In this document: positions 1 to 64,000 of the stretch, piece after piece
Numbering within the stretch: position 1 is the first letter of the stretch
How the letters are laid out: each line of letters starts with the position of its first letter
Notes under the pieces: generated by a model
Databases searched by the model: none
What the model saw: the letters and a program-made list of their open reading frames with translations, nothing else
Told to the model about the DNA's origin: nothing
Translations under genes and position numbers: made by a program
NCBI GenBank assembly: GCA_013298595.1
Contig: JAAFIG010000003.1
Span: forward strand, 124,001-188,000
Length of the DNA: 64,000 nt
Reading direction: 5' to 3'
Source of the DNA: Deinococcales bacterium
GTDB taxonomy: Bacteria; Deinococcota; Deinococci; Deinococcales; JAAFIG01

Positions 1-1
1 G

Positions 2-343
2 TGGCAGCGGACATTAGCCAATCCTGCCATTACGGTCTTTGTGGCTGAAGTCGCGGGTAGTATTGTTGGTTTTTGTAGTTTGGCGGTGCGCGGACGGGAA
101 GCCAATTTGTTTACGTTGTACTTGTTACAAGCACAGCAAGGATTAGGGTTAGGTAAGGCATTATGGGTAGCCGCACTCGAGTATGCTCGAGCACAAAAGG
201 CGAAGGAGCTTTCCTTATGGGTTCTCGAGGGTAATCCAACTCGGGGGTTCTATCAGCATATGGGTGGGGTGCTTGATGATTCACGCACAGAAACCATTGG
301 TGGTACGGATTTGCTCGAGGTTTCGTATTTGTTTGAACTTTAA
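2..343 (+). CDS. GNAT-family N-acetyltransferase, 5'-truncated by the window edge
   Basis: The frame is open from base 2 to a stop at 341-343, so the gene enters from outside the window; an internal GTG at 41 is not needed as a start. The visible 113 residues contain the acetyl-CoA binding motif A of GNAT enzymes (QQGLGLGKAL), preceded by a hydrophobic strand and followed by the helix and WVLEGNPTRGFYQHMG segment typical of motif B. It would transfer an acetyl group from acetyl-CoA to an amine; the substrate cannot be read from sequence. It lies 80 nt upstream of cimA in the same direction. Confidence 0.85.
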   Translation, partial: WQRTLANPAITVFVAEVAGSIVGFCSLAVRGREANLFTLYLLQAQQGLGLGKALWVAALEYARAQKAKELSLWVLEGNPTRGFYQHMGGVLDDSRTETIGGTDLLEVSYLFEL

Positions 344-423
344 GGTTCAATATCTGAAAACTTGGTAGACTGCGTACTCTTGAGCAGTAGGCTCGAGATT
401 TCCCTTGAAAGGAGGGATGTTGA

Positions 424-2031
424 ATGCTTTCAAATCAGGAAAAGGTGGCGTTAGCAATTTATGATTGTACACTGCGCGATGGTACGCAAGGCGAGGGCTT
501 TAACCTCTCCTTGGAGGATAAACTCGAGATTGCTAAGGCGTTAGATCGTTTTGGGATGCACTACATCGAAGGTGGCTGGCCTGGTTCTAACCCTAAGGAT
601 GCACGTTTTTTTGAAGCCATGAAAAGTGTCAAACTCGAGCGGGCAAAATTGGCTGCCTTTAGTTTCACAAGGCAAAGCCATATTGTGCATTGCGAAGATG
701 ATGCGAATTTACGTTCGCTGACCGAAGCTGAAACCCCTGTCATTACCTTGGTGGCAAAAACTTGGGATAAACACGCCATTCATGCGTTAGGTGTAACCCT
801 CGAGCAAAACTTAGCCATGATTCGGGATACAGTCAAGTATTACAAGAACCTTGGGCGCGAAGTGATTTTTGATGCTGAACTGGCTTTTTTGGGTTTTCGC
901 CATAACCCCGCCTATGCCCTCGAGGTATTGCGAACAGCGGCTGGTGAAGGTGCAGATTGCTTAGTGCTATGCGATACCCTTGGCGATGTGATGCCCGAAG
1001 AAGTGACAAAATATGTGACCCAAAGCCTCGAGTTAGGTGTGCCCGTAGGAATCCATACCCATAACGATCTCGAGATGGCAGTAGCAAATGCGTTGGTGGC
1101 TGTACGCAGTGGTGCCACCCAAGTTCAAGGCACAGTCAATGGTGTTGGTGAACGCGTTGGCAATATGAACTTGATGACGTTTATTGGTTTGATGCAAGCC
1201 AAACTAGGAATAAATTGCGTGCCTGATTTAACAAAATTAACTGAACTCTCGAGGTTTGTAGATGCCAGAGCGAACCGTACTCCACAAAATAATCAAGCTT
1301 TGGTTGGCTCGAGTGCCTTTGCCCATAAAGGTGGAATGCACGCCAGCGCCGTTGCCAAAGACCCAAGTCTATACGAGCATATGCAGCCCGAGAGCATTGG
1401 TAATCATCGGCGTATTCTGATGTCCGATTTATCTGGACGAAGCAATTTAGTTGCCACTGCCAAACAATACGGTGTGGAATTAAGTGGCAAAGACCCAGCT
1501 GTTGCCCAAGCTGTGATTAAACTCAAAGAACTCGAGGATGAAGGTTTTACCTTTGAAGGCGCTGATGCCAGTGTTTTAATGCTGTTGCGTCAAGCCAAAG
1601 GCGAACCCGAATTTTTTAAGGTATCGGTTTTTAGAGCACAAATAGATAGTTTTGATGGTTTTGAAACCGAAGCCGAAGCCAGCGTGCAAGTCTTTGTAGG
1701 CGATACTCGAGAACATGCTGCTGCCTTAGGTGATGGACCTGTCAATGCGCTCGATAAGGCTTTACGTGTCGCCCTCGAGCGGCACTACCCAGCTTTACAA
1801 GATGTCGAATTACTCGATTACAAAATGCGGGTACTCGAGGGTTCGCAAGGCACAGCGGCTCGAGTGCGGGTACTCATTACCTTTGGTGATGGTCAGAGTC
1901 AATGGACAACGGTTGGGGCTGGAGTCAACAGCATCAAAGCCTCGTTTATTGCATTGTGCGATGGTTTATCGTTTAAGTTAGCTCGAGATGGTGTGCCAGC
2001 TCTTGAACCAGCACTTGCACAGGTATCGTAG
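424..2031 (+). CDS. cimA: (R)-citramalate synthase (LeuA-like)
   Basis: 535 residues of the alpha-isopropylmalate synthase/homocitrate synthase family, closest in architecture to the citramalate synthase subgroup that condenses pyruvate and acetyl-CoA to citramalate, the first step of the threonine-independent isoleucine route. The N-terminal TIM barrel carries the opening motif DCTLRDGTQGEG (about residue 14) and the metal-binding HTH of GIHTHNDLEMA (about 208). The C-terminal third is the LeuA-type dimerisation/feedback domain. The start is fixed by a strong Shine-Dalgarno AGGAGG at 410-415, 8 nt before ATG. The last 59 bases overlap the convergent ygfZ gene. Choice of CimA over LeuA rests on length and motif context. 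Confidence 0.85.
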   Translation: MLSNQEKVALAIYDCTLRDGTQGEGFNLSLEDKLEIAKALDRFGMHYIEGGWPGSNPKDARFFEAMKSVKLERAKLAAFSFTRQSHIVHCEDDANLRSLTEAETPVITLVAKTWDKHAIHALGVTLEQNLAMIRDTVKYYKNLGREVIFDAELAFLGFRHNPAYALEVLRTAAGEGADCLVLCDTLGDVMPEEVTKYVTQSLELGVPVGIHTHNDLEMAVANALVAVRSGATQVQGTVNGVGERVGNMNLMTFIGLMQAKLGINCVPDLTKLTELSRFVDARANRTPQNNQALVGSSAFAHKGGMHASAVAKDPSLYEHMQPESIGNHRRILMSDLSGRSNLVATAKQYGVELSGKDPAVAQAVIKLKELEDEGFTFEGADASVLMLLRQAKGEPEFFKVSVFRAQIDSFDGFETEAEASVQVFVGDTREHAAALGDGPVNALDKALRVALERHYPALQDVELLDYKMRVLEGSQGTAARVRVLITFGDGQSQWTTVGAGVNSIKASFIALCDGLSFKLARDGVPALEPALAQVS

Positions 2032-2791
2032 CGGCAGTTAAAGCAGCCATAGGCTCGAGGTCGCGGCGGAGGACGGCTAAGGCTGTCCATGCCCTTTCAT
2101 ATGCAATCACAGCGCCAATTTGTCCAACTTCTCTGGTCTCGAGCAGCACAGGTGTACCAATTTCGACTGTTTGCCCTAATTGCACCCGTTGCAATGCGTA
2201 ACGAGTATTCCCTCGAGCCTCGAGCCTCGCCATGATCTCCTGACCGATATAACAACCTTTTCTATAAGAAACAGCTGGTTCTAAACCACATTCTTGGGGC
2301 AAAAAACCAAGAAACGCATCCGAGTGAGCATCCGGTAAACCTGCCAGAATTCGGGTCAGCTCGAGATTGGGTAACGGCTCGCTTAATACTTGAGCATCTC
2401 GAGGCAGTAAAACATCAACACCATCTGTAAAACCACGATTCACAGGCATAACCACAGCATTTTCCAGACTCGAGGTCTCCCCTACCATGTGCCACAACTG
2501 CCAATCGGAACGTAACTCGAGTTGCACATCATCAAAAATAATATAGCGCTTCAAGCGTTCAAACAAAGCTTGTTCCAGACCAGCTCGGCAAAATACCAGT
2601 AAATCATCGGTACGACGCAAAACCCGAAGATCAAATTCAATCTGACCTCGAGCATTCAAAACCAATGCCCGACACGAACCCAGCACAGGCAAACCACGAA
2701 TATCGTTAGTGGTTTGACCATGCAAAAACGCAATTCGATCAGAACCCGTTAAACGCAGCACAGCTAACTCGAGAGGCGAAGCCTGAATCAT
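1973..2791 (-). CDS. ygfZ: YgfZ/GcvT-like folate-binding protein
   Basis: 272 residues resembling the tetrahydrofolate-binding T-protein fold used in iron-sulfur cluster assembly and repair. The signature KGCYIGQEIMARLEARGN (around residue 175) contains the family's conserved cysteine, and the N-terminal FLHGQTTNDI segment is typical. The ATG at 2791 is preceded by TAAACT with a 6-nt gap, so the mRNA is probably leaderless. It converges on and overlaps cimA by 59 nt. Function is known for the family (E. coli YgfZ, human IBA57), not shown here. Confidence 0.85.
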   Translation of the reverse strand: MIQASPLELAVLRLTGSDRIAFLHGQTTNDIRGLPVLGSCRALVLNARGQIEFDLRVLRRTDDLLVFCRAGLEQALFERLKRYIIFDDVQLELRSDWQLWHMVGETSSLENAVVMPVNRGFTDGVDVLLPRDAQVLSEPLPNLELTRILAGLPDAHSDAFLGFLPQECGLEPAVSYRKGCYIGQEIMARLEARGNTRYALQRVQLGQTVEIGTPVLLETREVGQIGAVIAYERAWTALAVLRRDLEPMAALTAATIPVQVLVQELAHHLELT

Positions 2792-2845
2792 AAAAGCAGT
2801 TTACTGCGCTTAACTCGAGCAATTTGTCTTACAGAAAACTGGTGA

Positions 2846-3326
2846 TTTTTAGTCCTCTATCGCTCGAGGTTGTGTATGACGCTTGGCATGAAACGCTTGC
2901 TAATTGGTGTTGTGTTATTGTTTCAGTCCTCTATCGCTCAAGGCTGTGAATGACGCTCCACAAATAACCACATCTAAAGTGCCTTGTCCTCGGTTTCAGT
3001 CCTCTATCGCTCGAGGTCGTGTATAACGCCAGCTCGAGTGATACAACTTGATGTACTGGATGGCAGCAGGTTTCAGTCCTCTATCGCTTGAGGCTGTGTA
3101 TGACGCTACTCGAGAAAATCGCAGCTACAGGCGGTATTGCTGAGTTTCAGTCCTCTATCGCTCGAGGCAGTGTATGACGCCGAGAGTGCGGGGTTCCCAG
3201 CGTGTTACACGCCAAAGTTTCAGTCCTCTATCGCTCGAGGTTGTGTGTGACGCTCAGGATCAAGCAATAGAAGTCGCCCAAATTGTGTGGTTTCAGTCCT
3301 CTATCGCTCGAGGTTGTGTGTAACGC
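2846..3326 (-). CRISPR. CRISPR array, 7 repeats of 37 nt and 6 spacers
   Basis: Repeats start at 2846, 2920, 2993, 3070, 3144, 3217 and 3290; spacers are 36-40 nt. On the minus strand each repeat ends GGACTGAAAC, the canonical 3' end whose last 8 nt would form the crRNA 5' handle, so transcription is predicted on the minus strand. The repeat at 2846-2882 has lost that terminus (five T on the plus strand), marking it as the distal, trailer end. The conserved half (18 bp) is identical in six repeats while the other half varies. CCTC and GAGG can form the repeat stem. The consensus contains CTCGAG, altered to CTCAAG at 2938 and CTTGAG at 3088. No cas gene is in the window, so subtype is unassigned. 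Confidence 0.95.
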
Positions 3327-3519
3327 ATCGTTCCAAATGGCATTGTTTTGTTTTTCTATTCAACTGTCAAGGATCACGCACCTCGCACCAGACGCGGTTT
3401 CATTGTACAACTTTTTTGGTTTCGCAAATCTATTGGGTTTTGCTAGGGCAAAGTCATTCTCGAGCCTTCAAAAACATTTGTACAAAACTTTGTCATTTGC
3501 ATTCAAAGCATTGGTTTAA
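3327..3519 (-). promoter_or_regulatory. Candidate CRISPR leader
   Basis: This 193-nt stretch between the predicted leader-proximal repeat and the corA stop has no credible gene and is rich in T/A runs (for example around 3345-3360 and 3410-3420). Its position follows from the minus-strand orientation of the repeats. I could not pick out a specific promoter. Confidence 0.4.
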
Positions 3520-4518
3520 TTACCACCATTTACGCCATTTGAAATACGCGCCAAACAAAGCAGCTGCTAATCCAAACATTGCCCAAGCAAAAGTGTACCC
3601 CCAAGGTTGCTCGAGTTCTGGCATAAATTTGTAATTCATTCCCCAGACACCTGCTAGAAAGGTTAGGGGTAAGAAGATACTGCTCATGGTGGTGAGGGTT
3701 TTCATCACTTCGTTCATACGGTTACTTTGTACGCTCAGGTGCACATCGAGTAAGCTCGAGAGGACATCTCGGCTCGAGTCTAATCCGTCGTAAATACGAG
3801 TTAAGTGGTCGCCTACATCGCGTAAGTACATGGCGGCATTGGGTTCTAAGGCTGTGACGTGTCTGGAGAATTGGGCGATGGCTTCGCGTGAACCGCTGAC
3901 TAAACGCCGTGCCGAAATCATGGTGTGTTTAATGGCAAAGACTTCAGTAAAAAATTGACTGGTGTTGACCACTCGAGGTGAGAATACGCGTTCTTCGAGT
4001 TCGTCGGTGCGTAATTCGAGTTCGTCTAAGAAGGTAAAGAATGTATCTGCGCCTTTATCAAGTAAAGCGTAGAGTACGTCTACGACTTTGATGTTGCTGC
4101 GTTTTTCAAATTCGTTCCAAACACCTTCGAGGTACGTGACAGGTTCATTGCGAATGGTTAGTAATGTCTCGAGTTCAGGAAACCAGAAAATACTGATTCG
4201 TTCGGTGCGGTCGGTCACATCTTCAGGTTCGGCTAGGGTGCGAAATATCAGGAATAAATGCTCGTTATAGGCTTCAAATTTACTCCAATGCCCTATTTCT
4301 AAGGCATCTTCGAGGGCTAAGGCATTTAAGGTAAAATGGGTTTTAAGTTGCTCGAGGTCTGCTTTTGATGGTGTTTCAGCATCTATCCAAACCCGTTTTT
4401 GACGAATGCTTTGAATATCGTGACACTGCTCGAGGCATTTGATGCGAATGCCTGGATGCTCGAGCAGTTGGGGGTGTTTAGAAGTCATAAGTTTGGGAAC
4501 TGTAGTGGTGTGCCTCAC
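3520..4518 (-). CDS. corA: CorA-type Mg2+/Co2+ transporter
   Basis: 332 residues with a long soluble N-terminal domain and two C-terminal membrane helices separated by WGMNY, the GMN selectivity signature of CorA channels, followed by an acidic periplasmic loop (KFMPELEQ) and a basic tail (KWRKWW). It imports divalent cations, mainly magnesium, as a pentamer. The gene starts 10 nt after the dnaJ stop in the same direction and is probably co-transcribed. The start is uncertain: GTG at 4518 or ATG at 4488; neither has a clear Shine-Dalgarno. Confidence 0.9.
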   Translation of the reverse strand: MRHTTTVPKLMTSKHPQLLEHPGIRIKCLEQCHDIQSIRQKRVWIDAETPSKADLEQLKTHFTLNALALEDALEIGHWSKFEAYNEHLFLIFRTLAEPEDVTDRTERISIFWFPELETLLTIRNEPVTYLEGVWNEFEKRSNIKVVDVLYALLDKGADTFFTFLDELELRTDELEERVFSPRVVNTSQFFTEVFAIKHTMISARRLVSGSREAIAQFSRHVTALEPNAAMYLRDVGDHLTRIYDGLDSSRDVLSSLLDVHLSVQSNRMNEVMKTLTTMSSIFLPLTFLAGVWGMNYKFMPELEQPWGYTFAWAMFGLAAALFGAYFKWRKWW

Positions 4519-4528
4519 TCTAAATCTA

Positions 4529-5662
4529 TCATTCTCCGCGAATAGCTTTGCCTATTTTACTAAGAAAACCTTCGGGTGGGGCGATAAATTCACCTGTTTC
4601 TTTGGCGTATTCCTCGAGTAATTCCCGAGCGCGTTTGCTGAGTTTTTTGGGAATTTCCACAGCAACTGTAACAATTAAATCGCCTTCACCTCGAGCTTGT
4701 AAACGTGGCATGCCTTTGTTGCGGATCCGAATGATGTCGTTGGGTTGTACACCAGCGGCTATTTCGAGACTATGCGCGCCATCTAAGGTTGGAATTTCAA
4801 GTTTTGTACCGATGGTTGCTTGGGCTAAACCAATATGGACTGTGTGGTGCAGGTCATCACCATCTCGAGTCAGGTGTGGGTGCGGCTCGAGTTCTAAAAA
4901 GACGTATAAATCGCCGCTTGGTCCGCCGAACATGCCTTGGTTGCCTTGTCCTGCGACGCGTAAACGATAACCACCATCTATGCCTTTGGGTAAGGTAACT
5001 GTGACTTTTTCGGGTTTGATGGTTCGTCCGCGTCCGTGGCATTGTTTGCATGGTTCAGGGTTGCTTTCGCCTGTGCCTTTACAAGTTGGGCAAGGCGCAG
5101 CTGTCATAAAGTTCCCTAGGATGGTGCGTTGCGTCTGACGAACTTGTCCTGCTCCACCACAAGTTTGACAAGTTTGTAAGCCTTTGCCGCCTGGTTCGGC
5201 TCGAGAACCATTGCATTTATCGCAAGCATTGAGTTTATCTATTTCAACTTCGATATCTGCACCACTACGGGCTTGCTCGAGATTGATTTTGACTTCGACT
5301 TGTAAATCTTCGCCTCTGGCTGCGCGTTTACCGCCGCTACGTCCTGCTCCTCGAGCTTGTCCGAAGACATCGCCACCACCAAAGACACTATTGAACAAGT
5401 CGAATAAATCGCCCATACCGCCAGCTCCAGCAAAGCCACCTTCGTAGCCGCCACCAACTTTACCAAATTGGTCGTATTGAGCGCGTTTTTCTGGGTCGGA
5501 TAGCGCTCCGTAAGCTTCGTTGATGGATTTGAACTTTTCCTCGGCTTCTTTGTTACCAGGGTTTTTATCTGGATGGTATTTGAGTGCTAAAGCACGGTAG
5601 GCACGTTTAATTTCATCAGCATCGGCGCTTTTAGAAACGCCTAATAATTCGTAATAATCCAT
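4529..5662 (-). CDS. dnaJ: Chaperone protein DnaJ
   Basis: 377 residues with complete DnaJ architecture: N-terminal J domain with HPD (YHPDKNPGN, about residue 31), Gly/Phe-rich linker, a zinc domain with four CxxCxGxG-type motifs ([31 protein letters not shown]-like CKQCHGRG) and the C-terminal substrate-binding domain. It stimulates DnaK ATPase and delivers unfolded clients. dnaK and grpE are not adjacent; corA follows 10 nt downstream. A GAGAG Shine-Dalgarno lies 7 nt before ATG. Length is normal for the family. Confidence 0.95.
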
Positions 5663-5723
5663 AATTTACTCTCGCGTTGCGGCGAACCTCTGCGCTAATC
5701 TTACACGACAACACTCAAGGTTT

Positions 5724-7373
5724 CTATTGGATTTGTGTCACGTCTGGCGATACACTGCTTTCGACATGCTCGAGTGGGGCTGGACGTTGTTTAATTAAAC
5801 GTACCCGAGATGGTTTGACTTCATTGGATTGTCGCATGTGTTCACGGGCTTTAACAGCATCTCGCTCGAGGAACCAAACAGCTAAACCAAAATGCAGTAA
5901 TTTCTTGCCTTTGAGTGGTGTTAATGTGGCAGCGGTACTGCGTACCACAGGTAGAGTAAAAACAAATTCGCGTTCGTTAGTAATCACACTAGGTAGTAAC
6001 TCGGCAAACCAACCAGACTCGAGTAATTGTTCCATATCGGCACTGACATCGCGGTTTAGAATCGCTTCCAATGCGCCTGTAAACACACCATCGGCAAATA
6101 AGGCAGCAGCTGATAAGGTTTCTCGAGCCGAACGAGGCAATTCATCTAAGCGTTCGAGTACCGCTCGAGCGGCTGTTTCTGGCAATTTGGTTGAATCGGC
6201 TTGGAAATTGGGTTCAAGACTGGCTCGCCCTAATCGCTCGAGTAACCAAGGATTGCCTGCTGAAACTTCAAGCCAACGTTGAATTAAACTAACGGGTTGT
6301 GGACCACCTAGGCTTTCGAGTAAAGCTCGGGTTTCAATAAACCCTAACCCCGTTAAACGCAGTGTTTCTAGTCCAACTGCTGGGCTGCACCGATGATGCA
6401 AAATCAGGGTGGCTTTGCCACGCAAAGCTGTTAACTGAGCTAATGCAGCGGCTTCAAATTGCTCAGCGTGCTCTAAAACCACCACCAAAGATTCATGGGC
6501 AGTTAAACGCTCTAAGGTGCTGGTTTCAAGTTTGACTTGTTTAGGATGCAAAATAATACAACGTGCTTCCTGCTCGAGACGCAAGGTAAATTCTTGTAAT
6601 AACCGGCTTTTACCACTGCCTGGCGCTCCAACAATTTGGGCTTGAATGGGTTGGTTGTGTTGTTGCGCTCGGCTCCACAAATTCTCGAGCCAACGCAATT
6701 CGTTACGCCGCCCTTGAAATGGGGTTGGAGTCGAATCGGACTTTGCCAAACGAAAATTCATCAACCGATACGGACCGCGTTCCTCGGTGTAATCTCGAAT
6801 AATACGGCTGTGTGCCACCATAAACTGAGCATGTTGCCGTGTGCTTTCTCGAGTTCGTTCCGAAACCAACACCTCACCAGGTTCGGCAGCACTACTTAAC
6901 CGCCGTGACAAATTAACCACATTACCAAACAAGGTTAATTCCTTACCAACCCAACCTGTTGTTGCATCATCAGTGTCCACACCCGCCCGACCCTCGAGTT
7001 CTAAACCAACTCGAGTACCATAATTTTCAATAGCCGTTAAGCAAGCTTTAGCAGCTTTTAATGCCCGCAAAGAATCATCGGAATGGGTTTTGGTTAAACC
7101 AAAAGCTGCCAGTACAGCATCACCTTGGAATTGCACCACATGACCATCCAAAGCTTCGATTTCACCTGCCAGCACGGTTAAAATCTCGCCCATTAAATCA
7201 AAGTATTCTTCGCTGCCATAACTTTTTGCCAGTTTTGTACTAGCAACCAAATCCACAAACAGCACTGCCACTCGGCGTTGCTCTTGAACTCGTTCAGGCA
7301 TCAAAATTGCGCCACAAGCTGGGCAAAAACGCCAACCTGCTTTGATTGGTTCGGCACAACTTAGACACTGCAT
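5724..7373 (-). CDS. Zinc-ribbon, class III nucleotidyl cyclase and P-loop ATPase protein
   Basis: 549 residues. The N-terminus holds a zinc ribbon (CLSC at 3-6, CPAC at 17-20). A class III adenylate/guanylate cyclase domain follows (about 30-190) with metal aspartates in VLFVDLVAST and QFQGDAVLAAFG and the transition-state Asn/Arg segment GNVVNLSRRLSSAA, so catalysis is plausible. A P-loop NTPase follows with Walker A GAPGSGKS (about 245) and a Walker-B-like SLVVVLEHAE. Proteins of this layout usually carry a long TPR tail and exceed 1,000 residues; this one stops after the ATPase. Its signal input and product (cAMP or cGMP) are not readable. It is separated from dnaJ by 61 nt and transcribed the same way. 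Confidence 0.85.
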   Translation of the reverse strand: MQCLSCAEPIKAGWRFCPACGAILMPERVQEQRRVAVLFVDLVASTKLAKSYGSEEYFDLMGEILTVLAGEIEALDGHVVQFQGDAVLAAFGLTKTHSDDSLRALKAAKACLTAIENYGTRVGLELEGRAGVDTDDATTGWVGKELTLFGNVVNLSRRLSSAAEPGEVLVSERTRESTRQHAQFMVAHSRIIRDYTEERGPYRLMNFRLAKSDSTPTPFQGRRNELRWLENLWSRAQQHNQPIQAQIVGAPGSGKSRLLQEFTLRLEQEARCIILHPKQVKLETSTLERLTAHESLVVVLEHAEQFEAAALAQLTALRGKATLILHHRCSPAVGLETLRLTGLGFIETRALLESLGGPQPVSLIQRWLEVSAGNPWLLERLGRASLEPNFQADSTKLPETAARAVLERLDELPRSARETLSAAALFADGVFTGALEAILNRDVSADMEQLLESGWFAELLPSVITNEREFVFTLPVVRSTAATLTPLKGKKLLHFGLAVWFLERDAVKAREHMRQSNEVKPSRVRLIKQRPAPLEHVESSVSPDVTQIQ

Positions 7374-7430
7374 CCTAACCAGATTGTGACACAGAAATGA
7401 GAAAAAAGAAATGCCTGAAAGAAAAACGCT

Positions 7431-7865
7431 TCATACCCGACGCAGAAAAAAACCATGCACAGGCTCGAGACTCGAGAACTTCACCCAATCCCCAACTCGA
7501 ATATTGCGCCATGAATCATCCAACACACCTAGTAGCAAAGTGGCTTTTGCCTCCACAACCACATGATTGGCTTCGACATGCTTAACTAAACCAACACCCT
7601 CGAGTTTAGAAACCCCCAGCACTACCAGCTCAGCCTCGGCAACCTCAGATTTTTCTATCGAATCCAGCATTGGATTCACAATCATCAAAGCATCACCTGA
7701 CCGAGCCGCATATGGACCAAGCCGATCAAACATATAAACCACTCGCCCACCCACTCGCACCTCGAGTAATGGTGAAGCCTCAATTTGCGGATATAAAAAC
7801 ACTTTCGTGGCAAACGCTTTGAAACGTTCCACAAATTCTTCAGTTGAATGCTCGAGAACTGGCAT
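7431..7865 (-). CDS. Conserved-looking protein of unknown function
   Basis: 144 residues from ATG at 7865. An in-frame upstream start at 7895 exists, but TAGACT at 7873-7878 sits 7 nt before this ATG, matching the leaderless pattern of the window. The protein is soluble, with alternating beta-strand-like segments (LEVRVGGRVVYMF, EAELVVLGVSKLEGVGLV, ATLLLGVLDD) and a short C-terminal basic end. CTCGAG hexamers fall in frame as Leu-Glu, supporting coding. I recognise no family. It diverges from the acyl-CoA dehydrogenase gene. Confidence 0.65.
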   Translation of the reverse strand: MPVLEHSTEEFVERFKAFATKVFLYPQIEASPLLEVRVGGRVVYMFDRLGPYAARSGDALMIVNPMLDSIEKSEVAEAELVVLGVSKLEGVGLVKHVEANHVVVEAKATLLLGVLDDSWRNIRVGDWVKFSSLEPVHGFFLRRV

Positions 7866-7937
7866 AACAAAGAGTCTAACGTTTTTGCAGAGCAAAGCAC
7901 CATCCCAAATCCGTAAACGCGCTAGACTATCAGCATC

Positions 7938-9101
7938 ATGAATCCAGATTTACCAACTTTAATCGCTCAAACCCGCGATTTTATCAATTCAGTTGTTGTC
8001 CCCCGAGAACGCGAGTTTTCTGGGCAGATCAGTCTCGAGCAATTAGAAACTGTGCGTTCGGAGTTGCAGGTGCTGGGTAGAACTTCGGGGTTGTGGTTGC
8101 CGCATTTATCCAAGGAATTGGGTGGGCTTGGTTTGCCGTGGACACAAGCCTATCAGTTGTTTATTGAAGCTGGACGTAGTTTGCTTGGACCTCAAGCGTT
8201 AAATATTGCGGCTCCTGATGAAGGCAATATGCACTTATTGCATGTAGTTGCCAATACCGAACAAAAAAAGCGTTGGCTAGAGCCTTTGGCGGCTGGTTTG
8301 GTACGCAGTTGTTTTTCGATGACCGAACCACCTCCTGGGGCGGGTTCTGATCCAAGTATGTTACAAGCCAGTGCAACAAAAGTGGATGGTAAATGGCAAC
8401 TCGAGGCGAGTAAATGGTTTATTTCTGGGGCATGGGGAGCAGCTTTTACCCTGATTTTAGCTAAAACCCCTGAAGGGGCAACGATTTTTATTGTGCCTAT
8501 GAATCATCCACAAATTACGCTCAAACGAGTCATTCCAACTTTGGATCATTTCTCACCCGGTGGGCATTGCGAATTGGAATTTGCTCACCTCGAGTTAACC
8601 GATACCGATGTACTCGGCGAACCTGGTAAGGGTTTCGAGTATGCTCAGATTCGCTTAGACCCAGCTCGTTTAACCCATTGTATGCGTTGGTTAGGCATTG
8701 CTATTCGCTCACTCGAGTTTGCCGAGGCATATGCTTTGCAGCGCCAGAGTTTTGGTAAAACCCTTGCCGAGCAACAAATGGTGCAACAAATGATTGCCGA
8801 TAGTCATATCGAAATTCATGCCAGCCGTACCATGATCGAACATGCTTGTGGCATTTTAGATAAGGGGCAAAGGGTGCGCCACGAAGCCAGTATGACCAAA
8901 GTTTTTGTTTCAGAAACAGTCAACAAAGTGGTGGATAGGTGCTTACAAATCATGGGTAGCACAGGTATTTCCGAAGATTACCCTGTATCGCAGTTTTACA
9001 AAGAAGTCCGTGCTTTCCGTATCTACGATGGAGCCAACGAAGTCCACCGTATGAGTATTGCCCGCCGAGCCTTCCGCCGTGCCGAAGCTCGAGGGACATA
9101 A
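7938..9101 (+). CDS. Acyl-CoA dehydrogenase family flavoprotein
   Basis: 387 residues covering the N-terminal helical, middle beta and C-terminal helical domains of acyl-CoA dehydrogenases. FSMTEPPPGAGSDP (about 122) and ASKWFISGA match the FAD-contacting signature, and YDGANEVHRMSIARRAFRR near the C-terminus contains the Glu used as catalytic base in many members. It would introduce an alpha-beta double bond into an acyl-CoA thioester and pass electrons to ETF; chain length cannot be told. TAGACT lies 9 nt before ATG. No ETF or enoyl-CoA hydratase is adjacent. Confidence 0.9.
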   Translation: MNPDLPTLIAQTRDFINSVVVPREREFSGQISLEQLETVRSELQVLGRTSGLWLPHLSKELGGLGLPWTQAYQLFIEAGRSLLGPQALNIAAPDEGNMHLLHVVANTEQKKRWLEPLAAGLVRSCFSMTEPPPGAGSDPSMLQASATKVDGKWQLEASKWFISGAWGAAFTLILAKTPEGATIFIVPMNHPQITLKRVIPTLDHFSPGGHCELEFAHLELTDTDVLGEPGKGFEYAQIRLDPARLTHCMRWLGIAIRSLEFAEAYALQRQSFGKTLAEQQMVQQMIADSHIEIHASRTMIEHACGILDKGQRVRHEASMTKVFVSETVNKVVDRCLQIMGSTGISEDYPVSQFYKEVRAFRIYDGANEVHRMSIARRAFRRAEARGT

Positions 9102-9144
9102 TCTTTTCATAACCCTCATCCCAACTTGATACACTAATGCCAAG

Positions 9145-11145
9145 ATGCCAGAACGTCTGGACAACAAATATGATGTCATTCGAGAAATTACTCGAGATGA
9201 ATGGATGCGTTCCGTGGAAGCAACGGATAGCACAGGAAAAACCGTGCGGATTGATTGGTTTTTTGTTGTAGACCCCAAATCTCGAGCCAATTATCATCGT
9301 TATCGCACAGCCATTAAGAATGTGGCTTCACCTTTATTACTGGAGGCAACCTCCAGACCGGGCGCGTATTACACCGTCTGGGAGATTCTCGAGGGCACAG
9401 AAGCAGCCGCATGGTTGGTGCAGCATCCTAAGGATCAGGGTTTCCGCTCAGCTTTAATCGAAGCAGCTCAAGTCATGGGTAGTTATGGTTTTGCCCTCTC
9501 TGATGGGCAGTTTATTGCTTTACAAGGCGCAAAAGGCGATGTTAAACCAGCCCTTTCGTGTTTGCATATTGCTGATCGTAGCAGCGAAGAAATCGAAAAT
9601 TTAAATCAAAAAATGCTCGAGACCAGCAAAGCCAATCAAAGCCGTGGCAAAATGCCTGTACTCAAAGCGAAACCAGGCAGTAAACCTGTTATTCCTGCTG
9701 TCACAGAACCAGCACCAACCCTTGTTCCAGAACCTCCAGTCATTGCTGCACCTTTAGCTGTTTCAAAATCTGCCATCAAAGCTGTCTCGAGTAGCACAGT
9801 CGCACCACTTGTGGCTGCGACACCAAAGCCTAGCCTTGGGCAACGCATTCTAGCTTTTTTTGTACGAACCATCCCTGGGGCAATTGCTTTAGCTGGTGTG
9901 ATTTATTTTGGTGCTCAGGCAACACGGCAATTTCTCGAGCCACCAACTGTCACTGTGCCAAATGTGGTTGGTAAAACCCTTGCCGAAGCTGCCAAGATTC
10001 TTTCCGAAGCGCGTTTAACACCTCGACCTGTCGAAGGCAGCGATCAATCTAAGGTGCGTGACACGATTTTAACGCAGAACCCTGCCCCTGGTTCTAACAT
10101 CACCGAACAACGCGTGGTGGAAATTACGGTCAATCAACCTCGAGCACTATTAATGCCTTCTTTAGCGGGTAAGACCCTAGCCGAAGCAAGGATTGCCTTA
10201 AAAGAAGCCAAACTCAAAGAAGGTCGGATTGCTCGAGTGCCCGCTCCTGAAGGTACCGCTCGAGATTACATTCTTGGGCAGAATCCAGCGCCTCAAACCG
10301 AAGTGGTTCGTGGGCATGTAGTGACTTTATTGGTAGCTGGACCTCGAGCACCCGAAGGTAAAACCTTTATTCCAGATTTGACTGGGTTAAATACCGAAGA
10401 TGCCAAAACCGTGATTAAACTGGCTAAATTGCGTTTGGTACTGTTTAAAACCCAAATATCGAATTTGCCTTATGGCACTGTACTGGCGCAAACCCCAGCC
10501 GCCGATACCATTGTTGATCTCGAGTCGGATGCTACTCTGACCGTGGCAGTGGCGGGTAATGCTGCTAGACCTGTGATCCCACAACCTGTTCGTCCTTTAC
10601 AACCAACGGTTACAACCCAACCAAATACACAGACAACCAATAATCAACCAGACCCTCAACAAAATACACCAACCAACAACAACCAACCAGACCCTCAACA
10701 AAATACACCAACAACCAATAACCAACCAGACCCACAACAAAACACGCCAACCAATAATACCGACCCAAACACACTGCCAACTCCGCAAGCACCAAGTACC
10801 ACACCCGAAAAAGTGGAGAAACCAGAAACAACCACACCAACAACAACACAACCCAATAACACACCAAACACACCTGCTGTACAGCCAACGCCTGCTCAAC
10901 CTGCAACCCCAGCCCCTATCGAAGCTCGGAATGAATCGTTTAGTTACGATTTCCCCAGCGATGTCCCCAATGGCTTACTCGAGATTCGGGTCACAGATTT
11001 AGATGGTGAACGGGTTGTTTACGGACCGCAATTGGTTGCAGCAGGACAAAACATTGGCATTACTTTTGCCATTCGTGCCGAACCCGGCAAAGCCAGCATT
11101 GTTGTGATTATTGATGGTGTACCAAAATCCAGCAGCAATCGTTAA
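9145..11145 (+). CDS. Membrane protein with kinase-like N-terminus, PASTA domains and Asn/Gln/Pro repeat region
   Basis: 666 residues. Residues 1-150 resemble a reduced protein kinase fold (NKYDVIREITRDEW opening, VRIDWFFV strand, YYTVWEILEG hinge) but I see no glycine loop, HRD or DFG, so it looks like a pseudokinase. A basic linker leads to one membrane helix (about 235-255, PGAIALAGVIYFGAQ). Three PASTA domains follow (starts near 267, 337 and 410, each with xPxLxGxTLxEA-like openings). A low-complexity segment with repeated QPDPQQNTPT follows (about 500-540), then Pro/Thr-rich linker and a C-terminal beta domain. PASTA domains bind peptidoglycan fragments in Ser/Thr kinases and PBPs, suggesting an envelope sensor role. 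The hydrolase gene begins 4 nt after its stop. Confidence 0.8.
   Translation: MPERLDNKYDVIREITRDEWMRSVEATDSTGKTVRIDWFFVVDPKSRANYHRYRTAIKNVASPLLLEATSRPGAYYTVWEILEGTEAAAWLVQHPKDQGFRSALIEAAQVMGSYGFALSDGQFIALQGAKGDVKPALSCLHIADRSSEEIENLNQKMLETSKANQSRGKMPVLKAKPGSKPVIPAVTEPAPTLVPEPPVIAAPLAVSKSAIKAVSSSTVAPLVAATPKPSLGQRILAFFVRTIPGAIALAGVIYFGAQATRQFLEPPTVTVPNVVGKTLAEAAKILSEARLTPRPVEGSDQSKVRDTILTQNPAPGSNITEQRVVEITVNQPRALLMPSLAGKTLAEARIALKEAKLKEGRIARVPAPEGTARDYILGQNPAPQTEVVRGHVVTLLVAGPRAPEGKTFIPDLTGLNTEDAKTVIKLAKLRLVLFKTQISNLPYGTVLAQTPAADTIVDLESDATLTVAVAGNAARPVIPQPVRPLQPTVTTQPNTQTTNNQPDPQQNTPTNNNQPDPQQNTPTTNNQPDPQQNTPTNNTDPNTLPTPQAPSTTPEKVEKPETTTPTTTQPNNTPNTPAVQPTPAQPATPAPIEARNESFSYDFPSDVPNGLLEIRVTDLDGERVVYGPQLVAAGQNIGITFAIRAEPGKASIVVIIDGVPKSSSNR
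10635..10757 (+). repeat. In-gene tandem repeat encoding QPDPQQNTPT units
   Basis: Three near-identical units of about 39-45 nt, each containing CAACCAGACCC followed by CAACAAAA, lie in frame within the PASTA gene. They encode Asn/Gln/Pro/Thr-rich spacer repeats and could vary in number by slippage. Confidence 0.8.
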
Positions 11146-11149
11146 ACGT

Positions 11150-11992
11150 ATGACCCAAGGTTTTACACCCTATCCAAGCCTCGAGTTATATGCTCAACAA
11201 CTTGGGGGTTTGTTTTATTTCGATGCAAAAATTGGTACAAGAACAGTTTTGCTCATTCATGGCAATGGCGATGAAGCGGATACTTGGCGACATCTTTTTG
11301 TGCCATTAGCAGCTCAGTATCGTATCTTAGCGATTGATTTACCTGGTTTTGGACGCAGCCAAACGCAAATAACCACCATCGAAGGCTTTGCGAACAGTAT
11401 CAATACACTACTAACAACTTTGCAACTTGGGGTTGTTGACATTATTGGCTCGAGTTTAGGAGCTGTGGTCGCCGCAACTTTAGCAGTTCAACACCCAACT
11501 CGAGTTAGGAGTTTATGCTTGATTAGTGGCGCATCGCCTGCACTGGGCAATCTAGCAGCCACTCCTGGGTTGCTGCCTTTACTCGAGGTGGGTACAGGTG
11601 AACTGTTTTACAACGGCTTACGCGGAGCAGGGCAAGAGGCAGCTTTTCAGACTTTGCAGCCATACTATGCAAACCTGATGGCAATGCCCGCCGCTGATCT
11701 CGAGTTTTTACGCACTCGAGTTTGGCAACGAGTTTGCTCGGATACGCAACGTGACGCATTTTTCGCTGCACTTCGCAGCTTATTTGCCCCAGCAGCACCT
11801 CTGGAGATTACGCAACCCACACAGCTTATTTGGGGAGAGCAAGATACCATTGTGCCACGCCAATACGCCAATAAAATACTCGAGCAAATTCCGCACAGCC
11901 AACTGAGTATTATTGCTGGTGCAGGTCATTTACCGCATCAAGAACAACCTAAAGCCACACTCGAGATCATTAAGCAGTGGTTAGCTTATTGA
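11150..11992 (+). CDS. Alpha/beta-fold hydrolase
   Basis: 280 residues from ATG at 11150, 4 nt after the PASTA stop; an earlier in-frame start would overlap that gene. The fold is shown by LLIHGNGDEADTW (oxyanion hole), the nucleophile elbow GSSLGA (about residue 100), the acid loop IWGEQDTIVP and the catalytic histidine in GAGHLPHQEQP. All three triad residues are present. Substrate is unknown; the family spans esterases, lactonases and C-C hydrolases. It ends overlapping the convergent SpoIID gene by 7 nt. Confidence 0.88.
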   Translation: MTQGFTPYPSLELYAQQLGGLFYFDAKIGTRTVLLIHGNGDEADTWRHLFVPLAAQYRILAIDLPGFGRSQTQITTIEGFANSINTLLTTLQLGVVDIIGSSLGAVVAATLAVQHPTRVRSLCLISGASPALGNLAATPGLLPLLEVGTGELFYNGLRGAGQEAAFQTLQPYYANLMAMPAADLEFLRTRVWQRVCSDTQRDAFFAALRSLFAPAAPLEITQPTQLIWGEQDTIVPRQYANKILEQIPHSQLSIIAGAGHLPHQEQPKATLEIIKQWLAY

Positions 11993-13113
11993 ACTTCGTA
12001 CGCACCAATGCCCACGCCTGGATAGTAATAACCAAGGATTTGCGTATACGCATAGCCTTGAGCCGCAAAGAATCTAGCTCCATATTGCGATAACCCAACA
12101 CCATGTCCATTGCCGTAGCCTTCGACCACAAATGGGTTACTCGAGACAATATCAATCATGCTGCTTTTGGCACCGAGTGCTCGAGCTAAGGTATAGACAT
12201 TGGTACCCACGACTTTGGCTGTACCACCACTGCCAACTATTTCAATCGCACTTGGGCGGTTTGATTCGGTACGGTCAAGCACTCGCATACTTTTAAATTT
12301 GCCAACATTGACAAATCTCGAGATCACATTTTGCACTGTGCCTGCTGGAACACTAATCCGCCAAGCATTCTGGCTCGAGATACCACCTGGGTCTGGACGG
12401 GCTGTTAAATATGGTAAGTCACCACCCCAGATTTCACGGCTTGAAGCTGTAAAACCACCACTTTCGGCATGAAAGAATGTACGGGCTGGTCTGCCTGCAT
12501 AAGAAAGAATTAGCCCTCTGGTGCTGCTGGCAGCCACATCACCACGTGGGGTTTCAGCAGTTGCTCCACCGTAAACTTGGCAACGTTCAGAATCACAAAG
12601 ATCAAAATCAGCTTTAGGATTTAAGTTCGAGATTGCATATGTTCGAGCAATTACGGCTTGGGCTTTGAGGGCTTCTTCTTGCCACTGACTTGGCATTTCC
12701 AAAGGAATCACCCCCCGCACATACTCTTCGACATCCACAGCATTAACCAGTAGAACTTGTCCACCTCGAGCTAAGGCAACCGCTGCCCCTCGGTATAATT
12801 TACCAGCAAATTGAAAATACCCATCGTTACTTTGCAAAATTAAACGATCCTTACCTGTATCAAAAACACCAGTGGCTGTTTCCACACCAATGTTGGCACC
12901 CACCACCGATAAACGCCACTCGAGTGGTGTTGCACTACTCGAGATAATCGCGCCATCAGCTTGGGCAGCACTATGTTGTCCTGGCACAAGTACCAAAACC
13001 TTACTTTGTTGTGTCAGAGACACCCGAAGTAACAAGGAATTATAAGTGCGCGGCTGTGCCGCGCCCACAGAAATTAGCACAATAGCGCATAGCGCCAAAA
13101 CTCGAAACCACAT
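11986..13113 (-). CDS. Exported SpoIID/LytB-domain protein
   Basis: 375 residues from ATG at 13113 (a TTG at 13122 is in frame). A signal peptide (MWFRVLALCAIVLISVGAAQ) precedes a domain with the SpoIID/LytB hallmarks NAVDVEEYVRGVIPLEMPS, WQEEALKAQAVIARTYA and a later GHGVGLSQYGA. In sporulating Firmicutes SpoIID is a lytic transglycosylase acting on denuded glycan; homologues are common in non-sporulating Deinococcota and cyanobacteria, where they are presumed to remodel peptidoglycan. The catalytic glutamate is likely the one in IPLEM. Confidence 0.88.
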   Translation of the reverse strand: MWFRVLALCAIVLISVGAAQPRTYNSLLLRVSLTQQSKVLVLVPGQHSAAQADGAIISSSATPLEWRLSVVGANIGVETATGVFDTGKDRLILQSNDGYFQFAGKLYRGAAVALARGGQVLLVNAVDVEEYVRGVIPLEMPSQWQEEALKAQAVIARTYAISNLNPKADFDLCDSERCQVYGGATAETPRGDVAASSTRGLILSYAGRPARTFFHAESGGFTASSREIWGGDLPYLTARPDPGGISSQNAWRISVPAGTVQNVISRFVNVGKFKSMRVLDRTESNRPSAIEIVGSGGTAKVVGTNVYTLARALGAKSSMIDIVSSNPFVVEGYGNGHGVGLSQYGARFFAAQGYAYTQILGYYYPGVGIGAYEVQ

Positions 13114-13381
13114 GGTTGTCAATTGTACCTGATTTCAGCGTGGAATTCAGTGCACTCATCACACCAGTTTGTATGACTTTCTTTTAGGCAACTCGAGCTT
13201 ACTGTTTTCTGTGATAAAAGTAACAAATATGATACCCCTTTATCCTAATGCCATTATTGCTGCTTGAGGGCTAACTCTTCATCCCTTTAACGAAGCACTG
13301 ACACCCCAGTATTGCTGCACTCAAGTTAGTCGGGCGGAAATTGAACACGCAATAAAAAATGAGTATGGTATCGTTGTCTCG

Positions 13382-14755
13382 ATGCGTTTCATTCCTTTTT
13401 TCAGCATTACTTTACTGCTTGGTACATTGACGATTGTTGTAGGTCAGAGTAGCACCATCTGGTCGCCAAAAGAATTACAGTCCATTCGTCAACTCTGGGT
13501 TGGTAGTTTAGGGTCAGAACCCTCTGATCCCACCAATGCCGTGGCAAATAATCCTCGAGCCGCCGAACTTGGACATAAATTATTTTTTGATACTTCGCTT
13601 TCAGCCGATGGTTCAGTATCTTGTGCTTCATGCCACGATCCTAAAGTTGCTTTTGCTGATAATAATCAATTAGCAGAAGGCATTGGTACAGCCCCACGTA
13701 ACACACCATCTATTATTGGCAGCGCTTTTAATCGTTTTCAATTCTGGGATGGACGTTCCGATTCGCAGTGGTCACAAGCCCTTGGACCTTTAGAAAGTGC
13801 TGTAGAACATGGAACAAACCGAGTGTTTATTGCACGGCAAGTTTTTGAAAATTACCGAACCGAATACGAAGCCATCTTTGGCACAATGCCTAATCTAACA
13901 GATGCTACTCGTTTTCCAAAGTTACGCGAATCTCAAGAAACTGCTGTTGCACGAGCTACTTGGGATACCATGCAACCAGCCGATCAACAAGTTATTCTGC
14001 GCGTATTCACCAACGTTGGTAAAGCCATCGCAGCTTACGAACGCTTGCTCCGCCCAGCCCCAGCCCCCTTTGACCAATTCGCAGAATCAATCCTCGAGAC
14101 CAACGATGCCAGTGGTTTAAATGCCATTTCCACCGATGCCCAAGCGGGCTTAAAACTCTTTATGGGTAAAGCAAATTGCACTGCCTGTCATAGCAATGCT
14201 TTATTAAGCGATACCAATTTTTATAATACAGGTATTCCTATCAATCAGAGCATGGGTGGTGCCGACCCAGGACGCTCCAGAGGTTTAACACAACTCGAGC
14301 GCAGCGGCTTTACTTGTTTATCCGTCTTTAGTGATGCAAGTAATCAATGCCAAACAACTCGAGCTGCACTAGGTTTAGCCGACGGAGCCGCTTTGCTTGC
14401 AAGTTCAGAAAACACTGCTACCTTACTGCCACAAACTGTTTCCTCGAGTAACAGCCCAGATGATATTGTTGAAATCTCTGGTAGCAATTCGCAATTTGCA
14501 CAATGGATTGGTGCTTTTAAAACACCAAGTTTACGCAATGTGGCACGTACTTCTCCGTATATGCACGCTGGTCAGCTTTGGACGCTTAAACAAGTGGTAG
14601 AACATTATAATAGTGCACCAAATGCTCCTATTGGCAAAACACAACTCAAACCACTGGGTTTAAATGCCCTCGAAGTCAATCAGTTGGTCGAATTTCTTAA
14701 AACACTCAACAGCGATGTTGATGCTGCTGCAAAATGGCGCGAGTCACCTCGATAA
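13382..14755 (+). CDS. Di-heme cytochrome c peroxidase/MauG-family protein
   Basis: 457 residues with a signal peptide (first 21 residues) and two c-type heme sites, CASCH (about residue 81) and CTACH (about 264), in the spacing of bacterial di-heme peroxidases. It would act in the periplasm, reducing hydrogen peroxide or modifying a protein partner. A longer than usual insertion lies between the second heme and the C-terminal GAFKTPSLRNVARTSPYMHAG-type segment (here split over 14515-14575), which is conserved in MauG/CcpA. TATCGT lies 7 nt before ATG, suggesting a leaderless transcript. No electron donor gene is adjacent. Confidence 0.88.
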   Translation: MRFIPFFSITLLLGTLTIVVGQSSTIWSPKELQSIRQLWVGSLGSEPSDPTNAVANNPRAAELGHKLFFDTSLSADGSVSCASCHDPKVAFADNNQLAEGIGTAPRNTPSIIGSAFNRFQFWDGRSDSQWSQALGPLESAVEHGTNRVFIARQVFENYRTEYEAIFGTMPNLTDATRFPKLRESQETAVARATWDTMQPADQQVILRVFTNVGKAIAAYERLLRPAPAPFDQFAESILETNDASGLNAISTDAQAGLKLFMGKANCTACHSNALLSDTNFYNTGIPINQSMGGADPGRSRGLTQLERSGFTCLSVFSDASNQCQTTRAALGLADGAALLASSENTATLLPQTVSSSNSPDDIVEISGSNSQFAQWIGAFKTPSLRNVARTSPYMHAGQLWTLKQVVEHYNSAPNAPIGKTQLKPLGLNALEVNQLVEFLKTLNSDVDAAAKWRESPR

Positions 14756-14831
14756 ATTTGTGATAAAGCACGAAGAGTGTATTGTCATAAAATGTTATGT
14801 TTAGTTTATACTTAGCCATCAAGGGGGCTTT

Positions 14832-16325
14832 ATGAAAGTATTTGTTGTTGCAGGAATTTTGGTAACGTTTGGTGCACTCGCAACGTTTGCTCAAGAGCGA
14901 ACCTTAAATGTGGGTTTGGATGCCGACCCACCAAATCTTGATCCAGCCTTATCGAGTGCATTTGTCGATCGGCAAGTGCAAAACCAAATCTATGACAAGC
15001 TTGTGGATATCAATCCAAAACTCAAAATTATTCCAATGTTAGCAACGGCTTGGAAAGTCAGTGATTTAGGTACAACCTATACCTTTACTTTGCGTCCAAA
15101 TATCAAATTTCATGATGGCACACCATTTGATGCCAATGTGGTCAAATTCAATTTGGAACGCTATATGACACTGGATACCTCGAGACGTAAGGGCGAATTG
15201 GCTTCGATTAAAGAAATCAAAGTTCTTAGCCCAACCAGCATTCAATTAAACCTCAAATTTCCATTTGCGCCGTTACTGGCTGTTTTATCTGATCGTTCAG
15301 GGATGATGGTTTCGCCTGCGGCTGTGGCAAAATTTGGTAAGGACTTCACCAATAACCCAGTAGGTACTGGACCATTTAAGTTTGTTGAACGTCGCCGTCA
15401 AGACCGAATTATTCTCGAGAATACCAACACCTATTGGGATACGGCTAATCGCCCTAATTTTGATAAATTGGTTTATCGCCCATTCCCAGATGGTGATGTT
15501 CGGGCTGCTAATTTATTGTCAGGTGCCATTCAGGTCATGACCCCAATAGACCCTAAAGACTTAAAAGCTATTGCTGAAAATACCCGTACAGAATTGGCTT
15601 CAATTGCTGGTTTGGGTTTCCAAGGTATTCCATTAAATACCACCAAACCACCATTTAATAATAAAGCCCTACGTCAGGCTTTTGCTGCCACACTAGACCG
15701 CGAAGCCATTGACCGTGTGGTTTTCCAAGGTAGTGTCACACCTGCGGTCACACCATTTCCTCCTGGATCACCAGCTTATACAAAATTCTTTCAAGTCAAT
15801 CCACCAAATTTAGAATTAGCAAAAAAGAAACTCGCCGAAGGGAACCAACCCAACGGATTTAGTTTCACCATGCTGATTGCCACAGGTACTGTCAACGCAC
15901 AACTGGCACAACTCTACCAAGCCTTTGCTAAAACCGCGAATATTGACATGAAAATCGAACAAATCGAGTTTGGTACTTTACTGGCTCGAGCTGATAAAAA
16001 AGATTTCGATGCGCTTGCTTTAGGGTGGAGCGGACGACCTGACCCAGATGGCAACATCTTTGATTTCTTTGTGACAGGCGGTGTCAGTAATTATTCAGGT
16101 TATAGCAATCCTCGAGTTGATAAGTTGTTACAACTTGCTCGGCAAACCCGCGATATTGTGATTCGCCGCGATATCTACGAAGATGCGCTCGAGAATATTG
16201 TCAGTGATGCGTCGTACCCAATTACGTATTTCCAAAAAGTTAATATTGGTAAGCTCAAAACCGTTGATAATTTGCCACTCAACCCCGATGGTATTATGCG
16301 TTTTAAATCCGTTAAACTCAATTAA
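14832..16325 (+). CDS. ABC transporter extracellular solute-binding protein, family 5 (peptide/nickel type)
   Basis: 497 residues with a signal peptide (cleavage near ATFAQ) and the family 5 signature beginning LNVGLDADPPNLDPALSS, followed by YTFTLRPNIKFHDGTPFDA. It binds oligopeptides or similar ligands outside the inner membrane and delivers them to the two permeases immediately downstream. AAGGGGG lies just before ATG. No lipobox is present, so it is soluble in the periplasm. The ATPase subunits (DppD/F) are not in the window. Confidence 0.92.
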   Translation: MKVFVVAGILVTFGALATFAQERTLNVGLDADPPNLDPALSSAFVDRQVQNQIYDKLVDINPKLKIIPMLATAWKVSDLGTTYTFTLRPNIKFHDGTPFDANVVKFNLERYMTLDTSRRKGELASIKEIKVLSPTSIQLNLKFPFAPLLAVLSDRSGMMVSPAAVAKFGKDFTNNPVGTGPFKFVERRRQDRIILENTNTYWDTANRPNFDKLVYRPFPDGDVRAANLLSGAIQVMTPIDPKDLKAIAENTRTELASIAGLGFQGIPLNTTKPPFNNKALRQAFAATLDREAIDRVVFQGSVTPAVTPFPPGSPAYTKFFQVNPPNLELAKKKLAEGNQPNGFSFTMLIATGTVNAQLAQLYQAFAKTANIDMKIEQIEFGTLLARADKKDFDALALGWSGRPDPDGNIFDFFVTGGVSNYSGYSNPRVDKLLQLARQTRDIVIRRDIYEDALENIVSDASYPITYFQKVNIGKLKTVDNLPLNPDGIMRFKSVKLN

Positions 16326-16338
16326 GTTTTGTAAAACC

Positions 16339-16365
16339 GCAGGCTCGAGAAATTCTCGAGCCTGC
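16339..16365 (+). repeat. Perfect hairpin built from two CTCGAG copies, between binding-protein and permease genes
   Basis: Arms GCAGGCTCGAGAA (16339-16351) and its complement (16353-16365) are separated by one base. There is no U-tract. Its position after the binding-protein stop and before the permease matches stabilising or attenuating hairpins that give binding proteins higher expression in ABC operons. Confidence 0.7.
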
Positions 16366-16393
16366 CGATTATTGACTGAGAAAGGTTGTGGTT

Positions 16394-17338
16394 ATGCTGA
16401 CGTTTGCTTTGCGTCGCTTGTTATATGCCATACCGACATTACTGATTGTGACAATCATGGTGTTTTCCTTGGTGCGGATATTACCCGGTAATCCTGCGTT
16501 GTTGATGCTTGGCGAGGAAGCTTCACCTGAACTTGTGGCTGCCTTAAACCGTGACCTTGGCTTAGACAAACCGCTTTATGAACAGTATTTCAGTTGGATT
16601 ACCAAAGTTTTTCAGGGTAACTTAGGCGAATCGTTACGCAATAACGAATCCATTACAAAAGTGGTACTCGAGAAATTACCAACAACCCTCGAGTTGGCTT
16701 TTCTTGCCATGCTGGTAGCGCTTGTACTGGCAATTCCTGCTGGGATTTTCACAGCTGTAAAACGTGGTGGGGCAGCCGATAGCGCGGTGACTGTACTGGC
16801 GTTATCAGGGATTTCCTTGCCGAATTTTTTTCTGGGTGTGTTACTGATTTATTTTTTCTCGGTTAGACTTGGTTGGATTCCACCTTCGGGTTATGTCACA
16901 CCCGCCGAAAACCTTGGGCAAAATTTATTACTGATGCTGATGCCTGCCGTGACCTTAGGCACAGGTACCGCTGGGGTTTTAACGCGGTTTTTGCGTGGTT
17001 CGATGCTTGAAGTACTGACCCAAGACTTTGTTCGCACAGCTCGAGCCAAAGGTGTTGGCGCGGCTGGTGTGATATTTGGGCATGCTTTACGCAATGCCTT
17101 TTTACCAATTCTCACTATTTTTGGTTTACAACTCAGTGCGTTGTTATCCGGAGCTGTGATTACCGAGCAAATATTTTCGATTCCAGGTTTTGGTAGATTA
17201 CTAGTCGAAGCTGTTGCAACCCGTGACTATCCATTGTTACAAGGTGTTGTATTACTCAGTAGTATTGCCATTTTTATTGTCAGTTTTCTGGTGGATATCC
17301 TGTATGCAAGCGTTGACCCTCGGATTCGTTACCAATGA
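16394..17338 (+). CDS. ABC transporter permease, DppB/OppB type
   Basis: 314 residues from ATG at 16394 (an in-frame GTG lies 6 nt upstream; AAAGG at 16381-16385 serves as Shine-Dalgarno). N-terminal FALRRLLYAIPTLLIVT is the classical DppB opening, and the EAA-type cytoplasmic loop appears as VRTARAKGVGAAGVIFGHAL (about 215). Six membrane helices are expected. It forms the channel with the next gene product. The stop overlaps the next start as ATGA. Confidence 0.92.
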   Translation: MLTFALRRLLYAIPTLLIVTIMVFSLVRILPGNPALLMLGEEASPELVAALNRDLGLDKPLYEQYFSWITKVFQGNLGESLRNNESITKVVLEKLPTTLELAFLAMLVALVLAIPAGIFTAVKRGGAADSAVTVLALSGISLPNFFLGVLLIYFFSVRLGWIPPSGYVTPAENLGQNLLLMLMPAVTLGTGTAGVLTRFLRGSMLEVLTQDFVRTARAKGVGAAGVIFGHALRNAFLPILTIFGLQLSALLSGAVITEQIFSIPGFGRLLVEAVATRDYPLLQGVVLLSSIAIFIVSFLVDILYASVDPRIRYQ

Positions 17339-18195
17339 AAACTTCCACACCAACCCCATCAACGCGCAATAAAGCCTTGGAGCGCTTTATACGCAATCGT
17401 CTGGCTGTAACAGGCTTAATCCTGATTGGTGTATTTGTCTTGATTGCACTTTTTGCCCAAGTCATCGCACCCTTTGACCCAATCCAACAAAATTATGAAC
17501 AATTATTACAACCGCCCTCGAGTAGGCATTGGTTTGGAACAGATAACCTCGGACGAGATGTGCTTTCCAGAGTCATTTATGGCACTCGAGTTTCGCTCAG
17601 TGCAGGTATTATTGCCGTCAGTTTAGCGGCTTTGATTGGTGTGCTACTCGGTTTAAGTGCTGGGTTTTTTCGTGGTTTTGTAGACGAAATTATCATGCGA
17701 ATCATAGATGCCATGCTGGCGTTTCCTTTTTTGGTACTGGCAATTACCTTAGCAGCTATCCTTGGACCGAGTTTGCAAAACGCCATGCTTGCCATTACTG
17801 TTGTTTCGATTCCTGTTTTTGCCAGAGTCACTCGAGGACAAGTACTTTCCGAACGTGAACGCGATTATGTACAAGCCGCCACAGCTTTAGGTGCCAATGA
17901 TGCTCGGATTATGTTGCAACATGTGCTGCCCAATATTGCTGGACCTATTATTATTCAATCTACACTGTCTATTGCAGGGGCTATTTTGGCAGAATCAAGT
18001 TTAAGTTTTCTTGGTTTAGGTGTGCAACCACCAACCCCAAGTTGGGGCGAAATGCTCAATGTGGCTCGAGGTTATTTGCGAGATGCGCCTTGGACAGCCA
18101 TTGCTCCTGGTATCCTGATTTTTATAGCTGTACTGGCATTTAATTTACTGGGTGATGGTTTACGCGATGCCCTTGATCCACGCCAACAATCCTAA
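17335..18195 (+). CDS. ABC transporter permease, DppC/OppC type
   Basis: 286 residues. FIRNRLAVTGLILIGVFVLI forms the first helix, followed by the family motif WFGTDNLGRDVLSRVIYGTR and the EAA loop RERDYVQAATALGANDARI. It pairs with the upstream permease (4-nt overlap, translational coupling). The 3' end overlaps the convergent PfkB kinase gene by 4 nt. With no ATPase genes following, the transporter must borrow ATPases encoded elsewhere. Confidence 0.92.
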   Translation: MKTSTPTPSTRNKALERFIRNRLAVTGLILIGVFVLIALFAQVIAPFDPIQQNYEQLLQPPSSRHWFGTDNLGRDVLSRVIYGTRVSLSAGIIAVSLAALIGVLLGLSAGFFRGFVDEIIMRIIDAMLAFPFLVLAITLAAILGPSLQNAMLAITVVSIPVFARVTRGQVLSERERDYVQAATALGANDARIMLQHVLPNIAGPIIIQSTLSIAGAILAESSLSFLGLGVQPPTPSWGEMLNVARGYLRDAPWTAIAPGILIFIAVLAFNLLGDGLRDALDPRQQS

Positions 18196-19070
18196 GCCTC
18201 GAGTTGAGCTGCCGAGATAAACCCACTAGCACCCCCAACACTGCTGAGTTTTTGTGAAGCAAAACGTACTGCTCGAGCAATTGCTAAACGAGCATCACCT
18301 GTTTTGACATGAAAATAGACAAAACTCGAGAAAAGCGCGTCCCCTGCACCAATGGTACTTTTGATATTTGGGTTTGGCACGCTTGGCTCGAGATGCACAG
18401 GTTGATTTCGTTCAAATAACCAGGCACCTTGTACACCTGCTCCAACCACAACCATTTGTATATTTGCAAAGCGCTGCAATGACTCGAGGGCTATTGCTGC
18501 TGGGTTTTCAAGACGTTCAGCACTAAAAAAAAGGACTGTAGCAAATACCAGAAATTCTTGGTCATAAGGGTTATCAAGATCAACAATGGCATGTAAATCT
18601 GTGTAAATTGGAATGTTTTTATCTCGAGCCAGTTGCAAAGCAGAACGAGCAAAATTAATATTACAAATCACAGCCGCATCCACATTTGCTAAAGCCACCT
18701 CGAGTTGATGCGGATTCAAGCGCCGCTCTTGAATATCTTTTAAATCGGTGTGAATACTGCGTTGCCCAGTTGCATCCAATAAAATCACACTTTGTGGATG
18801 CTCAGGCACCCACTCGAGATACAAAGCTAAACTGTCTTGCTGGACAAATGATTGCACCATTTGTCCAGCCATATCTGAACCCATTAGTGAGCAAAAATGC
18901 ACATCTGCTCCTAAGGTTTTGAGTGCTAAAGCCACATTGAGACCCACACCACTTGAGCTGCTACCAATACCAAAAAATGGGTAACGCACCGAAGCGTACT
19001 CGAGTGGAAACTGTTCAATTTGTAGTGTTGTCTCGAGATTGATTAAACCTGCCACAAAAATTTTCATCAC
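18192..19070 (-). CDS. PfkB-family carbohydrate kinase
   Basis: 292 residues of the ribokinase fold. The N-terminal glycine-rich SSSSGVGLNVALALKTLGA and the C-terminal STIGAGDALFSSF with the anion-hole/catalytic GAGD are diagnostic. It phosphorylates a sugar or nucleoside; the exact substrate is not clear. Its start overlaps the stop of the upstream MarR gene as ATGATGA, so the two are translationally coupled and probably share one promoter. Confidence 0.88.
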   Translation of the reverse strand: MMKIFVAGLINLETTLQIEQFPLEYASVRYPFFGIGSSSSGVGLNVALALKTLGADVHFCSLMGSDMAGQMVQSFVQQDSLALYLEWVPEHPQSVILLDATGQRSIHTDLKDIQERRLNPHQLEVALANVDAAVICNINFARSALQLARDKNIPIYTDLHAIVDLDNPYDQEFLVFATVLFFSAERLENPAAIALESLQRFANIQMVVVGAGVQGAWLFERNQPVHLEPSVPNPNIKSTIGAGDALFSSFVYFHVKTGDARLAIARAVRFASQKLSSVGGASGFISAAQLEA

Positions 19071-19570
19071 TCTGCCTCATTTGTTTGTTCAAAACCAAGC
19101 AATAATTTACGTAACAAACCACTGAGTTGTTGTTGTTCTTTGCTGCTCAGTACTGCCACCATTCGCTGGACATTGCTGGCATGAGCTGTCATGACTTGGT
19201 CTATTAAAGTTTTGCCTTGGTTTGTTAAAGCAATCAGTAAACCACGCCGATCATCTGGATTAGCTAACCGTCTAATCAAGCCCAGATGTTCTAAACGATC
19301 TAGCCGATTGGTCATTGCTCCTGAGCTGAGCATCATAGATTGATACAACATTGTGGGTGTTAACTGATACGGCGCACCATTACGCCGTAGTGTTGCAAGC
19401 ACATCAAAATCACCACGTTGCAAAGCAAATGGCAAAAAAACCAGTTGCATTGCTTGCCCAAAATGCTGCTCGAGTTTACTGATACGCCCCGTTATACCAA
19501 TTGGGCTTGCCTCGAGATCAGGGCGTTCAGAATGCCATTGCTCGAGGATGGTGTCTACCGAATCGTTCAT
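19067..19570 (-). CDS. MarR-family transcriptional regulator
   Basis: 167 residues with the winged-helix core: LTPTMLYQSMMLSSGAMTNRLDRLEHLGLI (helix-turn-helix, about 85-115) and the wing RLANPDDRRGLLIALT. TAAAAT lies 6 nt before ATG, suggesting leaderless translation. It diverges from the EamA transporter across a 49-nt gap that holds a perfect 12-bp inverted repeat, so it likely represses both itself and the transporter until a small ligand binds. It is followed by a coupled PfkB kinase. Confidence 0.9.
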   Translation of the reverse strand: MNDSVDTILEQWHSERPDLEASPIGITGRISKLEQHFGQAMQLVFLPFALQRGDFDVLATLRRNGAPYQLTPTMLYQSMMLSSGAMTNRLDRLEHLGLIRRLANPDDRRGLLIALTNQGKTLIDQVMTAHASNVQRMVAVLSSKEQQQLSGLLRKLLLGFEQTNEAE

Positions 19571-19588
19571 GGGATTATTTTACTTGAA

Positions 19589-19618
19589 ATTAAGTATCTT
19601 TATGTTAAGATACTTAAT
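19589..19618. promoter_or_regulatory. Palindromic MarR operator over the eamA promoter
   Basis: Arms ATTAAGTATCTT (19589-19600) and AAGATACTTAAT (19607-19618) are perfect, with a 6-nt centre. The eamA promoter TTGAAA (19584-19589), N16, TAAGAT (19606-19611) overlaps it, so binding would block transcription. Confidence 0.75.
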
Positions 19619-19619
19619 A

Positions 19620-20477
19620 ATGAGATATTGGCAAATTGTGCTCACTACCGCCATAGGACCTATCCTTTGGGGCACAACGTATCTTGTAACAACCCATTTT
19701 CTACCCGCAAATCATCCAATCTTCTTAGCCCTAATACGAGCCTTACCTACAGGTATTTTACTTTTACTAATCACCAAAAAATTACCCCAAGGCATTTGGA
19801 TTTGGCGCAGTATTGCTTTGGGTGTCGCCAATTTTACAGCTTTTTTTCCATTGCTTTTTTTAGCAGCTTACCGCCTACCCGGTGGTGTTGCTGCCATGCT
19901 CAGTGCTTTACAACCACTTTTTGTTATCTTTTTAGCCCGTTATGTCCTACAAACTCGAGTACAAATTGTATCTGTAGGTATGGGTTTACTTGGTGTTTTT
20001 GGCGTTGCTTTGGTGGTTTTACGTGCCGAAGCAAAACTAGACTTCATTGGTATTGCCGCAGCACTATGTGCCACCCTGATGATGGGTACAACCACTGTAC
20101 TGATTAAAAAATGGGGATTACCCACCACACCACTCAATTTCACTGCTTGGCAATTAACTGCTGGTGGCATACTCTTACTGCCAATTGCACTAATTTTTGA
20201 AGGCATCCCCACCCTTACACTCAAGCATTGGCTGGGTTTTGTATACCTTGATGGATTCAACACCATCCTCGCCTATTTTCTATGGTTTCGTGGTTTATCG
20301 TTATTACCACCAACCATACTGCCATTTCTTGGCTTACTCAGCCCTGTAGTCGCTGTGATAGTCGGTTGGTTAGTGCTCCATCAAGGATTCTCGAGTCTGC
20401 AATTTCTTGGCATGACACTGATCCTAATAGCCATTATCAGTGTACAAATTCAAAACTCGAGAACTACTTCAAACTGA
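19620..20477 (+). CDS. EamA/DMT-superfamily transporter
   Basis: 285 residues with ten predicted membrane helices arranged as two EamA repeats; GPILWGTTYLVTTHFLP and the mid-protein GTTTVLIKKWG segment mark the repeat starts. ATG at 19620 is chosen because the MarR operator ends 2 nt upstream and TAAGAT lies 8 nt before it; earlier in-frame starts would lie inside marR. Members export amino acids, metabolites or drugs. The divergent MarR gene suggests induction by a toxic or signalling small molecule. Confidence 0.88.
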   Translation: MRYWQIVLTTAIGPILWGTTYLVTTHFLPANHPIFLALIRALPTGILLLLITKKLPQGIWIWRSIALGVANFTAFFPLLFLAAYRLPGGVAAMLSALQPLFVIFLARYVLQTRVQIVSVGMGLLGVFGVALVVLRAEAKLDFIGIAAALCATLMMGTTTVLIKKWGLPTTPLNFTAWQLTAGGILLLPIALIFEGIPTLTLKHWLGFVYLDGFNTILAYFLWFRGLSLLPPTILPFLGLLSPVVAVIVGWLVLHQGFSSLQFLGMTLILIAIISVQIQNSRTTSN

Positions 20478-21221
20478 GTGCAATCCACCATCCACCAAAT
20501 GCACCGTACCTGTAATAAAACTCGCATCATCAGACAATAAAAATGCAATCATTGGCGCGATTTCACCAGGTTTACCATAGCGCCGCAATGGAATATTTCG
20601 CTCGAGATTTTCACGCACTGCTTCGCCTTGCCCTGGTTTTAAACTTTCATCGTAACCACGCATCATACTCGAGTCGAGCGGACCAGGATTGACACTATTG
20701 ACCCGAATGCCTTTGCGCCCAAATTCTGCCGAAGCACCGCGAGTTAAACCAATCACTGCGTGTTTAGCAGCATTATAGGCAATCATTCCAGGTGAACCCA
20801 GCACCCCAGCCACACTCGAGATATTGACCACACTGCCATGATGATGCTCGAGCATCAGTTTAATACCGTGCTTCATGCCCAGAAATACCCCGGTCACATT
20901 AACCGCCAGCACCCGTTCAAACGATTCCACAGGATACGAAATCACACTACCAGGCGCACCACCAATACCAGCATTGTTAACCAAGCCATGCAAAGCCCCA
21001 AAACGTTCCTTGGTAGCAGCAATTACCCGTTGCCAATCGGCTTCTGAAGTCACATCATGCTCGAGTAGCAAAGCATCCGGTAAACCCAGTTTTTGTAAAC
21101 CCTCGAGGGTTTGATCGGTTAAAACCAATTTTGCACCTTTGGAGGCGAGTAATTTGGCTGTAGCAGCACCAATTTCACCAGCTGCACCTGTAACTAAAAC
21201 CACTTTATTTTCTAAGGACAT
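20469..21221 (-). CDS. Short-chain dehydrogenase/reductase
   Basis: 250 residues. TGAAGEIGAATA is the NAD(P) binding glycine motif, LVNNAGIGG the NNAG motif, and YNAAKHAVIG the catalytic YxxxK, with serine in VVNISSVAG. ATG at 21221 (MSLENK) is chosen over an upstream in-frame start because TATACT ends 5 nt before it. C-terminal FITGTVHLVDGG is typical of classical SDRs. Substrate is unknown. It overlaps the EamA stop by 9 nt in convergent orientation. Confidence 0.9.
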   Translation of the reverse strand: MSLENKVVLVTGAAGEIGAATAKLLASKGAKLVLTDQTLEGLQKLGLPDALLLEHDVTSEADWQRVIAATKERFGALHGLVNNAGIGGAPGSVISYPVESFERVLAVNVTGVFLGMKHGIKLMLEHHHGSVVNISSVAGVLGSPGMIAYNAAKHAVIGLTRGASAEFGRKGIRVNSVNPGPLDSSMMRGYDESLKPGQGEAVRENLERNIPLRRYGKPGEIAPMIAFLLSDDASFITGTVHLVDGGLHSV

Positions 21222-21279
21222 GACAAAGTATACTCGAGGAACAGCAAAAATTCTTTCTTTCAGAAATTTTAGAAAAATC

Positions 21280-22194
21280 ATGCTTTACTTAACTGCCATG
21301 CCCTACCTTTTGATTCTTTGCTGCTGCTTATTTTTATCCACTGCCAATGCCCAAAGTCGCAGCGCTTGGAGTGCCATTTGGGATCCATACTTATTACCAA
21401 TTGGCACAGCCCCAATTACCACTGGATGCAGCTTAGACACAGGTTTTCGTATTGCTAATTACCTCAGTTATAATCAAGGCACTTGGGGCAATATCAACAC
21501 CGACCTCGAGACTTGGCAACTTCGGGTTGGTGCTTCTATTGCCACGGATTACGGCGAATTTAGTGCCAGCATCCCACTGACCTTAGCTTGGACAGGCATC
21601 CTAGACCCAGTACTCAACCTTGTGCATCGTGTACTCAATGTTGGTGTCAGCCCAGAACCCGCCCTTGATGAAATTCGTTACACCATCAACGCAGGTGGTA
21701 ACACCCGATCCATCAGTGGCACCCGCTTTGGCATTGGCGATGCCAACCTCAGTTGGGCATACACACTCGAGCCAGTCTGGACACGCATTACCCTTGGCAT
21801 TCCTACAGGTGACAGTACCCGCTGGTTAGGCGCAGGCGGCTGGCGCATCCAATTTGCCATTGCCCTCGAGCAACCACTGTACAGCCTCGCCTTTGCTGTA
21901 CTGATACCTTTAAGTAAAATTGCTATTCTCGAGGATTTTCAACAACAAATCAGTTTACAAGCCTTACTCCGCTGGCAACTCCCGTGGGAATTACCAGGTT
22001 CACTCGAGTTTCTTGCCAGTACCAGCCCAGCCCAAATCGGTGGACAATTCGCAGCTTTGACCATTGCCATACGCATTCTTTGGCAAAACGATAGCATTGG
22101 CACAATCAGTTTCAATGAAGATTTTATGCCAACCCTACCCGACGTGGTACTGGCATGGGACAAGCGCTTTTTACTACCTTGCGAATTGAGATAA
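21280..22194 (+). CDS. Exported probable outer-membrane beta-barrel protein
   Basis: 304 residues from ATG at 21280; ATG at 21298 is an alternative. A signal peptide (LLILCCCLFLSTANAQS) is followed by strands rich in alternating hydrophobic residues (ETWQLRVGASIATDYGEFSA, FGIGDANLSWAYTL, TRITLGIPTGDS). The pattern resembles the DUF3187-like beta-barrel group, but I am not certain of that assignment. It may sit in the outer membrane. The gene starts 58 nt from the divergent SDR start. Confidence 0.65.
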   Translation: MLYLTAMPYLLILCCCLFLSTANAQSRSAWSAIWDPYLLPIGTAPITTGCSLDTGFRIANYLSYNQGTWGNINTDLETWQLRVGASIATDYGEFSASIPLTLAWTGILDPVLNLVHRVLNVGVSPEPALDEIRYTINAGGNTRSISGTRFGIGDANLSWAYTLEPVWTRITLGIPTGDSTRWLGAGGWRIQFAIALEQPLYSLAFAVLIPLSKIAILEDFQQQISLQALLRWQLPWELPGSLEFLASTSPAQIGGQFAALTIAIRILWQNDSIGTISFNEDFMPTLPDVVLAWDKRFLLPCELR

Positions 22195-22330
22195 GAATTT
22201 GAAAAATAAAACCAGCACAACAATAAAACGTACCAGCACCCCAAAATACCCAAACAGGTAGCACACTCGAGCCATGCACAAACCAATTCAGCACTCGAGC
22301 AATCTCGAGTGCTAACAGTAACAACAACAT
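22124..22330 (-). CDS. Possible small two-helix membrane protein (antisense to neighbouring gene end)
   Basis: 68 codons from ATG at 22330, overlapping the end of the upstream plus-strand gene by 71 nt. The reading frame gives a hydrophobic N-terminus (MLLLLLALEIARVLNWFV) and a second hydrophobic stretch (LPVWVFWGAGTFYCCAGFIF) followed by basic residues. Three CTCGAG copies fall as CTC-GAG, CT-CGA-G and TCG-AG in plausible codons. No Shine-Dalgarno or -10 box is clear. It may be spurious. Confidence 0.25.
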   Translation of the reverse strand: MLLLLLALEIARVLNWFVHGSSVLPVWVFWGAGTFYCCAGFIFQILISIRKVVKSACPMPVPRRVGLA

Positions 22331-22367
22331 GGACAATGGTATTCTTCATGTACCAGAAAGGACACCC

Positions 22368-22826
22368 ATGAATCTTAAAACCCTCATCAGTGCTAGTTTT
22401 TTATTCCTCGGAGCAGCAATAGCTGCCAACACACTCGTGGATTTATCACAAGTCAAAGACGTTGTACCTTTCCAAAAAATCAATGCCACCATACAAATTG
22501 CAGGAAAACCCAACGTTAAATTTGAATACGGCAAATACCAAATCAGTGCAGGACGACTCGAGTGGATGATCGAAAAAAGTTACGACGGTACATTCGCAAC
22601 CCAGAAAAAAATTGATCTCGAGTACTTTGAATCCAAAAAAGTGATTGAAGAAAAACCAAACCTTGTGATCTACGAATCTGGTTTACTAGGCATTAAAAGC
22701 ATTAGTTTCTTGTATTACACCAAAGTCAGTGGGGGCGTGTTTTGTCGCACTACCACCAGTAAAACCACACTAGCTGAAGCTCGAGCAATGATCAAAGCCT
22801 GTGAGACAATCACTACGAAAAAATAA
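22368..22826 (+). CDS. Small exported protein of unknown function
   Basis: 152 residues from ATG at 22368, preceded by GAAAGGA 6 nt upstream. A signal peptide (MNLKTLISASFLFLGAAIAAN) leads a mixed alpha/beta domain with two cysteines (VFCRTT, IKACETI) near the C-terminus that could form a disulfide in the periplasm. I recognise no family. It ends just before a GGGCGAGGCA palindrome and faces valS. Confidence 0.65.
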   Translation: MNLKTLISASFLFLGAAIAANTLVDLSQVKDVVPFQKINATIQIAGKPNVKFEYGKYQISAGRLEWMIEKSYDGTFATQKKIDLEYFESKKVIEEKPNLVIYESGLLGIKSISFLYYTKVSGGVFCRTTTSKTTLAEARAMIKACETITTKK

Positions 22827-22830
22827 AGCA

Positions 22831-22850
22831 GGGCGAGGCATGCCTCGCCC
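22831..22850. repeat. Dispersed palindrome GGGCGAGGCA/TGCCTCGCCC followed by CTACGG
   Basis: A perfect 10+10 bp palindrome lies between two convergent genes. Related copies occur at 26619, 47939 and (degenerate) 54884, all with CCCCTACG on one side. It may also act as a transcription stop, but there is no U-tract. Confidence 0.75.
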
Positions 22851-22857
22851 CTACGGT

Positions 22858-25491
22858 TTACGCAAATTGCGCTAAAACTTTTTGTAATCTTTCTAACTGC
22901 ATTCCAAAATCCTCAATCCGACGGCGCTCCTCGAACAACACATCTTCAGGGGCGTTCTTCACAAAGTTCTCGTTGCTTAATTTGCCTTTGGCTTGCTGCA
23001 CTTGCTTCTCTAACTCAACCACTTTTTTCTTGCCTCGAGTCACGTACTCGCTTGTATCAATCAGTCCCTCGAGAGCCAGTAACACCTCGAGTCCGGGCGC
23101 AACTGAGTTAATAATTTTACCGCTCACACTGCCCAGTTCGGCTTTGGCAAGCCCTGTAAACGTCTCGAGGTTCTTGCTAACTGCACCCGCGTTGATGCCA
23201 TCCACAGCCACAGTTAAAACTTGCATTGGAGGAATCATCAATTCGTTCCGCAAGACCCGCACGGCAGTAATCGCATTTTTAACTTTCTCAAATTCCTCGA
23301 GAGAAGCGTTGTCCACCGCAAATTCATCAGCTCGAGGGAATGGTTCAAAAGCAAGTTGCTGATGTTTAGGGTTCAGTGCTGCATAAATTTCTGAGGTAAT
23401 AAACGGCATGAATGGATGCAGCAATTTCAGAATCGCCTCGAGAACCCGTTTAATTGTGGCTTGCGTGACTGGATTCTGACTTTTCAAAGCTGGTTTCGCC
23501 GCTTCGATGTACCAATCACAAAAATCATCCCACGTAAAACTGTAAATCGTGCGAATTGCCGCACCAAGATCATACGCCTCGAGTTGCGCTGTGGCAGTGG
23601 CAATGGTTTCAGAAAGCCTCGAGACAATCCAAGCATCCGCGAGGGTCACGCCAAAACTAGCGGGTGCAGCACTTAAACTCATGCCATTTTCCGAATGTCC
23701 AGTCTCGAGATTCATCATGGCGAACCGAGAAGCATTCCAGAGTTTATTGGCAAAATTCCGCCCCATTTCGTAACGGCGCTCATCGTGCTTGATGTCCTGC
23801 CCACCCGTGGACAAATACGCCCATGCAAAACGACAACCGTCCACACCGTACTTATCCATTAACTCGAGCGGATCAATACCATTGTTCTTGGATTTCGACA
23901 TTTTCTGACCCTTGGCATCCAAGTACAACCCATGCAGCATCACAGTATGAAATGGCGCTTGACCCGTAAATTCAAAACCTGACATTTGCATCCGAGCCAC
24001 CCAGAAAAACAGGATGTCATAACCTGTCACCAGAACATCATTTGGGTAGAACTTAGCTAAATCCTCGGTTTGGTCGGGGTAACCCATCGTCGAAAAATTC
24101 CACAACGCGCTCGAGAACCACGTATCGAACACATCAGGGTCTCGAGTCAAAGTCAAGTGCGCGTAACGCGGGTCTTGATCGCAATCAAGATCAGGATTCT
24201 CGAGATCAGGCACGTACACTTTACCTTCGGCATCGTACCAAGCAGGAATTTGATGCCCCCACCAAAGTTGCCGCCCAATTGCCCATTCACGAATATTCTC
24301 GAGCCAATCCCGATTGACTTTGGTGTACCGTTCAGGCACAATTTTTATTCTGCCATCCTCGAGCGCATCCAACACTTGCTTGGCGGGCTTCTCCATTTTG
24401 CACCACCACTGCGTCATGACCATTGGCTCAACAGGTTCTTTGGTACGCTCCGAAATCCCCATGCTGACCTTATAATCCTTCGCCTCGAGTAATGCGCCAC
24501 TCGCCTCGAGCGCCTTCACCACAGCTTTACGAGCCGCGAAACGCTCCATACCACGGAATTCCTCAGGCACAAGATCAGACACCAACTTGGCGAACTTATC
24601 AATCACACTGGGCGTAGCAAGGTTATGCCGCAAACCAATTTCAAAATCGGTTGGGTCATGAGCAGGCGTGATTTTCAGGCAACCCGTGCCAAAATCCATT
24701 TCAACACTCGAGTCGGCAATAATTGGAATCAGACGATTAGTCAATGGGATACGCACTTTTTTACCCACCATGCTCGAGAAACGCGTATCCTCTGGATGCA
24801 CTGCCACAGCCTGATCGGCAAAAATGGTTTCAGGTCGCACCGTTGCCACGTTCATTGCGCCACTGCCATCCTCGAGTTGATACGCCAAGGTATACATTTT
24901 GCCCTGACGATCCTCACGGTCAACTTCGAGATCGGACAACACGGTTTGCGCCACAGGGTCCCAATTAACAATTTTTTCACCACGGTACGCCATGCCTTTA
25001 GCCACGTACTCAATAAAAGTCCGACGCACCGCTTTGGACAACCCAGCATCCATCGTAAAACGTTCTCGAGACCAATCGGCAGACACACCAAGGCGAGTTA
25101 ATTGCTTCAGAATCGTGCCGCCATTCTTTTCCTTGAATGCCCAAACTCGATCTAAGAATTTCTCACGTCCAAGGTCGGACTTATGCAGTCCCTCGAGTGC
25201 CAATTCTTTTTCGACCAGCACTTGGGTACTAATACCCGCATGATCCGTACCAGGCAAGTACAACGCCTCGAAACCCGCCATGCGCTTAAAACGAGTCAGG
25301 ACATCAATAATAGTATTATCCAAAGCATGACCAAGGTGGAGACTACCTGTCACATTCGGCGGCGGGATGACAATAGTAAAAGCGGGTTTACTCGAGGTGG
25401 CATCGGCACGAAACGTACCCGGTTTAGCCCAGAGTTCAGCCCAAGAAGATTCGACAGACGATGGTTCGTATTTAGTGGGTAATTCATTCAT
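22858..25491 (-). CDS. valS: Valyl-tRNA synthetase
   Basis: 877 residues, full length for ValRS. The class I signatures are intact: HLGHALDN in PPPNVTGSLHLGHA (about residue 45) and KMSKS in GQKMSKSKNNG (about 530). The editing domain (CP1) lies between, the anticodon-binding domain follows, and a C-terminal coiled coil rich in Lys/Glu/Gln (VELEKQVQQAKGKL) is typical of ValRS. It charges tRNA-Val. AAGGAA lies 6 nt before ATG. A T-box leader lies about 2.1 kb upstream on the same strand, separated by two other genes. Confidence 0.96.
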   Translation of the reverse strand: MNELPTKYEPSSVESSWAELWAKPGTFRADATSSKPAFTIVIPPPNVTGSLHLGHALDNTIIDVLTRFKRMAGFEALYLPGTDHAGISTQVLVEKELALEGLHKSDLGREKFLDRVWAFKEKNGGTILKQLTRLGVSADWSRERFTMDAGLSKAVRRTFIEYVAKGMAYRGEKIVNWDPVAQTVLSDLEVDREDRQGKMYTLAYQLEDGSGAMNVATVRPETIFADQAVAVHPEDTRFSSMVGKKVRIPLTNRLIPIIADSSVEMDFGTGCLKITPAHDPTDFEIGLRHNLATPSVIDKFAKLVSDLVPEEFRGMERFAARKAVVKALEASGALLEAKDYKVSMGISERTKEPVEPMVMTQWWCKMEKPAKQVLDALEDGRIKIVPERYTKVNRDWLENIREWAIGRQLWWGHQIPAWYDAEGKVYVPDLENPDLDCDQDPRYAHLTLTRDPDVFDTWFSSALWNFSTMGYPDQTEDLAKFYPNDVLVTGYDILFFWVARMQMSGFEFTGQAPFHTVMLHGLYLDAKGQKMSKSKNNGIDPLELMDKYGVDGCRFAWAYLSTGGQDIKHDERRYEMGRNFANKLWNASRFAMMNLETGHSENGMSLSAAPASFGVTLADAWIVSRLSETIATATAQLEAYDLGAAIRTIYSFTWDDFCDWYIEAAKPALKSQNPVTQATIKRVLEAILKLLHPFMPFITSEIYAALNPKHQQLAFEPFPRADEFAVDNASLEEFEKVKNAITAVRVLRNELMIPPMQVLTVAVDGINAGAVSKNLETFTGLAKAELGSVSGKIINSVAPGLEVLLALEGLIDTSEYVTRGKKKVVELEKQVQQAKGKLSNENFVKNAPEDVLFEERRRIEDFGMQLERLQKVLAQFA

Positions 25492-25506
25492 AGTTGATTC
25501 CTTGAG

Positions 25507-26571
25507 TCATATGTTGGAGTGTTTATAGATAACGGAATTGCCAAGCAAATTGATCATATCTTGCCTTTCAAGTTGTATTTTAGAAAGATAATCAGATTTT
25601 TTTTCAAAGTAAACAGATACCTGTAAAACTCTCAAATTAAAACGTTCTTCTGAAAATAATTTTTCATAAATTAAATGAAAATTTTTAGCTATTTTTTGAT
25701 ATATTTCAATCATCTTTTCAGGTTGAAGATTACAATTATTTACTGCTCTGTAAAATAAATGTGACTGTAGATTATTTTCACGACCAAAAGCTGGTGGATA
25801 ATTATCATTATTATTTGGATCATAAATCCAACTAGTGTCTTCAAAAAAGATAAGTGATATCAATTCTATTAAAATGGATAAAAATTCAACTCTATTTTCA
25901 TTTGAGTCTATTATCCAAATATTCGGGTGTTCTTTGTTCAACTGCTGCAAGTAAATCAAAATTAAATCAATAGCAATAGAATCTGCATCAATTTCAATCA
26001 TTTCTTTTACTTTTTTCGAGGCGTTCGTTTTGATAAATTTTTCGGATATAGTTTTAGTGTCGCTTAGAAGTTCAAAATGCCCTCTACGAATATGAGCCAA
26101 TTCGTGTGAAATCACATAAAAAAAAGAAATCTTGTGAAGTAAATCCGCGTATTCCCTTCTTTTTGGGCATTTTGGTAATTGAATTTCACTTTTAATTTGT
26201 GACAAGTCAATAGGGATTTCATTACAAAATGGATCTAAATCTTCTTCAAGTTCAATATTTCCAATATGGGGTAGAAATAAATTGTTCCCTAATAAAATAT
26301 AAGAAAGTTTTTCAAGGGTAGTATAAACTCCTTTTGTAAATGAAATGATTTCTATTTTGCCTTCTTTATAACAATCTGCGTAAAAATTATCATCAAGAGA
26401 TATTAAAATAGTGGGTTTCTCTAAATTTACATCATTAAGAAATTCACAAAAGTCAATAAAATTATCTAGTTCGTTTGCGGTTGATTCCACAGTACCGCCA
26501 ATTTCACTTAACACTTCTTTGAATGGAAAATGCCGTGAGTAATACTGATCAATAATCGAATTTTGGCTCAT
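25507..26571 (-). CDS. AT-rich protein with HELAH zinc-metallopeptidase motif
   Basis: 354 residues. VISHELAHIRRGHFELL (about residues 153-169) provides an HExxH zinc site, and EIDADSIAID (about 191-200) could give the third ligand, a layout like IrrE/ImmA, M48-like or Lit-type peptidases. No signal peptide or membrane helix is seen. Base composition is clearly more AT-rich than its neighbours and the gene has no CTCGAG in over 1 kb, where about ten would be expected, so recent acquisition is likely. AAAGGA lies 5-6 nt before ATG. It sits in line between the Nudix gene and valS. A role in phage defence or mobile-element control is possible but not shown. Confidence 0.75.
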   Translation of the reverse strand: MSQNSIIDQYYSRHFPFKEVLSEIGGTVESTANELDNFIDFCEFLNDVNLEKPTILISLDDNFYADCYKEGKIEIISFTKGVYTTLEKLSYILLGNNLFLPHIGNIELEEDLDPFCNEIPIDLSQIKSEIQLPKCPKRREYADLLHKISFFYVISHELAHIRRGHFELLSDTKTISEKFIKTNASKKVKEMIEIDADSIAIDLILIYLQQLNKEHPNIWIIDSNENRVEFLSILIELISLIFFEDTSWIYDPNNNDNYPPAFGRENNLQSHLFYRAVNNCNLQPEKMIEIYQKIAKNFHLIYEKLFSEERFNLRVLQVSVYFEKKSDYLSKIQLERQDMINLLGNSVIYKHSNI

Positions 26572-26618
26572 AAATCCTTTTTGTTTCTCGAGGCTCGAGC
26601 TTGGGGCTTTAGCTGGTT

Positions 26619-26638
26619 GGGCGAGGCAAGTCTTGCCC
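26619..26638. repeat. Dispersed palindrome, imperfect copy (GGGCGAGGCAAGTCTTGCCC)
   Basis: The arms match the 22831 copy except for inner changes, and the copy is again followed by CCTACGGCTT. It lies between the Nudix stop and the AT-rich gene start, possibly at the junction of the imported segment. Confidence 0.65.
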
Positions 26639-27622
26639 CTACGGCTTGAATCGCTTTTCGAGTTCTCCTATAAATTCGTCCATATCCCAGTCAATCTGTG
26701 CTTGCTCGAGTGGTACGAATGAATGCTTGAAAACTTTGCCTTTGTCGTCCACGCCGTCCGATACAACCCATTCCCAAGAATCTCGAGGTTCAACTGTGGC
26801 AAACCAGTAGTAGTACCTGTCCTCAAGAAACTCGAGGGGAGTACCATTTTCTGGGTGGTTGCCTTTGAAGTAATAATCTTGTCGCCCAAGGTATACGCCG
26901 TGCTCGAGGGTTAAACCGCTTTCTTCGAGAATTTCACGAATCGCGGCTTGGTCTGGTGTTTCGCCATCTTCTATGCCGCCTGCGGGTACGCCAATGCCAC
27001 CGTCTGGATGTCCAGAGAAGGTCAGAATTTCTGTGTAAGGGTGAACCTCTCTTGACCCAAAAGATGCACCTGACGGGCTGAGTCGCTCATGTTCGCCCTG
27101 TTTTTGTCGAGTGATGTAACAAATCACGCATGGGCGTGGGCTCATACGTCGATTGTGTAACTCGAGTCCAAAGAAATTTCCCAATTCAGGTAGGAAGGCT
27201 TCCATGTCATAATGGAGAATCACCTTTTCGAGTGGTACAAAACGATGGTCAAAATAATAGAAATCTTCCGCAAAATGCTGCCACGAGTCTCGAGGTTCTT
27301 GAGTCATTAGCCAGACAAAGTGCCAAATTTGGCGTTTGTTTCCGTTTTTGTATAGCCCAGACCCAAGGTGCGTTTTAATCTCGAGGTTCATTAAACCAGT
27401 TGCTTCTGTGGCTTCTCGAGTTGCGGCTTCAAAGATGCTCTCCCCTACCTCGAGTCCACCAGCTGGTACTTGAATCCCAGCTGTTGGGTATGGAAGTCCG
27501 TGTTCAAAGACCAGCAGCTCGAGATTTCGGGTGATGTAACAAATCACGCGTTCCCGAATGCCATTTTGCTTAGCATGGGCTAGGACTGACTCGAGATTGG
27601 GGAATTTAGTAAACACAAACAC
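26639..27622 (-). CDS. Tandem two-domain Nudix hydrolase
   Basis: 327 residues with two Nudix domains. Box 1 (about residues 54-76) reads GLEVGES...REATEATGL, with Ala replacing one of the paired catalytic glutamates. Box 2 (about 215-238) reads GIEDGET...REILEESGL and is intact. Each domain also shares VICYITR and a FxHxFVPLExxxxxxDMxxF ending, so the gene arose by internal duplication. It probably hydrolyses nucleoside diphosphate derivatives with one active site. The start is GTG at 27622, directly after the T-box hairpin, or GTG at 27616 with GAGG 5 nt upstream. Confidence 0.85.
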   Translation of the reverse strand: MFVFTKFPNLESVLAHAKQNGIRERVICYITRNLELLVFEHGLPYPTAGIQVPAGGLEVGESIFEAATREATEATGLMNLEIKTHLGSGLYKNGNKRQIWHFVWLMTQEPRDSWQHFAEDFYYFDHRFVPLEKVILHYDMEAFLPELGNFFGLELHNRRMSPRPCVICYITRQKQGEHERLSPSGASFGSREVHPYTEILTFSGHPDGGIGVPAGGIEDGETPDQAAIREILEESGLTLEHGVYLGRQDYYFKGNHPENGTPLEFLEDRYYYWFATVEPRDSWEWVVSDGVDDKGKVFKHSFVPLEQAQIDWDMDEFIGELEKRFKP

Positions 27623-27857
27623 CTCGTCCGTAAAATCTGCGGACGAGAATATATTCCCGCGTTACCACCGCTTTTCTCGAGTTGACTCGAGCGCTCATAT
27701 GCGCTGTGATGGGCGCTCCCAGAGGATTCTACTGGCTGTGTAGCCTTCTTTCCTCATGCTCGTGGGTGACTTTCCTGCGTTCGCTTTCCTAGTGTTCCTT
27801 TCAGCCAAGGGATCACTTCTCTGTTGGTGCGCGGCGCAGTACTTTCCCAGTCGTTGC
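27623..27857 (-). ncRNA. T-box riboswitch leader
   Basis: On the minus strand the leader shows GGGAAAGTACTG with the AGUA element (near 27838), CAGAGAAG and GGCTGAAAG of the Stem I distal region (27800-27825), a GAGGA/TCCTC stem II (27723-27756) and the T-box antiterminator GCGGTGGTAACGCGGG (about 27655-27672; one mismatch to the usual ACCGCG). It ends with a hairpin CTCGTCCG/CGGACGAG (27623-27630 and 27640-27647). The UGGU bulge would pair with an ACCA tRNA end. GTC in GGAAAGTCACC (about 27768) is a candidate valine specifier. The following tail is GTGTTTGTGTTT, not a clean U-run, so control may be translational. Confidence 0.85.
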
Positions 27858-27863
27858 CCCTCG

Positions 27864-27891
27864 AGTATAGCCTTTATGGGTTTTGTGTCAA
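27864..27891 (-). promoter_or_regulatory. Sigma70 promoter of the T-box transcript
   Basis: TTGACA (27886-27891) and TATACT (27864-27869) with a 16-bp spacer on the minus strand place the transcript start near 27857, just before the T-box Stem I. Confidence 0.85.
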
Positions 27892-27985
27892 GCTGGCAAG
27901 GTGGCTTAGTATTTCTCGAGCTTAGGTAGAAAAGTGAAGTTTTTGTACTCGGTACATTACTTTATTCATATTGTCAATTACAGCT

Positions 27986-28030
27986 TTCTTACAAATTTCT
28001 TACACGTAGAATTTAAGTTTTTTGTAAGAA
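27986..28030. promoter_or_regulatory. Direct and inverted TTTCTTACA sites upstream of the small peptide gene
   Basis: TTTCTTACA occurs twice with 11-bp periodicity (27985-28004), and TTTGTAAGAA (28021-28030) is the exact inverse of TTCTTACAAA (27986-27995). Eleven-base direct repeats of TTACA type are typical of OmpR/PhoB-family response regulator sites. Confidence 0.5.
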
Positions 28031-28079
28031 CAATTGTGCATAATCATCCCATATCCAGTTTTATCGGGGGGTAAGCACT

Positions 28080-28259
28080 ATGTATAAAAAATTATTGGTG
28101 TTGGTCGGATTAGTTGCTCTTTTACTTGGTACACCAGCAATGGCGTGGGGATTCTCGGATTTTTTGTCTGAACCAGTTGTAGGTCGGGATACACCACCCC
28201 CGCCGCCGCCACCCCAACCACAAGGCAAATCAGTATGGTGTGGCGGCGGCAACTGCTAA
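28080..28259 (+). CDS. 59-residue secreted Pro-rich peptide ending in WCGGGNC
   Basis: ATG at 28080 follows a GGGGGG Shine-Dalgarno 8 nt upstream; the stop is TAA at 28257-28259. The N-terminus is a clear signal peptide (MYKKLLVLVGLVALLLG, cleavage near TPAMA-WG). The mature part has seven consecutive prolines and ends KSVWCGGGNC, giving two cysteines four residues apart, suited to a small disulfide ring. No homologue family is recognised. It lies 70 nt upstream of a cytosolic TPR-GGDEF gene with a terminator between them. Possible roles are a signalling peptide, a microcin-like product or a structural peptide. Confidence 0.7.
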   Translation: MYKKLLVLVGLVALLLGTPAMAWGFSDFLSEPVVGRDTPPPPPPPQPQGKSVWCGGGNC

Positions 28260-28286
28260 GCTCTTGGTTGGTTCACCAAGTTATGG

Positions 28287-28315
28287 TAGGGTTTGGATAG
28301 CGAATCCAAACCCTA
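28287..28315 (+). terminator. Rho-independent terminator after the small peptide gene
   Basis: A perfect 12-bp stem TAGGGTTTGGAT/ATCCAAACCCTA with loop AGCGA is followed by TTCTATTT. The U-tract is imperfect, so readthrough into the TPR-GGDEF gene is possible. Confidence 0.8.
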
Positions 28316-28329
28316 TTCTATTTAAAACT

Positions 28330-30003
28330 ATGAGCGAAGTTGCCCAAATTGCATTGCAAAAAGTTCAACAAATTCAAGACATGAATGACTTTGATCAAGT
28401 ATTTTCTTCGATCAGTCAGACCATGTCCGAAGAATCCAGCGAGACAATGTTTGCGTTCTCGTTGGGATTATTTGAAATAGCTAAAAGCGGCAACCGAAAA
28501 ATTCAAGCAATTGGGTTTTATTGGTGCGGGCGCAGTTACGTTAAAACATCAAAAACTCGGGAAGCCTTAGAGAGTTTTTACGCTGCTTTTGATATCAGTA
28601 CAGAAATCGAGTATTTTTCGTATGCCATTGGCATGTTAGTAGAAATAGGTACAATTTATCAAGACCTTGGTGATTATGAAGATGCTTTACGCACTTTTGA
28701 GGAAGCACTCGAGTTATCTATTGTTCATCAACGTAATGCAGGAAGAATAGTTTGTTTAGCCAATCTCAGTGATACACAACGATTTCTTGGGCACTATCAA
28801 AGAGCTACCGAATATGCCAAAGAGGCTTTGCAAATAGCAAGAGACCTGGGCTGGACACGTCATGAAGCCAATGCCTTAATCTGTCTTAGTGAAGCATTAA
28901 TAGCTATTGGAAAAGAACAACTGGATATTAAGAAGTTCCATGAGGCTTTATCTCATTTTAACCAAGCCCATGATTTTTTGCTCAAGGCAAACAATGATCA
29001 TGGACTTTATAAGTTATACTTGTGTCGTTCTAAGGCACTTTGTGAACTCGAGCAATACGATGAAGCTATTGCCGCTGCCGAGAAAGCCTTAGAATATGCT
29101 AAGCACTTTGGTGCTCTGGAAATCCAAGGTATTTGTGAGTTGCAATTTGGGGCTATTTTCATTGCCCAACGACAATTTGAGGCGGCTTTGAAACATTTAG
29201 ATGCTGCGAAAAAATTCTTTGAAGTCAATACTGCTAAAAAGTTTTTATCCGATGTTCACAAAGCGTATTACCAAGTGTTTCGTGGGCGCTCCGAATTTGA
29301 AGCTGCACTCGAGCATTTTGAATTGTTTTATAAGTTTGAATCTTTGGTGCGAACCGAGAATGTCGAGCGGCGTTCTCAGGCAATTGCTTTAAAGATCGAG
29401 CGGGAAAATGTGCGCCGTGAAGCCTTGTGGTATCAGCAGCGTTCCGAGGAACTCAGTGCGCTTAATGAGCAGCTACAAGCTCAAACAGTGCAACTTGATC
29501 AGCAAGCCAAAGAGGATTCTTTAACGGGTACTGCTAATCGGCGAACACTCGAGGATTTTTCAAGGCAGGCATTTCTCGAGGCTGTTGAAGGGCGTTTAAA
29601 ATTGTGTTTTGTGTTGTTGGATATTGATCATTTTAAATTGGTCAATGATCGGTTTTTGCATGCCACTGGCGATCAGGTGATTCGGCGCATTGCTGCGATT
29701 TTGCAAGAACAATGTCGGGGACATGATTTGGTGGCTCGGTATGGTGGTGAGGAATTTGCTTTGGTCTTGCCTGGGTTGTCTGGGGTAGCTGCGTACCGTT
29801 TTTGTGAACGTATCCGCGAAATCATTGAAACAGAGGATTGGTCTGTAATTCACACAGATTTACGTGTGACCATCAGCCTTGGTTGGTGCGATGATACTTC
29901 GCTTGGGAGCCATGAAAAAATGTTAGATGCCGCTGACCGAGCCTTGTATGGCGCTAAGAATGCTGGGCGCAATTGCACTCGTCCAAGAGTCCAAGGAGCA
30001 TAA
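28330..30003 (+). CDS. TPR-repeat diguanylate cyclase
   Basis: 557 residues from ATG at 28330, which follows the terminator stem by 14 nt; the earlier in-frame ATG at 28240 overlaps the peptide gene. No signal peptide or membrane helix is seen, so it is cytosolic. About six TPR-like helical pairs span residues 40-350 (for example YQDLGDYEDALRTFEEALEL), followed by a coiled coil and a GGDEF domain with DSLTGTANRR and the active-site GGEEF (about 483). RGHD five residues before GGEEF is an intact inhibitory I-site. It makes c-di-GMP from two GTP. TPR domains bind peptides or proteins, and the adjacent secreted peptide gene is a candidate ligand source. Confidence 0.9.
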   Translation: MSEVAQIALQKVQQIQDMNDFDQVFSSISQTMSEESSETMFAFSLGLFEIAKSGNRKIQAIGFYWCGRSYVKTSKTREALESFYAAFDISTEIEYFSYAIGMLVEIGTIYQDLGDYEDALRTFEEALELSIVHQRNAGRIVCLANLSDTQRFLGHYQRATEYAKEALQIARDLGWTRHEANALICLSEALIAIGKEQLDIKKFHEALSHFNQAHDFLLKANNDHGLYKLYLCRSKALCELEQYDEAIAAAEKALEYAKHFGALEIQGICELQFGAIFIAQRQFEAALKHLDAAKKFFEVNTAKKFLSDVHKAYYQVFRGRSEFEAALEHFELFYKFESLVRTENVERRSQAIALKIERENVRREALWYQQRSEELSALNEQLQAQTVQLDQQAKEDSLTGTANRRTLEDFSRQAFLEAVEGRLKLCFVLLDIDHFKLVNDRFLHATGDQVIRRIAAILQEQCRGHDLVARYGGEEFALVLPGLSGVAAYRFCERIREIIETEDWSVIHTDLRVTISLGWCDDTSLGSHEKMLDAADRALYGAKNAGRNCTRPRVQGA

Positions 30004-30030
30004 TCACATGTTCTCGGGTACACTCGAGGC

Positions 30031-30600
30031 ATGATGCGTTGGGTTTTACTCATTTTTGCTGGCTCGAGTCTGGCATTGGCTCAGACAAATGCTGTTTCTG
30101 CGGGTCTCTCGGGTGTTGGTTATTGGCATATTGGCGTTGGTGTTGTGGTGCTGATTGGAGTTTTGTATGCCGCTATTCTGGGTGTATTTCAGGGTCTTGC
30201 TATTTGGCACAGAGCTTCGTTATTCGAGCCAGTAAAACGCCGTAGTGTGCAGTTGATTGCTATTAATTTACTGGAGCCAAGTGTCACTTTGGTATTGCTG
30301 GCGCTGGTTGTTTTTTTACTTGGAGACATCCTAGGGGTTTGGTCTATGGTTTTGCCTGCGTTGTCTTTTCTTAGTTTGGTACTGTCTGGTTTATTTGTCT
30401 CGAGCCAAGATGATGTTTCGCAGCGGTTATTGCGGTTATCGGTGTTAACTCGAGTTCTTCCTGTAGCTCTGATTGCGGTATTGTTATTATTTAATGCTTC
30501 GGATATGACGTTGGTGTATTTGGATGTTGTGGGTTTAGTTGGTATGGGGTTGTTATTATGGCTTTTGGGGCGTTTAATCAAACATACCGAGGCTTTATGA
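30031..30600 (+). CDS. Integral membrane protein of unknown function
   Basis: 189 residues with a signal-like first segment (VLLIFAGSSLALAQ) and about five hydrophobic helices. No motif is recognised. TACACT at 30019-30024 lies 6 nt before ATG, so it is probably leaderless. Its stop overlaps the next start as ATGA, so it forms a coupled pair with the lipoprotein gene. Confidence 0.7.
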   Translation: MMRWVLLIFAGSSLALAQTNAVSAGLSGVGYWHIGVGVVVLIGVLYAAILGVFQGLAIWHRASLFEPVKRRSVQLIAINLLEPSVTLVLLALVVFLLGDILGVWSMVLPALSFLSLVLSGLFVSSQDDVSQRLLRLSVLTRVLPVALIAVLLLFNASDMTLVYLDVVGLVGMGLLLWLLGRLIKHTEAL

Positions 30601-31052
30601 GATGGCTTATTTTATTGTTTTGTTGTATTGGTTGTGCAGTGCCTGTTAAAACATTTTCACTCGAGCAAAGCCAAGCCGCTTTCAAAGGCTTACCGATTCA
30701 AGTTTTACCTTTCAAATTCCCTTCAGAACCACAACAAGGTGGTTTGTTACAAAATCCTTGGCGCATGGTTCAGTCTGCTAACAATACACTTTGGGTTTTT
30801 CAAACACCCCAGTTGGCTCGAGATATGGTGGAGAAAAATCGGCAATGGGTGAATAAGTACAGTAGTGCTGGTGCTGGTATTATACTCGGAGGCTTGTATT
30901 ATCTCGAGCCTGGAAAGCCACAAGATATTAGGGCTATGACCCGAGGGACTTTGGTTATGCAGAATCTGGTTCTTGTTTCACATAGACCCTTAGAGAAAAA
31001 TCCTCAGCATACAATGCAGCATTTTGCCAATGTTTTAACGAGTATGCGTTAA
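30597..31052 (+). CDS. Small lipoprotein of unknown function
   Basis: 151 residues from ATG at 30597, coupled to the preceding gene by ATGA. The N-terminus MRWLILLFCCIGCAVPVK contains a lipobox (CIGC, cysteine 13), so it is probably anchored to a membrane. The rest is mixed alpha/beta with no recognised family. Confidence 0.68.
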   Translation: MRWLILLFCCIGCAVPVKTFSLEQSQAAFKGLPIQVLPFKFPSEPQQGGLLQNPWRMVQSANNTLWVFQTPQLARDMVEKNRQWVNKYSSAGAGIILGGLYYLEPGKPQDIRAMTRGTLVMQNLVLVSHRPLEKNPQHTMQHFANVLTSMR

Positions 31053-31099
31053 AAGTCAGATATTAAACAGACTGTTTCTTTAATGGTACGATTCAAAAC

Positions 31100-32776
31100 A
31101 TGATGACCGCTGTTGCTCCAGACCTCTCAAGCCTTGTGCGAGTTGGTAATGCCAAGGATGCTGTGCTGCTCGCCCCAGAAGTTTCTCCGAACGATTTAGC
31201 TCGTCATGCAATTGGGTTGGCAAACTCGAGTGGTGGGACTTTGTTGGTTGGTGTGCGTAATGGTCGGATTTCAGGAGCCGAAGATTTACATCCTTTACAA
31301 GTCACCCATGCACTTTGGGAATTAACGGGTGGTAAATTAACGGTGCATTGTGCCAATACCACCCTCGAGGGTAAGCCTATTTTGGTGGTTTCTGTGCCTC
31401 GTAGCCCTGTTGTGCTTGCTACCCCAACAGGTGAAGTGCTGCTTTGGAATGGCACCAATCTCGAGCCTTTAGCGGCTTTAGCGCTCGACCCTGCTCCATT
31501 ACCTGATTTTAGTGCCAGTGTGCCGCCAACTTCGAGCCTTGCCGATATAGACCCGCTCGAGGTGCATCGGTTGCGAGCTGTGCTTGAGTCTCGGCGTGGG
31601 GCTGCGTTGGCAGAATTACCTGATATTGATTTGTTACGAGCACTGGGTTTACTCGAGGGTGAACAACCAAATTTAGCTGGTATTTTATTGTGTGGCACGA
31701 ATAAAGCTTTAAAGCGGTATGCGCCTCAAGCCGAGCTAGATTATTATCATCATGGTGCTGGTGATATGGAATTTGAATTCCGTGAAACCATTCACCGCCC
31801 GATTCCTGCGATGCTCGAGCGTTTACGCGAATTGGTACAAGCTCGCAATAAATACAAAACACTGCACGTTGGCTTGTTTCAAATCGAGGTCTGGGATTTT
31901 GATGAAGTTGTCTACCGCGAGGCTATTCTCAATGCTTTAGTGCATCGTGATTACACCTCGAGGGATACTGTGCAGTTGCATCATTACCCCAATAAACTCG
32001 AGATTGCCAATCCTGGTGGGTTTAGCGGTGGTATCAATGTCGAAAATATTTTGCGTCATCAACCAAAGCGCCGCAATCCAACCCTCGCCGAGGCATTGGC
32101 GCGGCTGGGGTATATCGAACGGGCTGGTATTGGTGTGGATCGGATGTACCGCTTGCTTTTACGTCATGGCAAAGAACCACCTGAGTACACTGCTTACCCT
32201 GACAGTGTTCAACTGAGTATTCATAACCCCGAATTCGACGAAGCTTTCACCCGATTTGTGGCTCGTAAACAAGAAGAAATGGGTGCTTTTAGCTTAGATG
32301 CTCTAATTGTACTGTCTATCCTTAAACGCGAAATCCAAGCTGATAAACAACAATTAGCTGCTGCCTTGCAACTCCCACTCGAGCAAACCAGCCGCACGTT
32401 GCGCCCACTCGAGGAAGCCAATTTATTGCAACGCGAAGGCGAACTCTGGCATTTGTCGGATGAAGCATTGGCTGCTCTTGGTAAACACCGCGCTCGAGCA
32501 TTATCTGCACCTAGCCCACGGATTCAATTACCTAGGGTCATGCCCACCAGTTTAACACCAATGAATAAAAAAGCTGATGTCAGCCGCACCGAAAAACGCC
32601 AAACAGTTTTAGAAATTGCTAAAACCCTTGGCAGTGTGGCTAACCGCGATGTGCGTCAAGCGCTGGGCTTAAATTTGTCGCAAGCCAGTCATTTGCTTCG
32701 CACTATGCACCAAGCAGCTTTGCTTGAGAAAACAGGTGAAAGCCCTCGAGATACGCGTTATGTGATACCAAATTAA
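31100..32776 (+). CDS. AlbA_2/Schlafen-like DNA-binding regulator with HATPase-like and winged-helix regions
   Basis: 558 residues. Residues 25-130 form an AlbA_2 (Schlafen-type) domain with IGLANSSGGTLLVGVRNG. Residues 190-400 match the ATP-dependent helicase/HATPase_c_4-like module with YREAILNALVHRDY and IANPGGFSGGI. Two winged-helix segments follow (about 405-455 and 500-555). Such proteins act as transcription regulators or, in other contexts, as parts of stress and defence loci. TACGAT lies 7 nt before ATG. A strong bidirectional terminator follows. Confidence 0.82.
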   Translation: MMTAVAPDLSSLVRVGNAKDAVLLAPEVSPNDLARHAIGLANSSGGTLLVGVRNGRISGAEDLHPLQVTHALWELTGGKLTVHCANTTLEGKPILVVSVPRSPVVLATPTGEVLLWNGTNLEPLAALALDPAPLPDFSASVPPTSSLADIDPLEVHRLRAVLESRRGAALAELPDIDLLRALGLLEGEQPNLAGILLCGTNKALKRYAPQAELDYYHHGAGDMEFEFRETIHRPIPAMLERLRELVQARNKYKTLHVGLFQIEVWDFDEVVYREAILNALVHRDYTSRDTVQLHHYPNKLEIANPGGFSGGINVENILRHQPKRRNPTLAEALARLGYIERAGIGVDRMYRLLLRHGKEPPEYTAYPDSVQLSIHNPEFDEAFTRFVARKQEEMGAFSLDALIVLSILKREIQADKQQLAAALQLPLEQTSRTLRPLEEANLLQREGELWHLSDEALAALGKHRARALSAPSPRIQLPRVMPTSLTPMNKKADVSRTEKRQTVLEIAKTLGSVANRDVRQALGLNLSQASHLLRTMHQAALLEKTGESPRDTRYVIPN

Positions 32777-32791
32777 AAAAGTTTTACAAAT

Positions 32792-32828
32792 AAAAATACG
32801 GCGGAGCTATTCTCTCCGCCGTATTTTT
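32792..32828. terminator. Bidirectional Rho-independent terminator
   Basis: Arms AAAAATACGGCGGAG (32792-32806) and its perfect complement (32814-32828) flank a 7-nt loop; A- and T-runs at the ends serve both the AlbA-type gene (plus) and the alpha-2-macroglobulin gene (minus). Confidence 0.92.
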
Positions 32829-32833
32829 TGCAG

Positions 32834-35800
32834 CTATTCTTTGATCAAAAGTGTCGCTGCGCTCGAGCGTCCACGGATACTTGGGTCGTACATCAGTTCA
32901 GCAGTGGTTGGTAGTGCTGTGAATGTACCTGGGGTTTGGGCACGCATGTACACTGTGAATTCTTGTTCACCTCGGAATGTATCGGCGTAGAGTTCAACGC
33001 GGTCTTGGTAAATTTCGCGTCCGCTATACCAGTAATTCCAAATCCAGTAATCGTCAAAGTAACGGATTGCCCGTCCTGGTTGAAAATTCCAACCTGTTTC
33101 TTTGACAGCACTAAAACCAGCTGGTACAGGTTGTAGTACTTGTAAGTGGCGCATACTGCCGCTTTCGGGTTTGATGCGAATATTCACGGCAATCATTTCA
33201 CCAATCTCGAGTGATTGGGCAACACCATCTTTAATCAGAGGTACTGGGTTGTAATCGTAATTGCGAGCACTTTCGTTCCATTTCTTCTCGAGCTTAAAGA
33301 AAGTTGATGTGACCGTAATACCTTTGTTTTCGGCAACCAAACGTTCTGGTTCGCGCACATAATCAAGGCTGGCAGCATAATTGAGGTCGCCTTTGACCTC
33401 GAGCGTATTTTCGCCTATCTTGATTTTTGGGTCGAGGTCGAGGGTCGTACCATTTTCATCTATGGTTTTACTAGCAATTTCTGTGCCATTGAGTAAGATT
33501 CGTACTGTTTGGCTCGAGTCAGCTGGTTTTGGTAAAGCGAGGGCTGCAATCACAGTGGCAGCCGTATCTTGGGTGCTGACCCACCAGTAACCACGGCGTT
33601 GTTGCAAAAGGTAATTGATGGTTTTAGGGATTAAGTTGCTGCGCGGCTCGAGTTTAGCAAGGGCTTCAAGGGCAACGGCTGTGACCAACACAGGATTATC
33701 ATCCCAGTAATAGTACCAGCGGTACTGACGATTTGGGCGTTCCCAGCGAACATTGCTGTCGGTTTCGATGCGTTTAGCTTTGAGGCGATTGAGCAATTTA
33801 CGGGCTTGCTCGAGTTGACCCAGTTTTTGATAAGCCAAGGCAAGTTGTCCAAGATGGTACGGCTCGAGGTCAGGAATGGCAGCAAAATTATCTAAGGAAT
33901 CAGCGGTGATGCCAGCTTCGGCGAGTGCGCGGTAGGCTACGGCTCGAGCACCACGTTGCTGGCTATCATAGTTGATGTTTTGCCGCAACCAATTGATTGC
34001 ACCTTCAAGTAAGTTTAGGTCAAATTTAACACCAACGCTTTTGGCTCGAGCCAAGGCTAAAGCCACTTGCGAAGTCATTTCTAGGGTGCTTTGGTCTTCT
34101 GTCCAGAATCCCCAACCACCATCGCTGTGACGTAGTGTCTCGAGACGATCTAATCCAGCGTCGAGTAAATCGGGCAGGTCTTTACGTGGGAAAGCTTGTT
34201 GAGCCAACAAGGTTGGTAAAAAACGCGACAAAGTTTGTTCGGTGCAACCATATGGGTAGCCAATCAGTTCCTCGAGTGCAGGGCGTACAGCACTGAGTAA
34301 ACTGGGGGTTAAAGCAATTTTTAGATGAGCACTCTCGAGATTCGCATCTTGTGGAATAGTAAATTTCCGTGCACCACGTTTAGCATCAGCAGCCCAACCA
34401 GTACCATCAACAAAACCACGTGGCTTAATGGTAATGGGTAACTCGAGGGCATCACCACCAACGCTATCGGCGAACTTTGCTGTTACTTTTGCCACACCAA
34501 ATTCTGTGGCTGTTACACGGGTATCAAAACTACCGCGTTGCCCTGGTTTAACAGTCAGGTTTTGCTCGAGAGGTGCATTGCTGGTCAGACCATTTAAGCT
34601 GATACTGAAACGACCTGTAATCGCTGTTTCACGATTATTATTGACAATACCACGCAATTGAAAACTATCGCCACGCACCAAGAAAGTGGGTTGGGCAATA
34701 CGAGTAATAATATCTTGAGTCACCATGACATTGGTTTTGGCTTCGCCTGCTTTAGCCTCGATTGTCTGCCCTCGAGCTGTGATTCGCCATGTGGTCAGGT
34801 TCTCTGGGAACGGTACAGTGAGGGTTGCTTCGCCCGCTTCGTTGGTGATTAAACTGGCACGCCAATCGGCGGTATCACGGAAATCTTTACGCACTTTGAC
34901 ATTTGCAGCCGTTGGTTCCTGCGCTTCTTTAGCCGATTGATCTCGAGCTGCCACAGCGCTTGGTGCAGGTGTAGCTAAGCTTGCCACACGTGCTCGACCA
35001 GCTTCAATGTACAAGGGTTCGTCTTCACTGGTAACTGTACCAACCAAATTTTGCCGATAGCCATGCAATACCGTAAATGGATCTGGGGTGGTGTCCTCTT
35101 TTAACAAGTACACACCTTTATCCACAACTGTAACACCTAACTCGGTTTGTACTGGTTTACCATTGGCATCACGTACCAAAATTTTGATATTACCTTGCTC
35201 ACCAGCTTGGTATTTTTGCTTCGCTGGCAGAATTTGAATACTCAGTTGCTCTTGAATTTTTGGTACCACAACACTTGTTTCAGCATCACCTCTCGAGCCA
35301 TTAGACAAATACGAAGCATGCAATTCCACATTTGGCTGCATTTCCTTGGTCACCTTAAACGTCCAAGCCGCCACACCACCAGCGGCTCGAGAAACCCGTT
35401 GATTGATAATGCTTGTTCCCTCGAGCGTCATCCAGACATCTGCGCCTTGTTTTATCCCACTGATAAAAGCCACAGCGGTATCACCAATTGCATATTTGCG
35501 TTTATCAAGTTTGATTTGCATACCGCTGCCTTCGTACCACCAGTACCAACTTGGGTTATCCTCTGTCACCCAAACAAAACCCTCGCCAATACTGAGACGA
35601 TTTTGTGCATCTTTGGCTTTGGCAATAATGCTGTAACCACCACCTTTAACTGCTTTAAACTTAACAGTAGCGTTGCCTTTTTTGGTGGTGATGGTACGCG
35701 TCTCGAGTTTATCTTCTCGAGGTGTCCAACGATTATTGTTGTACCAGTAATCGCGGCGCACCAAAGTTAATTCAACTGAGGCATCCACAGTTTCACCCTC

Positions 35801-37258
35801 GAGATCACGGGTTCGTACATTCATTTCGATTTCATCACCAGCTTTAACCACGTACTTATCCGAACGCACTGCCACACGAACCGTACTTGGGTAAGCGATG
35901 ACTGTACTGGTTGTGGTTTGTGGACGACGCGTTTCATCTTCGATGGTGGTCTGAATGGTGTATGACACCACTGCGTTATCAGGGTCTTTCTCGAGTGGCA
36001 CACTCACTTCGAGTTTGCCATTATCGTTCAGAACAGTATTTTTCTCGAGAATAATCGCCTGACGTGGTTGCCAGTAATCCCATTCGCCCCAGTAATAACC
36101 AAAATCATCATAACGAGGGTCGTCGCGGCGGTACCGTTCGGCTCGAGATACTTGAATATTGACCTTACCACCCGATACACCACCACCAAATAAGTACTCG
36201 GCACTGGCAGCCACTTTGACAGTGCTACCTTGTAAAGCTACCTCTGGGTTCTCGAGTGCCACGGTAAAATCTGGTTTGATATAATCTTCGACCTTAAAAA
36301 ATGCCACAGTTAAACCAGCATTGCAACGCGCTTCTGTACCATCAGGTGCCGTATAAATTCGGTATTGATCGTACTCCGAGGTTTTTGCTCGTCTGGGTAG
36401 TGTAAATGAGCCCGAGAACGTACCAAAATCATTGACTTTGGGTTTACCACGCCATAACTCGGTGGTGCTATAACAAGCCACCACACTGATATTCTCGAGC
36501 TTAATTGGTTTTGAAGTATTGCCTTCGCGCAACGTACCACGAAACGAAACAGCATCGGCGGGTTTGTACAAAGGGCGATCTGTTTGCCCAGTAATTTTCC
36601 ATTTTTGCACTGCGTAACTCTGCCACCAAGAACGCGAAACCGCCCAGTTATCACCAGAGTTAGCCACAATCAAACCGTTTTTATCACTCGAGAGGACGAG
36701 TTTCGCTAAACCATTAGAATCTGAACGCACGGATTTCTCACTTGAGCCTTCAATGCCGTACACCATTGCTTGTTTACGCTGACCATTACCACGATTAACA
36801 GTAAATACCGAAACATTTTTATCAGCGCGTTTGACTACCACACCCAAATCAGAAACCAAAGCAATACCTAAACCCTTTGTATTGCCCGCAGAAAAACCAA
36901 TCAAATACAACCCAGCCTCGAGCTTACCCAAATTCGCAGTGCCATAATTACGATCAATTTTGACTGTACTACGCTTCACCACTTGCGTTTTGACATTATC
37001 AGGAATTTTAATTGCGCTGTACCCATCGTTGGGTTTTAAACGCAGCAAATCCAGCGGCTCGAGCACCTTATTAAAAGTGACTTGTACCTCGGTTGGGTCT
37101 ACGTTATACGCATACAACTCAAATTGCACATTCTCTGAAGGCAAAAAAAGCCCTCTCGAGTAAACATATAATTCGGAATTTTGTTTTGCCCAAACAAAAA
37201 CTGCGCCAATTGCTAATACAATTGCCAGCACCGCCGCCAACCGCGAAAAAGGTTTCAT
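32834..37258 (-). CDS. Bacterial alpha-2-macroglobulin family protein
   Basis: 1,474 residues with an N-terminal hydrophobic segment (AAVLAIVLAIGAVFVWA) but no lipobox, then repeated macroglobulin (MG) domains and a C-terminal alpha-alpha toroid thioester domain. YPYGCTEQTLSRFLP (about residue 1,003) contains the CTEQ thioester that covalently traps proteases. The role is defence of the periplasm or cell surface against foreign proteases. In E. coli the partner is PBP1C; no penicillin-binding protein is adjacent here. TAGACT lies 6 nt before ATG, suggesting a leaderless mRNA. Confidence 0.92.
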   Translation of the reverse strand: MKPFSRLAAVLAIVLAIGAVFVWAKQNSELYVYSRGLFLPSENVQFELYAYNVDPTEVQVTFNKVLEPLDLLRLKPNDGYSAIKIPDNVKTQVVKRSTVKIDRNYGTANLGKLEAGLYLIGFSAGNTKGLGIALVSDLGVVVKRADKNVSVFTVNRGNGQRKQAMVYGIEGSSEKSVRSDSNGLAKLVLSSDKNGLIVANSGDNWAVSRSWWQSYAVQKWKITGQTDRPLYKPADAVSFRGTLREGNTSKPIKLENISVVACYSTTELWRGKPKVNDFGTFSGSFTLPRRAKTSEYDQYRIYTAPDGTEARCNAGLTVAFFKVEDYIKPDFTVALENPEVALQGSTVKVAASAEYLFGGGVSGGKVNIQVSRAERYRRDDPRYDDFGYYWGEWDYWQPRQAIILEKNTVLNDNGKLEVSVPLEKDPDNAVVSYTIQTTIEDETRRPQTTTSTVIAYPSTVRVAVRSDKYVVKAGDEIEMNVRTRDLEGETVDASVELTLVRRDYWYNNNRWTPREDKLETRTITTKKGNATVKFKAVKGGGYSIIAKAKDAQNRLSIGEGFVWVTEDNPSWYWWYEGSGMQIKLDKRKYAIGDTAVAFISGIKQGADVWMTLEGTSIINQRVSRAAGGVAAWTFKVTKEMQPNVELHASYLSNGSRGDAETSVVVPKIQEQLSIQILPAKQKYQAGEQGNIKILVRDANGKPVQTELGVTVVDKGVYLLKEDTTPDPFTVLHGYRQNLVGTVTSEDEPLYIEAGRARVASLATPAPSAVAARDQSAKEAQEPTAANVKVRKDFRDTADWRASLITNEAGEATLTVPFPENLTTWRITARGQTIEAKAGEAKTNVMVTQDIITRIAQPTFLVRGDSFQLRGIVNNNRETAITGRFSISLNGLTSNAPLEQNLTVKPGQRGSFDTRVTATEFGVAKVTAKFADSVGGDALELPITIKPRGFVDGTGWAADAKRGARKFTIPQDANLESAHLKIALTPSLLSAVRPALEELIGYPYGCTEQTLSRFLPTLLAQQAFPRKDLPDLLDAGLDRLETLRHSDGGWGFWTEDQSTLEMTSQVALALARAKSVGVKFDLNLLEGAINWLRQNINYDSQQRGARAVAYRALAEAGITADSLDNFAAIPDLEPYHLGQLALAYQKLGQLEQARKLLNRLKAKRIETDSNVRWERPNRQYRWYYYWDDNPVLVTAVALEALAKLEPRSNLIPKTINYLLQQRRGYWWVSTQDTAATVIAALALPKPADSSQTVRILLNGTEIASKTIDENGTTLDLDPKIKIGENTLEVKGDLNYAASLDYVREPERLVAENKGITVTSTFFKLEKKWNESARNYDYNPVPLIKDGVAQSLEIGEMIAVNIRIKPESGSMRHLQVLQPVPAGFSAVKETGWNFQPGRAIRYFDDYWIWNYWYSGREIYQDRVELYADTFRGEQEFTVYMRAQTPGTFTALPTTAELMYDPSIRGRSSAATLLIKE

Positions 37259-37423
37259 GGGAATAGTCTAAACGTATTAACCTGATTTTTACCTGAATTG
37301 TAAAATTCACAAAATAAAACAATTCTTCACATCGTTAAAAACGGATAAAATCTACAGCACAGTATTTTTTGATAAATTAGGAGAATGGTGTTGTTTAACG
37401 GTATTTCGACCGCACCAATAATT

Positions 37424-39112
37424 TCAGCCCAAAATGCTCGAGTCTATTTTGAAATCCTCAGCAATTAACCGTGCAGTCATTTTGGCACTCATCATCACAC
37501 TGGGTGTGCCACCGCCTGGTTGAGCGCCAGCCCCTACCATATAAAAACGTTCGATGTCCTCCGAGCGGTTATGTGGGCGGAAAAAAGCGCTTTGGATTAA
37601 AATTGGTTCGGGTCCGAAAGCATTGCCAAGGTAACTCGAGAGGGTTGTGGCAAAATAATCTGGGTCTATAAAACTTTGGTAGACAAGGCGTTCGCGCAAA
37701 TTAGGGATAAAACCACGTTCATCTAAAAAACGCAGAATCTTATCCACAAAGGGTTGCCCTAGCAATTCCCAATCGAGTCTCGAGCCGTTGTGTGGTACGG
37801 GCACAAGGGTGTATGCCACGTGATGCCCAACAGGTGCCAGACTTGGGTCGGTCAGGCTAGGAATGTGCAAGTATTGCGAGAAATCCTTGGCGAGAATTTT
37901 ACGACCAAAAATATCTTTGAGTAACTCTTCATAACGAGGTCCAAGAATAATGTTGTGATGCTTTAAATTTGTCTCGAGTCCGTCGGCTTTGAAACCAAAG
38001 TAGACAACCACTAAACTCATACTTTGTGGTGAAATTTTGACTTTGGCATCTGAATTCCAAGTGCGGTATTTGCTAGGAATTAATTTCATGTAGGTGTTGG
38101 CATAATCGCCATTGGAAACCACCAAATCAGCCTCGAGTGAACTACCATCCTCGAGCGTTACACCTTTAGCAATTCGTCTCGAGAAACGCCCCACTGGTTC
38201 AGCACCTAGTTCGTTTTTGAGGCTAATGCTGGTCACGCCTGCATTGCAACGCAGTGTGCCACCTAGCTCCTCGAATTTTTTAACAAAACCATTAACCAAA
38301 GCACCTGTGCCACCCATCGCAAAATGAATACCCCATGTTTTTTCGACAAAGTGAATCATCGCATAAATCGCTGGTACAGACAACGGATTACCACCCACCA
38401 GCAAGGTTTCAAAACTAAAGACTTGCTGCATTTTTGGATTAGAAAAATATTTTTTAGCAAAACCAAACAACGTGCGAACTGCATCGAGTTTTAGTAGATC
38501 AGGCACCACTTTTAACATACTACCAACATCACCAAAATGCGTGTACCCAAGCTCGAGAAAACCACGTTCAAAAATGGCTCGAGCATCGGCATGGAAGCGT
38601 TCGTACCCAGCCGAATCTTCTGGTGCAAGCGCTTTTATTTGTGTGCGCGTACTGATCGGGTCGCCATCGTAATCAAAGAATGTACCATCATCAAAATAAA
38701 TTCGGTAAAACGGCAAGATAGGCACCAATTGCACGTACTTGCTGGTCTGTTCACCACCCGAGTTGCCTTCGCGGACTCGAGCATTTTCGCCAAGCACATG
38801 GGCTGGGTAGTCTGGCGTGCTGAGCATGGCTTTACCTTGCTCGAGCGCAAATAATTCTTCGATAAAGTGTGGCACGGTAATCACTGTTGGACCCATATCA
38901 AAAGTAAAACCTTGGTTCGGCTCGAGCGGAGCGCGTTGTTTGACTTCTGACCAAACACCATCTTGCTGCACCACTTTACGCACATAAGCCCGACCGCCTG
39001 GGGCATCGAGTTTCTCGAGGATAGTGGTACTAAAACCAAGGCTTTGCAAACGAATACCCAGCGATAAACCGCCGATACCCGCGCCAATAATAATTGCTTT
39101 ACGTGATTCCAT
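37424..39112 (-). CDS. crtI: Phytoene desaturase-family carotenoid oxidoreductase (CrtI type)
   Basis: 562 residues from ATG at 39112 (GTG at 39118 is in frame). The dinucleotide-binding motif [17 protein letters not shown] (about 7-23) is followed by [11 protein letters not shown], and the C-terminus holds the carotenoid-oxidoreductase signature [17 protein letters not shown]. It desaturates phytoene toward lycopene in the membrane, or catalyses a related ketolase/desaturase step. No phytoene synthase is adjacent, so the exact carotenoid step cannot be fixed. Confidence 0.88.
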
Positions 39113-39183
39113 GCCCACAGCTTAAACCGCTCGAGGGTGGGTGACCAAAGGGACAAACTACATTGTGTTGTCTCAATCGTAGG

Positions 39184-39825
39184 CTAGGCTTGATTTGCAC
39201 CAGCTCGAGCATCAGTGGTGATCTGGTACTTGTTGTTATGGTCTAACTCGAGTAGCACAAAGCCACAATTACCAAACCACGGCATTTCGGCGTGTTGCTC
39301 GAAAGTTAAATGAAAGAATCGTTTTAAGAAAATCATGGCGGTCATACCGTGGGTACTTATTAAAATGGCATCTGAGGGGTTGCGGGCAGACTCGCGGAAC
39401 ATTGAATCTAAGAAGCTCGAGATGCGGTCAAACACATCCGCGCCAGATTCACCGTTTTGAATACGATAAAAAAACCGACTGTGCCGCTGCAAATTCTCTT
39501 TTTCGGATTCGTAAATGTCCTCATTAAAAAAATTACCCCATTCTTGTTCACGAATTCGCGGGTCTTCTAATAAGCGCACCTGGCTGTGCTCGAGTTGTGA
39601 GGTAAAAAGCTGAGTAGTACGCCGACTGCGTAAAAATGGCGAAGACCAAACTGTCACCGATTGCCCCTCGAGTATCGGTTGGAGTGTGATGCCAAGTTCA
39701 AGGCATTGTGTTTCGCCGTTACTGGTCAGATCAATCAGATGATCGGGTTTCTCGAGCATAATATCTTTGTTGATATTGGCTTCGGATTCGCCATGACGCA
39801 GGACAATGATTTTCTTGGGTTTCAT
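39184..39825 (-). CDS. Histidine phosphatase superfamily (phosphoglycerate mutase-like) protein
   Basis: 213 residues. The catalytic LRHGESEANIN lies at residues 8-18, and the second catalytic histidine is in ISTHGMTAM (about 157). Glutamate in REQEWG fits the acid position. It probably removes phosphate from a small molecule; true mutase activity is less likely at this length. TAAACT lies 7 nt before ATG. Confidence 0.85.
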   Translation of the reverse strand: MKPKKIIVLRHGESEANINKDIMLEKPDHLIDLTSNGETQCLELGITLQPILEGQSVTVWSSPFLRSRRTTQLFTSQLEHSQVRLLEDPRIREQEWGNFFNEDIYESEKENLQRHSRFFYRIQNGESGADVFDRISSFLDSMFRESARNPSDAILISTHGMTAMIFLKRFFHLTFEQHAEMPWFGNCGFVLLELDHNNKYQITTDARAGANQA

Positions 39826-39843
39826 CGTGTTTAGTTTACAACC

Positions 39844-40143
39844 TCAATACAAAGCCGTTTCCCAATCCTCAAATGGCGGTTCAACAGTATAGCTCGAGTC
39901 CAAATAACACCGTAACCACTGGGCTGCACGGAGTTCAGCTTGTTTGGCATTAAGTACATTACCAGCGTTATCTAATTCAATAACATTGGCAAAAATTGCA
40001 AAAAGCCTCTCGAGAACACTTGGTTCTGTTATTGCTTGTTGGTAATTGATACCTTTGAGTAAAGGTAAACCCACTGTGCCATTGGGTATCCAAAAAGCAA
40101 AGGTTCGTAAGGCACCACGAAAAGAATGGCTAAGTTTTGGCAT
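39844..40143 (-). CDS. Small protein of unknown function
   Basis: 99 residues from ATG at 40143, chosen because TAGAAT lies exactly 7 nt upstream and shares its bases with the divergent gene's -10. It is soluble, with WIPNGTVGLPLLKG and an aromatic C-terminal segment (WLRCYLDSS, FEDWETALY). No family is recognised. It precedes the phosphatase gene by 18 nt on the same strand and may be co-transcribed. Confidence 0.6.
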   Translation of the reverse strand: MPKLSHSFRGALRTFAFWIPNGTVGLPLLKGINYQQAITEPSVLERLFAIFANVIELDNAGNVLNAKQAELRAAQWLRCYLDSSYTVEPPFEDWETALY

Positions 40144-40149
40144 CTCGAG

Positions 40150-40156
40150 TATTCTA
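40150..40156. promoter_or_regulatory. Shared -10 box TATTCTA for two divergent leaderless genes
   Basis: Plus strand TATTCT (40150-40155) is 7 nt before ATG at 40163; minus strand TAGAAT (40156-40151) is 7 nt before ATG at 40143. The start codons are only 19 bases apart. Confidence 0.7.
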
Positions 40157-40162
40157 CAAAGT

Positions 40163-40648
40163 ATGAGCGAACAAAGTTTTGTAACGGCATTCATTGCAGT
40201 TCTCGGCGAGGCTTTTAGCGGTGGTGAAGCAGGCAAAGGCACTGCTTTTCTCGATAATACCAACGCCGACGGCACAGGCAATCATGGATTTTTTGCAGCG
40301 CTGGACTCGCTCAGTGCCGCCCAAGCTTCAGATGCCACCATGCTAGGCTCGAGTATTGCAGCTCACACTGCCCACACCGCCTTTCATATCGAAGCGACCC
40401 TACGTTATGTCACAGGGGATCGTAGCCCTAACGATTGGCAAGCCAGCTTTGAACCTCGAGTGGTATCAGAACTCGAGTGGATAACACAACGCAACCGTCT
40501 GAAAGCAGCCCATCAGAACATTGTGCAACTGGCTCGAGAAACCCCTGTTTGGGATGAGGATAGTGCCAGTGGTTTAATGGCAACTCTAGCTCATGTGAGC
40601 TACCATCTTGGCGCTGTTAAACAGATTATCAAATTGGCTCGAGGATAA
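40163..40648 (+). CDS. DinB-like four-helix protein
   Basis: 161 residues. Histidines in SSIAAHTAHTAFHIEATLRYV (split near residue 60-80) and in ATLAHVSYHLGAVKQII (about 140-155) match the metal-binding arrangement of the DinB/YfiT superfamily, whose members include thiol-dependent transferases. TATTCT lies 7 nt before ATG. It shares its promoter core with the divergent small gene and precedes the ECF operon by about 95 nt. Confidence 0.75.
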   Translation: MSEQSFVTAFIAVLGEAFSGGEAGKGTAFLDNTNADGTGNHGFFAALDSLSAAQASDATMLGSSIAAHTAHTAFHIEATLRYVTGDRSPNDWQASFEPRVVSELEWITQRNRLKAAHQNIVQLARETPVWDEDSASGLMATLAHVSYHLGAVKQIIKLARG

Positions 40649-40708
40649 CATACCAAACAACCTAAAACCCTTGACTGGATGAGCTTAACCTAACCTGTGT
40701 CAGCATCT

Positions 40709-40738
40709 GGAACTTTTTGCTGCAACTTCTCGTACAAT
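40709..40738 (+). promoter_or_regulatory. ECF-type promoter of the sigma factor gene
   Basis: GGAACTT (40709-40715) followed after 15 nt by CGTA (40731-40734) matches the GGAAC-N15/16-CGT pattern of many ECF sigma promoters. TACAAT (40733-40738) also fits the window's own -10 pattern, 6 nt before GTG at 40745. Confidence 0.65.
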
Positions 40739-40744
40739 AGGAAC

Positions 40745-41344
40745 GTGACGGATCTCTCCGCTTCTGCAACCACCCCGCGTTCCGACTATCTCGAGTATGG
40801 TGTGCTCGAATCGTTGCGTTTAGGCGATCAAAGTGCGTGGGAGACTCTTATCTGCACGCATCAGGATCGTATGTTAAATTATTTGTATCATCTCGAAGGA
40901 AATTACGAAGAAGCCTTGGATTTATGCCAAGAAACTTTCTTTCGGGCTTGGAAAGGCATTGCCACCTTTCATTCAGGCGAACCTTTGCTACCTTGGTTGT
41001 ACACCATTGCCCGCAATGTACAAATCGAAAAACACCGCCGTAAAACCCATTCGCAATTCTCACTCGAGGAAGCGTTTGAAGATCATGGCTTTGAAGTCAG
41101 TAACAACACTGACTCGAGTGTCAAAAATGCTGAAGTTGCCCAAAATGCCGAACGCGTCCGCATTGCACTACTCCAATTACCTGAAGAGTACCGTAGCGCT
41201 GTGCTGCTGCGCTTTATGCAAGACCAAAGTTACGAAGAGATTGCCCAAGTACAACAATGCGCGGTTGGCACTGCTAAATCTAGGGTTTTTCGCGGTAAAG
41301 AATTACTCGAGAAAGCCTTAGCGGGGCGGGTGATGATCGAATGA
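40745..41344 (+). CDS. ECF-family RNA polymerase sigma factor
   Basis: 199 residues from GTG at 40745. Region 2 is seen in YHLEGNYEEALDLCQETFFRAWKG and PWLYTIARNVQIEKHRR, and region 4 in LPEEYRSAVLLRFMQDQ and YEEIAQVQQCAVGTAKSRVFRG. GTG at 40697 is also in frame but lies upstream of the promoter-like element. The stop overlaps the next gene start as ATGA, so sigma factor and membrane partner are made together. It probably directs its own promoter and an envelope response. Confidence 0.9.
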   Translation: MTDLSASATTPRSDYLEYGVLESLRLGDQSAWETLICTHQDRMLNYLYHLEGNYEEALDLCQETFFRAWKGIATFHSGEPLLPWLYTIARNVQIEKHRRKTHSQFSLEEAFEDHGFEVSNNTDSSVKNAEVAQNAERVRIALLQLPEEYRSAVLLRFMQDQSYEEIAQVQQCAVGTAKSRVFRGKELLEKALAGRVMIE

Positions 41345-42738
41345 CACTCGAGGAAGTACTGCACAACTTACCTGCACCAAAGATGCCACCGAATTTCGCC
41401 CGAGAAACTTCGGAACAAATTGCTTTAGCCGCTAAACTTGGCGCTATCGAAGTGCTACATCCACCACCTGATTTTGCTGCACGCTTAGCCAATAAAATTG
41501 CAATTGATACCACCGAAAATCCAATCAAGCACCTCGAGCCAGTCACAGTACCGCCTGTATTTGCCGCTCATCTTGCTGCCCGTATAGCCCAAGATGCCAA
41601 TCCATTCCAAGTTTTAACACCCATTATTGCTCCTGCGAATTTTGCCCATCGGGTCGCCAAGCGTATTGCTCAAGATGCCGCTATTAACGCCGAGCATAAC
41701 CGTACACCCTTATATTTTCTTGCTACATTACTTGCAGGAGCCGCTTTCACCCTTGGTGCATTTACTTGGCGTGACGCTCAAGCCGCAGGCGTGGCATTGT
41801 TTGAAGTGCTGCGTTCATTGCCAGAAAGCTTATTGTTACCCGTTGCCTTGGTTGCCACGTTTGCCGTGGTGGCTACCTTAGCCAAACAAGTTGCCCGTTT
41901 CCCAGCTGCCATAGCTGCTTTTGGTATCGCCGCTGCCTTTGTTGTACCGCAACTCTCGAGTTGGTTTGGTAATACCCGAGTGGAAGGCTCAACTCAAATC
42001 TCGAGTATCGTCCGATTCGCAGGCGATATTACCGTGGCTTCCGAAGTACGTGGCGATGTCATTGCCATTGGTGGCAGTGTCCGACTCGAACCAGGCGCTC
42101 GAGTTTCTGGTAGAGTTCTGACTTTCCTAGGCGATGTGAATCTACCCGAAGGCAGCAGTGCCCAAGCGGTCAGTGCTATTTTAGGTAACCTCAGCAGTAA
42201 AAGCCAAAATCAAAGCCAAAAAAGTTTTTCCTTACCTGGACTAAGCGCTGCCAATGCGCTCAAACCACTACAAAACCTAATCGGAGCAAATACATGGCAA
42301 TGGTGGTACTTAGGCTTACTCGGTGCCCTCAGTGTGGCATTGCTCTTACAACCACGCCTGCGTAACAGCCTCGAGTTACCCTTCAAACAAGATGCAGGAC
42401 GTTCCCTCGGACTTGGTTTACTACTGGTATTTCTGACAGTACCACTGGTCGCCCTTGGTGGCATCAGTGTGCTTGGAACACCATTTGCTTTGGTACTTGG
42501 TGTATTTACCTTATTAACATTCACCAGTGGTGCAGCCATCGCCATTGTCAGCAGCGGCACAAGCCTCACTCGAGCCACACACTTAGGAGCCATTCTGCCA
42601 GGGCTTGGACTATTTGCCCTGAGTATGCTTTATCCCGCCATAGCCGTGGTTTTTTGGTTACTACTCGGCGCTTGGGGCGCAGGAGCATTACTGATTGCTA
42701 TTCGAGACGGTGCGTTGGTACGAGCAGTCGCCGAATAA
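41341..42738 (+). CDS. Membrane protein partner of the ECF sigma factor (putative anti-sigma with four repeats and bactofilin-like region)
   Basis: 465 residues. The N-terminal cytosolic 120 residues hold four related helices: PPNFARETSEQIALAA, PPDFAARLANKIAIDT, PPVFAAHLAARIAQDA and PANFAHRVAKRIAQDA. Three hydrophobic segments follow (about 128-205), then a polymer-forming, bactofilin-like beta segment (DITVASEVRGDVIAIGGSV, about 230-275) and four more membrane helices. The overlap with the sigma gene and the cytosolic N-terminus support an anti-sigma role. I do not know a described anti-sigma with this repeat; function is inferred from context. Confidence 0.7.
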   Translation: MTLEEVLHNLPAPKMPPNFARETSEQIALAAKLGAIEVLHPPPDFAARLANKIAIDTTENPIKHLEPVTVPPVFAAHLAARIAQDANPFQVLTPIIAPANFAHRVAKRIAQDAAINAEHNRTPLYFLATLLAGAAFTLGAFTWRDAQAAGVALFEVLRSLPESLLLPVALVATFAVVATLAKQVARFPAAIAAFGIAAAFVVPQLSSWFGNTRVEGSTQISSIVRFAGDITVASEVRGDVIAIGGSVRLEPGARVSGRVLTFLGDVNLPEGSSAQAVSAILGNLSSKSQNQSQKSFSLPGLSAANALKPLQNLIGANTWQWWYLGLLGALSVALLLQPRLRNSLELPFKQDAGRSLGLGLLLVFLTVPLVALGGISVLGTPFALVLGVFTLLTFTSGAAIAIVSSGTSLTRATHLGAILPGLGLFALSMLYPAIAVVFWLLLGAWGAGALLIAIRDGALVRAVAE

Positions 42739-42763
42739 TCCAAAAACCCGTACACTATCAACC

Positions 42764-43441
42764 ATGAACATCCTTATCACAGGGGCATCTCGAGGACTTG
42801 GTGAAGCCTTCGCAAAACACTTAGGACACGCTGGTGACACACTCTGGTTAGTCTCGAGAAATCGTCCAGCCAGTATAGACCTCACAGATGGCATAGAGCG
42901 GCACTGGCTCGAGGCAGACTTAACAGCCATTGGCATTCATCAGCAAATCGCAGCGCAAATCCAAAACCTTGACATTATTATCCATAACGCAGCCACATGG
43001 GAAAGCAGCGCTTTTTCGCACACCTACGATTTTCTGAGTATTTCAGAAGCCGAAACCCGAGCCATCATCGAACTGAATTTAACTGCACCAATTCTGCTAA
43101 CCCAAGCTTTATTGCCTGTGCTCAAAAACTCAAGCAACCCAAAAATTATTTTTATTGGCAGCATCAATGGACTCGAGAATTCAGGAATGCCCGAAGTGGC
43201 ATACAACGCCAGCAAATTTGGCTTGCGCGGCATAGCACATGCCCTGCGCGAAACCTTACGCCAAGACCGCATAGGAGTCAGTATTATCAATCCAGGTAGT
43301 ATTGGCTGGGAAAGCAACGCCCACGATTTCCTCATCCCACCAATGGACATTGTGAACATCACCCGCACCGTTCTCGAGTCCAGCCGTTACACAGTGATAA
43401 AAGAAATTGATATGCCTGCCATGATGGACATGCAAGTCTAA
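42764..43441 (+). CDS. Short-chain dehydrogenase/reductase
   Basis: 225 residues from ATG at 42764. TGASRGLGEAFA binds NAD(P), IIHNAATWE replaces the NNAG motif, and YNASKFGLRG supplies catalytic Tyr and Lys, with Ser in FIGSING. TACACT (42751-42756) lies 7 nt before ATG. Substrate is unknown. Its end overlaps the remnant of a convergent doc gene by 4 nt. Confidence 0.88.
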   Translation: MNILITGASRGLGEAFAKHLGHAGDTLWLVSRNRPASIDLTDGIERHWLEADLTAIGIHQQIAAQIQNLDIIIHNAATWESSAFSHTYDFLSISEAETRAIIELNLTAPILLTQALLPVLKNSSNPKIIFIGSINGLENSGMPEVAYNASKFGLRGIAHALRETLRQDRIGVSIINPGSIGWESNAHDFLIPPMDIVNITRTVLESSRYTVIKEIDMPAMMDMQV

Positions 43442-43805
43442 AAGTCGGAATCACCAGGGTTTAAAAGCAACGCAAGTCTCAAACCACCAATCTCGAGATT
43501 TCCAGTGGCAACAAGCACCATAACTGTTGTTGCCGCTTGCTCTGATGGACGTTTACGCTAGCCATTTAATTGCAATGAAAGCAGCATTGTTTCCAAGGCA
43601 GTTCGTTTATTGGCATCTGTGAAAACATGATTCTGTACAATTGAATACCCAACAGCCGCAATCTAGTAAAAAATGTTGGATACAAATCCTCACTACCAAA
43701 ACCTTCAACAATTTTATGCAAAGCACTCTCGAGTAAGCCACGGTCACGAATACCAGACAAACCCTCAGATTCTTCAAGAATTCGGTCATGTAGGCGCACC
43801 ACAGA
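43438..43805 (-). pseudogene. doc: Decayed Doc/Fic-family toxin gene
   Basis: Reading the minus strand from 43805, VVRLHDRILEESEGLSGI and RDRGLLESALHKIVEGFG match the start of Doc death-on-curing toxins. Near 43637-43650 a single-base shift moves the frame; the next frame gives QNHVFTDANKRTALETMLL, containing the Fic motif HxFxDxNKR. A TAG at 43558-43560 interrupts it, and the same frame resumes as RKRPSEQAATTVMVLVATGN to a final TAG at 43438-43440. Total span (about 122 codons) fits an intact Doc. At least two lesions mean no toxin is made, unless sequence errors are involved. Confidence 0.82.
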
Positions 43806-43867
43806 AGCAACCGTCGGATATTGCTTCCGACGGTGACGAAAAACAGGTTGCTTGGCAAGATAATCGT

Positions 43868-43951
43868 TTATAGCTTAGCAAGTGTTTTTAGTAATTTACT
43901 ATCATGTTTAACCTGTTGGTCAATCAAACGATCCATTGCTTCCCAAGTCAT
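43868..43951 (-). pseudogene. Probable antitoxin remnant beside doc
   Basis: From ATG at 43951 the minus strand encodes MTWEAMDRLIDQQVKHDSKL and a short basic end before TAA at 43868. The frame is open upstream to about 44010 without a start codon. Size, position just before doc and charged helical composition suit the C-terminal part of a Phd-like antitoxin. The link is by context only. Confidence 0.45.
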
Positions 43952-44034
43952 TTCTTTAACTCGAGGCTCTTTGGTTTTTTGAGGATTAGCCTTGGTTTTT
44001 ATACGTTAATTATAGCATTTGAAAATTCAAAAAT

Positions 44035-44070
44035 AGATAGAAATGGCTTAGGTCTAAGCCATTTCTATCT
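44035..44070. terminator. Strong hairpin, likely bidirectional terminator
   Basis: Perfect 16-bp arms (AGATAGAAATGGCTTA and complement) flank GGTC. On the minus side the stem is followed by ATTTTTGAATTTTC. It lies in a gene-poor stretch between the doc remnant and the gene at 44161. Confidence 0.7.
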
Positions 44071-44160
44071 TCTCAAGTTTTTGGCTGTCAGTATAATCTT
44101 ATGACCTTGACGTTGTGAATTTTAATCATGACGAACACAATTCTTCGGTATAGGTAGTTT

Positions 44161-44775
44161 ATGAATATCACATTGTTAAAAACTGTGCTTCGCGGTTTAC
44201 GGTATGCGCTTTTACCAAAATTGATTGGTCAGCGCATTGTTATTGGTTCACTGCAAAGCATCGAAACTGACATTAAAGCCGTTCTGGGTACAGATTTACC
44301 TTCAGATCAGCCTTTGGCAAATCCTGAAAGTTATGAAGGCGAATTAGCAAAACATAACTTCATAACACTTACTTTCTCAGTTCCGCGAACGTTATTAACA
44401 GATTGCCCAATTGTTGATAGCAAAACATTTCGGGAGCTAGGTTTTGTCTTTTCCACCGAAGACAAAGCAGCCATGCTGGAAGGGGAAAATTGGAGCATGC
44501 TTGATTCCATTGCCGAGGATGTTGGGCAAAACAATGCCATCATCAAACTATTTTTAGAAGTTGAGCCACCCCAAACACCAAGTCCTACTTGGCGACAAAG
44601 ACTCGAGTTGACCATCAAAAAAATCTTCAAAGTACCAGAAGTACCACCTGCTACTCCAAAAAGAATCCTGAAACTAAGACTCGAGGAAAATTACTTTCCT
44701 AAAACCTTTATTGTGCGAGATGCTTGCTTAACCAATAGCGATGCTATTTGGCTTGGTAAACGCTTTTATCTGTAA
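44161..44775 (+). CDS. Protein of unknown function
   Basis: 204 residues, soluble or peripheral, with an N-terminal amphipathic basic segment (LLKTVLRGLRYALLPKLIGQ) and several acidic helices. No motif or family is recognised. CTCGAG appears at two sites near the 3' end. No clear Shine-Dalgarno is seen. It converges on carB with a 38-nt gap. Confidence 0.6.
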   Translation: MNITLLKTVLRGLRYALLPKLIGQRIVIGSLQSIETDIKAVLGTDLPSDQPLANPESYEGELAKHNFITLTFSVPRTLLTDCPIVDSKTFRELGFVFSTEDKAAMLEGENWSMLDSIAEDVGQNNAIIKLFLEVEPPQTPSPTWRQRLELTIKKIFKVPEVPPATPKRILKLRLEENYFPKTFIVRDACLTNSDAIWLGKRFYL

Positions 44776-44813
44776 AAACCATTTCAGATTTACACATCCC
44801 ATTTCACAAAAAC

Positions 44814-47800
44814 CTAAGCCAACCATTCCTGAACACTCGAGACTGCTAAACTCGAGCCGCTTACTTTCTCGAGTGCACTGACCAGCCACTGTGCCGCTTC
44901 CAAAGTGGTGTAGATCGGTGTGCCATGCTCGAGCGCTCGGCGCGATAATCTCGAGGCGGTTAGGTCAATCAGTAAATCTGGAATTGGTGTGCTGTCGTTG
45001 CTCGAGGCGATGTGCTGGACACTGTAACCTAATTTCTCAAATCTTTGCTCGAGGGCTGTGTTTTGTATGCCAACCCATAGGACTTTCCCCTCGAGTGGCA
45101 GTTTGACATTTGCACCTAACTGAGCGCGGTAGTACGCGAGGAATGGGTCTGCGTCTATGCCCATGCTTTCGCCTGTGCTTTTCATTTCTGGTCCGAGGAC
45201 TGGAATCACATCTTTGAATTTGAGGAATGGTAGGTGGACTTCTTTGACGCTGTAATGGGTTGGCACGATACTCTCGGTAAAACCGATTTGCTCGAGGGTT
45301 TGTCCAACGGCAATGCGGGCAGCATATTTGGCGAGTGGATGCCCAATGGCTTTAGACACAAATGGCACAGTGCGGCTGGCTCGAGGGTTAGCTTCGAGAA
45401 TGTAGAGTAAATTGTTATGCACAGCGTATTGCACGTTCATTAAGCCTCGCACTCCAATCTCGAGGGCAAGGCGTTTAGTGCTGGTGTGGACTTCCTCGAG
45501 CAATTCGGCACTTAGATGTACAGGTGGCAAAATACAGGCGCTATCGCCGCTGTGGATACCAGCAGCTTCGATGTGTTCCATAACACCTGCTATCACGGCG
45601 CTTGTGCCATCGCAGAGGCAGTCCACATCAAGTTCTAGGGCATTCTCGAGGAATGTATCTAATAAAATGCTTGGGTTGCCTTCTACGGCTGCGTAGACTT
45701 CGCGTAGGTAGGTCTCGAGTTCGTTTTCGGAGTAGACGGTTCGCATGGCACGACCACCCAGCACGTAACTAGGGCGTGCCATTAGTGGGAATCCAAGTTC
45801 CCTTGCCAGTCTCAGGGCTTCGCCCGGATTGTTTGCCACTGCACCTTTGGGTTGGCGAATCCCCAGTTTATCGCAGAGGGTATTAAACTCGAGCCTGTCC
45901 TCGGCTGTGTGGATAGCTGTGGGTGATGTGCCAATGATCGGTGCGCCTGCTGCCTCGAGGGCTTTGGCGAGTTTCAGTGGGGTTTGACCGCCAAGTTGGA
46001 CGATGACTCCAATAGGTTTTTCGTGTTCGACGATGTTCATCACATCTTCAAAGGTTAAAGGCTCGAAGTACAAACGGTCGGCAGTGTCGTAATCGGTGGA
46101 AACTGTTTCGGGATTGCTATTGACCATAATGGTTTCGTAACCAAGGTCGCGCAATGCCCAAACCGCGTGTACCGTGGCGTAATCGAATTCCACGCCTTGT
46201 CCGATTCGGTTAGGTCCACTACCAAGAATCATCACTTTTTGCTTATCGGTGGGGCGAACTTCGTCTTCCCATTCAAAACTCGAGTAATGGTATGGCGTGT
46301 GAGCTTGGAATTCGGCAGCGCAAGTATCCACGGTTTTATAGACGGGCAGGCACTTAGCAGCTTTGCGTAAAGCTCGAATCTCGAGTTCGGTTTTTTGGCA
46401 TAATTCGCCGATACGGGCATCGGATAACCCTAAACGTTTGATTTCACGCCACGTTTCGTATTTCCATGTATCCAGTGCGCCAAGGGTTACGAGTTCTTTT
46501 TCGACTTCGATGATCTCGAGCAGTTGATGCAAGAACCATGGGTCTATAGCAGTTTTTTTGTGTAATTCGGCAACGCTGACATCGCGGCGCAGTAACTCGA
46601 GCACCGCTAAAAAACGCTTGGGATTGGCTTCAAGCAATGCCTCAAGTTGCGTGAGGTTCATGGTTTCAAAACCACCACGAATATCAGACTCGAGTGAACG
46701 CAGGGCTTTCATAAAGGATTCTTTGAAGGTGCGTCCGATTGCCATGACTTCGCCTACTGAACGCATTTGGGTATTGAGGCGCTCGGAGGTTCCTGGGAAT
46801 TTTTCAAAAGCAAAACGCGGAATTTTTGTTACCACGTAATCAATACTGGGTTCAAAAGAAGCTGGTGTGACCTTAGTAATGTCGTTAGGCAATTCGTCTA
46901 AGTAATAACCAACAGCTAAAAGCGCAGCAATTTTCGCAATAGGGAAACCTGTGGCTTTGGAAGCCAAAGCGCTACTTCTCGAGACTCGAGGGTTCATTTC
47001 GATTACGACAACTCGACCATCGGCAGGGTTGATGGCATATTGGATGTTGCTGCCGCCTGTATCCACACCGATTTCGCGGATCACAGCGAGGCTGGCATCA
47101 CGCAGGCGTTGGTATTCTTTATCGGATAAGGTTTGTTGTGGCGCAACCGTGATGCTATCGCCTGTGTGTACTCCCATTGGGTCGAAATTTTCGATACTGG
47201 TAATAATTAAAGCAGTGTCGTTGGTGTCGCGCATCACCTCGAGTTCAAATTCTTTCCAACCCAGCACACTTTCTTCGATTAAGACCGTGCCAACTGGAGA
47301 AAGATGCAAACCACTGGCAACAATTTGCTTAAATTCAATTTCATCGTAGGCAATACCGCCACCTGTACCGCCCAAGGTAAAACTCGGGCGAATAATAGCT
47401 GGATAACCGACTTCTTTAACAAAACTCAGCGCTTCCTCGAGTGAACTTACCATTTGTCCTTTGGCAACATCCAAACCAATTTTTTTCATGGCTTGCGCGA
47501 ATTTCTGTCGATCCTCGCCTTTTTCGATGGCTTCTTTATTCGCGCCGATCAGTTCCACACCGTACTTTGCCAGAATGCCCGCATCTGCCAATGCCAAACT
47601 CAGATTTAACCCTGTTTGTCCACCCAATGTTGGCAGAATTGCACTTGGGCGTTCTTTTTCAATCACTTTCTCGAGAAATTCGATGGTTAATGGCTCGAGG
47701 TAGGTGGCATCGGCTAGTTCAGGGTCGGTCATGATGGTGGCAGGGTTAGAGTTGACCAGAATCACTCGGAAACCCGCGTTTTTCAGGGCTTTAACTGCTT

Positions 47801-47894
47801 GAGTACCGCTGTAATCAAACTCAGCAGCTTGACCAATTTGGATAGGACCTGAACCGATAATCAGGATGGTGTGTAAATCAGTGCGTTTTGGCAT
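44814..47894 (-). CDS. carB: Carbamoyl-phosphate synthase large subunit
   Basis: 1,026 residues (slightly short of the usual 1,070) with two duplicated ATP-grasp halves. The paired openings [20 protein letters not shown] (residue 10) and [19 protein letters not shown] (about 540) and the ATP-grasp pieces [13 protein letters not shown] and [13 protein letters not shown] are intact. The C-terminal allosteric (MGS-like) domain appears shortened to about 100 residues. It makes carbamoyl phosphate for arginine and pyrimidines, with CarA encoded elsewhere. GAGG lies 6 nt before ATG. Confidence 0.96.
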
Positions 47895-47938
47895 AGAAAC
47901 CTCGAGGAATTTTAGAATGACGGCTTACTCAAGTGGCA

Positions 47939-47960
47939 GGGCGACCATGCGGGTCGCCCC
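47939..47960. repeat. Dispersed palindrome GGGCGACC/GGTCGCCC followed by CCTACG
   Basis: Eight-bp arms separated by ATGCG, with the same CCCCTACG flank as the copies at 22831 and 26619. Confidence 0.7.
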
Positions 47961-48118
47961 TACGAATTTTTGTTTTTGATTTGTAACAAGTAAATTTTTG
48001 TTTTTGGTTTGGGTAGAGGCAGGTCTTGTGCCTGCCTTGTGACGAATAACGTTTTGCCAAAATGGACTTTAAGAAAACACTTTAGTGCATAAACAATACA
48101 TTTTTCTGCATAAAAATA

Positions 48119-48139
48119 CGAGACCTGTTTGGGGTCTCG
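48119..48139 (-). terminator. Terminator-like hairpin in the carB leader
   Basis: Minus strand CGAGACC-CCAAACA-GGTCTCG is followed by TATTTTTATG. It lies 225 nt upstream of carB, so it could attenuate a long carB leader or end a short upstream transcript. Confidence 0.55.
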
Positions 48140-48173
48140 AGAACACGGGAGCAACCCGAGGAGGAAGTGTACC

Positions 48174-48200
48174 ATGTTTAAGCAAGAAAAATCATCCTGA
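48174..48200 (+). CDS. Possible 8-residue leader peptide
   Basis: ATG TTT AAG encodes MFKQEKSS then TGA. A perfect AGGAGG (48159-48164) lies 9 nt upstream, the strongest Shine-Dalgarno in this region. Only 60 nt separate it from the SGNH gene start. No amino-acid run suggests a specific attenuation signal. Confidence 0.3.
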   Translation: MFKQEKSS

Positions 48201-48260
48201 TTATTGATACCGATCAACACTCGAGTTTATGCAGCTTGTATTCGGTATACAATGCAGAGC

Positions 48261-49085
48261 ATGAATGTTTTGCCAATGGATTTACAGCGAGCGTTGGTGC
48301 AATTTCGACATCCCCAAAAGTCTCTACTCCCAATTCCTGGGGGGCAACCCTTGCCCGATTCGAGCATAGCAGGATTATTCGGCATGACAACAGAACAATT
48401 CAAGGCTGTACAAACAGATTTAGACAATCAAGTGCAACAAGCAGCTCGAGATTTACTGTCTGATGCTGCATTTGCGGCTCGAGTGGATGCTTTGCCTTTT
48501 GCAGCGGGGAGCACTGTGGTTGGCTTAGGCGATAGCATCACCGATGATGATCAAAGTTGGCTCGAGATTCTACGAGCACTACTTGCCCAGCATCGCCCTC
48601 ATGACCAGATTACGATTGTTAACGCTGGCATTTCAGGGGAAACAACCGTGCATGTCCTCTCGAGATTTGCCGAAATCATTCGACTCGAACCAGATTGGAT
48701 TATCACACTGATTGGCACAAACGATGCTCGTAGCCACGGGACACATTCAACTGCGCCACTGGTAACAGATACAACTCGTAACCTCGAGATTCTACGCACT
48801 TGGATGCGAGCCAAAACCAAAGCCACTCGAGTTTGGTTAACACCACCAATGGTGATCGAAGCAAAAATCGCGGCATTCCCTTGGTTTAGTGTGGCAGAAA
48901 CCATGTGGCACAACCAGCATCTCGAGGTTATCGCGGCGACTATTCGAGCCATCCCAGATGTCATTGTGGATACTCGAGTGGCACTTGGTGCTAACCCAGC
49001 TTTTTTACTCGAGGATGGTTTGCACCCAAATTTAGCTGGACAAATTGAAATAGTCAAAGCGGTAGTGTTGCGTTTAACTCAGTAA
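48261..49085 (+). CDS. SGNH/GDSL-family hydrolase
   Basis: 274 residues from ATG at 48261, with TACAAT 7 nt upstream. Family blocks are complete: GLGDSITDD (nucleophile Ser, about 101), NAGISGET, LIGTNDARSHG and DGLHPN (catalytic Asp/His). No signal peptide is seen, so a cytosolic esterase/lipase-type role is likely. An N-terminal 75-residue helical extension precedes the catalytic domain. Confidence 0.88.
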   Translation: MNVLPMDLQRALVQFRHPQKSLLPIPGGQPLPDSSIAGLFGMTTEQFKAVQTDLDNQVQQAARDLLSDAAFAARVDALPFAAGSTVVGLGDSITDDDQSWLEILRALLAQHRPHDQITIVNAGISGETTVHVLSRFAEIIRLEPDWIITLIGTNDARSHGTHSTAPLVTDTTRNLEILRTWMRAKTKATRVWLTPPMVIEAKIAAFPWFSVAETMWHNQHLEVIAATIRAIPDVIVDTRVALGANPAFLLEDGLHPNLAGQIEIVKAVVLRLTQ

Positions 49086-49114
49086 CGTCATGTTGCATTT
49101 AACCCAATAAAAAA

Positions 49115-49134
49115 GCGACAGCCTAAGCTGTCGC
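49115..49134 (-). terminator. Terminator of the outer-membrane protein gene
   Basis: GCGACAGC-CTAA-GCTGTCGC (minus strand read as its complement) is followed by TTTTTTATTGGG on the minus strand, 18 nt past the stop. Confidence 0.88.
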
Positions 49135-49151
49135 CTCGAGATCAAAAAACC

Positions 49152-49874
49152 TTATGGGAGGTAGCTACCAGCAATACCCAGTGTGCCTGGTTTTTGCGCG
49201 AATAACATACCAATACCAACAGTGAAACCACCACTGCCATAACCAACATTAATACCCGCTTTGAATTCTGGCACGAAGGTGTAGTACAAGCTGGTGTTCG
49301 CACTCCAACGGAAACCACTGGCAAGATTTGTACCACCAAAGCCTACGCCGCCTTGTAAACGCCACTCGAGATTTTGAATTGGCTCGAAGAAAACACCTGC
49401 TACTGCTGTCACATCAAATGGCAAAAAGCTACCTGTGAAATTATAACCAACTGTACCTGCAAGCCCACCATATAATTTGAAACCAGCCCCAACAGCAACC
49501 ACAGCGTCCACACCAGCTCGAACATCGGCACTGAAGTTAATTGGGCTAGGCAAAATACCCATGTTAACACCTGCTCCGACATAACCATCCACAAAGTAGG
49601 TAGTGTCCTTAGCCAGTGATGCAACATACAAGACACCAAGTCGAGCATCCACACCAAAAGTGCTGGTTGGATTTGGTGACCATGAGGCATTTAAACGCCC
49701 GCCAACAAATACTCGAGGTGAAAATTCATAGCTGTAATTTAAACCAAGTTTAATCGAGAAAGCGTCTGTTGGCACGATATCCGAACCTAATGTGGCACTG
49801 AAACCATCAGCGAGGGCGGCACTTGATAAACCTGCAGCAGTAAAAACCATTAAAGCAATTTTCTTGATATTCAT
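49152..49874 (-). CDS. Exported beta-barrel outer-membrane protein
   Basis: 240 residues with a signal peptide (MNIKKIALMVFTAAGLSSAA, cut near ALA-DG) and about ten amphipathic strands with Gly/Tyr/Asn-rich turns (FSIKLGLNYSYEFS, VFVGGRLNASWS, FTVGIGMLF). The architecture fits a small OmpA/OmpW-like barrel, although no precise family is recognised. GGGAG lies about 6 nt before ATG. Its own terminator shows a single-gene unit. It supports a diderm envelope. Confidence 0.75.
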   Translation of the reverse strand: MNIKKIALMVFTAAGLSSAALADGFSATLGSDIVPTDAFSIKLGLNYSYEFSPRVFVGGRLNASWSPNPTSTFGVDARLGVLYVASLAKDTTYFVDGYVGAGVNMGILPSPINFSADVRAGVDAVVAVGAGFKLYGGLAGTVGYNFTGSFLPFDVTAVAGVFFEPIQNLEWRLQGGVGFGGTNLASGFRWSANTSLYYTFVPEFKAGINVGYGSGGFTVGIGMLFAQKPGTLGIAGSYLP

Positions 49875-50120
49875 AATGTACTCCCATCATGTTACTTGTA
49901 GTCCGAATGTTCTTTTGTCGTCCGAGCGAATTCTCGGTACAACAAGGAAAGCATAGGATTAGATGTAAAACATGAATTTTTCATTGAAAAACATTTTTTA
50001 ATTTATTATTTTTGCGTTTCGCACGACAAAATACAAAAACACGAAAACTCAAATAAATTGATTTTTTAGAACAGCAACATCATTTATTTGTTAAAAAACC
50101 CACATTTCCTTAACCCATTT

Positions 50121-50897
50121 TTACTTCAAACCCTTTTCAAAATCGAGTAACCAACTTGGGGTAAAAGCTTGTAATTGCCGTCCGATCTCGGCGTAATTAC
50201 CCGTGATTAACAACACACCAGCCACAATTAACAACACACCACTGACTTTTTCCACCGCACCCACCCAGCGTCCCATTTTACGGAACCTCGAGCCAAGCTT
50301 ATCCCACGCTAAAGCAGCCAGCACAAATGGCACCGCTAAACCCATCGAATACACAAATAACAACCCAATTCCAGTGGTTAAACTGCCGCTCGAGCCAGCA
50401 ATACTAAGAATCACACCTAAAATTGGTCCAATACACGGAGTCCAACCTGCACCAAAAGCCGCACCCAGTGCCACCAAACCAAATCTCGAGGCAGTTCCAA
50501 GATCGGCGCGGTATTCCTGATTCAAAAAAGGCACGCGATCTTTGATAAGAAAAATGACACCAAAAATGAGGATTAAACCACCCCCTATTTGTCCAAGAAT
50601 ATCTTTGTTTTGGCGCATTAAACTGCCTAAAGCACTGGCTCCTGCACCAAGAATAACAAAGACAATTGTAAAGCCAAGCACAAATAACAATGCCCCAAGA
50701 ATAGGTCGTTTACCTGTTCCGCCACCCAGCACTGCTAAGTAACTCGGAACCAGTGGCAACACACAAGGCGATAAAAACGAGATTAAGCCTGCCAGAAACG
50801 CTGCTAAAACACCTGGGGCAACAGCTTGTCCAGCCGCCGCTGTTTGAGCTACAGCGCTCGAGAAAAGTAAAAAAAGTATTAATGCAAAAAATTTCAT
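50121..50897 (-). CDS. ccdA: CcdA-type cytochrome c biogenesis/thiol-disulfide membrane protein
   Basis: 258 residues from ATG at 50897, with TACAAT 6 nt upstream. A signal-like segment is followed by six helices. The conserved cysteines lie in SFLSPCVLPLVPSYLAVLGG (about 47) and GAGWTPCIGPILGVIL (about 160). The protein moves reducing equivalents from cytosolic thioredoxin to periplasmic thiols for heme attachment or disulfide isomerisation. No thioredoxin-like partner is adjacent. Confidence 0.9.
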   Translation of the reverse strand: MKFFALILFLLFSSAVAQTAAAGQAVAPGVLAAFLAGLISFLSPCVLPLVPSYLAVLGGGTGKRPILGALLFVLGFTIVFVILGAGASALGSLMRQNKDILGQIGGGLILIFGVIFLIKDRVPFLNQEYRADLGTASRFGLVALGAAFGAGWTPCIGPILGVILSIAGSSGSLTTGIGLLFVYSMGLAVPFVLAALAWDKLGSRFRKMGRWVGAVEKVSGVLLIVAGVLLITGNYAEIGRQLQAFTPSWLLDFEKGLK

Positions 50898-50958
50898 AGC
50901 TGTATTGTACGTCACCAATCATTAGGAGATTCGGAGCAAGGCTGCAATACCACCTTTC

Positions 50959-51342
50959 TCAGAACGCATCTTGTAACCACTCGAGGCTTGCGTCTTCCAC
51001 ACTCGAGCCTGCAATCAGAATCGCATCAAACCGACATGACACATCGTCACGCTCGAGATAGATTAAAGCCGCTCGGCGAATTAAGCCCGCTTTACGCGCA
51101 TTGATGTACTCGCCAGCACTGCCATGTGAACTCGAGGTGCGTTGTTTGACTTCAACAAAAACCGTGGTTTGCATGGCATCCAGTGCAATGATATCTATTT
51201 CACCACCACGGACTCGGTAGTTACGCTCAAGAATGGTTAAACCAGCTTTTTCCAGATATTCGGTTGCCATTACTTCTGCCCATGTGCCACGCAAAACACC
51301 TCGAGTAGGCTCGAGGTGTTGGCTGGAGGGTTTGGCTTTCAT
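50959..51342 (-). CDS. YraN/UPF0102-family nuclease-like protein
   Basis: 127 residues. GTWAEVMATEYLEKAG, YRVRGGEIDIIALD and TVFVEVKQRTSSSHG reproduce the restriction-endonuclease-like core E...D...ExK of the YraN family. Function in DNA processing is presumed, not established. TAAAAT lies 6 nt before ATG and overlaps the stop of the 34-residue gene, so either internal leaderless initiation or co-translation is possible. Confidence 0.9.
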   Translation of the reverse strand: MKAKPSSQHLEPTRGVLRGTWAEVMATEYLEKAGLTILERNYRVRGGEIDIIALDAMQTTVFVEVKQRTSSSHGSAGEYINARKAGLIRRAALIYLERDDVSCRFDAILIAGSSVEDASLEWLQDAF

Positions 51343-51351
51343 TGCTGCATT

Positions 51352-51456
51352 TTAACGCGCATCGAAAGGTTTTTGTGGTGCAAAGTGCTTGGTGGCGCTG
51401 GCAGCAAGAGCAATTACGGCGATGTAGACAACAACGGTCAGAATAAAAGAAAACAT
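51352..51456 (-). CDS. 34-residue single-helix membrane protein
   Basis: From ATG at 51456, with AGGAG (51464-51468) 7 nt upstream. The product begins MFSFILTVVVYIAVIALAA, one membrane helix, and ends in a short basic tail. It is too short to be found by routine gene calling. It sits 9 nt before yraN. A perfect GAATGAA/TTCATTC repeat (51469-51485) lies directly before its Shine-Dalgarno. Confidence 0.7.
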   Translation of the reverse strand: MFSFILTVVVYIAVIALAASATKHFAPQKPFDAR

Positions 51457-51468
51457 ATATCAACTCCT

Positions 51469-51485
51469 GAATGAATGCTTCATTC
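51469..51485. promoter_or_regulatory. Inverted repeat GAATGAA-TGC-TTCATTC
   Basis: A perfect 7-bp palindrome with 3-bp centre next to the Shine-Dalgarno of the 34-residue gene. It could be a repressor site; no candidate regulator is adjacent. About 250 nt of AT-rich sequence with no gene lies between it and mqnE. Confidence 0.4.
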
Positions 51486-51736
51486 GTGATGTATTTTAGC
51501 AAAAATAATAAGCAAGACCTAAGAAAAATAGGCATTAAAAATACTTTTTGCGTAAAAATAACATTTTGATTGCAAATCTCGAGTTTACTAATAAAAACGT
51601 CAATCACAATACAAAAATGATTTCTCGAGCTATTAATTTGCAATTCAACCCGATGCTTTTAGTTGTTTGTTTTTTCAAATGAACATTGTTAGCATTCCTG
51701 CCCAAAGTCCCCCGTATCAAGGACTAGACTTTGCTT

Positions 51737-52864
51737 ATGAAGCTGATTTTAGACCCTGCCCTCGAGCCTATTGCCAAAAAAGTCGAAGCTGGTGAACGCC
51801 TAACTTTCGCTGATGGCATGGTTTTGTTCAACACCCACGACCTCAATACACTCTCGAGATTGGCAAATTTGGTTAGAAACCGCAAAAATGGGGATAAAAC
51901 CTATTTTGTGCACAGTATGCGCCTCGAGTTCACCAATATTTGTTATGTCGGTTGTACGTTTTGTGCTTTTGCTGCCCATAAAACCGAGGCTCGAGCTTGG
52001 GATTACAGTGTCGAAGATGTTGTGGCGCATGTACGAGAAAAATACGAGACTGGCTTGCAAGAACTGCATATGAGCAGTGGGCATCATCCAACCCGCCCGT
52101 GGAGTTATTACCCCGAGATGGTGCGGGCATTAAATAAAGAATTTCCTGGTTTACAAGTCAAAGCCTTCACCGCTGCCGAAATCGAGCATCTCAGCCATAT
52201 TGCTAAAAAATCCACGCTCGAGGTTTTAACCGAACTCAAAGAAGCGGGTTTAGCTGCCATGCCCGGCGGTGGAGCCGAAATTTTTGCTGATCGGGTGCGT
52301 TTACAAATTGCTCATCGTAAAGTCAGTGCCGATCAATGGCTCGAGATTCACCGCCAAGCCCATAGCCTTGGCATTCGTACCAATGCAACCATGTTGTACG
52401 GACATATCGAAACACTCGAGGAACGCTTAGACCACATGGATCGGTTACGGACACTACAAGATGAAACACATGGTTTTTTTAGTTTTATTCCGCTCGCATT
52501 CCAACCCGATGCCAATGCACTAGCATTTAATCTTGGCAAAACCGAATTCACCACAGGTATAGATGATTTACGCAACCTCGCGGTCTCGAGATTGTACTTA
52601 GATAATTTTCAGCACATCAAAGGCTACTGGGTAATGATTGGTTCTGATCTGGTACAAGTGGCGCTTGATTGGGGAGTCTCGGATGTGGATGGTACCATCA
52701 TAGACGAACACATTGCCCATGCGGCTGGTGCGACCAGTCCACTTGGTTTATCTCGAGCCAAAATGGTGGATATGATTCGTAAAGCCAACCGAGTTCCTGT
52801 GGAACGCAACGCCTATTACGATGAACTAAAAATTTATACACCACTGGCATTAGCAGCCGATTGA
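51737..52864 (+). CDS. mqnE: Aminofutalosine synthase (radical SAM)
   Basis: 375 residues from ATG at 51737, with TAGACT 6 nt upstream. The radical SAM cluster is CYVGCTFC (CxxxCxxC, about residue 72). Motifs MPGGGAEIFADRVR and ATMLYGHIETLEERLDHM are typical of MqnE/MqnC enzymes; the PGGGAE context and length point to MqnE, which joins the enolpyruvyl compound with SAM to form 6-amino-6-deoxyfutalosine in the futalosine menaquinone pathway. Other pathway genes are not in the window. It overlaps the convergent tetR by 31 nt. Confidence 0.88.
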   Translation: MKLILDPALEPIAKKVEAGERLTFADGMVLFNTHDLNTLSRLANLVRNRKNGDKTYFVHSMRLEFTNICYVGCTFCAFAAHKTEARAWDYSVEDVVAHVREKYETGLQELHMSSGHHPTRPWSYYPEMVRALNKEFPGLQVKAFTAAEIEHLSHIAKKSTLEVLTELKEAGLAAMPGGGAEIFADRVRLQIAHRKVSADQWLEIHRQAHSLGIRTNATMLYGHIETLEERLDHMDRLRTLQDETHGFFSFIPLAFQPDANALAFNLGKTEFTTGIDDLRNLAVSRLYLDNFQHIKGYWVMIGSDLVQVALDWGVSDVDGTIIDEHIAHAAGATSPLGLSRAKMVDMIRKANRVPVERNAYYDELKIYTPLALAAD

Positions 52865-53463
52865 TGTAGTGGCTGCATAATTAAACTATTGATGATTTCG
52901 CCCATTTGTTCGGGGCTGGCTCGAGGGGTTTGCTCGAGCCACCATTCAATCAAGTTGATGGTTGCACCAATCACATGTCTGGCTGCGAGTTCAGCGGGGA
53001 TATTACTGGGGATTTGAGCGGCGTTCTGCGCGATAAAAAGGCTGGAGCCAAATAACATGGCACGACTGAGCAATTGATTGATGTGCCGAGTTTTTAAGAG
53101 CATTTGGTAACGCTCTGGGTGCTCGAGTAAAGCAGTAAACATCGCAGCAATCATTTGTTTTGGTTGTGTAACAAGTGGTGTTGCAATGCCAATCAGGGTG
53201 GCAATGCTCTCCTCGAGAATGGCGTTTAGTAAGCTTTCTTTATCGGGGTAATGGCGAAAAAAAGTGGCATAACCAATATCGGCTCGTTCGGTTAGGTCTC
53301 GCAGGGAAATATTTTCAAAACCACGTTCAAGTGTTAATTGAATTAAGGCATCCGTTAAAAGGCGACGAGTGCGACTGATTCGTCGGTCGGCTTTGGGCAT
53401 ACTGCCATTATGGCTGGTTAGCTCGAGATTGACCAAGGGATTTCTCATGTACTGAGTCATCAT
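52834..53463 (-). CDS. TetR-family transcriptional regulator
   Basis: 209 residues from ATG at 53463; ATG at 53400 is an alternative. The helix-turn-helix lies in ISLRDLTERADIGYATFFRH (about 55-75), followed by YPDKESLLNAILEE, the TetR signature. The C-terminal ligand domain is not diagnostic. It diverges from a cytochrome P450 across a perfect 8+8 palindrome that also contains its own -10 (TATCAT), so it probably represses both genes. Confidence 0.9.
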   Translation of the reverse strand: MMTQYMRNPLVNLELTSHNGSMPKADRRISRTRRLLTDALIQLTLERGFENISLRDLTERADIGYATFFRHYPDKESLLNAILEESIATLIGIATPLVTQPKQMIAAMFTALLEHPERYQMLLKTRHINQLLSRAMLFGSSLFIAQNAAQIPSNIPAELAARHVIGATINLIEWWLEQTPRASPEQMGEIINSLIMQPLHQSAANASGV

Positions 53464-53470
53464 ACACTTT

Positions 53471-53489
53471 ATGATACACATTGTATCAT
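53471..53489. promoter_or_regulatory. Palindromic TetR operator
   Basis: ATGATACA-CAT-TGTATCAT is perfect and lies between the tetR start and the P450 Shine-Dalgarno. Its left half forms the -10 of tetR (minus strand TATCAT). Confidence 0.75.
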
Positions 53490-53503
53490 TTCAAGGAGAT
53501 TCT

Positions 53504-54703
53504 ATGTTGCAAACCTGTCCCATCGAGCATCATCCACGCAAAACCCAAACAGCAACACTGCCAACTGCACCAAGTATCGAACAAGATAGTAACGGCGTTT
53601 GGCAAATTCGTTCGTTTATGCTTTGCCGACAAATTCTTCGTAGCGACAACACCCGCCAAGCAGGATTTAATGCCGAACGAGTTGGTGGTGCACTAACCAA
53701 AATGCGTCAACCAATTTTGTATCTCGAGGGAGAATTACACCATCAACTCCGCAGCCAAACCGCGAAGTTTTTTACACCCAGCACCACCAACACCAAGCAC
53801 CGTGGCATCATGGAATCGTTAAGCAACGAATTGATTGCCCGACTCGAGAAAAAAGGTTCTGCCGACCTCAGCCAATTATCACTCGAGTTAGCCGTTGGTG
53901 TGGCAGCCCATGTGATTGGATTAACCAAAAGTTCACGCCGAGGCTTAGCCGTTCGTATTGGCGCACTTGCCCTTAACCCAAATACAACTGCTCAATGGAA
54001 ACGCCGTTTGATGCCTTTTCAAGGGGCATTCAATGTTCTCCATTTCTTCTACCGCGATGTCAAACCCGCCATGCTCGATCGGCAAAAAAAACCACAAGAT
54101 GATCTGATCAGCCATATTCTTGGCTTAGGCTACAAACCCTTTGAAGTGCTTGGCGAATGCGTGACATACGGCGCAGCAGGCATGCTCACCACCCGAGAAT
54201 TTATCAGTGTTTGCGCTTGGCATTTACTCGAGCGTCCAGCTTTACGTGCTCGTTATTTAATTGCTGGCGAACCAGAAAGACACGCCATACTCTCGGAAAT
54301 TTTGCGTTTAGAACCAGTCATTGGCACAATCAAACGCCGTACCACTGCCACGTTACAACTCGAGGAAAATGGGCAAAGCACCAGTATTCCAGCAGGAGCC
54401 TTATTGCATTTACACACTTATGCTGCTAATGCCGATAGTGTCACAGTTGGCGAAAACGCCCATGAACTCTGCCCGCAGCGCCCATTACCAAAAAGTGTGC
54501 AAGAACCCGTACTCAGCTTTGGTGATGGGCATCATCGTTGCCCAGGTTCGTTTCTTGCCATAGCCGAAACCGATGTGTTCTTACAACGTCTACTGGCACT
54601 ACCAATCAAACTCGAGAACAAACCCAGCATCACCTTTAATCCAACACTCGATGGTTACGAAATTCGCAATGTCAACCTACGGCTCGAGGCAAGAAACGCT
54701 TAG
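53504..54703 (+). CDS. Cytochrome P450
   Basis: 399 residues from ATG at 53504, with AAGGAG 5 nt upstream. The K-helix ExxR appears in LSEILRLEPVIG, the I-helix threonine in YGAAGMLTTREFI, and the heme cysteine in FGDGHHRCPGSFLA (about 350). It is a soluble bacterial P450 that needs a ferredoxin or flavodoxin donor encoded elsewhere. The TetR divergence suggests induction by the substrate or product. Confidence 0.92.
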   Translation: MLQTCPIEHHPRKTQTATLPTAPSIEQDSNGVWQIRSFMLCRQILRSDNTRQAGFNAERVGGALTKMRQPILYLEGELHHQLRSQTAKFFTPSTTNTKHRGIMESLSNELIARLEKKGSADLSQLSLELAVGVAAHVIGLTKSSRRGLAVRIGALALNPNTTAQWKRRLMPFQGAFNVLHFFYRDVKPAMLDRQKKPQDDLISHILGLGYKPFEVLGECVTYGAAGMLTTREFISVCAWHLLERPALRARYLIAGEPERHAILSEILRLEPVIGTIKRRTTATLQLEENGQSTSIPAGALLHLHTYAANADSVTVGENAHELCPQRPLPKSVQEPVLSFGDGHHRCPGSFLAIAETDVFLQRLLALPIKLENKPSITFNPTLDGYEIRNVNLRLEARNA

Positions 54704-54951
54704 CCAGTTACAACCAAACCGATTGCTCTTGCAGTTTGGAATGCCGATAGGATGGCTCGAGAACAATAGACCTCAGACAAAAGTTGCCAAATTCAATTTC
54801 AGCACAAGAGGGGATTTCTTGACCATATATGTACACCTGACGGGCATAGTCGCAAGCCCCTCTCTTATGAAAAACATTATTTGGTAGGGGCTGGTCGCCC
54901 TGCCCCAAAACTGAATAAAATGACTTTGGCTCGAGGTTTAATTGCAATAAA
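54704..54951. other. Gene-poor region with dispersed repeat fragments
   Basis: Between the P450 stop and the terminator I see no convincing gene. AGAGGGG (about 54808) and CCCCTCT (about 54857) could pair across 45 nt. GTAGGGGCTGGTCGCCC at 54884-54900 is a degenerate relative of the GGGCG...CGCCCCTACG palindromes, in reverse orientation. Confidence 0.5.
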
Positions 54952-54983
54952 AAATCGGACGAAGTGCTTACCTCGTCCGATTT
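54952..54983 (-). terminator. Terminator of the lipoprotein gene
   Basis: AAATCGGACGA/TCGTCCGATTT with a 10-nt loop is followed on the minus strand by TTTTATTGCAATT, about 47 nt past the stop. Confidence 0.85.
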
Positions 54984-55029
54984 GAAGCTTGTGCAGAAAT
55001 TATTGTCTAAATCACCTCATTTGCAACAA

Positions 55030-56343
55030 TTATGGAATTTGGCAATTCGGGCAAGGTCTTGGGTTAGGACGTGGAGTTGGGGTAGGAGCTGGGGCTGGTG
55101 GCGTTGTTGCATTTGGATTATTGCTGGCAACCAGCACTCGCAATACTTGTACATCCACTAAATTAACGCTTCCTAAGTTCTTACCAAAGATTTTAGCGCG
55201 TCCCCCCAAACCAATATTCAAACCTGCGTGCAAGGTGTAATCCACGTTACTTGTACCAACCGTTGCGTTAAAATCTAAGTATGGTTTGGCGTAAATAAAC
55301 AGTGTCACCAGACCACCATAAAATTTTAAGCCAGCTTCGGCATTGATGGAAAAATTGAAATTAAGTGCTGCACTTGCCGAAATACTATCTTGCCCTGTGA
55401 CATTAAACGTTGCTTCGTTCAAAATATTTGTGCCAACACCTTTTTTCCAATGAGCACCAATCCGACCAGTGAAACTCTGGCTGACGTTATACCCCGCCGA
55501 GAGTGTGATCGTACCTTTGGCTTTGAGTTTGACGTTGTAATACGGTGTAATCACCACGGGTATTGGACCAACCCAAACAACTCGAGTTCTGAATTTCATT
55601 TGAGCAATGGTTTGGTCTTTGTCTATGAAACTAAATTGGCATGTACCGCCAATTCGCAAATTCACATTTTGCGTTCCTTCGATACCAGTTTTAATTTCTT
55701 TGACCGAGAAAAACCCAAATTTGACTTTTAAGAAGGCTTTCAGATTGGCTTTAATCGCGCCGCTACCAACAATTTTGTTACCACTAACACCTTGGCACAA
55801 ATCCACATTTGGCAATGGCACATCTATATCACCAATATTGGTGGTGACTTGTGGTCGCAATTGACGAAGTTGTTGCCCAGTTAACTGCTGACCATTTGCA
55901 TAGGTCACCGAAACAATATCTTCTTGATTCAGATTCATGGCTTGGTCGGTATCAGCTACTTCGATGGCTTCGTCTAGCTCGGCTTCTTCTGTGCTGATAT
56001 GCACTTCCGAACCATAATCTTGCACACTGATAACCTTGCGTAAAAAACCTTCTGGTGTTACTTGGTTCGGCGGCGCAGAAACAATATCACCTGGTTGTAA
56101 CCCTCGAGCATAAGCGCTGCTACCAACAAAGGAAATCGTCTCGAGTTCAGCTGTTGCCCATAGTAATTCTGGAACGTACTGAGTGGCATCAGTAAATGCC
56201 TGAGTACTGAGTCCAGTTGGTGCTGCTCCTAATACTTTTGTGCGTTCGTTGAGTACAACTCCACTTTGTGTTTGAGGAATGGGTTGTGTTCCACACGATG
56301 CCAATGTCACTAAAGCAATTAATCCGATCAATACTTTTTTCAT
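55030..56343 (-). CDS. Large lipoprotein with repeated beta strands and Pro-rich C-terminus
   Basis: 437 residues. MKKVLIGLIALVTLASCGTQ carries a lipobox (LASC, cysteine 17). The middle is dominated by alternating beta strands (VNLRIGGTCQFSF, IYAKPYLDFNATVG) and could be a surface beta domain. The C-terminus is a proline-rich run ending CPNCQIP, reminiscent of the two-cysteine ending of the secreted peptide at 28080. AAAGGA lies 7 nt before ATG. No family is recognised. Confidence 0.75.
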   Translation of the reverse strand: MKKVLIGLIALVTLASCGTQPIPQTQSGVVLNERTKVLGAAPTGLSTQAFTDATQYVPELLWATAELETISFVGSSAYARGLQPGDIVSAPPNQVTPEGFLRKVISVQDYGSEVHISTEEAELDEAIEVADTDQAMNLNQEDIVSVTYANGQQLTGQQLRQLRPQVTTNIGDIDVPLPNVDLCQGVSGNKIVGSGAIKANLKAFLKVKFGFFSVKEIKTGIEGTQNVNLRIGGTCQFSFIDKDQTIAQMKFRTRVVWVGPIPVVITPYYNVKLKAKGTITLSAGYNVSQSFTGRIGAHWKKGVGTNILNEATFNVTGQDSISASAALNFNFSINAEAGLKFYGGLVTLFIYAKPYLDFNATVGTSNVDYTLHAGLNIGLGGRAKIFGKNLGSVNLVDVQVLRVLVASNNPNATTPPAPAPTPTPRPNPRPCPNCQIP

Positions 56344-56502
56344 GATTCGTCCTTTGAATGAACGCTAGGCTCATTCTGCTTAGAATTGGAATTTTTGGCT
56401 CGAGCTTTGAGAAGTTTTTCAGCGCTTATTGGTAGATACGTAAAGGTTTTAGCTTTTGGATGTTTATGCAGTAACTGCAAACTTCTAAAGTGACCGAAGT
56501 AC

Positions 56503-56540
56503 AAAATAGCTCGAGTATTAATTAACACTCGAGCTATTTT
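56503..56540 (-). terminator. purH terminator with CTCGAG in the stem
   Basis: AAAATAGCTCGAGT/ACTCGAGCTATTTT (14-bp arms) with loop TATTAATTAA lies 17 nt after the purH stop, with an A-run before and T-run after. Confidence 0.85.
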
Positions 56541-56556
56541 TACTATCAGCAGCGCT

Positions 56557-58059
56557 TTAGTGCTTAAAGTGTCTCGAGCCAGTAAAAATCATGCTGATGC
56601 CAAGCTCATCGCAGGCAGCAATCACTTCAGCATCGCGTTTAGCACCACCTGGTTGCAAGATTGCCATCACACCAACACTGGCAGCTAAGCGCACCACATC
56701 ATCGAAAGGAAAAAATGCTTCAGATGCCAACACCGATCCTTTGGCTTTTTCTCCTGCATTACCAATGGCACGTTCAGCAGCCCAAATTCTACTGACCGCT
56801 CCTGCCCCCAAACCAACAGTAACCGCATTTTTGACCAGCACCACATTATTACTACGAGCATGTTTGGTGATCGCAAACGCAAACTCGAGGTCTTGCCATT
56901 CTTGTGGGGTTGGTTGGCGTTTGGTTACCACTTCTGGGCAAAGATCAGACCACACTCGAGTATCGCGGTTTTGTACCAGAAAACCACCACTGATGGCTTT
57001 GTACTCGAGATTCGAGTATGCACTGTTACCTGCTTTGAGAACGCGCAAATCTGGTTTCTTTGCTGCAAACCACTCAAGTGCATCTGCACTGATTTCAGGG
57101 GCGATGAGAACCTCGAGGAACGTGCCTTTGGTACTGGTAGCAACTTCAAGTGTTACTGGGCGGTTCAAAGCGACCACACCACCGAAAACCGATAGCATAT
57201 CGGCATCTCGAGCACGTTCCCATGCCAGTTGAGCGGTATCTGCCAACGCGACACCACACGGGTTAGCATGTTTGACTGCCACACAAGCAGGACTCGAGAA
57301 TTCAGAAACCAATAACCACGCTGCGTCGACATCGGCGTAATTGTTAAAGCCCATCTCTTTACCCGATAACACTTGAGCATCGAGCACCGCGCCTTGTTCT
57401 GCTCCAAAACGGTACAGAGCCGCTTGCTGATGCGGATTCTCGCCATAACGCAAAGATTTAATACGGCTTAACTCGAGTGGTTGCTGAACATTAAACGATT
57501 CACTCGAGAGATACCCACTGATGGCTGCATCGTAACTGCTGGTATGAGCAAAAGCTTTACGTGCTAAACCTTGCCTAAATTCAAGACTAGCGGTTTTGAT
57601 ATGCTCGAGCACACCAGCATAATCGGCTGGGTCAACCACAATCAGCACATTGGCAAAATTCTTGGCACTGGCTCGAATCATCGCAGGACCACCAATGTCA
57701 ATATTTTCGATGGCATCATCAAAAGTCACATTGGCTTTAGCAATGGTTTCCCGAAATGGATATAAATTGACACACACCAAATCAAAGCGTTCAATTCCCA
57801 TCGTCTCGAGTGTGGCGTTATGCTCTGGCGTATTCTTAGCCAAAATGCCTGCATGGATTTTAGGATGCAAGGTCTTTACTCGTCCCTCGAGAATTTCAGG
57901 GAAACCTGTCACATCCGAAATATAGGTCACAGCTAAACCTGCATCCTTTAGGGTTTGGAACGTACCACCTGTCGAAACAAGACTAAAACCCTGCCCAATC
58001 AAACCAGACGCAAATTCAACCAAACCGCTTTTATCACTGACACTCAGTAAGGCTCTCAT
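56557..58059 (-). CDS. purH: Bifunctional AICAR formyltransferase/IMP cyclohydrolase
   Basis: 500 residues from ATG at 58059 (a TTG at 58077 lies within the Shine-Dalgarno and is rejected). GAGGAG is 10 nt upstream. The N-terminal IMP cyclohydrolase/MGS domain starts ALLSVSDKSGLVEFA with STGGTF, and the C-terminal AICAR transformylase includes LRYGENPHQQAALYR and KHANPCGVA. It completes purine synthesis to IMP. A ZTP riboswitch in its leader links expression to ZMP/ZTP, the substrate that accumulates when 10-formyl-THF is short. Confidence 0.96.
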   Translation of the reverse strand: MRALLSVSDKSGLVEFASGLIGQGFSLVSTGGTFQTLKDAGLAVTYISDVTGFPEILEGRVKTLHPKIHAGILAKNTPEHNATLETMGIERFDLVCVNLYPFRETIAKANVTFDDAIENIDIGGPAMIRASAKNFANVLIVVDPADYAGVLEHIKTASLEFRQGLARKAFAHTSSYDAAISGYLSSESFNVQQPLELSRIKSLRYGENPHQQAALYRFGAEQGAVLDAQVLSGKEMGFNNYADVDAAWLLVSEFSSPACVAVKHANPCGVALADTAQLAWERARDADMLSVFGGVVALNRPVTLEVATSTKGTFLEVLIAPEISADALEWFAAKKPDLRVLKAGNSAYSNLEYKAISGGFLVQNRDTRVWSDLCPEVVTKRQPTPQEWQDLEFAFAITKHARSNNVVLVKNAVTVGLGAGAVSRIWAAERAIGNAGEKAKGSVLASEAFFPFDDVVRLAASVGVMAILQPGGAKRDAEVIAACDELGISMIFTGSRHFKH

Positions 58060-58104
58060 TAGCAAATCACTCCTCAAGAACCAGCCGAACCAAACAGCTA
58101 ATCC

Positions 58105-58182
58105 GATAGCGACCCAGGCGAGCGATCTATTGAGCGTTGCAGCTTCCCCACGGGCTTTCCGTGTGAATTCGCCAGTTACTAC
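58105..58182 (-). ncRNA. ZTP (pfl) riboswitch controlling purH
   Basis: Minus strand: AACTGGCG (near 58177), a CACGG/CCGTG hairpin followed by GGGGAAGC (58142-58163), and CGCCTGGGTCGC (58109-58120) match the two conserved halves of the ZTP aptamer. Downstream there is no U-run before the GAGGAG of purH, so translational control is more likely. The aptamer lies 46 nt upstream of the purH start codon. Confidence 0.88.
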
Positions 58183-58314
58183 AACTTAGCTAGTCTACTC
58201 GAGACTCAGCAGTACGCTTGACCCACAACTCAAAAATTTCCTCACCTTTTCCCTGCGTCCTTTATCTTTTCTCCCACATCCAATCCACCCACTCGCCACG
58301 TACACCCCAGTGAA

Positions 58315-58926
58315 ATGAAAAACTTAAATCGTCGGAACTTCGTTAAAATCCTTGCCGCTGCCATTCCAGCCAGTGCCGCCCTCGAGTTAGGTCAGTACGC
58401 TGTTGCCCAAAGTGCAGGTGGTGACCTCGAGATTCTTAATTTGGCATTAACCGCCGAGTACCTTGCCACCGATATTTACTACAAAGTCACACTTTGCGGT
58501 TTTGATGGCATTGTCAAAGAGTACATAGATGCTGCTCGAGACCAAGAAAACGAACATGTTGGCGCTTTACAAAGCACCATTCGCGCTTTGGGTGGCACAG
58601 TGCCAAAACGCCCAGATTTTGTCTACCCAGTCACTTTTGACACCAAAAATCAGTTACCTGTGTTACGTGTTATGAATGCACTCGAGGATGCTTTTGTTGG
58701 TGCCTACCTTGGCGCTTTGCCACTAATTCAAAATAAGGATATTTTGGCTGCCGCTGGTGCAATTATGGGCAACGAAGCCACACACCGCTGCCTGATTCGT
58801 CAATCACGAATCAACCTTGGCGATACCACCGTCACAGGTTTACAAGTCGGCAACGACCGTGCCTACGAAAAAGCCATCACCCCAGCCCAAGCCTTAACGG
58901 CTGTTGGCGGCTTTATTAAAAAGTAA
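58315..58926 (+). CDS. Tat-exported ferritin-like domain protein
   Basis: 203 residues. MKNLNRRNFVKILAAA has a twin-arginine motif and hydrophobic stretch. The mature part has ferritin-like helices with EYLATDIYYKV (about 50) and DQENEHVGALQSTIRALGG carrying E..H ligands, then a second pair (LEDAFVGAYLGALP, MGNEATHRCLIRQ). Proteins of this DUF4439/ferritin-like type bind metals and may protect against oxidative stress or desiccation. A terminator follows at 58947. Confidence 0.82.
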   Translation: MKNLNRRNFVKILAAAIPASAALELGQYAVAQSAGGDLEILNLALTAEYLATDIYYKVTLCGFDGIVKEYIDAARDQENEHVGALQSTIRALGGTVPKRPDFVYPVTFDTKNQLPVLRVMNALEDAFVGAYLGALPLIQNKDILAAAGAIMGNEATHRCLIRQSRINLGDTTVTGLQVGNDRAYEKAITPAQALTAVGGFIKK

Positions 58927-58946
58927 ATTTTAAGAAATTCTCAGTG

Positions 58947-58973
58947 AGGGCGATGAAATACATCGCCCTTTTT
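58947..58973 (+). terminator. Terminator of the ferritin-like gene
   Basis: AGGGCGATG-AAATA-CATCGCCCT is followed by TTTT. Confidence 0.92.
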
Positions 58974-59008
58974 GCCCATGCACTCGAGGCAAACTAAACA
59001 CTGATTTA

Positions 59009-60154
59009 TTATGCTGTACTTGCCAAGAGATAATTACCTTCGGTCACTTCAACCCGATTACGACCCAATTGTTTAGCTTGGTATAACCCTGAATCTGCCC
59101 GATGCAAAATCTCATCTATACTCGAGTCTGATGCTTGAGTAATGGTTAAACCCATACTGACTGTGACGCGTAATACTTGTGAACCAGCTTGAATATTCAT
59201 ATTCTGACAAGCTACTCGGATTCGTTCAGCCACTTCTTTTGCGGTTCCTAGTGATGCTTTAGGCAACAACAAAGCAAATTCCTCGCCACCTAAACGCCCA
59301 AAAATGTCCTCTGTACGAATTTGCGAAACCACCAAATTTGCAAATTCTTGCAGAACAAGGTCTCCTGTCGCATGACCATGTGTGTCATTGATTTGCTTAA
59401 AAAAATCAATATCTAAGTACAACAAAGCAAACGGTTCAACAGACTTTAATTGATCATTGGCTAACTCAAGAAAACGTCTGCGATTGATAATATTGGTTAA
59501 TGGATCCACATTGGCAAGCCGTTCAATCTCAGCTCGAGCCAGTTGCGCTTCGTGTTGGGCTTTGAATTGGTTGCGTCGAAACGTATGTAACCGAATTGAA
59601 AGAATATATCCAAGCACATTCGCCAGCAGAATTGTAATGATTGTACTACGAACCTCACTTGGATTCTTTGCAATACGAAAAAAAAGCGCTAAGAAAATTT
59701 CACCAAAAGTAAAAAGTAAGGCTGGTGCAATCCGCCAAACAAGCGGATTAGGAAAAACCAGATACGAAACAATCACCAGCAATACCGATATCGAAGGATT
59801 ATAAAAAACACCTGTTGAACGAGCAAAACTAACCGCTAATGACAAAAAGTAAACACCTGCTGCCCAAATTAGCAAATATGTATCTAAAATCCGAAAAGAT
59901 TGCACCTGAAGTAAAAACCGATTCAACCAAAATGCCCAAGTAGTCACTATCACCCGTAACGAAAACAATAACAAAAGTATCCACGACCAGCCGTACAATT
60001 GAACATCTACAAAAGCAAATAACCAAATAGCAACAACATACACAGGTAAAGCCGAACGCATCTGATTTGCATCGTTACGCAAAAAAGACTGACGGTATGC
60101 TTCCTCGAGTTTTCCTAGATCAGGTTCAGCTTTAGCTAAGAAACCAAAAATCAT
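59009..60154 (-). CDS. Membrane-bound diguanylate cyclase
   Basis: 381 residues. About six membrane helices occupy residues 38-195, then a short coiled linker (QHEAQLARAEIERLAN) and a GGDEF domain with DPLTNIINRRRF, LDIDFFKQINDTHGHATGD and active-site GGEEF (about 305). RTED five residues upstream is an intact I-site. It makes c-di-GMP at the inner membrane in response to an unknown cue. It is the second GGDEF protein in the window. Confidence 0.9.
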   Translation of the reverse strand: MIFGFLAKAEPDLGKLEEAYRQSFLRNDANQMRSALPVYVVAIWLFAFVDVQLYGWSWILLLLFSLRVIVTTWAFWLNRFLLQVQSFRILDTYLLIWAAGVYFLSLAVSFARSTGVFYNPSISVLLVIVSYLVFPNPLVWRIAPALLFTFGEIFLALFFRIAKNPSEVRSTIITILLANVLGYILSIRLHTFRRNQFKAQHEAQLARAEIERLANVDPLTNIINRRRFLELANDQLKSVEPFALLYLDIDFFKQINDTHGHATGDLVLQEFANLVVSQIRTEDIFGRLGGEEFALLLPKASLGTAKEVAERIRVACQNMNIQAGSQVLRVTVSMGLTITQASDSSIDEILHRADSGLYQAKQLGRNRVEVTEGNYLLASTA

Positions 60155-60282
60155 ACTGAAACTCTGACACCCAAAGAAAAGAAAGTCAATAAAGCAAGGT
60201 TTTATAGCAATTTAACAGCTTGGTTTGTACAACAGATCGATTGTGTGGAGACCAAAACCAAATTCAAAGAACTATTTAGCTA

Positions 60283-60311
60283 TTGACTCTGCGCTAAGCT
60301 CGTGATACATT
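60283..60311 (+). promoter_or_regulatory. Sigma70 promoter of tRNA-fMet
   Basis: TTGACT (60283-60288), 17 nt, TACATT (60306-60311), placing the start about 25 nt before the tRNA. Confidence 0.75.
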
Positions 60312-60342
60312 CTACAGCCGCGCCGCAAAGCGCGAAAACCAC

Positions 60343-60419
<77 letters not shown>

Positions 60420-60425
60420 ATAATA

Positions 60426-60450
60426 ATCCCGCCGCATGGCGGGATTTTTT
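60426..60450 (+). terminator. Terminator of tRNA-fMet
   Basis: ATCCCGCC-GCAT-GGCGGGAT followed by a T-run; it may also serve the convergent Rieske gene. Confidence 0.92.
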
Positions 60451-60451
60451 G

Positions 60452-61534
60452 TTATTTAAGGGCACCCGATAACAACCGATGAAAATGATGCACACAAGCT
60501 TCACGTGCCACACTGAACCGTCCTTTATCGTAAAACCTCGAGCGAACCCCACGTTGCACAGCTTCAACTACCACTTCGTCTTCACGTTCGACTCGGTCTA
60601 AACCAGCTCCAGCGCCTGACTCGAGCAAATCGGCTTGCCAAACATAAGGAATAAAACTGACTTTGCAACGATCATACCCGAGTGGTCGAACAACATTGAT
60701 GCTCAAACCCCAAGGGTAAAAATTCAGCATCATATTGGGGAACACCCAGTAGTAATAGGCTGCGATATTCTGCCCATAATCTGGGCTATTATGTGGTAAA
60801 TCAAAAACTGTTTCGCCACTGCTAGCAACCCCCAATTGCAAATTGCACCAATCGTATTGCTCGGTGGTGTAACTCCCGTAATCTATGGCAGCATTTAAGC
60901 TGGCATGAATATACGGGATATGAAAACCCTCGAGGTAATTATCGCAATACAGTGCCCAATTTGCCCGAACAATATAATCTCGTGCTCGAGTGGCATCAAA
61001 ATAAAATTCGCGCAACGGCAACCAACCAAGCCGAGCTTTGATTGGCGCAAGCATTGCCTGAAGAGGCACACTTGGATGCAAGTTAACAAAAGCCAGTTTA
61101 TCCCATGTTTCAAAAGCAATTTTTGGCAAGTTATCCTGTGCTGTCGGGAAATTCTGCACCGCTTCAAATTCGGGCATACTCTGAAAACAACCATCTAAAC
61201 CAAAACGCCGCCCATGATAGCGACAACGCAAAAATCGTTCGACACCGCCAGCCTCGGCAACCAACATACCTCGGTGCGTACAAACATTTGATAACGCATG
61301 TAGTGAATCCTGAAAATCCCTTGTCAGCAAAATCGGTTCATCCAAGCAACCCTCGAGCACTGTAATAGGCTTGACACTACCTGGGGCTTTCAGGTCGTCA
61401 GTATCGCCAACAAACTGCCAAGACCGCGCAAAAATTTTTTCTTTTGCCAACTCGAACATACTCACGTCTTTATAAAACGAACTGGGCAAGGTTGCAGCTT
61501 GGGCAATATCTTCGTGAACCTCGAGTGATGTCAT
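60452..61534 (-). CDS. Rieske-type ring-hydroxylating oxygenase, alpha subunit
   Basis: 360 residues. The Rieske [2Fe-2S] ligands are in NVCTHRG (about 88-92) and RCRYHGRRFGLDG (about 106-110). The mononuclear iron site is DNYLEGFHIPYIHASL (about 198-213). It hydroxylates or demethylates an aromatic or quaternary amine substrate, needing a reductase encoded elsewhere. TACAAT lies 5 nt before ATG, so it is leaderless. No beta subunit is adjacent, as in the KshA/choline-type single-subunit group. Confidence 0.88.
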   Translation of the reverse strand: MTSLEVHEDIAQAATLPSSFYKDVSMFELAKEKIFARSWQFVGDTDDLKAPGSVKPITVLEGCLDEPILLTRDFQDSLHALSNVCTHRGMLVAEAGGVERFLRCRYHGRRFGLDGCFQSMPEFEAVQNFPTAQDNLPKIAFETWDKLAFVNLHPSVPLQAMLAPIKARLGWLPLREFYFDATRARDYIVRANWALYCDNYLEGFHIPYIHASLNAAIDYGSYTTEQYDWCNLQLGVASSGETVFDLPHNSPDYGQNIAAYYYWVFPNMMLNFYPWGLSINVVRPLGYDRCKVSFIPYVWQADLLESGAGAGLDRVEREDEVVVEAVQRGVRSRFYDKGRFSVAREACVHHFHRLLSGALK

Positions 61535-61606
61535 ACTTTATTGTACCGTTTCATTTTGGGGTAAACCAAACAAAAAGGACAATCCCTACAAATTTCATTG
61601 CATTCG

Positions 61607-62758
61607 TTATGGTTTTAATTTGTGGCGAATGACTGGACCACCTGTGATTGAACCAACATACAAGTACCCGTCATGCATCACTGCACTCGAGATGGTGTTC
61701 AGTTTGGCAGGTGGATTGCCATACAACCCAAGATATTGTCCTTGGAGGTTCATTTTGACCACAAACCCACGGCTGCGCTGCCTTTCGTCTCGAGATGGGG
61801 CTGTATTGAACAGCGTTGCTGGCAGTTTAGCAATTTGTGTCCTAAGCCAAGGTAGATTTGACAAACCATCCACCAATAGATTGCGCGGTTGAGTGATAGC
61901 AGCCCACAGCACACCATCCTGATCTAAAAAAATGTTGTGCACAAAGCCGGGTAGGTTATCGGCAAAAACATCTTCAGTACCAGCTTTCGCGCCCGTCAGC
62001 CAATAGCGTTTAATGGTGTAACGAAATTGGTCAGAGACCAAGACATAGGATTCGTCAGGAGCAAGCACAACACCATTACCAAAAGATAAATCTGGAATTA
62101 AGACTCGAGTGGTTTTGGTTTTGGGGTTGTACTCAAGCAAACGCCCAAAACCCCTGCCTGACAGCACATCGAGTACCACCCGTGAACTCGAGAAATCACC
62201 TTTTGTGCCTTGGGTAAAAAATATCCTGCCATCACTGTGGATGGTTTGTCCGTCGGCATACTCAAAGGGGCTGCCATCAATTATTGTGCCATCTGCAACC
62301 AAGGTGGTGATGGTTTTGTCAGGTGCAATTTTCAGCAAACCTTGCTCCCAACTCGAGACAAACAGGTTACCAGCACGGTCAAAACGCAAATCGAGAGGAC
62401 CACCACCGGGTAGCTTGACCCATTCCTCGATGCGATATGTACCATCTGGTAGAAACGTCACCCGTTTAATCTGTGGGTTGATGTCGTCTTTACCGACAGC
62501 ACTACCATTTGCTACGTCTCGAGATCCAACGTACATCCTGCCGATAGCATCAAATGCCACATCTTCTGGATTGTTGATGCTTCCTTCACCAATCAATTCG
62601 ACATCGCGCAAGGCATCGTTAGGAGTTAATACACCATCGAGTGGCACGGATTGCCCAATGCGCCGCTCGATTGGGTCAATTGGGGAGGGCAAAAGCAAAA
62701 ACACCACAACCGCAACCAAGACCAAAACGGCAACCCCAAGCGAAATCTTTTTCAACAT
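61607..62758 (-). CDS. SMP-30/strictosidine-synthase-like beta-propeller protein
   Basis: 383 residues from ATG at 62758; longer in-frame extensions would cross the lysR promoter region. One N-terminal membrane helix (SLGVAVLVLVAVVVFLLL) anchors a six-bladed propeller with NPEDVAFDAIGRMYVGSRD, LDLRFDRAGNLFVSS, GNGVVLAPDESYVLVSD and GFVHNIFLDQDGVLWAA. The closest relatives are the APMAP/strictosidine-synthase group, calcium-dependent lactonase or esterase candidates. It diverges from lysR and is its likely target. Confidence 0.85.
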   Translation of the reverse strand: MLKKISLGVAVLVLVAVVVFLLLPSPIDPIERRIGQSVPLDGVLTPNDALRDVELIGEGSINNPEDVAFDAIGRMYVGSRDVANGSAVGKDDINPQIKRVTFLPDGTYRIEEWVKLPGGGPLDLRFDRAGNLFVSSWEQGLLKIAPDKTITTLVADGTIIDGSPFEYADGQTIHSDGRIFFTQGTKGDFSSSRVVLDVLSGRGFGRLLEYNPKTKTTRVLIPDLSFGNGVVLAPDESYVLVSDQFRYTIKRYWLTGAKAGTEDVFADNLPGFVHNIFLDQDGVLWAAITQPRNLLVDGLSNLPWLRTQIAKLPATLFNTAPSRDERQRSRGFVVKMNLQGQYLGLYGNPPAKLNTISSAVMHDGYLYVGSITGGPVIRHKLKP

Positions 62759-62800
62759 AGCTCGAGTCTGTCGCAAATCGTGTGCTAAGTCCAACAGGAT

Positions 62801-62811
62801 TTGCACTGCAA
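62801..62811. promoter_or_regulatory. Possible LysR binding site
   Basis: TTGCA-C-TGCAA is a perfect small palindrome in the 93-nt divergent space between the propeller gene and lysR, of the T-N11-A type. The match is short. Confidence 0.4.
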
Positions 62812-62851
62812 TTAACAGTTTTTGCCTGTAAATAGGATTAAGCTGCTGGCT

Positions 62852-63760
62852 ATGGAATTGCGTCAGTTGCGTTACTTTGTGGCAGTTGCCGATGAACAGA
62901 ATTTTACTCGAGCTGCCCAACGTGTCTTTTTAGCACAACAAAGTCTGTCCGAGCAAATTCAAAAACTTGAGTCAAGGCTCGGTGTGACCTTGTTTGAGCG
63001 CAGCACCCGCCATGTCACCCTCACCGAAGCTGGTGCAGTGCTATTCGAGGAAGCCAAAAGCATTTTGGCAATGTCAGACAGAGCCATTCACAAAGTTCAA
63101 CGCTTGGGGCAGCTAGGAAAACTCGAGCTTGTGTTCACTGCACCTGCCATGTACACAGTGCTGCCCAATCTGCTTAGAACATTTGCTGCAGCCTATCCCA
63201 AGGTACAAATCAGCCAAACCGAAATCTGCACTGCCCACCAAATCGAAGCCTTGCTTTCGCACCGTGCCGATGTTGGTTTTCTGCACGCTCTGATGCCACA
63301 CCCCCAACTGGCGCTGCTCGAGTTGACACGTGAACCATTGGTGCTGGCACTGCCCGAAGCTCACCCACTAGTAACAAAACCCATGCTCGAGCCACAAGAT
63401 TTGGATGGTTTGCCACTAATTCTGGCACCACGCAGCCAAGCCCCGCGTTTGTTCGCCCTAACCGAACACTATTTTGCAACTTCAAAACTCGAGTTTGTGC
63501 TGGCTGCCGAAGCTCAACCCCAAAGTGCCCAACTCGCTATGGTCGAACGTGGTGTTGGCGCAGCCTTAGTAACACAAAGCGTTTTGTTAAACACACACCA
63601 TAAGGTTATAGGACGACAGATACAAGGTTTAGATTTTTCATTACCACTTCAAATAGCTACTCGAGTTGGCGATACCAACGCTTTAACACAGGCAATGCTA
63701 TTACTGGCAAAAAGGCATCTCGAGCAGCAAAGCATACTACCTTTTTCAAACCAACGCTAA
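62852..63760 (+). CDS. LysR-family transcriptional regulator
   Basis: 302 residues from ATG at 62852. N-terminal MELRQLRYFVAVADEQNFTR and AAQRVFLAQQSLSEQIQKLE form the winged helix; the C-terminal periplasmic-binding-like domain senses a small molecule. The divergent propeller gene is the probable regulated partner. Length is normal. Confidence 0.92.
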   Translation: MELRQLRYFVAVADEQNFTRAAQRVFLAQQSLSEQIQKLESRLGVTLFERSTRHVTLTEAGAVLFEEAKSILAMSDRAIHKVQRLGQLGKLELVFTAPAMYTVLPNLLRTFAAAYPKVQISQTEICTAHQIEALLSHRADVGFLHALMPHPQLALLELTREPLVLALPEAHPLVTKPMLEPQDLDGLPLILAPRSQAPRLFALTEHYFATSKLEFVLAAEAQPQSAQLAMVERGVGAALVTQSVLLNTHHKVIGRQIQGLDFSLPLQIATRVGDTNALTQAMLLLAKRHLEQQSILPFSNQR

Positions 63761-64000
63761 ACTAAAACGCTACAAAAAGATGATAAGACAACCAATTTTT
63801 AGTTCGGTATCAAAACACGCCACTGCTTAATTTTTTGTACACCAAAGAGTTTTCTCGAAAAGGGTTTTACGAGTCAAAAAGCTGATTTTGCGACTTTAGG
63901 TATTTTCTATGGTCGTGGTATCAGTATTGCTACTCCGATTCATACAATGGCTACAAATTCTCATTGGGTGCGTTAAAACGCTTGGCATATTCAAGAAAAA
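63761..64000 (+). other. Right-edge region with a possible gene remnant
   Basis: The frame from about 63815 to TAA at 63974 reads SFLEKGFTSQKADFATLGIF and continues YGRGISIATPIHTMA, which looks protein-like but lacks a start and is not recognised with certainty. It carries no CTCGAG. Confidence 0.25.

Follow-up and report, generated by a model that had tools for sequence, protein, structure and literature searches.

Dense iteration of the palindrome CTCGAG in a Deinococcales genome and its relatives

Why does a single palindromic hexamer, CTCGAG, recur through the whole of a 64,000-bp stretch of DNA from a Deinococcales bacterium? An exact count in this stretch (the window, positions 1..64000) gave 425 sites, a mean of one per 150 bp, with a range of 5-23 per 2 kb; for the window as a whole, base composition predicts 12.9 sites and dinucleotide frequencies 6.9. 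The original prediction, which described iteration along the whole window against an expectation of about one site per 5 kb, was therefore confirmed, and its manual figure of 19 sites for the first 2,040 bases proved exact. The features of the window to which we refer are the following:

2849..3325, plus strand: degenerate CRISPR-like array in which 7 copies of the repeat lie ~73 bp apart
22858..25491, minus strand: valS, valine--tRNA ligase (NCBIfam), used to name relatives
25391..26592, no strand: longest gap free of CTCGAG, with 1,196 bp between its two flanking sites
44814..47894, minus strand: carB, carbamoyl-phosphate synthase large subunit (NCBIfam), with 27 CTCGAG sites
56557-58077, minus strand: purH, downstream of the ZMP/ZTP riboswitch
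58105-58189, minus strand: ZMP/ZTP riboswitch, upstream of purH

As had been predicted, the word lies within the CRISPR-like repeat: it was present inside 5 of the 7 copies, and the other two read CTCAAG and CTTGAG, both transition variants. A T-box leader carrying CTCGAG had also been proposed, but no T-box was found in the window at the Rfam gathering score; only a tRNA and the ZTP riboswitch reached it, and neither of them contains CTCGAG. As to the terminators in which the word had also been placed, few of the close non-coding CTCGAG pairs were flanked by T-runs. Across genomes, carB carries 22-33 sites in those of the same family as the window (f1) and in G005 and G006, and 15 in G004.

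A DNA-level excess

The genome from which the window derives contains 27,159 copies of CTCGAG in 4.58 Mb, versus 15 of the reversed control GAGCTC; in the family there is one copy per ~170 bp, roughly 30- to 70-fold the chance frequency. When 455 kb of the genome were compared with a second-order Markov model built after masking CTCGAG, the word was 72-fold in excess, while no other palindromic hexamer exceeded 1.75-fold. This comparison, a k-mer check of the kind asked for with the original prediction, ruled out chance, or a similar excess of many related hexamers, as the source. The enriched word is exactly the palindromic hexamer, with a weak flank preference (455 kb). Thus one palindrome greatly exceeds its expected frequency throughout the genome, whether the expectation is taken from base composition or from the Markov model.

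As a separate observation, GC-rich palindromic hexamers are nearly all avoided in this genome (CCGCGG at 0.02 and GAGCTC at 0.03 of expectation, with GGCC at 0.02). This avoidance is seen across relatives with differing sets of methyltransferases, CTCGAG being the lone strong exception.

CTCGAG had been predicted on both coding and non-coding DNA, and its density was indeed 5.84 per kb in the former and 6.09 per kb in the latter (labels that are approximate because ORFs were called mechanically); it was 6.11 per kb in the non-coding part of the 1.25 Mb of genome stretches used for the larger tests. The bias toward CTCGAG among synonymous spellings was alike in the three reading frames, with odds ratios of 24 (21-28) for Leu-Glu (frame 0), 31 (25-39) for [APST]-Arg-[DEAGV] (frame 1) and 26 (21-32) for x-Ser-[SR] (frame 2); that of the control, Glu-Leu written GAG-CTC, was near 0. 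In G007, a genome of a second family lacking the trait, the ratios were 0.7, 0.5 and 2.2, every interval spanning 1, and in a Thermus-like genome they were 13, 4.2 and 6.6, on few sites. Since coding and non-coding densities are equal and the synonymous bias is alike in all frames, codon usage does not explain the excess. The objection that codon usage or related hexamers might suffice, raised together with the original prediction, accordingly fails on the non-coding density, the three-frame bias and the Markov test, and both codon usage and amino-acid composition are ruled out by the first two of these. The only point in favor of codon usage, amino-acid composition or an assembly artefact would be the Leu-Glu enrichment described below; an artefact is further contradicted by an independently deposited metagenome-assembled genome (MAG; L266), which has 7.3 copies per kb, and by isolate genomes, in which the word is also present though less enriched, so that we regard this whole explanation as hardly credible. 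In the stretches L360-L365 of G003 the non-coding density reaches 10.9 per kb, twice that of coding DNA, in which they differ from the genome of the window.

About two thirds of the Leu-Glu pairs are spelled CTCGAG (0.68 in 455 kb; 0.66 in 1.25 Mb). In the genome of the window such pairs are found at 2.34 times their expected frequency, versus 0.95 for Glu-Leu. The ratio was 2.34 in G002 and 2.51 in G003, two other genomes of the family; it was lower in G004 (2.02), G024 (1.90) and G030 (1.59), the last of which we take to be Meiothermus ruber DSM 1279, and was 1.08 in both G007, where the word is not enriched, and the Thermus-like G051. Leu-Glu pairs encoded by CTCGAG were no less conserved between relatives than those encoded otherwise. 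Apparently, the density of CTCGAG has changed which amino-acid pairs the proteins contain; a bias acting on a DNA word thus seems able to alter the amino-acid pairs of a whole proteome.

Distribution in the order

A search with ValS gave as the nearest named genome a Deinococcales bacterium MAG, JAAFJQ010000088.1, at 92% identity, in agreement with the Deinococcota-like source that had been proposed; this MAG has 7.3 CTCGAG per kb. The next matches were Truepera, Meiothermus rufus and Calidithermus roseus. From these matches, the genome of the window can be assigned to an uncultured Deinococcales lineage.

We surveyed 111 genomes of the order, with Deinococcus represented only by 50 kb of the D. 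radiodurans plasmid MP1. GC content varies among these genomes, and the densities that follow should be read together with the odds ratios. The four genomes of the window's own family, all Deinococcales MAGs, have 5,900–6,500 CTCGAG per Mb (median 6,156), the other three holding 26,619-28,178 sites each. In the four genomes of the second family the density ranged from 297 to 7,732 per Mb, and one of them was not enriched. Genus labels in the Thermaceae-like family are inferred, partly from named ValS matches; with these labels, the medians were 2,449-3,421 per Mb for the presumed Allomeiothermus and Calidithermus, 2,127 for the presumed Meiothermus and 825 for the presumed Thermus, in which GAGCTC is equally common. 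The MP1 plasmid, with 0.16 CTCGAG per kb or 0.5 of expectation, showed no enrichment. The trait is therefore weaker in the relatives assigned to Calidithermus, Meiothermus and Allomeiothermus, and little or nothing of it is seen in Thermus and in one genome of the second family. Together, these results show that the over-representation of CTCGAG is real, acts at the level of DNA, is independent of reading frame and is clade-wide.

Some side observations accompany this distribution. In G007 (2.3 Mb) the enrichment is entirely absent, while its relatives of 1.9-3.8 Mb are enriched, which makes this genome well suited for comparison in a search for the gene responsible. Two stretches of Allomeiothermus silvanus plasmids (L433 and L436) have 1.0-1.3 sites per kb, versus ~2.5 in the presumed Allomeiothermus genomes. 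An IMG/VR viral contig stretch (L254; 9,722 bp, 64% GC) contains 57 CTCGAG and 0 GAGCTC; viral contigs with clustered CTCGAG were mostly chance matches arising from high GC. Genome size was rejected as a driver in the genus of Meiothermus size (Spearman 0.32, p 0.20).

Behavior of the sites and candidate mechanisms

The conservation of sites, a check proposed with the original prediction, was addressed by codon alignment of 24-48 stretches with each of three relatives, at fourfold-site identities near saturation (0.42, 0.36 and 0.29). For Leu-Glu, joint occupancy in the two more distant relatives was 55 versus 56.0 and 81 versus 76.7 under independence, and 100 versus 91.7 in the relative of the same genus; in frame 2 it exceeded independence throughout (22/16.0, 13/11.1 and 11/7.1). 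Odds ratios of co-occupancy between relatives reached 8.5 in one frame with few sites. Hence what prevails is turnover: the positions of CTCGAG mostly change between relatives, with joint occupancy near independence and a weak residual conservation, in the same genus and in frame 2.

Spacing was analyzed in coding DNA for permissive pairs, that is, those at which the peptides allow CTCGAG. The observed/expected co-occupancy rose with distance, starting at 0.24-0.33 for pairs less than 15 bp apart, passing through 0.55-0.67 (15-29 bp) and 0.78-0.90 (30-59 bp), and reaching 0.94-1.02 between 60 and 1,000 bp. Non-coding pairs showed little avoidance (1.07 at 6-14 bp and 0.89 at 15-29 bp); a general repulsion of sites was thus rejected, the effect being short-range and largely confined to coding DNA. 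Avoidance of hairpins in mRNA may contribute, covering a small part only: at 6-11 bp, other coding inverted repeats are mildly depleted (0.71-0.73, versus 0.14-0.22 for CTCGAG), so that hairpins are not the whole cause. Two readings of the short-range avoidance remain, a protein footprint or a cost at the coding level. No clear signal of ten-bp helical phasing was found for CTCGAG pairs. Beyond ~60 bp the sites are filled nearly independently of each other, and the flat pair correlation rules out a spacing function at the kb scale; functions that require one site per kb are disfavored, since no effect is seen beyond 60-100 bp.

In the genome of the window the single-transition variants of CTCGAG occur at about twice their Markov expectation and the transversion variants at 0.87. 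The resulting ratio, 2.39, lies above those of all 95 decoy hexamers (maximum 2.04). We read the excess of transition neighbors as standing mutations away from CTCGAG; it sits poorly with a repair enzyme for which these variants would be the substrate.

A solitary methyltransferase had been suggested as the cause, and several methyltransferase genes in five Pfam classes are in fact present in each family genome (METHYLTRANSFERASES). Even so, clustering of the PF00145, PF01555, PF07669, PF02384 and PF02086 genes gave no clear ortholog cluster across the four family genomes, whose assemblies are 91-94% complete; non-orthologous methyltransferases with a common specificity could exist in the family. 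The genome of the window encodes an HhaI-like cytosine-5 methyltransferase (L005; 74% identical to its ortholog in the same genus), a beta-class N4/N6 methyltransferase (L018), a large PglX/DrmMI-like protein (L029) and a TaqI-like adenine methyltransferase (L034), the closest solved relative of which recognizes TCGA, contained in CTCGAG.

A repair or recombination bias and a chromosome-organizing protein are both possible causes of the excess. Our preference goes to a local, per-site bias of DNA toward CTCGAG, imposed by a symmetric protein that recognizes the word and balanced by mutation, and we hold it tentatively, at somewhat below an even chance. CTCGAG is a word of the class of HIP1 (GCGATCGC) of cyanobacteria, and would be held at very high density by a bias on DNA and not on codons or proteins. 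Some factor would recognize the symmetric hexamer exactly, changes toward CTCGAG would win or changes away from it would lose, and the balance might be set by ordinary mutation, coding constraint and the short-range cost of close pairs. Most likely this factor would be an enzyme or complex acting at mismatches, which marks or binds the strand that reads CTCGAG and thereby biases the outcome; such a motif drive could be linked to methylation, repair or recombination. In favor of the local bias are the equal coding and non-coding densities, the uniform synonymous bias over the three frames, the independence of site pairs from 60 to 1,000 bp, the turnover of positions, the Leu-Glu enrichment and the excess of transition neighbors. 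A homodimeric recognizer would fit the exactness of the palindromic hexamer and its weak flank preference. Against the local bias, no recognizer was identified, and no ortholog was found across the four genomes in the five methyltransferase classes; a drive similar to VSP repair ought to leave the transition neighbors depleted, yet these are enriched, and the co-occupancy slightly above independence may imply some positional conservation rather than pure turnover. A context-free motif drive, in which a DNA-acting system converts near-matches to CTCGAG while the sites themselves are functionally unneeded and codon choice and dipeptides are reshaped, appears to us clearly less probable.

The local drive has to be weighed against explanations in which the sites do something for the cell. 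CTCGAG might be the site of an abundant, symmetric DNA-binding or nucleoid protein, each copy bringing a small benefit under weak additive selection; the uniform bias in all contexts, the exact palindromic core and the avoidance of close coding pairs on the scale of a footprint (0.24-0.33 below 15 bp, ~1 beyond 60-100 bp) agree with this, although the footprint effect is not general, as non-coding pairs are little avoided (1.07 at 6-14 bp), and no such protein was identified. We find this rather unlikely, about as much so as the context-free drive or slightly more. An equally local, additive benefit per bound site would look identical in these data, which do not tell drive and weak additive selection apart, and support for any mechanism is only moderate. 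Both uptake and methylation-directed repair rank below these. If a CTCGAG methyltransferase marked the strand for mismatch repair, sites would accumulate until most bases lay near one. In support of this idea, which was proposed for the cyanobacterial HIPs, a cognate methyltransferase is predicted in every cyanobacterial genome that contains a HIP (PMC4390886), enzymes methylating CTCGAG are known from giant viruses and Halorubrum, and the TaqI-like gene is at hand; nevertheless, accumulation in this model levels off at about one site per 1,000 bp (Elhai 2015; PMC4390886), whereas we found 5.9 per kb with no avoidance from 60 to 1,000 bp, and no methyltransferase of the five Pfam classes is common to the four family genomes. 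Methylation-directed repair is therefore improbable in our judgment.

A little more improbable still is that CTCGAG serves as a DNA uptake word, competent cells preferring DNA that carries it and recombination spreading it by molecular drive, as proposed for the uptake sequences of Haemophilus and Neisseria. The turnover of positions and the effect on the proteome fit drive by exchange, and the lower enrichment of the Allomeiothermus silvanus plasmids relative to their presumed genus is a further point for it. On the other hand, Thermus is strongly competent by nature and shows little or no enrichment. Two sites per fragment would moreover be redundant and even spacing at the fragment scale would be expected, yet the pair ratio is ~1, with no mutual avoidance, from 60 to 1,000 bp, while known uptake words lie ~1,000 bp apart (PMC7811141). 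Protection from restriction, with CTCGAG as the sole palindrome safe from the cell's own enzymes or as a self-mark in defense, would agree with the avoidance of almost all GC-rich palindromic hexamers; it is very unlikely, since safety predicts a normal frequency instead of a 72-fold excess, and the avoided words partly differ between relatives while CTCGAG is constant.

CTCGAG among known iterated words

A literature search, outside which most subscription papers lay, found no report of CTCGAG iteration in Deinococcota, and the word is absent from the text of Elhai 2015 (PMC4390886). CTCGAG is denser than the HIPs in that paper, except possibly rCCGGy.

Restriction-site avoidance likewise leaves palindromic hexamers strongly off expectation, with the opposite sign: here CTCGAG alone is strongly enriched and most other GC-rich palindromes are depleted. 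DNA uptake sequences are longer and non-palindromic. Those of Pasteurellaceae and Neisseriaceae resemble CTCGAG as genome-wide iterated words that turn over and touch the proteome, but they lie ~1 kb apart, while CTCGAG recurs every 170 bp with no spacing effect at the kb scale. The alternate HIPs (GGCGCC, rCCGGy, GCsGC, TCGATCGA and GGGATCCC) are also short palindromes used as iterated words; unlike CTCGAG, which spans a clade, they are sporadic in single cyanobacteria, usually at ~1,000-2,000 per Mb, each paired with a predicted cognate methyltransferase (PMC4390886).

The parallel with HIP1, drawn in the original prediction, holds: both are palindromes vastly over-represented across a genome and a clade, in coding and non-coding DNA (for CTCGAG, with no effect of codon usage) and inside a CRISPR repeat. 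HIP1, to our knowledge, has lacked an explanation since 1995. The differences are that CTCGAG is a 6-mer and HIP1 an 8-mer, that it belongs to the phylum Deinococcota, that no common methyltransferase was found in the four genomes in five Pfam classes, and that it reaches ~5,900 per Mb, against 300-2,700 per Mb for HIP1 in cyanobacteria (Elhai 2015; PMC4390886). A second, denser and clade-wide HIP-like case outside the cyanobacteria allows each HIP model to be tested independently, and the group that shows it includes culturable bacteria (Meiothermus, Calidithermus and Allomeiothermus). The lack of mutual avoidance of CTCGAG sites beyond ~60 bp already disfavors those HIP models in which accumulation levels off at about one site per kb.

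Follow-up and report, generated by a model that had tools for sequence, protein, structure and literature searches.

A gene for a small, putatively secreted peptide paired with a TPR-GGDEF gene in Deinococcales: a possible peptide signal setting c-di-GMP

Introduction

Can a small secreted peptide serve as the signal of a neighbouring c-di-GMP enzyme in a diderm bacterium? The question is raised by a locus of a Deinococcales bacterium (genome G000, 4.58 Mb in 68 contigs), lying in a stretch of 64,000 nucleotides of contig C23 that was analysed as a whole and is called the window here. To our knowledge, the signals of TPR-GGDEF proteins are mostly unknown. A survey of intracellular peptide sensing by TPR receptors deals with Firmicutes and the viruses that infect them (PMC10075063), and a sequence-only reading of the window had compared the locus with the RRNPP quorum systems of these bacteria. 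In the open-licence PMC literature, covered mostly by titles and the beginnings of abstracts, we found no paper reporting such a pair of peptide and TPR-GGDEF genes.

Results

A small, putatively secreted peptide with a conserved cysteine-bearing end

The first gene of the pair (28080-28259, forward strand) starts with ATG behind a Shine-Dalgarno-like run of six G (28066-28071) and encodes 59 residues ending in SVWCGGGNC, much as the sequence-only reading had described it; in order, the peptide reads MYKKLLVLVGLVALLLGTPAMA, then WGFSDFLSEPVVGRDTPPPPPPPQPQGKSVWCGGGNC. Residues 1-22 (28080-28145) form a predicted signal sequence, with the cleavage site placed by eye at AMA. When 41 genomes were searched, a homologue came up as a weak, full-length tblastn match (E 0.146) in G003, a MAG of the same family and another genus, where a secreted ORF of 60 aa ends in VVMCGGGSC. 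Under our own heuristic, the hydrophobic cores score 3.3 in the window peptide and 2.74 in that of G003, the latter with its predicted cleavage site at ISA; both genes carry a Shine-Dalgarno sequence, predicted cleavage leaves 37 residues in both cases, and the precursor lengths fall within the 10-100 aa of RRNPP propeptides. What the two peptides have kept is their signal-sequence character and the C-terminal K-x-V-x-C-G-G-G-x-C, of which the CGGGxC-stop part occupies 28239-28259. The earlier description of a Cys/Pro peptide needs a small correction, in that the proline-rich stretch is not conserved. No gene for a maturation enzyme adjoins the peptide gene.

Small ORFs of this kind are rare. 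Strict criteria (ATG, Shine-Dalgarno sequence, K/R in the n-region, hydrophobic core of at least 2.7, 28-90 aa, outside genes) left one ORF in the 228,459 bases of the window's contig, the window peptide, and one in the 139,923 bases of contig G003:C54, the G003 peptide. Since these two contigs were picked for the finding, the unbiased figures are those of G000:C1 and G003:C34, with no such ORF in 160 kb and 118 kb, respectively. Besides the two peptides, none was present in 646 kb from four contigs of the two genomes.

The adjoining TPR-GGDEF protein

The second gene (28330-30003, forward strand) encodes 557 aa from an ATG at 28330; the mechanically called ORF begins upstream, at a GTG at 28240, and overlaps the peptide gene. 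The protein matches PF00990 over cut-off (121.2 bits) and carries GGEEF at 472-476, with the I-site motif RGHD (R463-x-x-D466) five residues before it, which places it among the GGDEF diguanylate cyclases. The earlier view of a TPR protein fused to an active-looking cyclase with an I-site, 70 nt from the peptide gene, is therefore borne out by these sequence signatures; the I-site motif is missing from the G003 orthologue. TPR_12, TPR_1, TPR_2 and TPR_8 also score over cut-off. In the AlphaFold2 model (mean pLDDT 90.4), TPR helices span about 36-319, and a single helix of 72 residues (323-394) joins them to the GGDEF domain (395-552). The neighbours of this gene are the peptide gene and one whose 189-aa product matches no Pfam family.

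The 70-nt gap between the two genes holds two hairpins, at 28263-28280 and at 28285-28317, both on the forward strand; folded as a piece of 73 nt, it has a minimum free energy of -25.6 kcal/mol (z -4.78). The second (14 bp, 33 nt) resembles an attenuator or a leaky terminator: the T-run behind it is poor and it is absent from the list of a consensus terminator scan, so that the leaky-looking terminator named by the sequence-only reading is a fair description. A hairpin after the peptide gene would allow peptide and cyclase to be made at different levels.

The pair is conserved in a second genus

In G003, the peptide gene lies 194 nt ahead of a gene for a TPR-GGDEF protein of 561 aa, and direct adjacency of propeptide and receptor genes, as in RRNPP systems, is therefore seen in both genomes. 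The same locus as on G003:C54 is carried by JANXTZ010000011.1 (MAG: Deinococcales bacterium isolate 339R_metabat_219). The two receptors share 36% identity over 544 residues, the GGDEF domain (53%) and the long helix (49%) being better conserved than the TPR part (26%). In an alignment of 27 TPR-GGDEF proteins, each is the best match of the other, and the two group as a clade (support 100/99).

The surroundings of the pair have changed. When 198 ORFs of the window's contig were compared with 117 of G003:C54, no other adjacent gene pair was common to both, and matches were scattered and single. The gene 3' of the pair in G003 has its counterpart in G000 on a different contig (C5); for the gene 3' of the pair in G000, none of the genomes G001, G002 and G003 has a counterpart. 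Since the pair is conserved and its surroundings are not, peptide and cyclase have stayed together amid a reshuffled neighbourhood. It is mainly this retention, read from gene order, that suggests a functional tie; conservation in relatives, which had been proposed as a check, is thus found in a second genus.

Inherited neighbours without any functional tie, kept together by chance and with the upstream repeats described below serving one gene only, would also give a pair of this kind. The small sample leaves room for such an account, the pair being known from two genomes, one of them a MAG, and GGDEF paralogues are many (34 matches in the window's genome). Yet C23 and C54 have kept no other pair of neighbours in common, the receptors have diverged to the identity given above, and the same kind of repeat stands upstream of both peptide genes; we regard chance retention as quite improbable.

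Searches for the peptide and the receptor elsewhere

A DNA pattern for CGGGxC-stop, run on 111 Deinococcota genomes, matched in 25 of them. Of the 31 places listed, 30 were made into loci, and those in plus orientation, together with two in minus orientation with a real stop, were translated; among these translated matches, the motif ended a signal-peptide ORF in two genomes, G000 and G003, both times at the pair locus. A profile built from the two peptides matched 108 of the 111 genomes at E<=3, with low-scoring partial matches beyond G000 and G003, and no further signal-peptide ORF with the Cys motif was found in the nine loci read. Plasmids gave no match to the peptide, and a scan of genome contigs returned five loci, with the known G003 record as the sole orthologue. 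A peptide gene lacking the TPR-GGDEF neighbour, which the sequence-only reading had named as counter-evidence to the link, was sought in the 111 genomes and not found.

The receptor follows the same distribution. With a profile made from the two receptors of the pair, which themselves score 1092 and 1096 bits, no orthologue was found in two other genomes of the family (91-94% complete; best match about 223 bits), so that two genomes of the family have the peptide gene as well as the receptor gene, and two have neither. None of the 11 other TPR-GGDEF genes inspected in two genomes of the window's genus has such a peptide upstream, and neither does L069, the nearest receptor relative outside the clade.

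Small ORFs were also sought around other c-di-GMP genes. A loose scan covered 72 loci, and its strict repeat covered 68 loci, representing 64 different genes for GGDEF or HD-GYP proteins, some of them without TPRs. The strict scan found four ORFs: the two peptides of the pair, one at a TPR-HD-GYP gene of G003 (L145), and one in G052 (L068). Loose candidates were dropped for lying mostly inside a gene (L081), for a TTG start (L097), for three nested and unconvincing starts (L098), or for a GTG start (L168, the same place as L228 below). Short hydrophobic ORFs on a loose list, upstream of a few paralogues, did not pass the later loose-settings scan of the 72 loci.

Transcribed away from a TPR-GGDEF gene, the L068 ORF (G052:C122, 886-1017, minus strand) encodes a Pro-rich secreted product of 43 aa and has no other ORF of its kind around it in 95 kb of G052, which belongs to another family; it is absent beside the 68%-identical TPR-GGDEF orthologue in G048, of the same genus as G052, and is therefore a lead only. 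A further 60 TPR-rich loci (405 kb, other settings) gave five matches. Two of these (L170, L177) were rejected as unconvincing signal peptides. A third (L228, G004:C7:6000-14500, about 3400-3900) is a tandem of two nearly identical secreted ORFs, about 75-80 aa long, in which LPSNDGWITIE(GSQTV) is repeated three times per ORF. The tandem is flanked by a gene for a TPR-BTAD regulator and one with an HD-GYP motif; by sequence, it looks like a multi-copy peptide precursor. The last two (L190, 1880-2647; L208, 4487-5434), from two genera and near BTAD-NB-ARC-TPR regulators, are tiny lipopeptide genes (end WN-x-SQWN-x-ATWK) ahead of genes for other secreted proteins, collagen-like in L208. They indicate that a tiny secreted ORF may have a role other than signalling.

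Phased CTTACA repeats and a second candidate module

Upstream of the window peptide, three CTTACA-type hexamers stand in 11-nt phase (ATTACA-N5-CTTACA-N5-CTTACA, 27977-28004, forward strand) in an operator-like array, followed by an inverted copy (CTTACA-N5-CTTAAA, 28012-28028, minus strand); no convincing consensus sigma-70 promoter was found before the peptide gene. CTTACA-N5-CTTACA also lies upstream of the G003 peptide gene, on the other strand. As the motif was spotted by comparing these two upstream regions, and its rarity and other loci were found later, its presence before both peptides is not an independent test. The exact form occurs at 6, 3, 1 and 2 sites in four genomes of the family (12 in total, G000 having the 6), against 0, 0, 0 and 1 for a reversed control pattern. 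With one mismatch allowed, five sites are found in the 368 kb of C23 and C54, all outside ORFs of at least 100 aa and four of them beside the two peptide genes. Allowing two mismatches gives 4 sites in the window against 5.54 expected, so that weight is carried only by the exact and one-mismatch forms, which cluster upstream of the peptide.

Genes for TPR-GGDEF or TPR-HD-GYP proteins, or an operon with one, border five of the 12 exact sites: these five are at the two pairs, at a TPR-HD-GYP locus on G003:C4, and at the front of a subtilase/TPR-GGDEF operon in G000 and G001. The remaining seven are at other genes. The G003:C4 site is the only other exact copy in that genome and lies (at 6951 of L120, 5038-7131) between a gene for a TPR-HD-GYP phosphodiesterase and a divergent signal-peptide ORF of 40 aa (MKKLSRMIIVALGLVFFVSGIASARLEIVSKAPPAAASAR), with 16 residues after the predicted cleavage site. 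This ORF has a near-consensus promoter (TTGACA-N17-TAATAT), with the repeat just downstream of it, and a terminator-like hairpin behind it. It may be part of a second peptide circuit; no peptide gene adjoins the orthologous TPR-HD-GYP gene of G000 (46% protein identity), and this module therefore rests on one genome.

An S8 peptidase gene directly precedes a TPR-GGDEF gene in four genomes: L121 (3978-7041, G000:C6), L122 (912-3952, G001:C2), and L278 and L279 on Deinococcus plasmids. In G000 and G001, the subtilase, which bears a lipobox, and the TPR-GGDEF protein are encoded in the apparent operon fronted by the CTTACA repeat. The plasmid genes, from D. deserti and D. taeanensis, share the TPR-GGDEF architecture of the window protein, and the placement behind an S8 peptidase gene with the one paralogue in its genome; they differ from the window pair in having no small secreted ORF in our scan and in an identity to the window protein of about 30%.

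The B. subtilis PhoP box consists of two hexamers with a 5-nt spacer, as does our repeat. The same layout is found in the WalR/VicR boxes, TGTWAH-N5-TGTWAH (PMC4168254), to which the repeat, read on the other strand as TGTAAG-N5-TGTAAG, comes close. It departs from that consensus, however, in its sixth base, a G that the consensus excludes, and in the three phased copies plus an inverted one of the window.

Several of these observations would suit a peptide that is no ligand at all. It might instead be a small product secreted to serve in the envelope or matrix, or as an antimicrobial, with the neighbour cyclase under common regulation or in control of the same surface functions, and neither uptake nor binding would take place. 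A mature part with cysteines and rich in Pro, Ser and Ala would fit such a role, as would a hairpin of its own after the peptide gene in both genomes; other CTTACA sites precede unrelated genes, some of them for secreted proteins, and lipopeptide genes stand ahead of collagen-like and related secreted proteins elsewhere. Against this, the pairing is conserved with a single TPR-GGDEF clade while the rest of the neighbourhood changed, and receptor systems are usually laid out in this way, with a secreted peptide next to a TPR protein. We consider the co-regulated, non-ligand account somewhat unlikely.

The modelled TPR fold is compatible with peptide binding but no evidence of it

The TPR model superposes on NprR (5dbk; Z 25.8, 308 aligned, rmsd 4.4) and on Rap-CSF (4gyo; Z 25.0, 312 aligned, rmsd 4.5). 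The paralogue L005, which has no peptide, reaches Z 27.1-28.7 against Rap/NprR, equal to or better than the window protein; the fold is thus no evidence of peptide binding, and we rejected it as proof. As modelled, it permits peptide binding without singling it out.

By sequence, the protein belongs to none of the RRNPP receptor subfamilies (Rap, NprR, PlcR, Rgg, AimR): Pfam and NCBIfam return generic TPR and GGDEF families plus unrelated TPR-protein models below cut-off, and no RRNPP chain is among the best 60 of 61 phmmer matches (E 1e-5). TPRs are present, as RRNPP receptors require, in both the Pfam matches and the model; at 557 aa and with its GGDEF fusion, the protein lies outside the receptor length of about 250-500 aa (PMC10075063).

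Importer genes

A binding protein (SBP_bac_5, 14832-16325) and two permeases (16388-18195) of Opp/Dpp type are encoded on the forward strand at 14832-18195, 10 kb from the peptide gene, and could form a peptide importer. The importer claimed by the sequence-only reading is thereby present in these three parts but not in its ATPase, which is not among the window genes scanned; two oligo_HPY (OppD/F-type) ATPases are encoded on contig C14 of the genome. These genes may be linked to the peptide in function. A peptide of 37 residues with two cysteines exceeds the usual Opp cargo size unless it is trimmed.

No importer would be needed if the TPR domain bound the pre-peptide before export, or when stalled, so that the cyclase would read Sec export or envelope redox (through CxxxxC) instead of cell density. 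The adjacency of the genes and the conserved cysteines would fit such an inside-out sensor. Nothing points to cytosolic retention of the peptide, however, and we know of no precedent for a sensor of this kind, which we judge very improbable.

Other features of the window

A T-box leader (27636-27863, minus strand; RF00230, 86.6 bits against a gathering threshold of 93, E 1e-18) reads into genes for a two-NUDIX protein, a 354-aa protein with HELAH, and valS (named by eye), with a GUC (Val) triplet at what we take to be the specifier position. A ZMP/ZTP riboswitch (58105-58189, minus strand; RF01750, 46.9 bits) lies ahead of a 506-aa ORF (56557-58077). The protein encoded at 31100-32776 is AlbA_2/Schlafen-like, with RecG-like C-terminal and wHTH domains, and gives weak PADLOC matches to Argonaute-associated proteins. 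CTCGAG is the commonest hexamer of the window (425 copies in 64 kb against 12.9 expected from base composition) and is far over-represented in the G003 and G052 contigs too, as a highly iterated palindrome.

Discussion

The pair described here has much in common with Rap-Phr, NprR-NprX and PlcR-PapR (PMC10075063): a small ORF with a predicted Sec-type signal lies directly beside the gene of a cytosolic TPR protein, the modelled TPR part can be superposed on Rap and NprR, and Opp parts are encoded in the genome. It differs in that the receptor output is a diguanylate cyclase and not an HTH or Rap-type domain, in that the host belongs to the Deinococcota and not to the Firmicutes, in the two cysteines of the conserved peptide C-terminus, and in TPR families that are generic by sequence. 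Because receptor length and sequence family depart from those of the known systems, we call the pair RRNPP-like, not RRNPP. The layout proposed by the sequence-only reading stands as to the gene arrangement, which is conserved; that interpretation is partly supported, and what was a guess now has a conserved gene pair behind it.

The conserved pair suggests, without proving, a peptide signal setting c-di-GMP. We infer an RRNPP-like circuit from peptide to TPR protein, to which we give roughly an even chance. One promoter region with the 11-nt phased CTTACA repeats would drive the peptide gene, and read-through of the hairpin would yield less receptor. The Sec-exported peptide would be the signal or its precursor, with the message in the C-terminal part around K-x-V-x-C-G-G-G-x-C; after export and trimming, an Opp-type importer would bring it back into the cell, where the TPR superhelix of the adjoining protein would bind it. 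Binding may then shift the pose of the long helix between the TPR and GGDEF parts and so switch c-di-GMP synthesis, by activation or by repression.

By analogy, a precedent may be named for each step. Rap proteins bind imported peptides and then change shape (PMC3601965), and the TPR domain of Vibrio vulnificus RcbB represses its own GGDEF cyclase until a partner relieves it (PMC12282931). RcbB resembles the window protein in its N-terminal TPR and C-terminal GGDEF parts and in that the product of a neighbouring gene relieves the repression. That partner, however, is itself a TPR protein and not a secreted peptide as here, and RcbAB is reported from gamma- and beta-proteobacteria (PMC12282931); no neighbouring TPR partner gene (rcbA) is present at the window locus.

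A wider reading, which we hold to be unlikely, is that in this lineage of Deinococcota a set of peptide-to-TPR circuits has the c-di-GMP pool as its output, with one peptide acting on a TPR-GGDEF protein, another on a TPR-HD-GYP protein, and a common operator. The subtilase, secreted and encoded together with a further TPR-GGDEF protein in an operon under the same operator, would then be a possible maturation protease. If true, such a set would be a diderm counterpart of Rap-Phr in which population density is written straight into a second messenger. The circuit of the pair itself, if true, would provide a ligand for one member of the large TPR-GGDEF class, and a conserved pair in a diderm phylum with a c-di-GMP enzyme as the receptor output would widen both fields.
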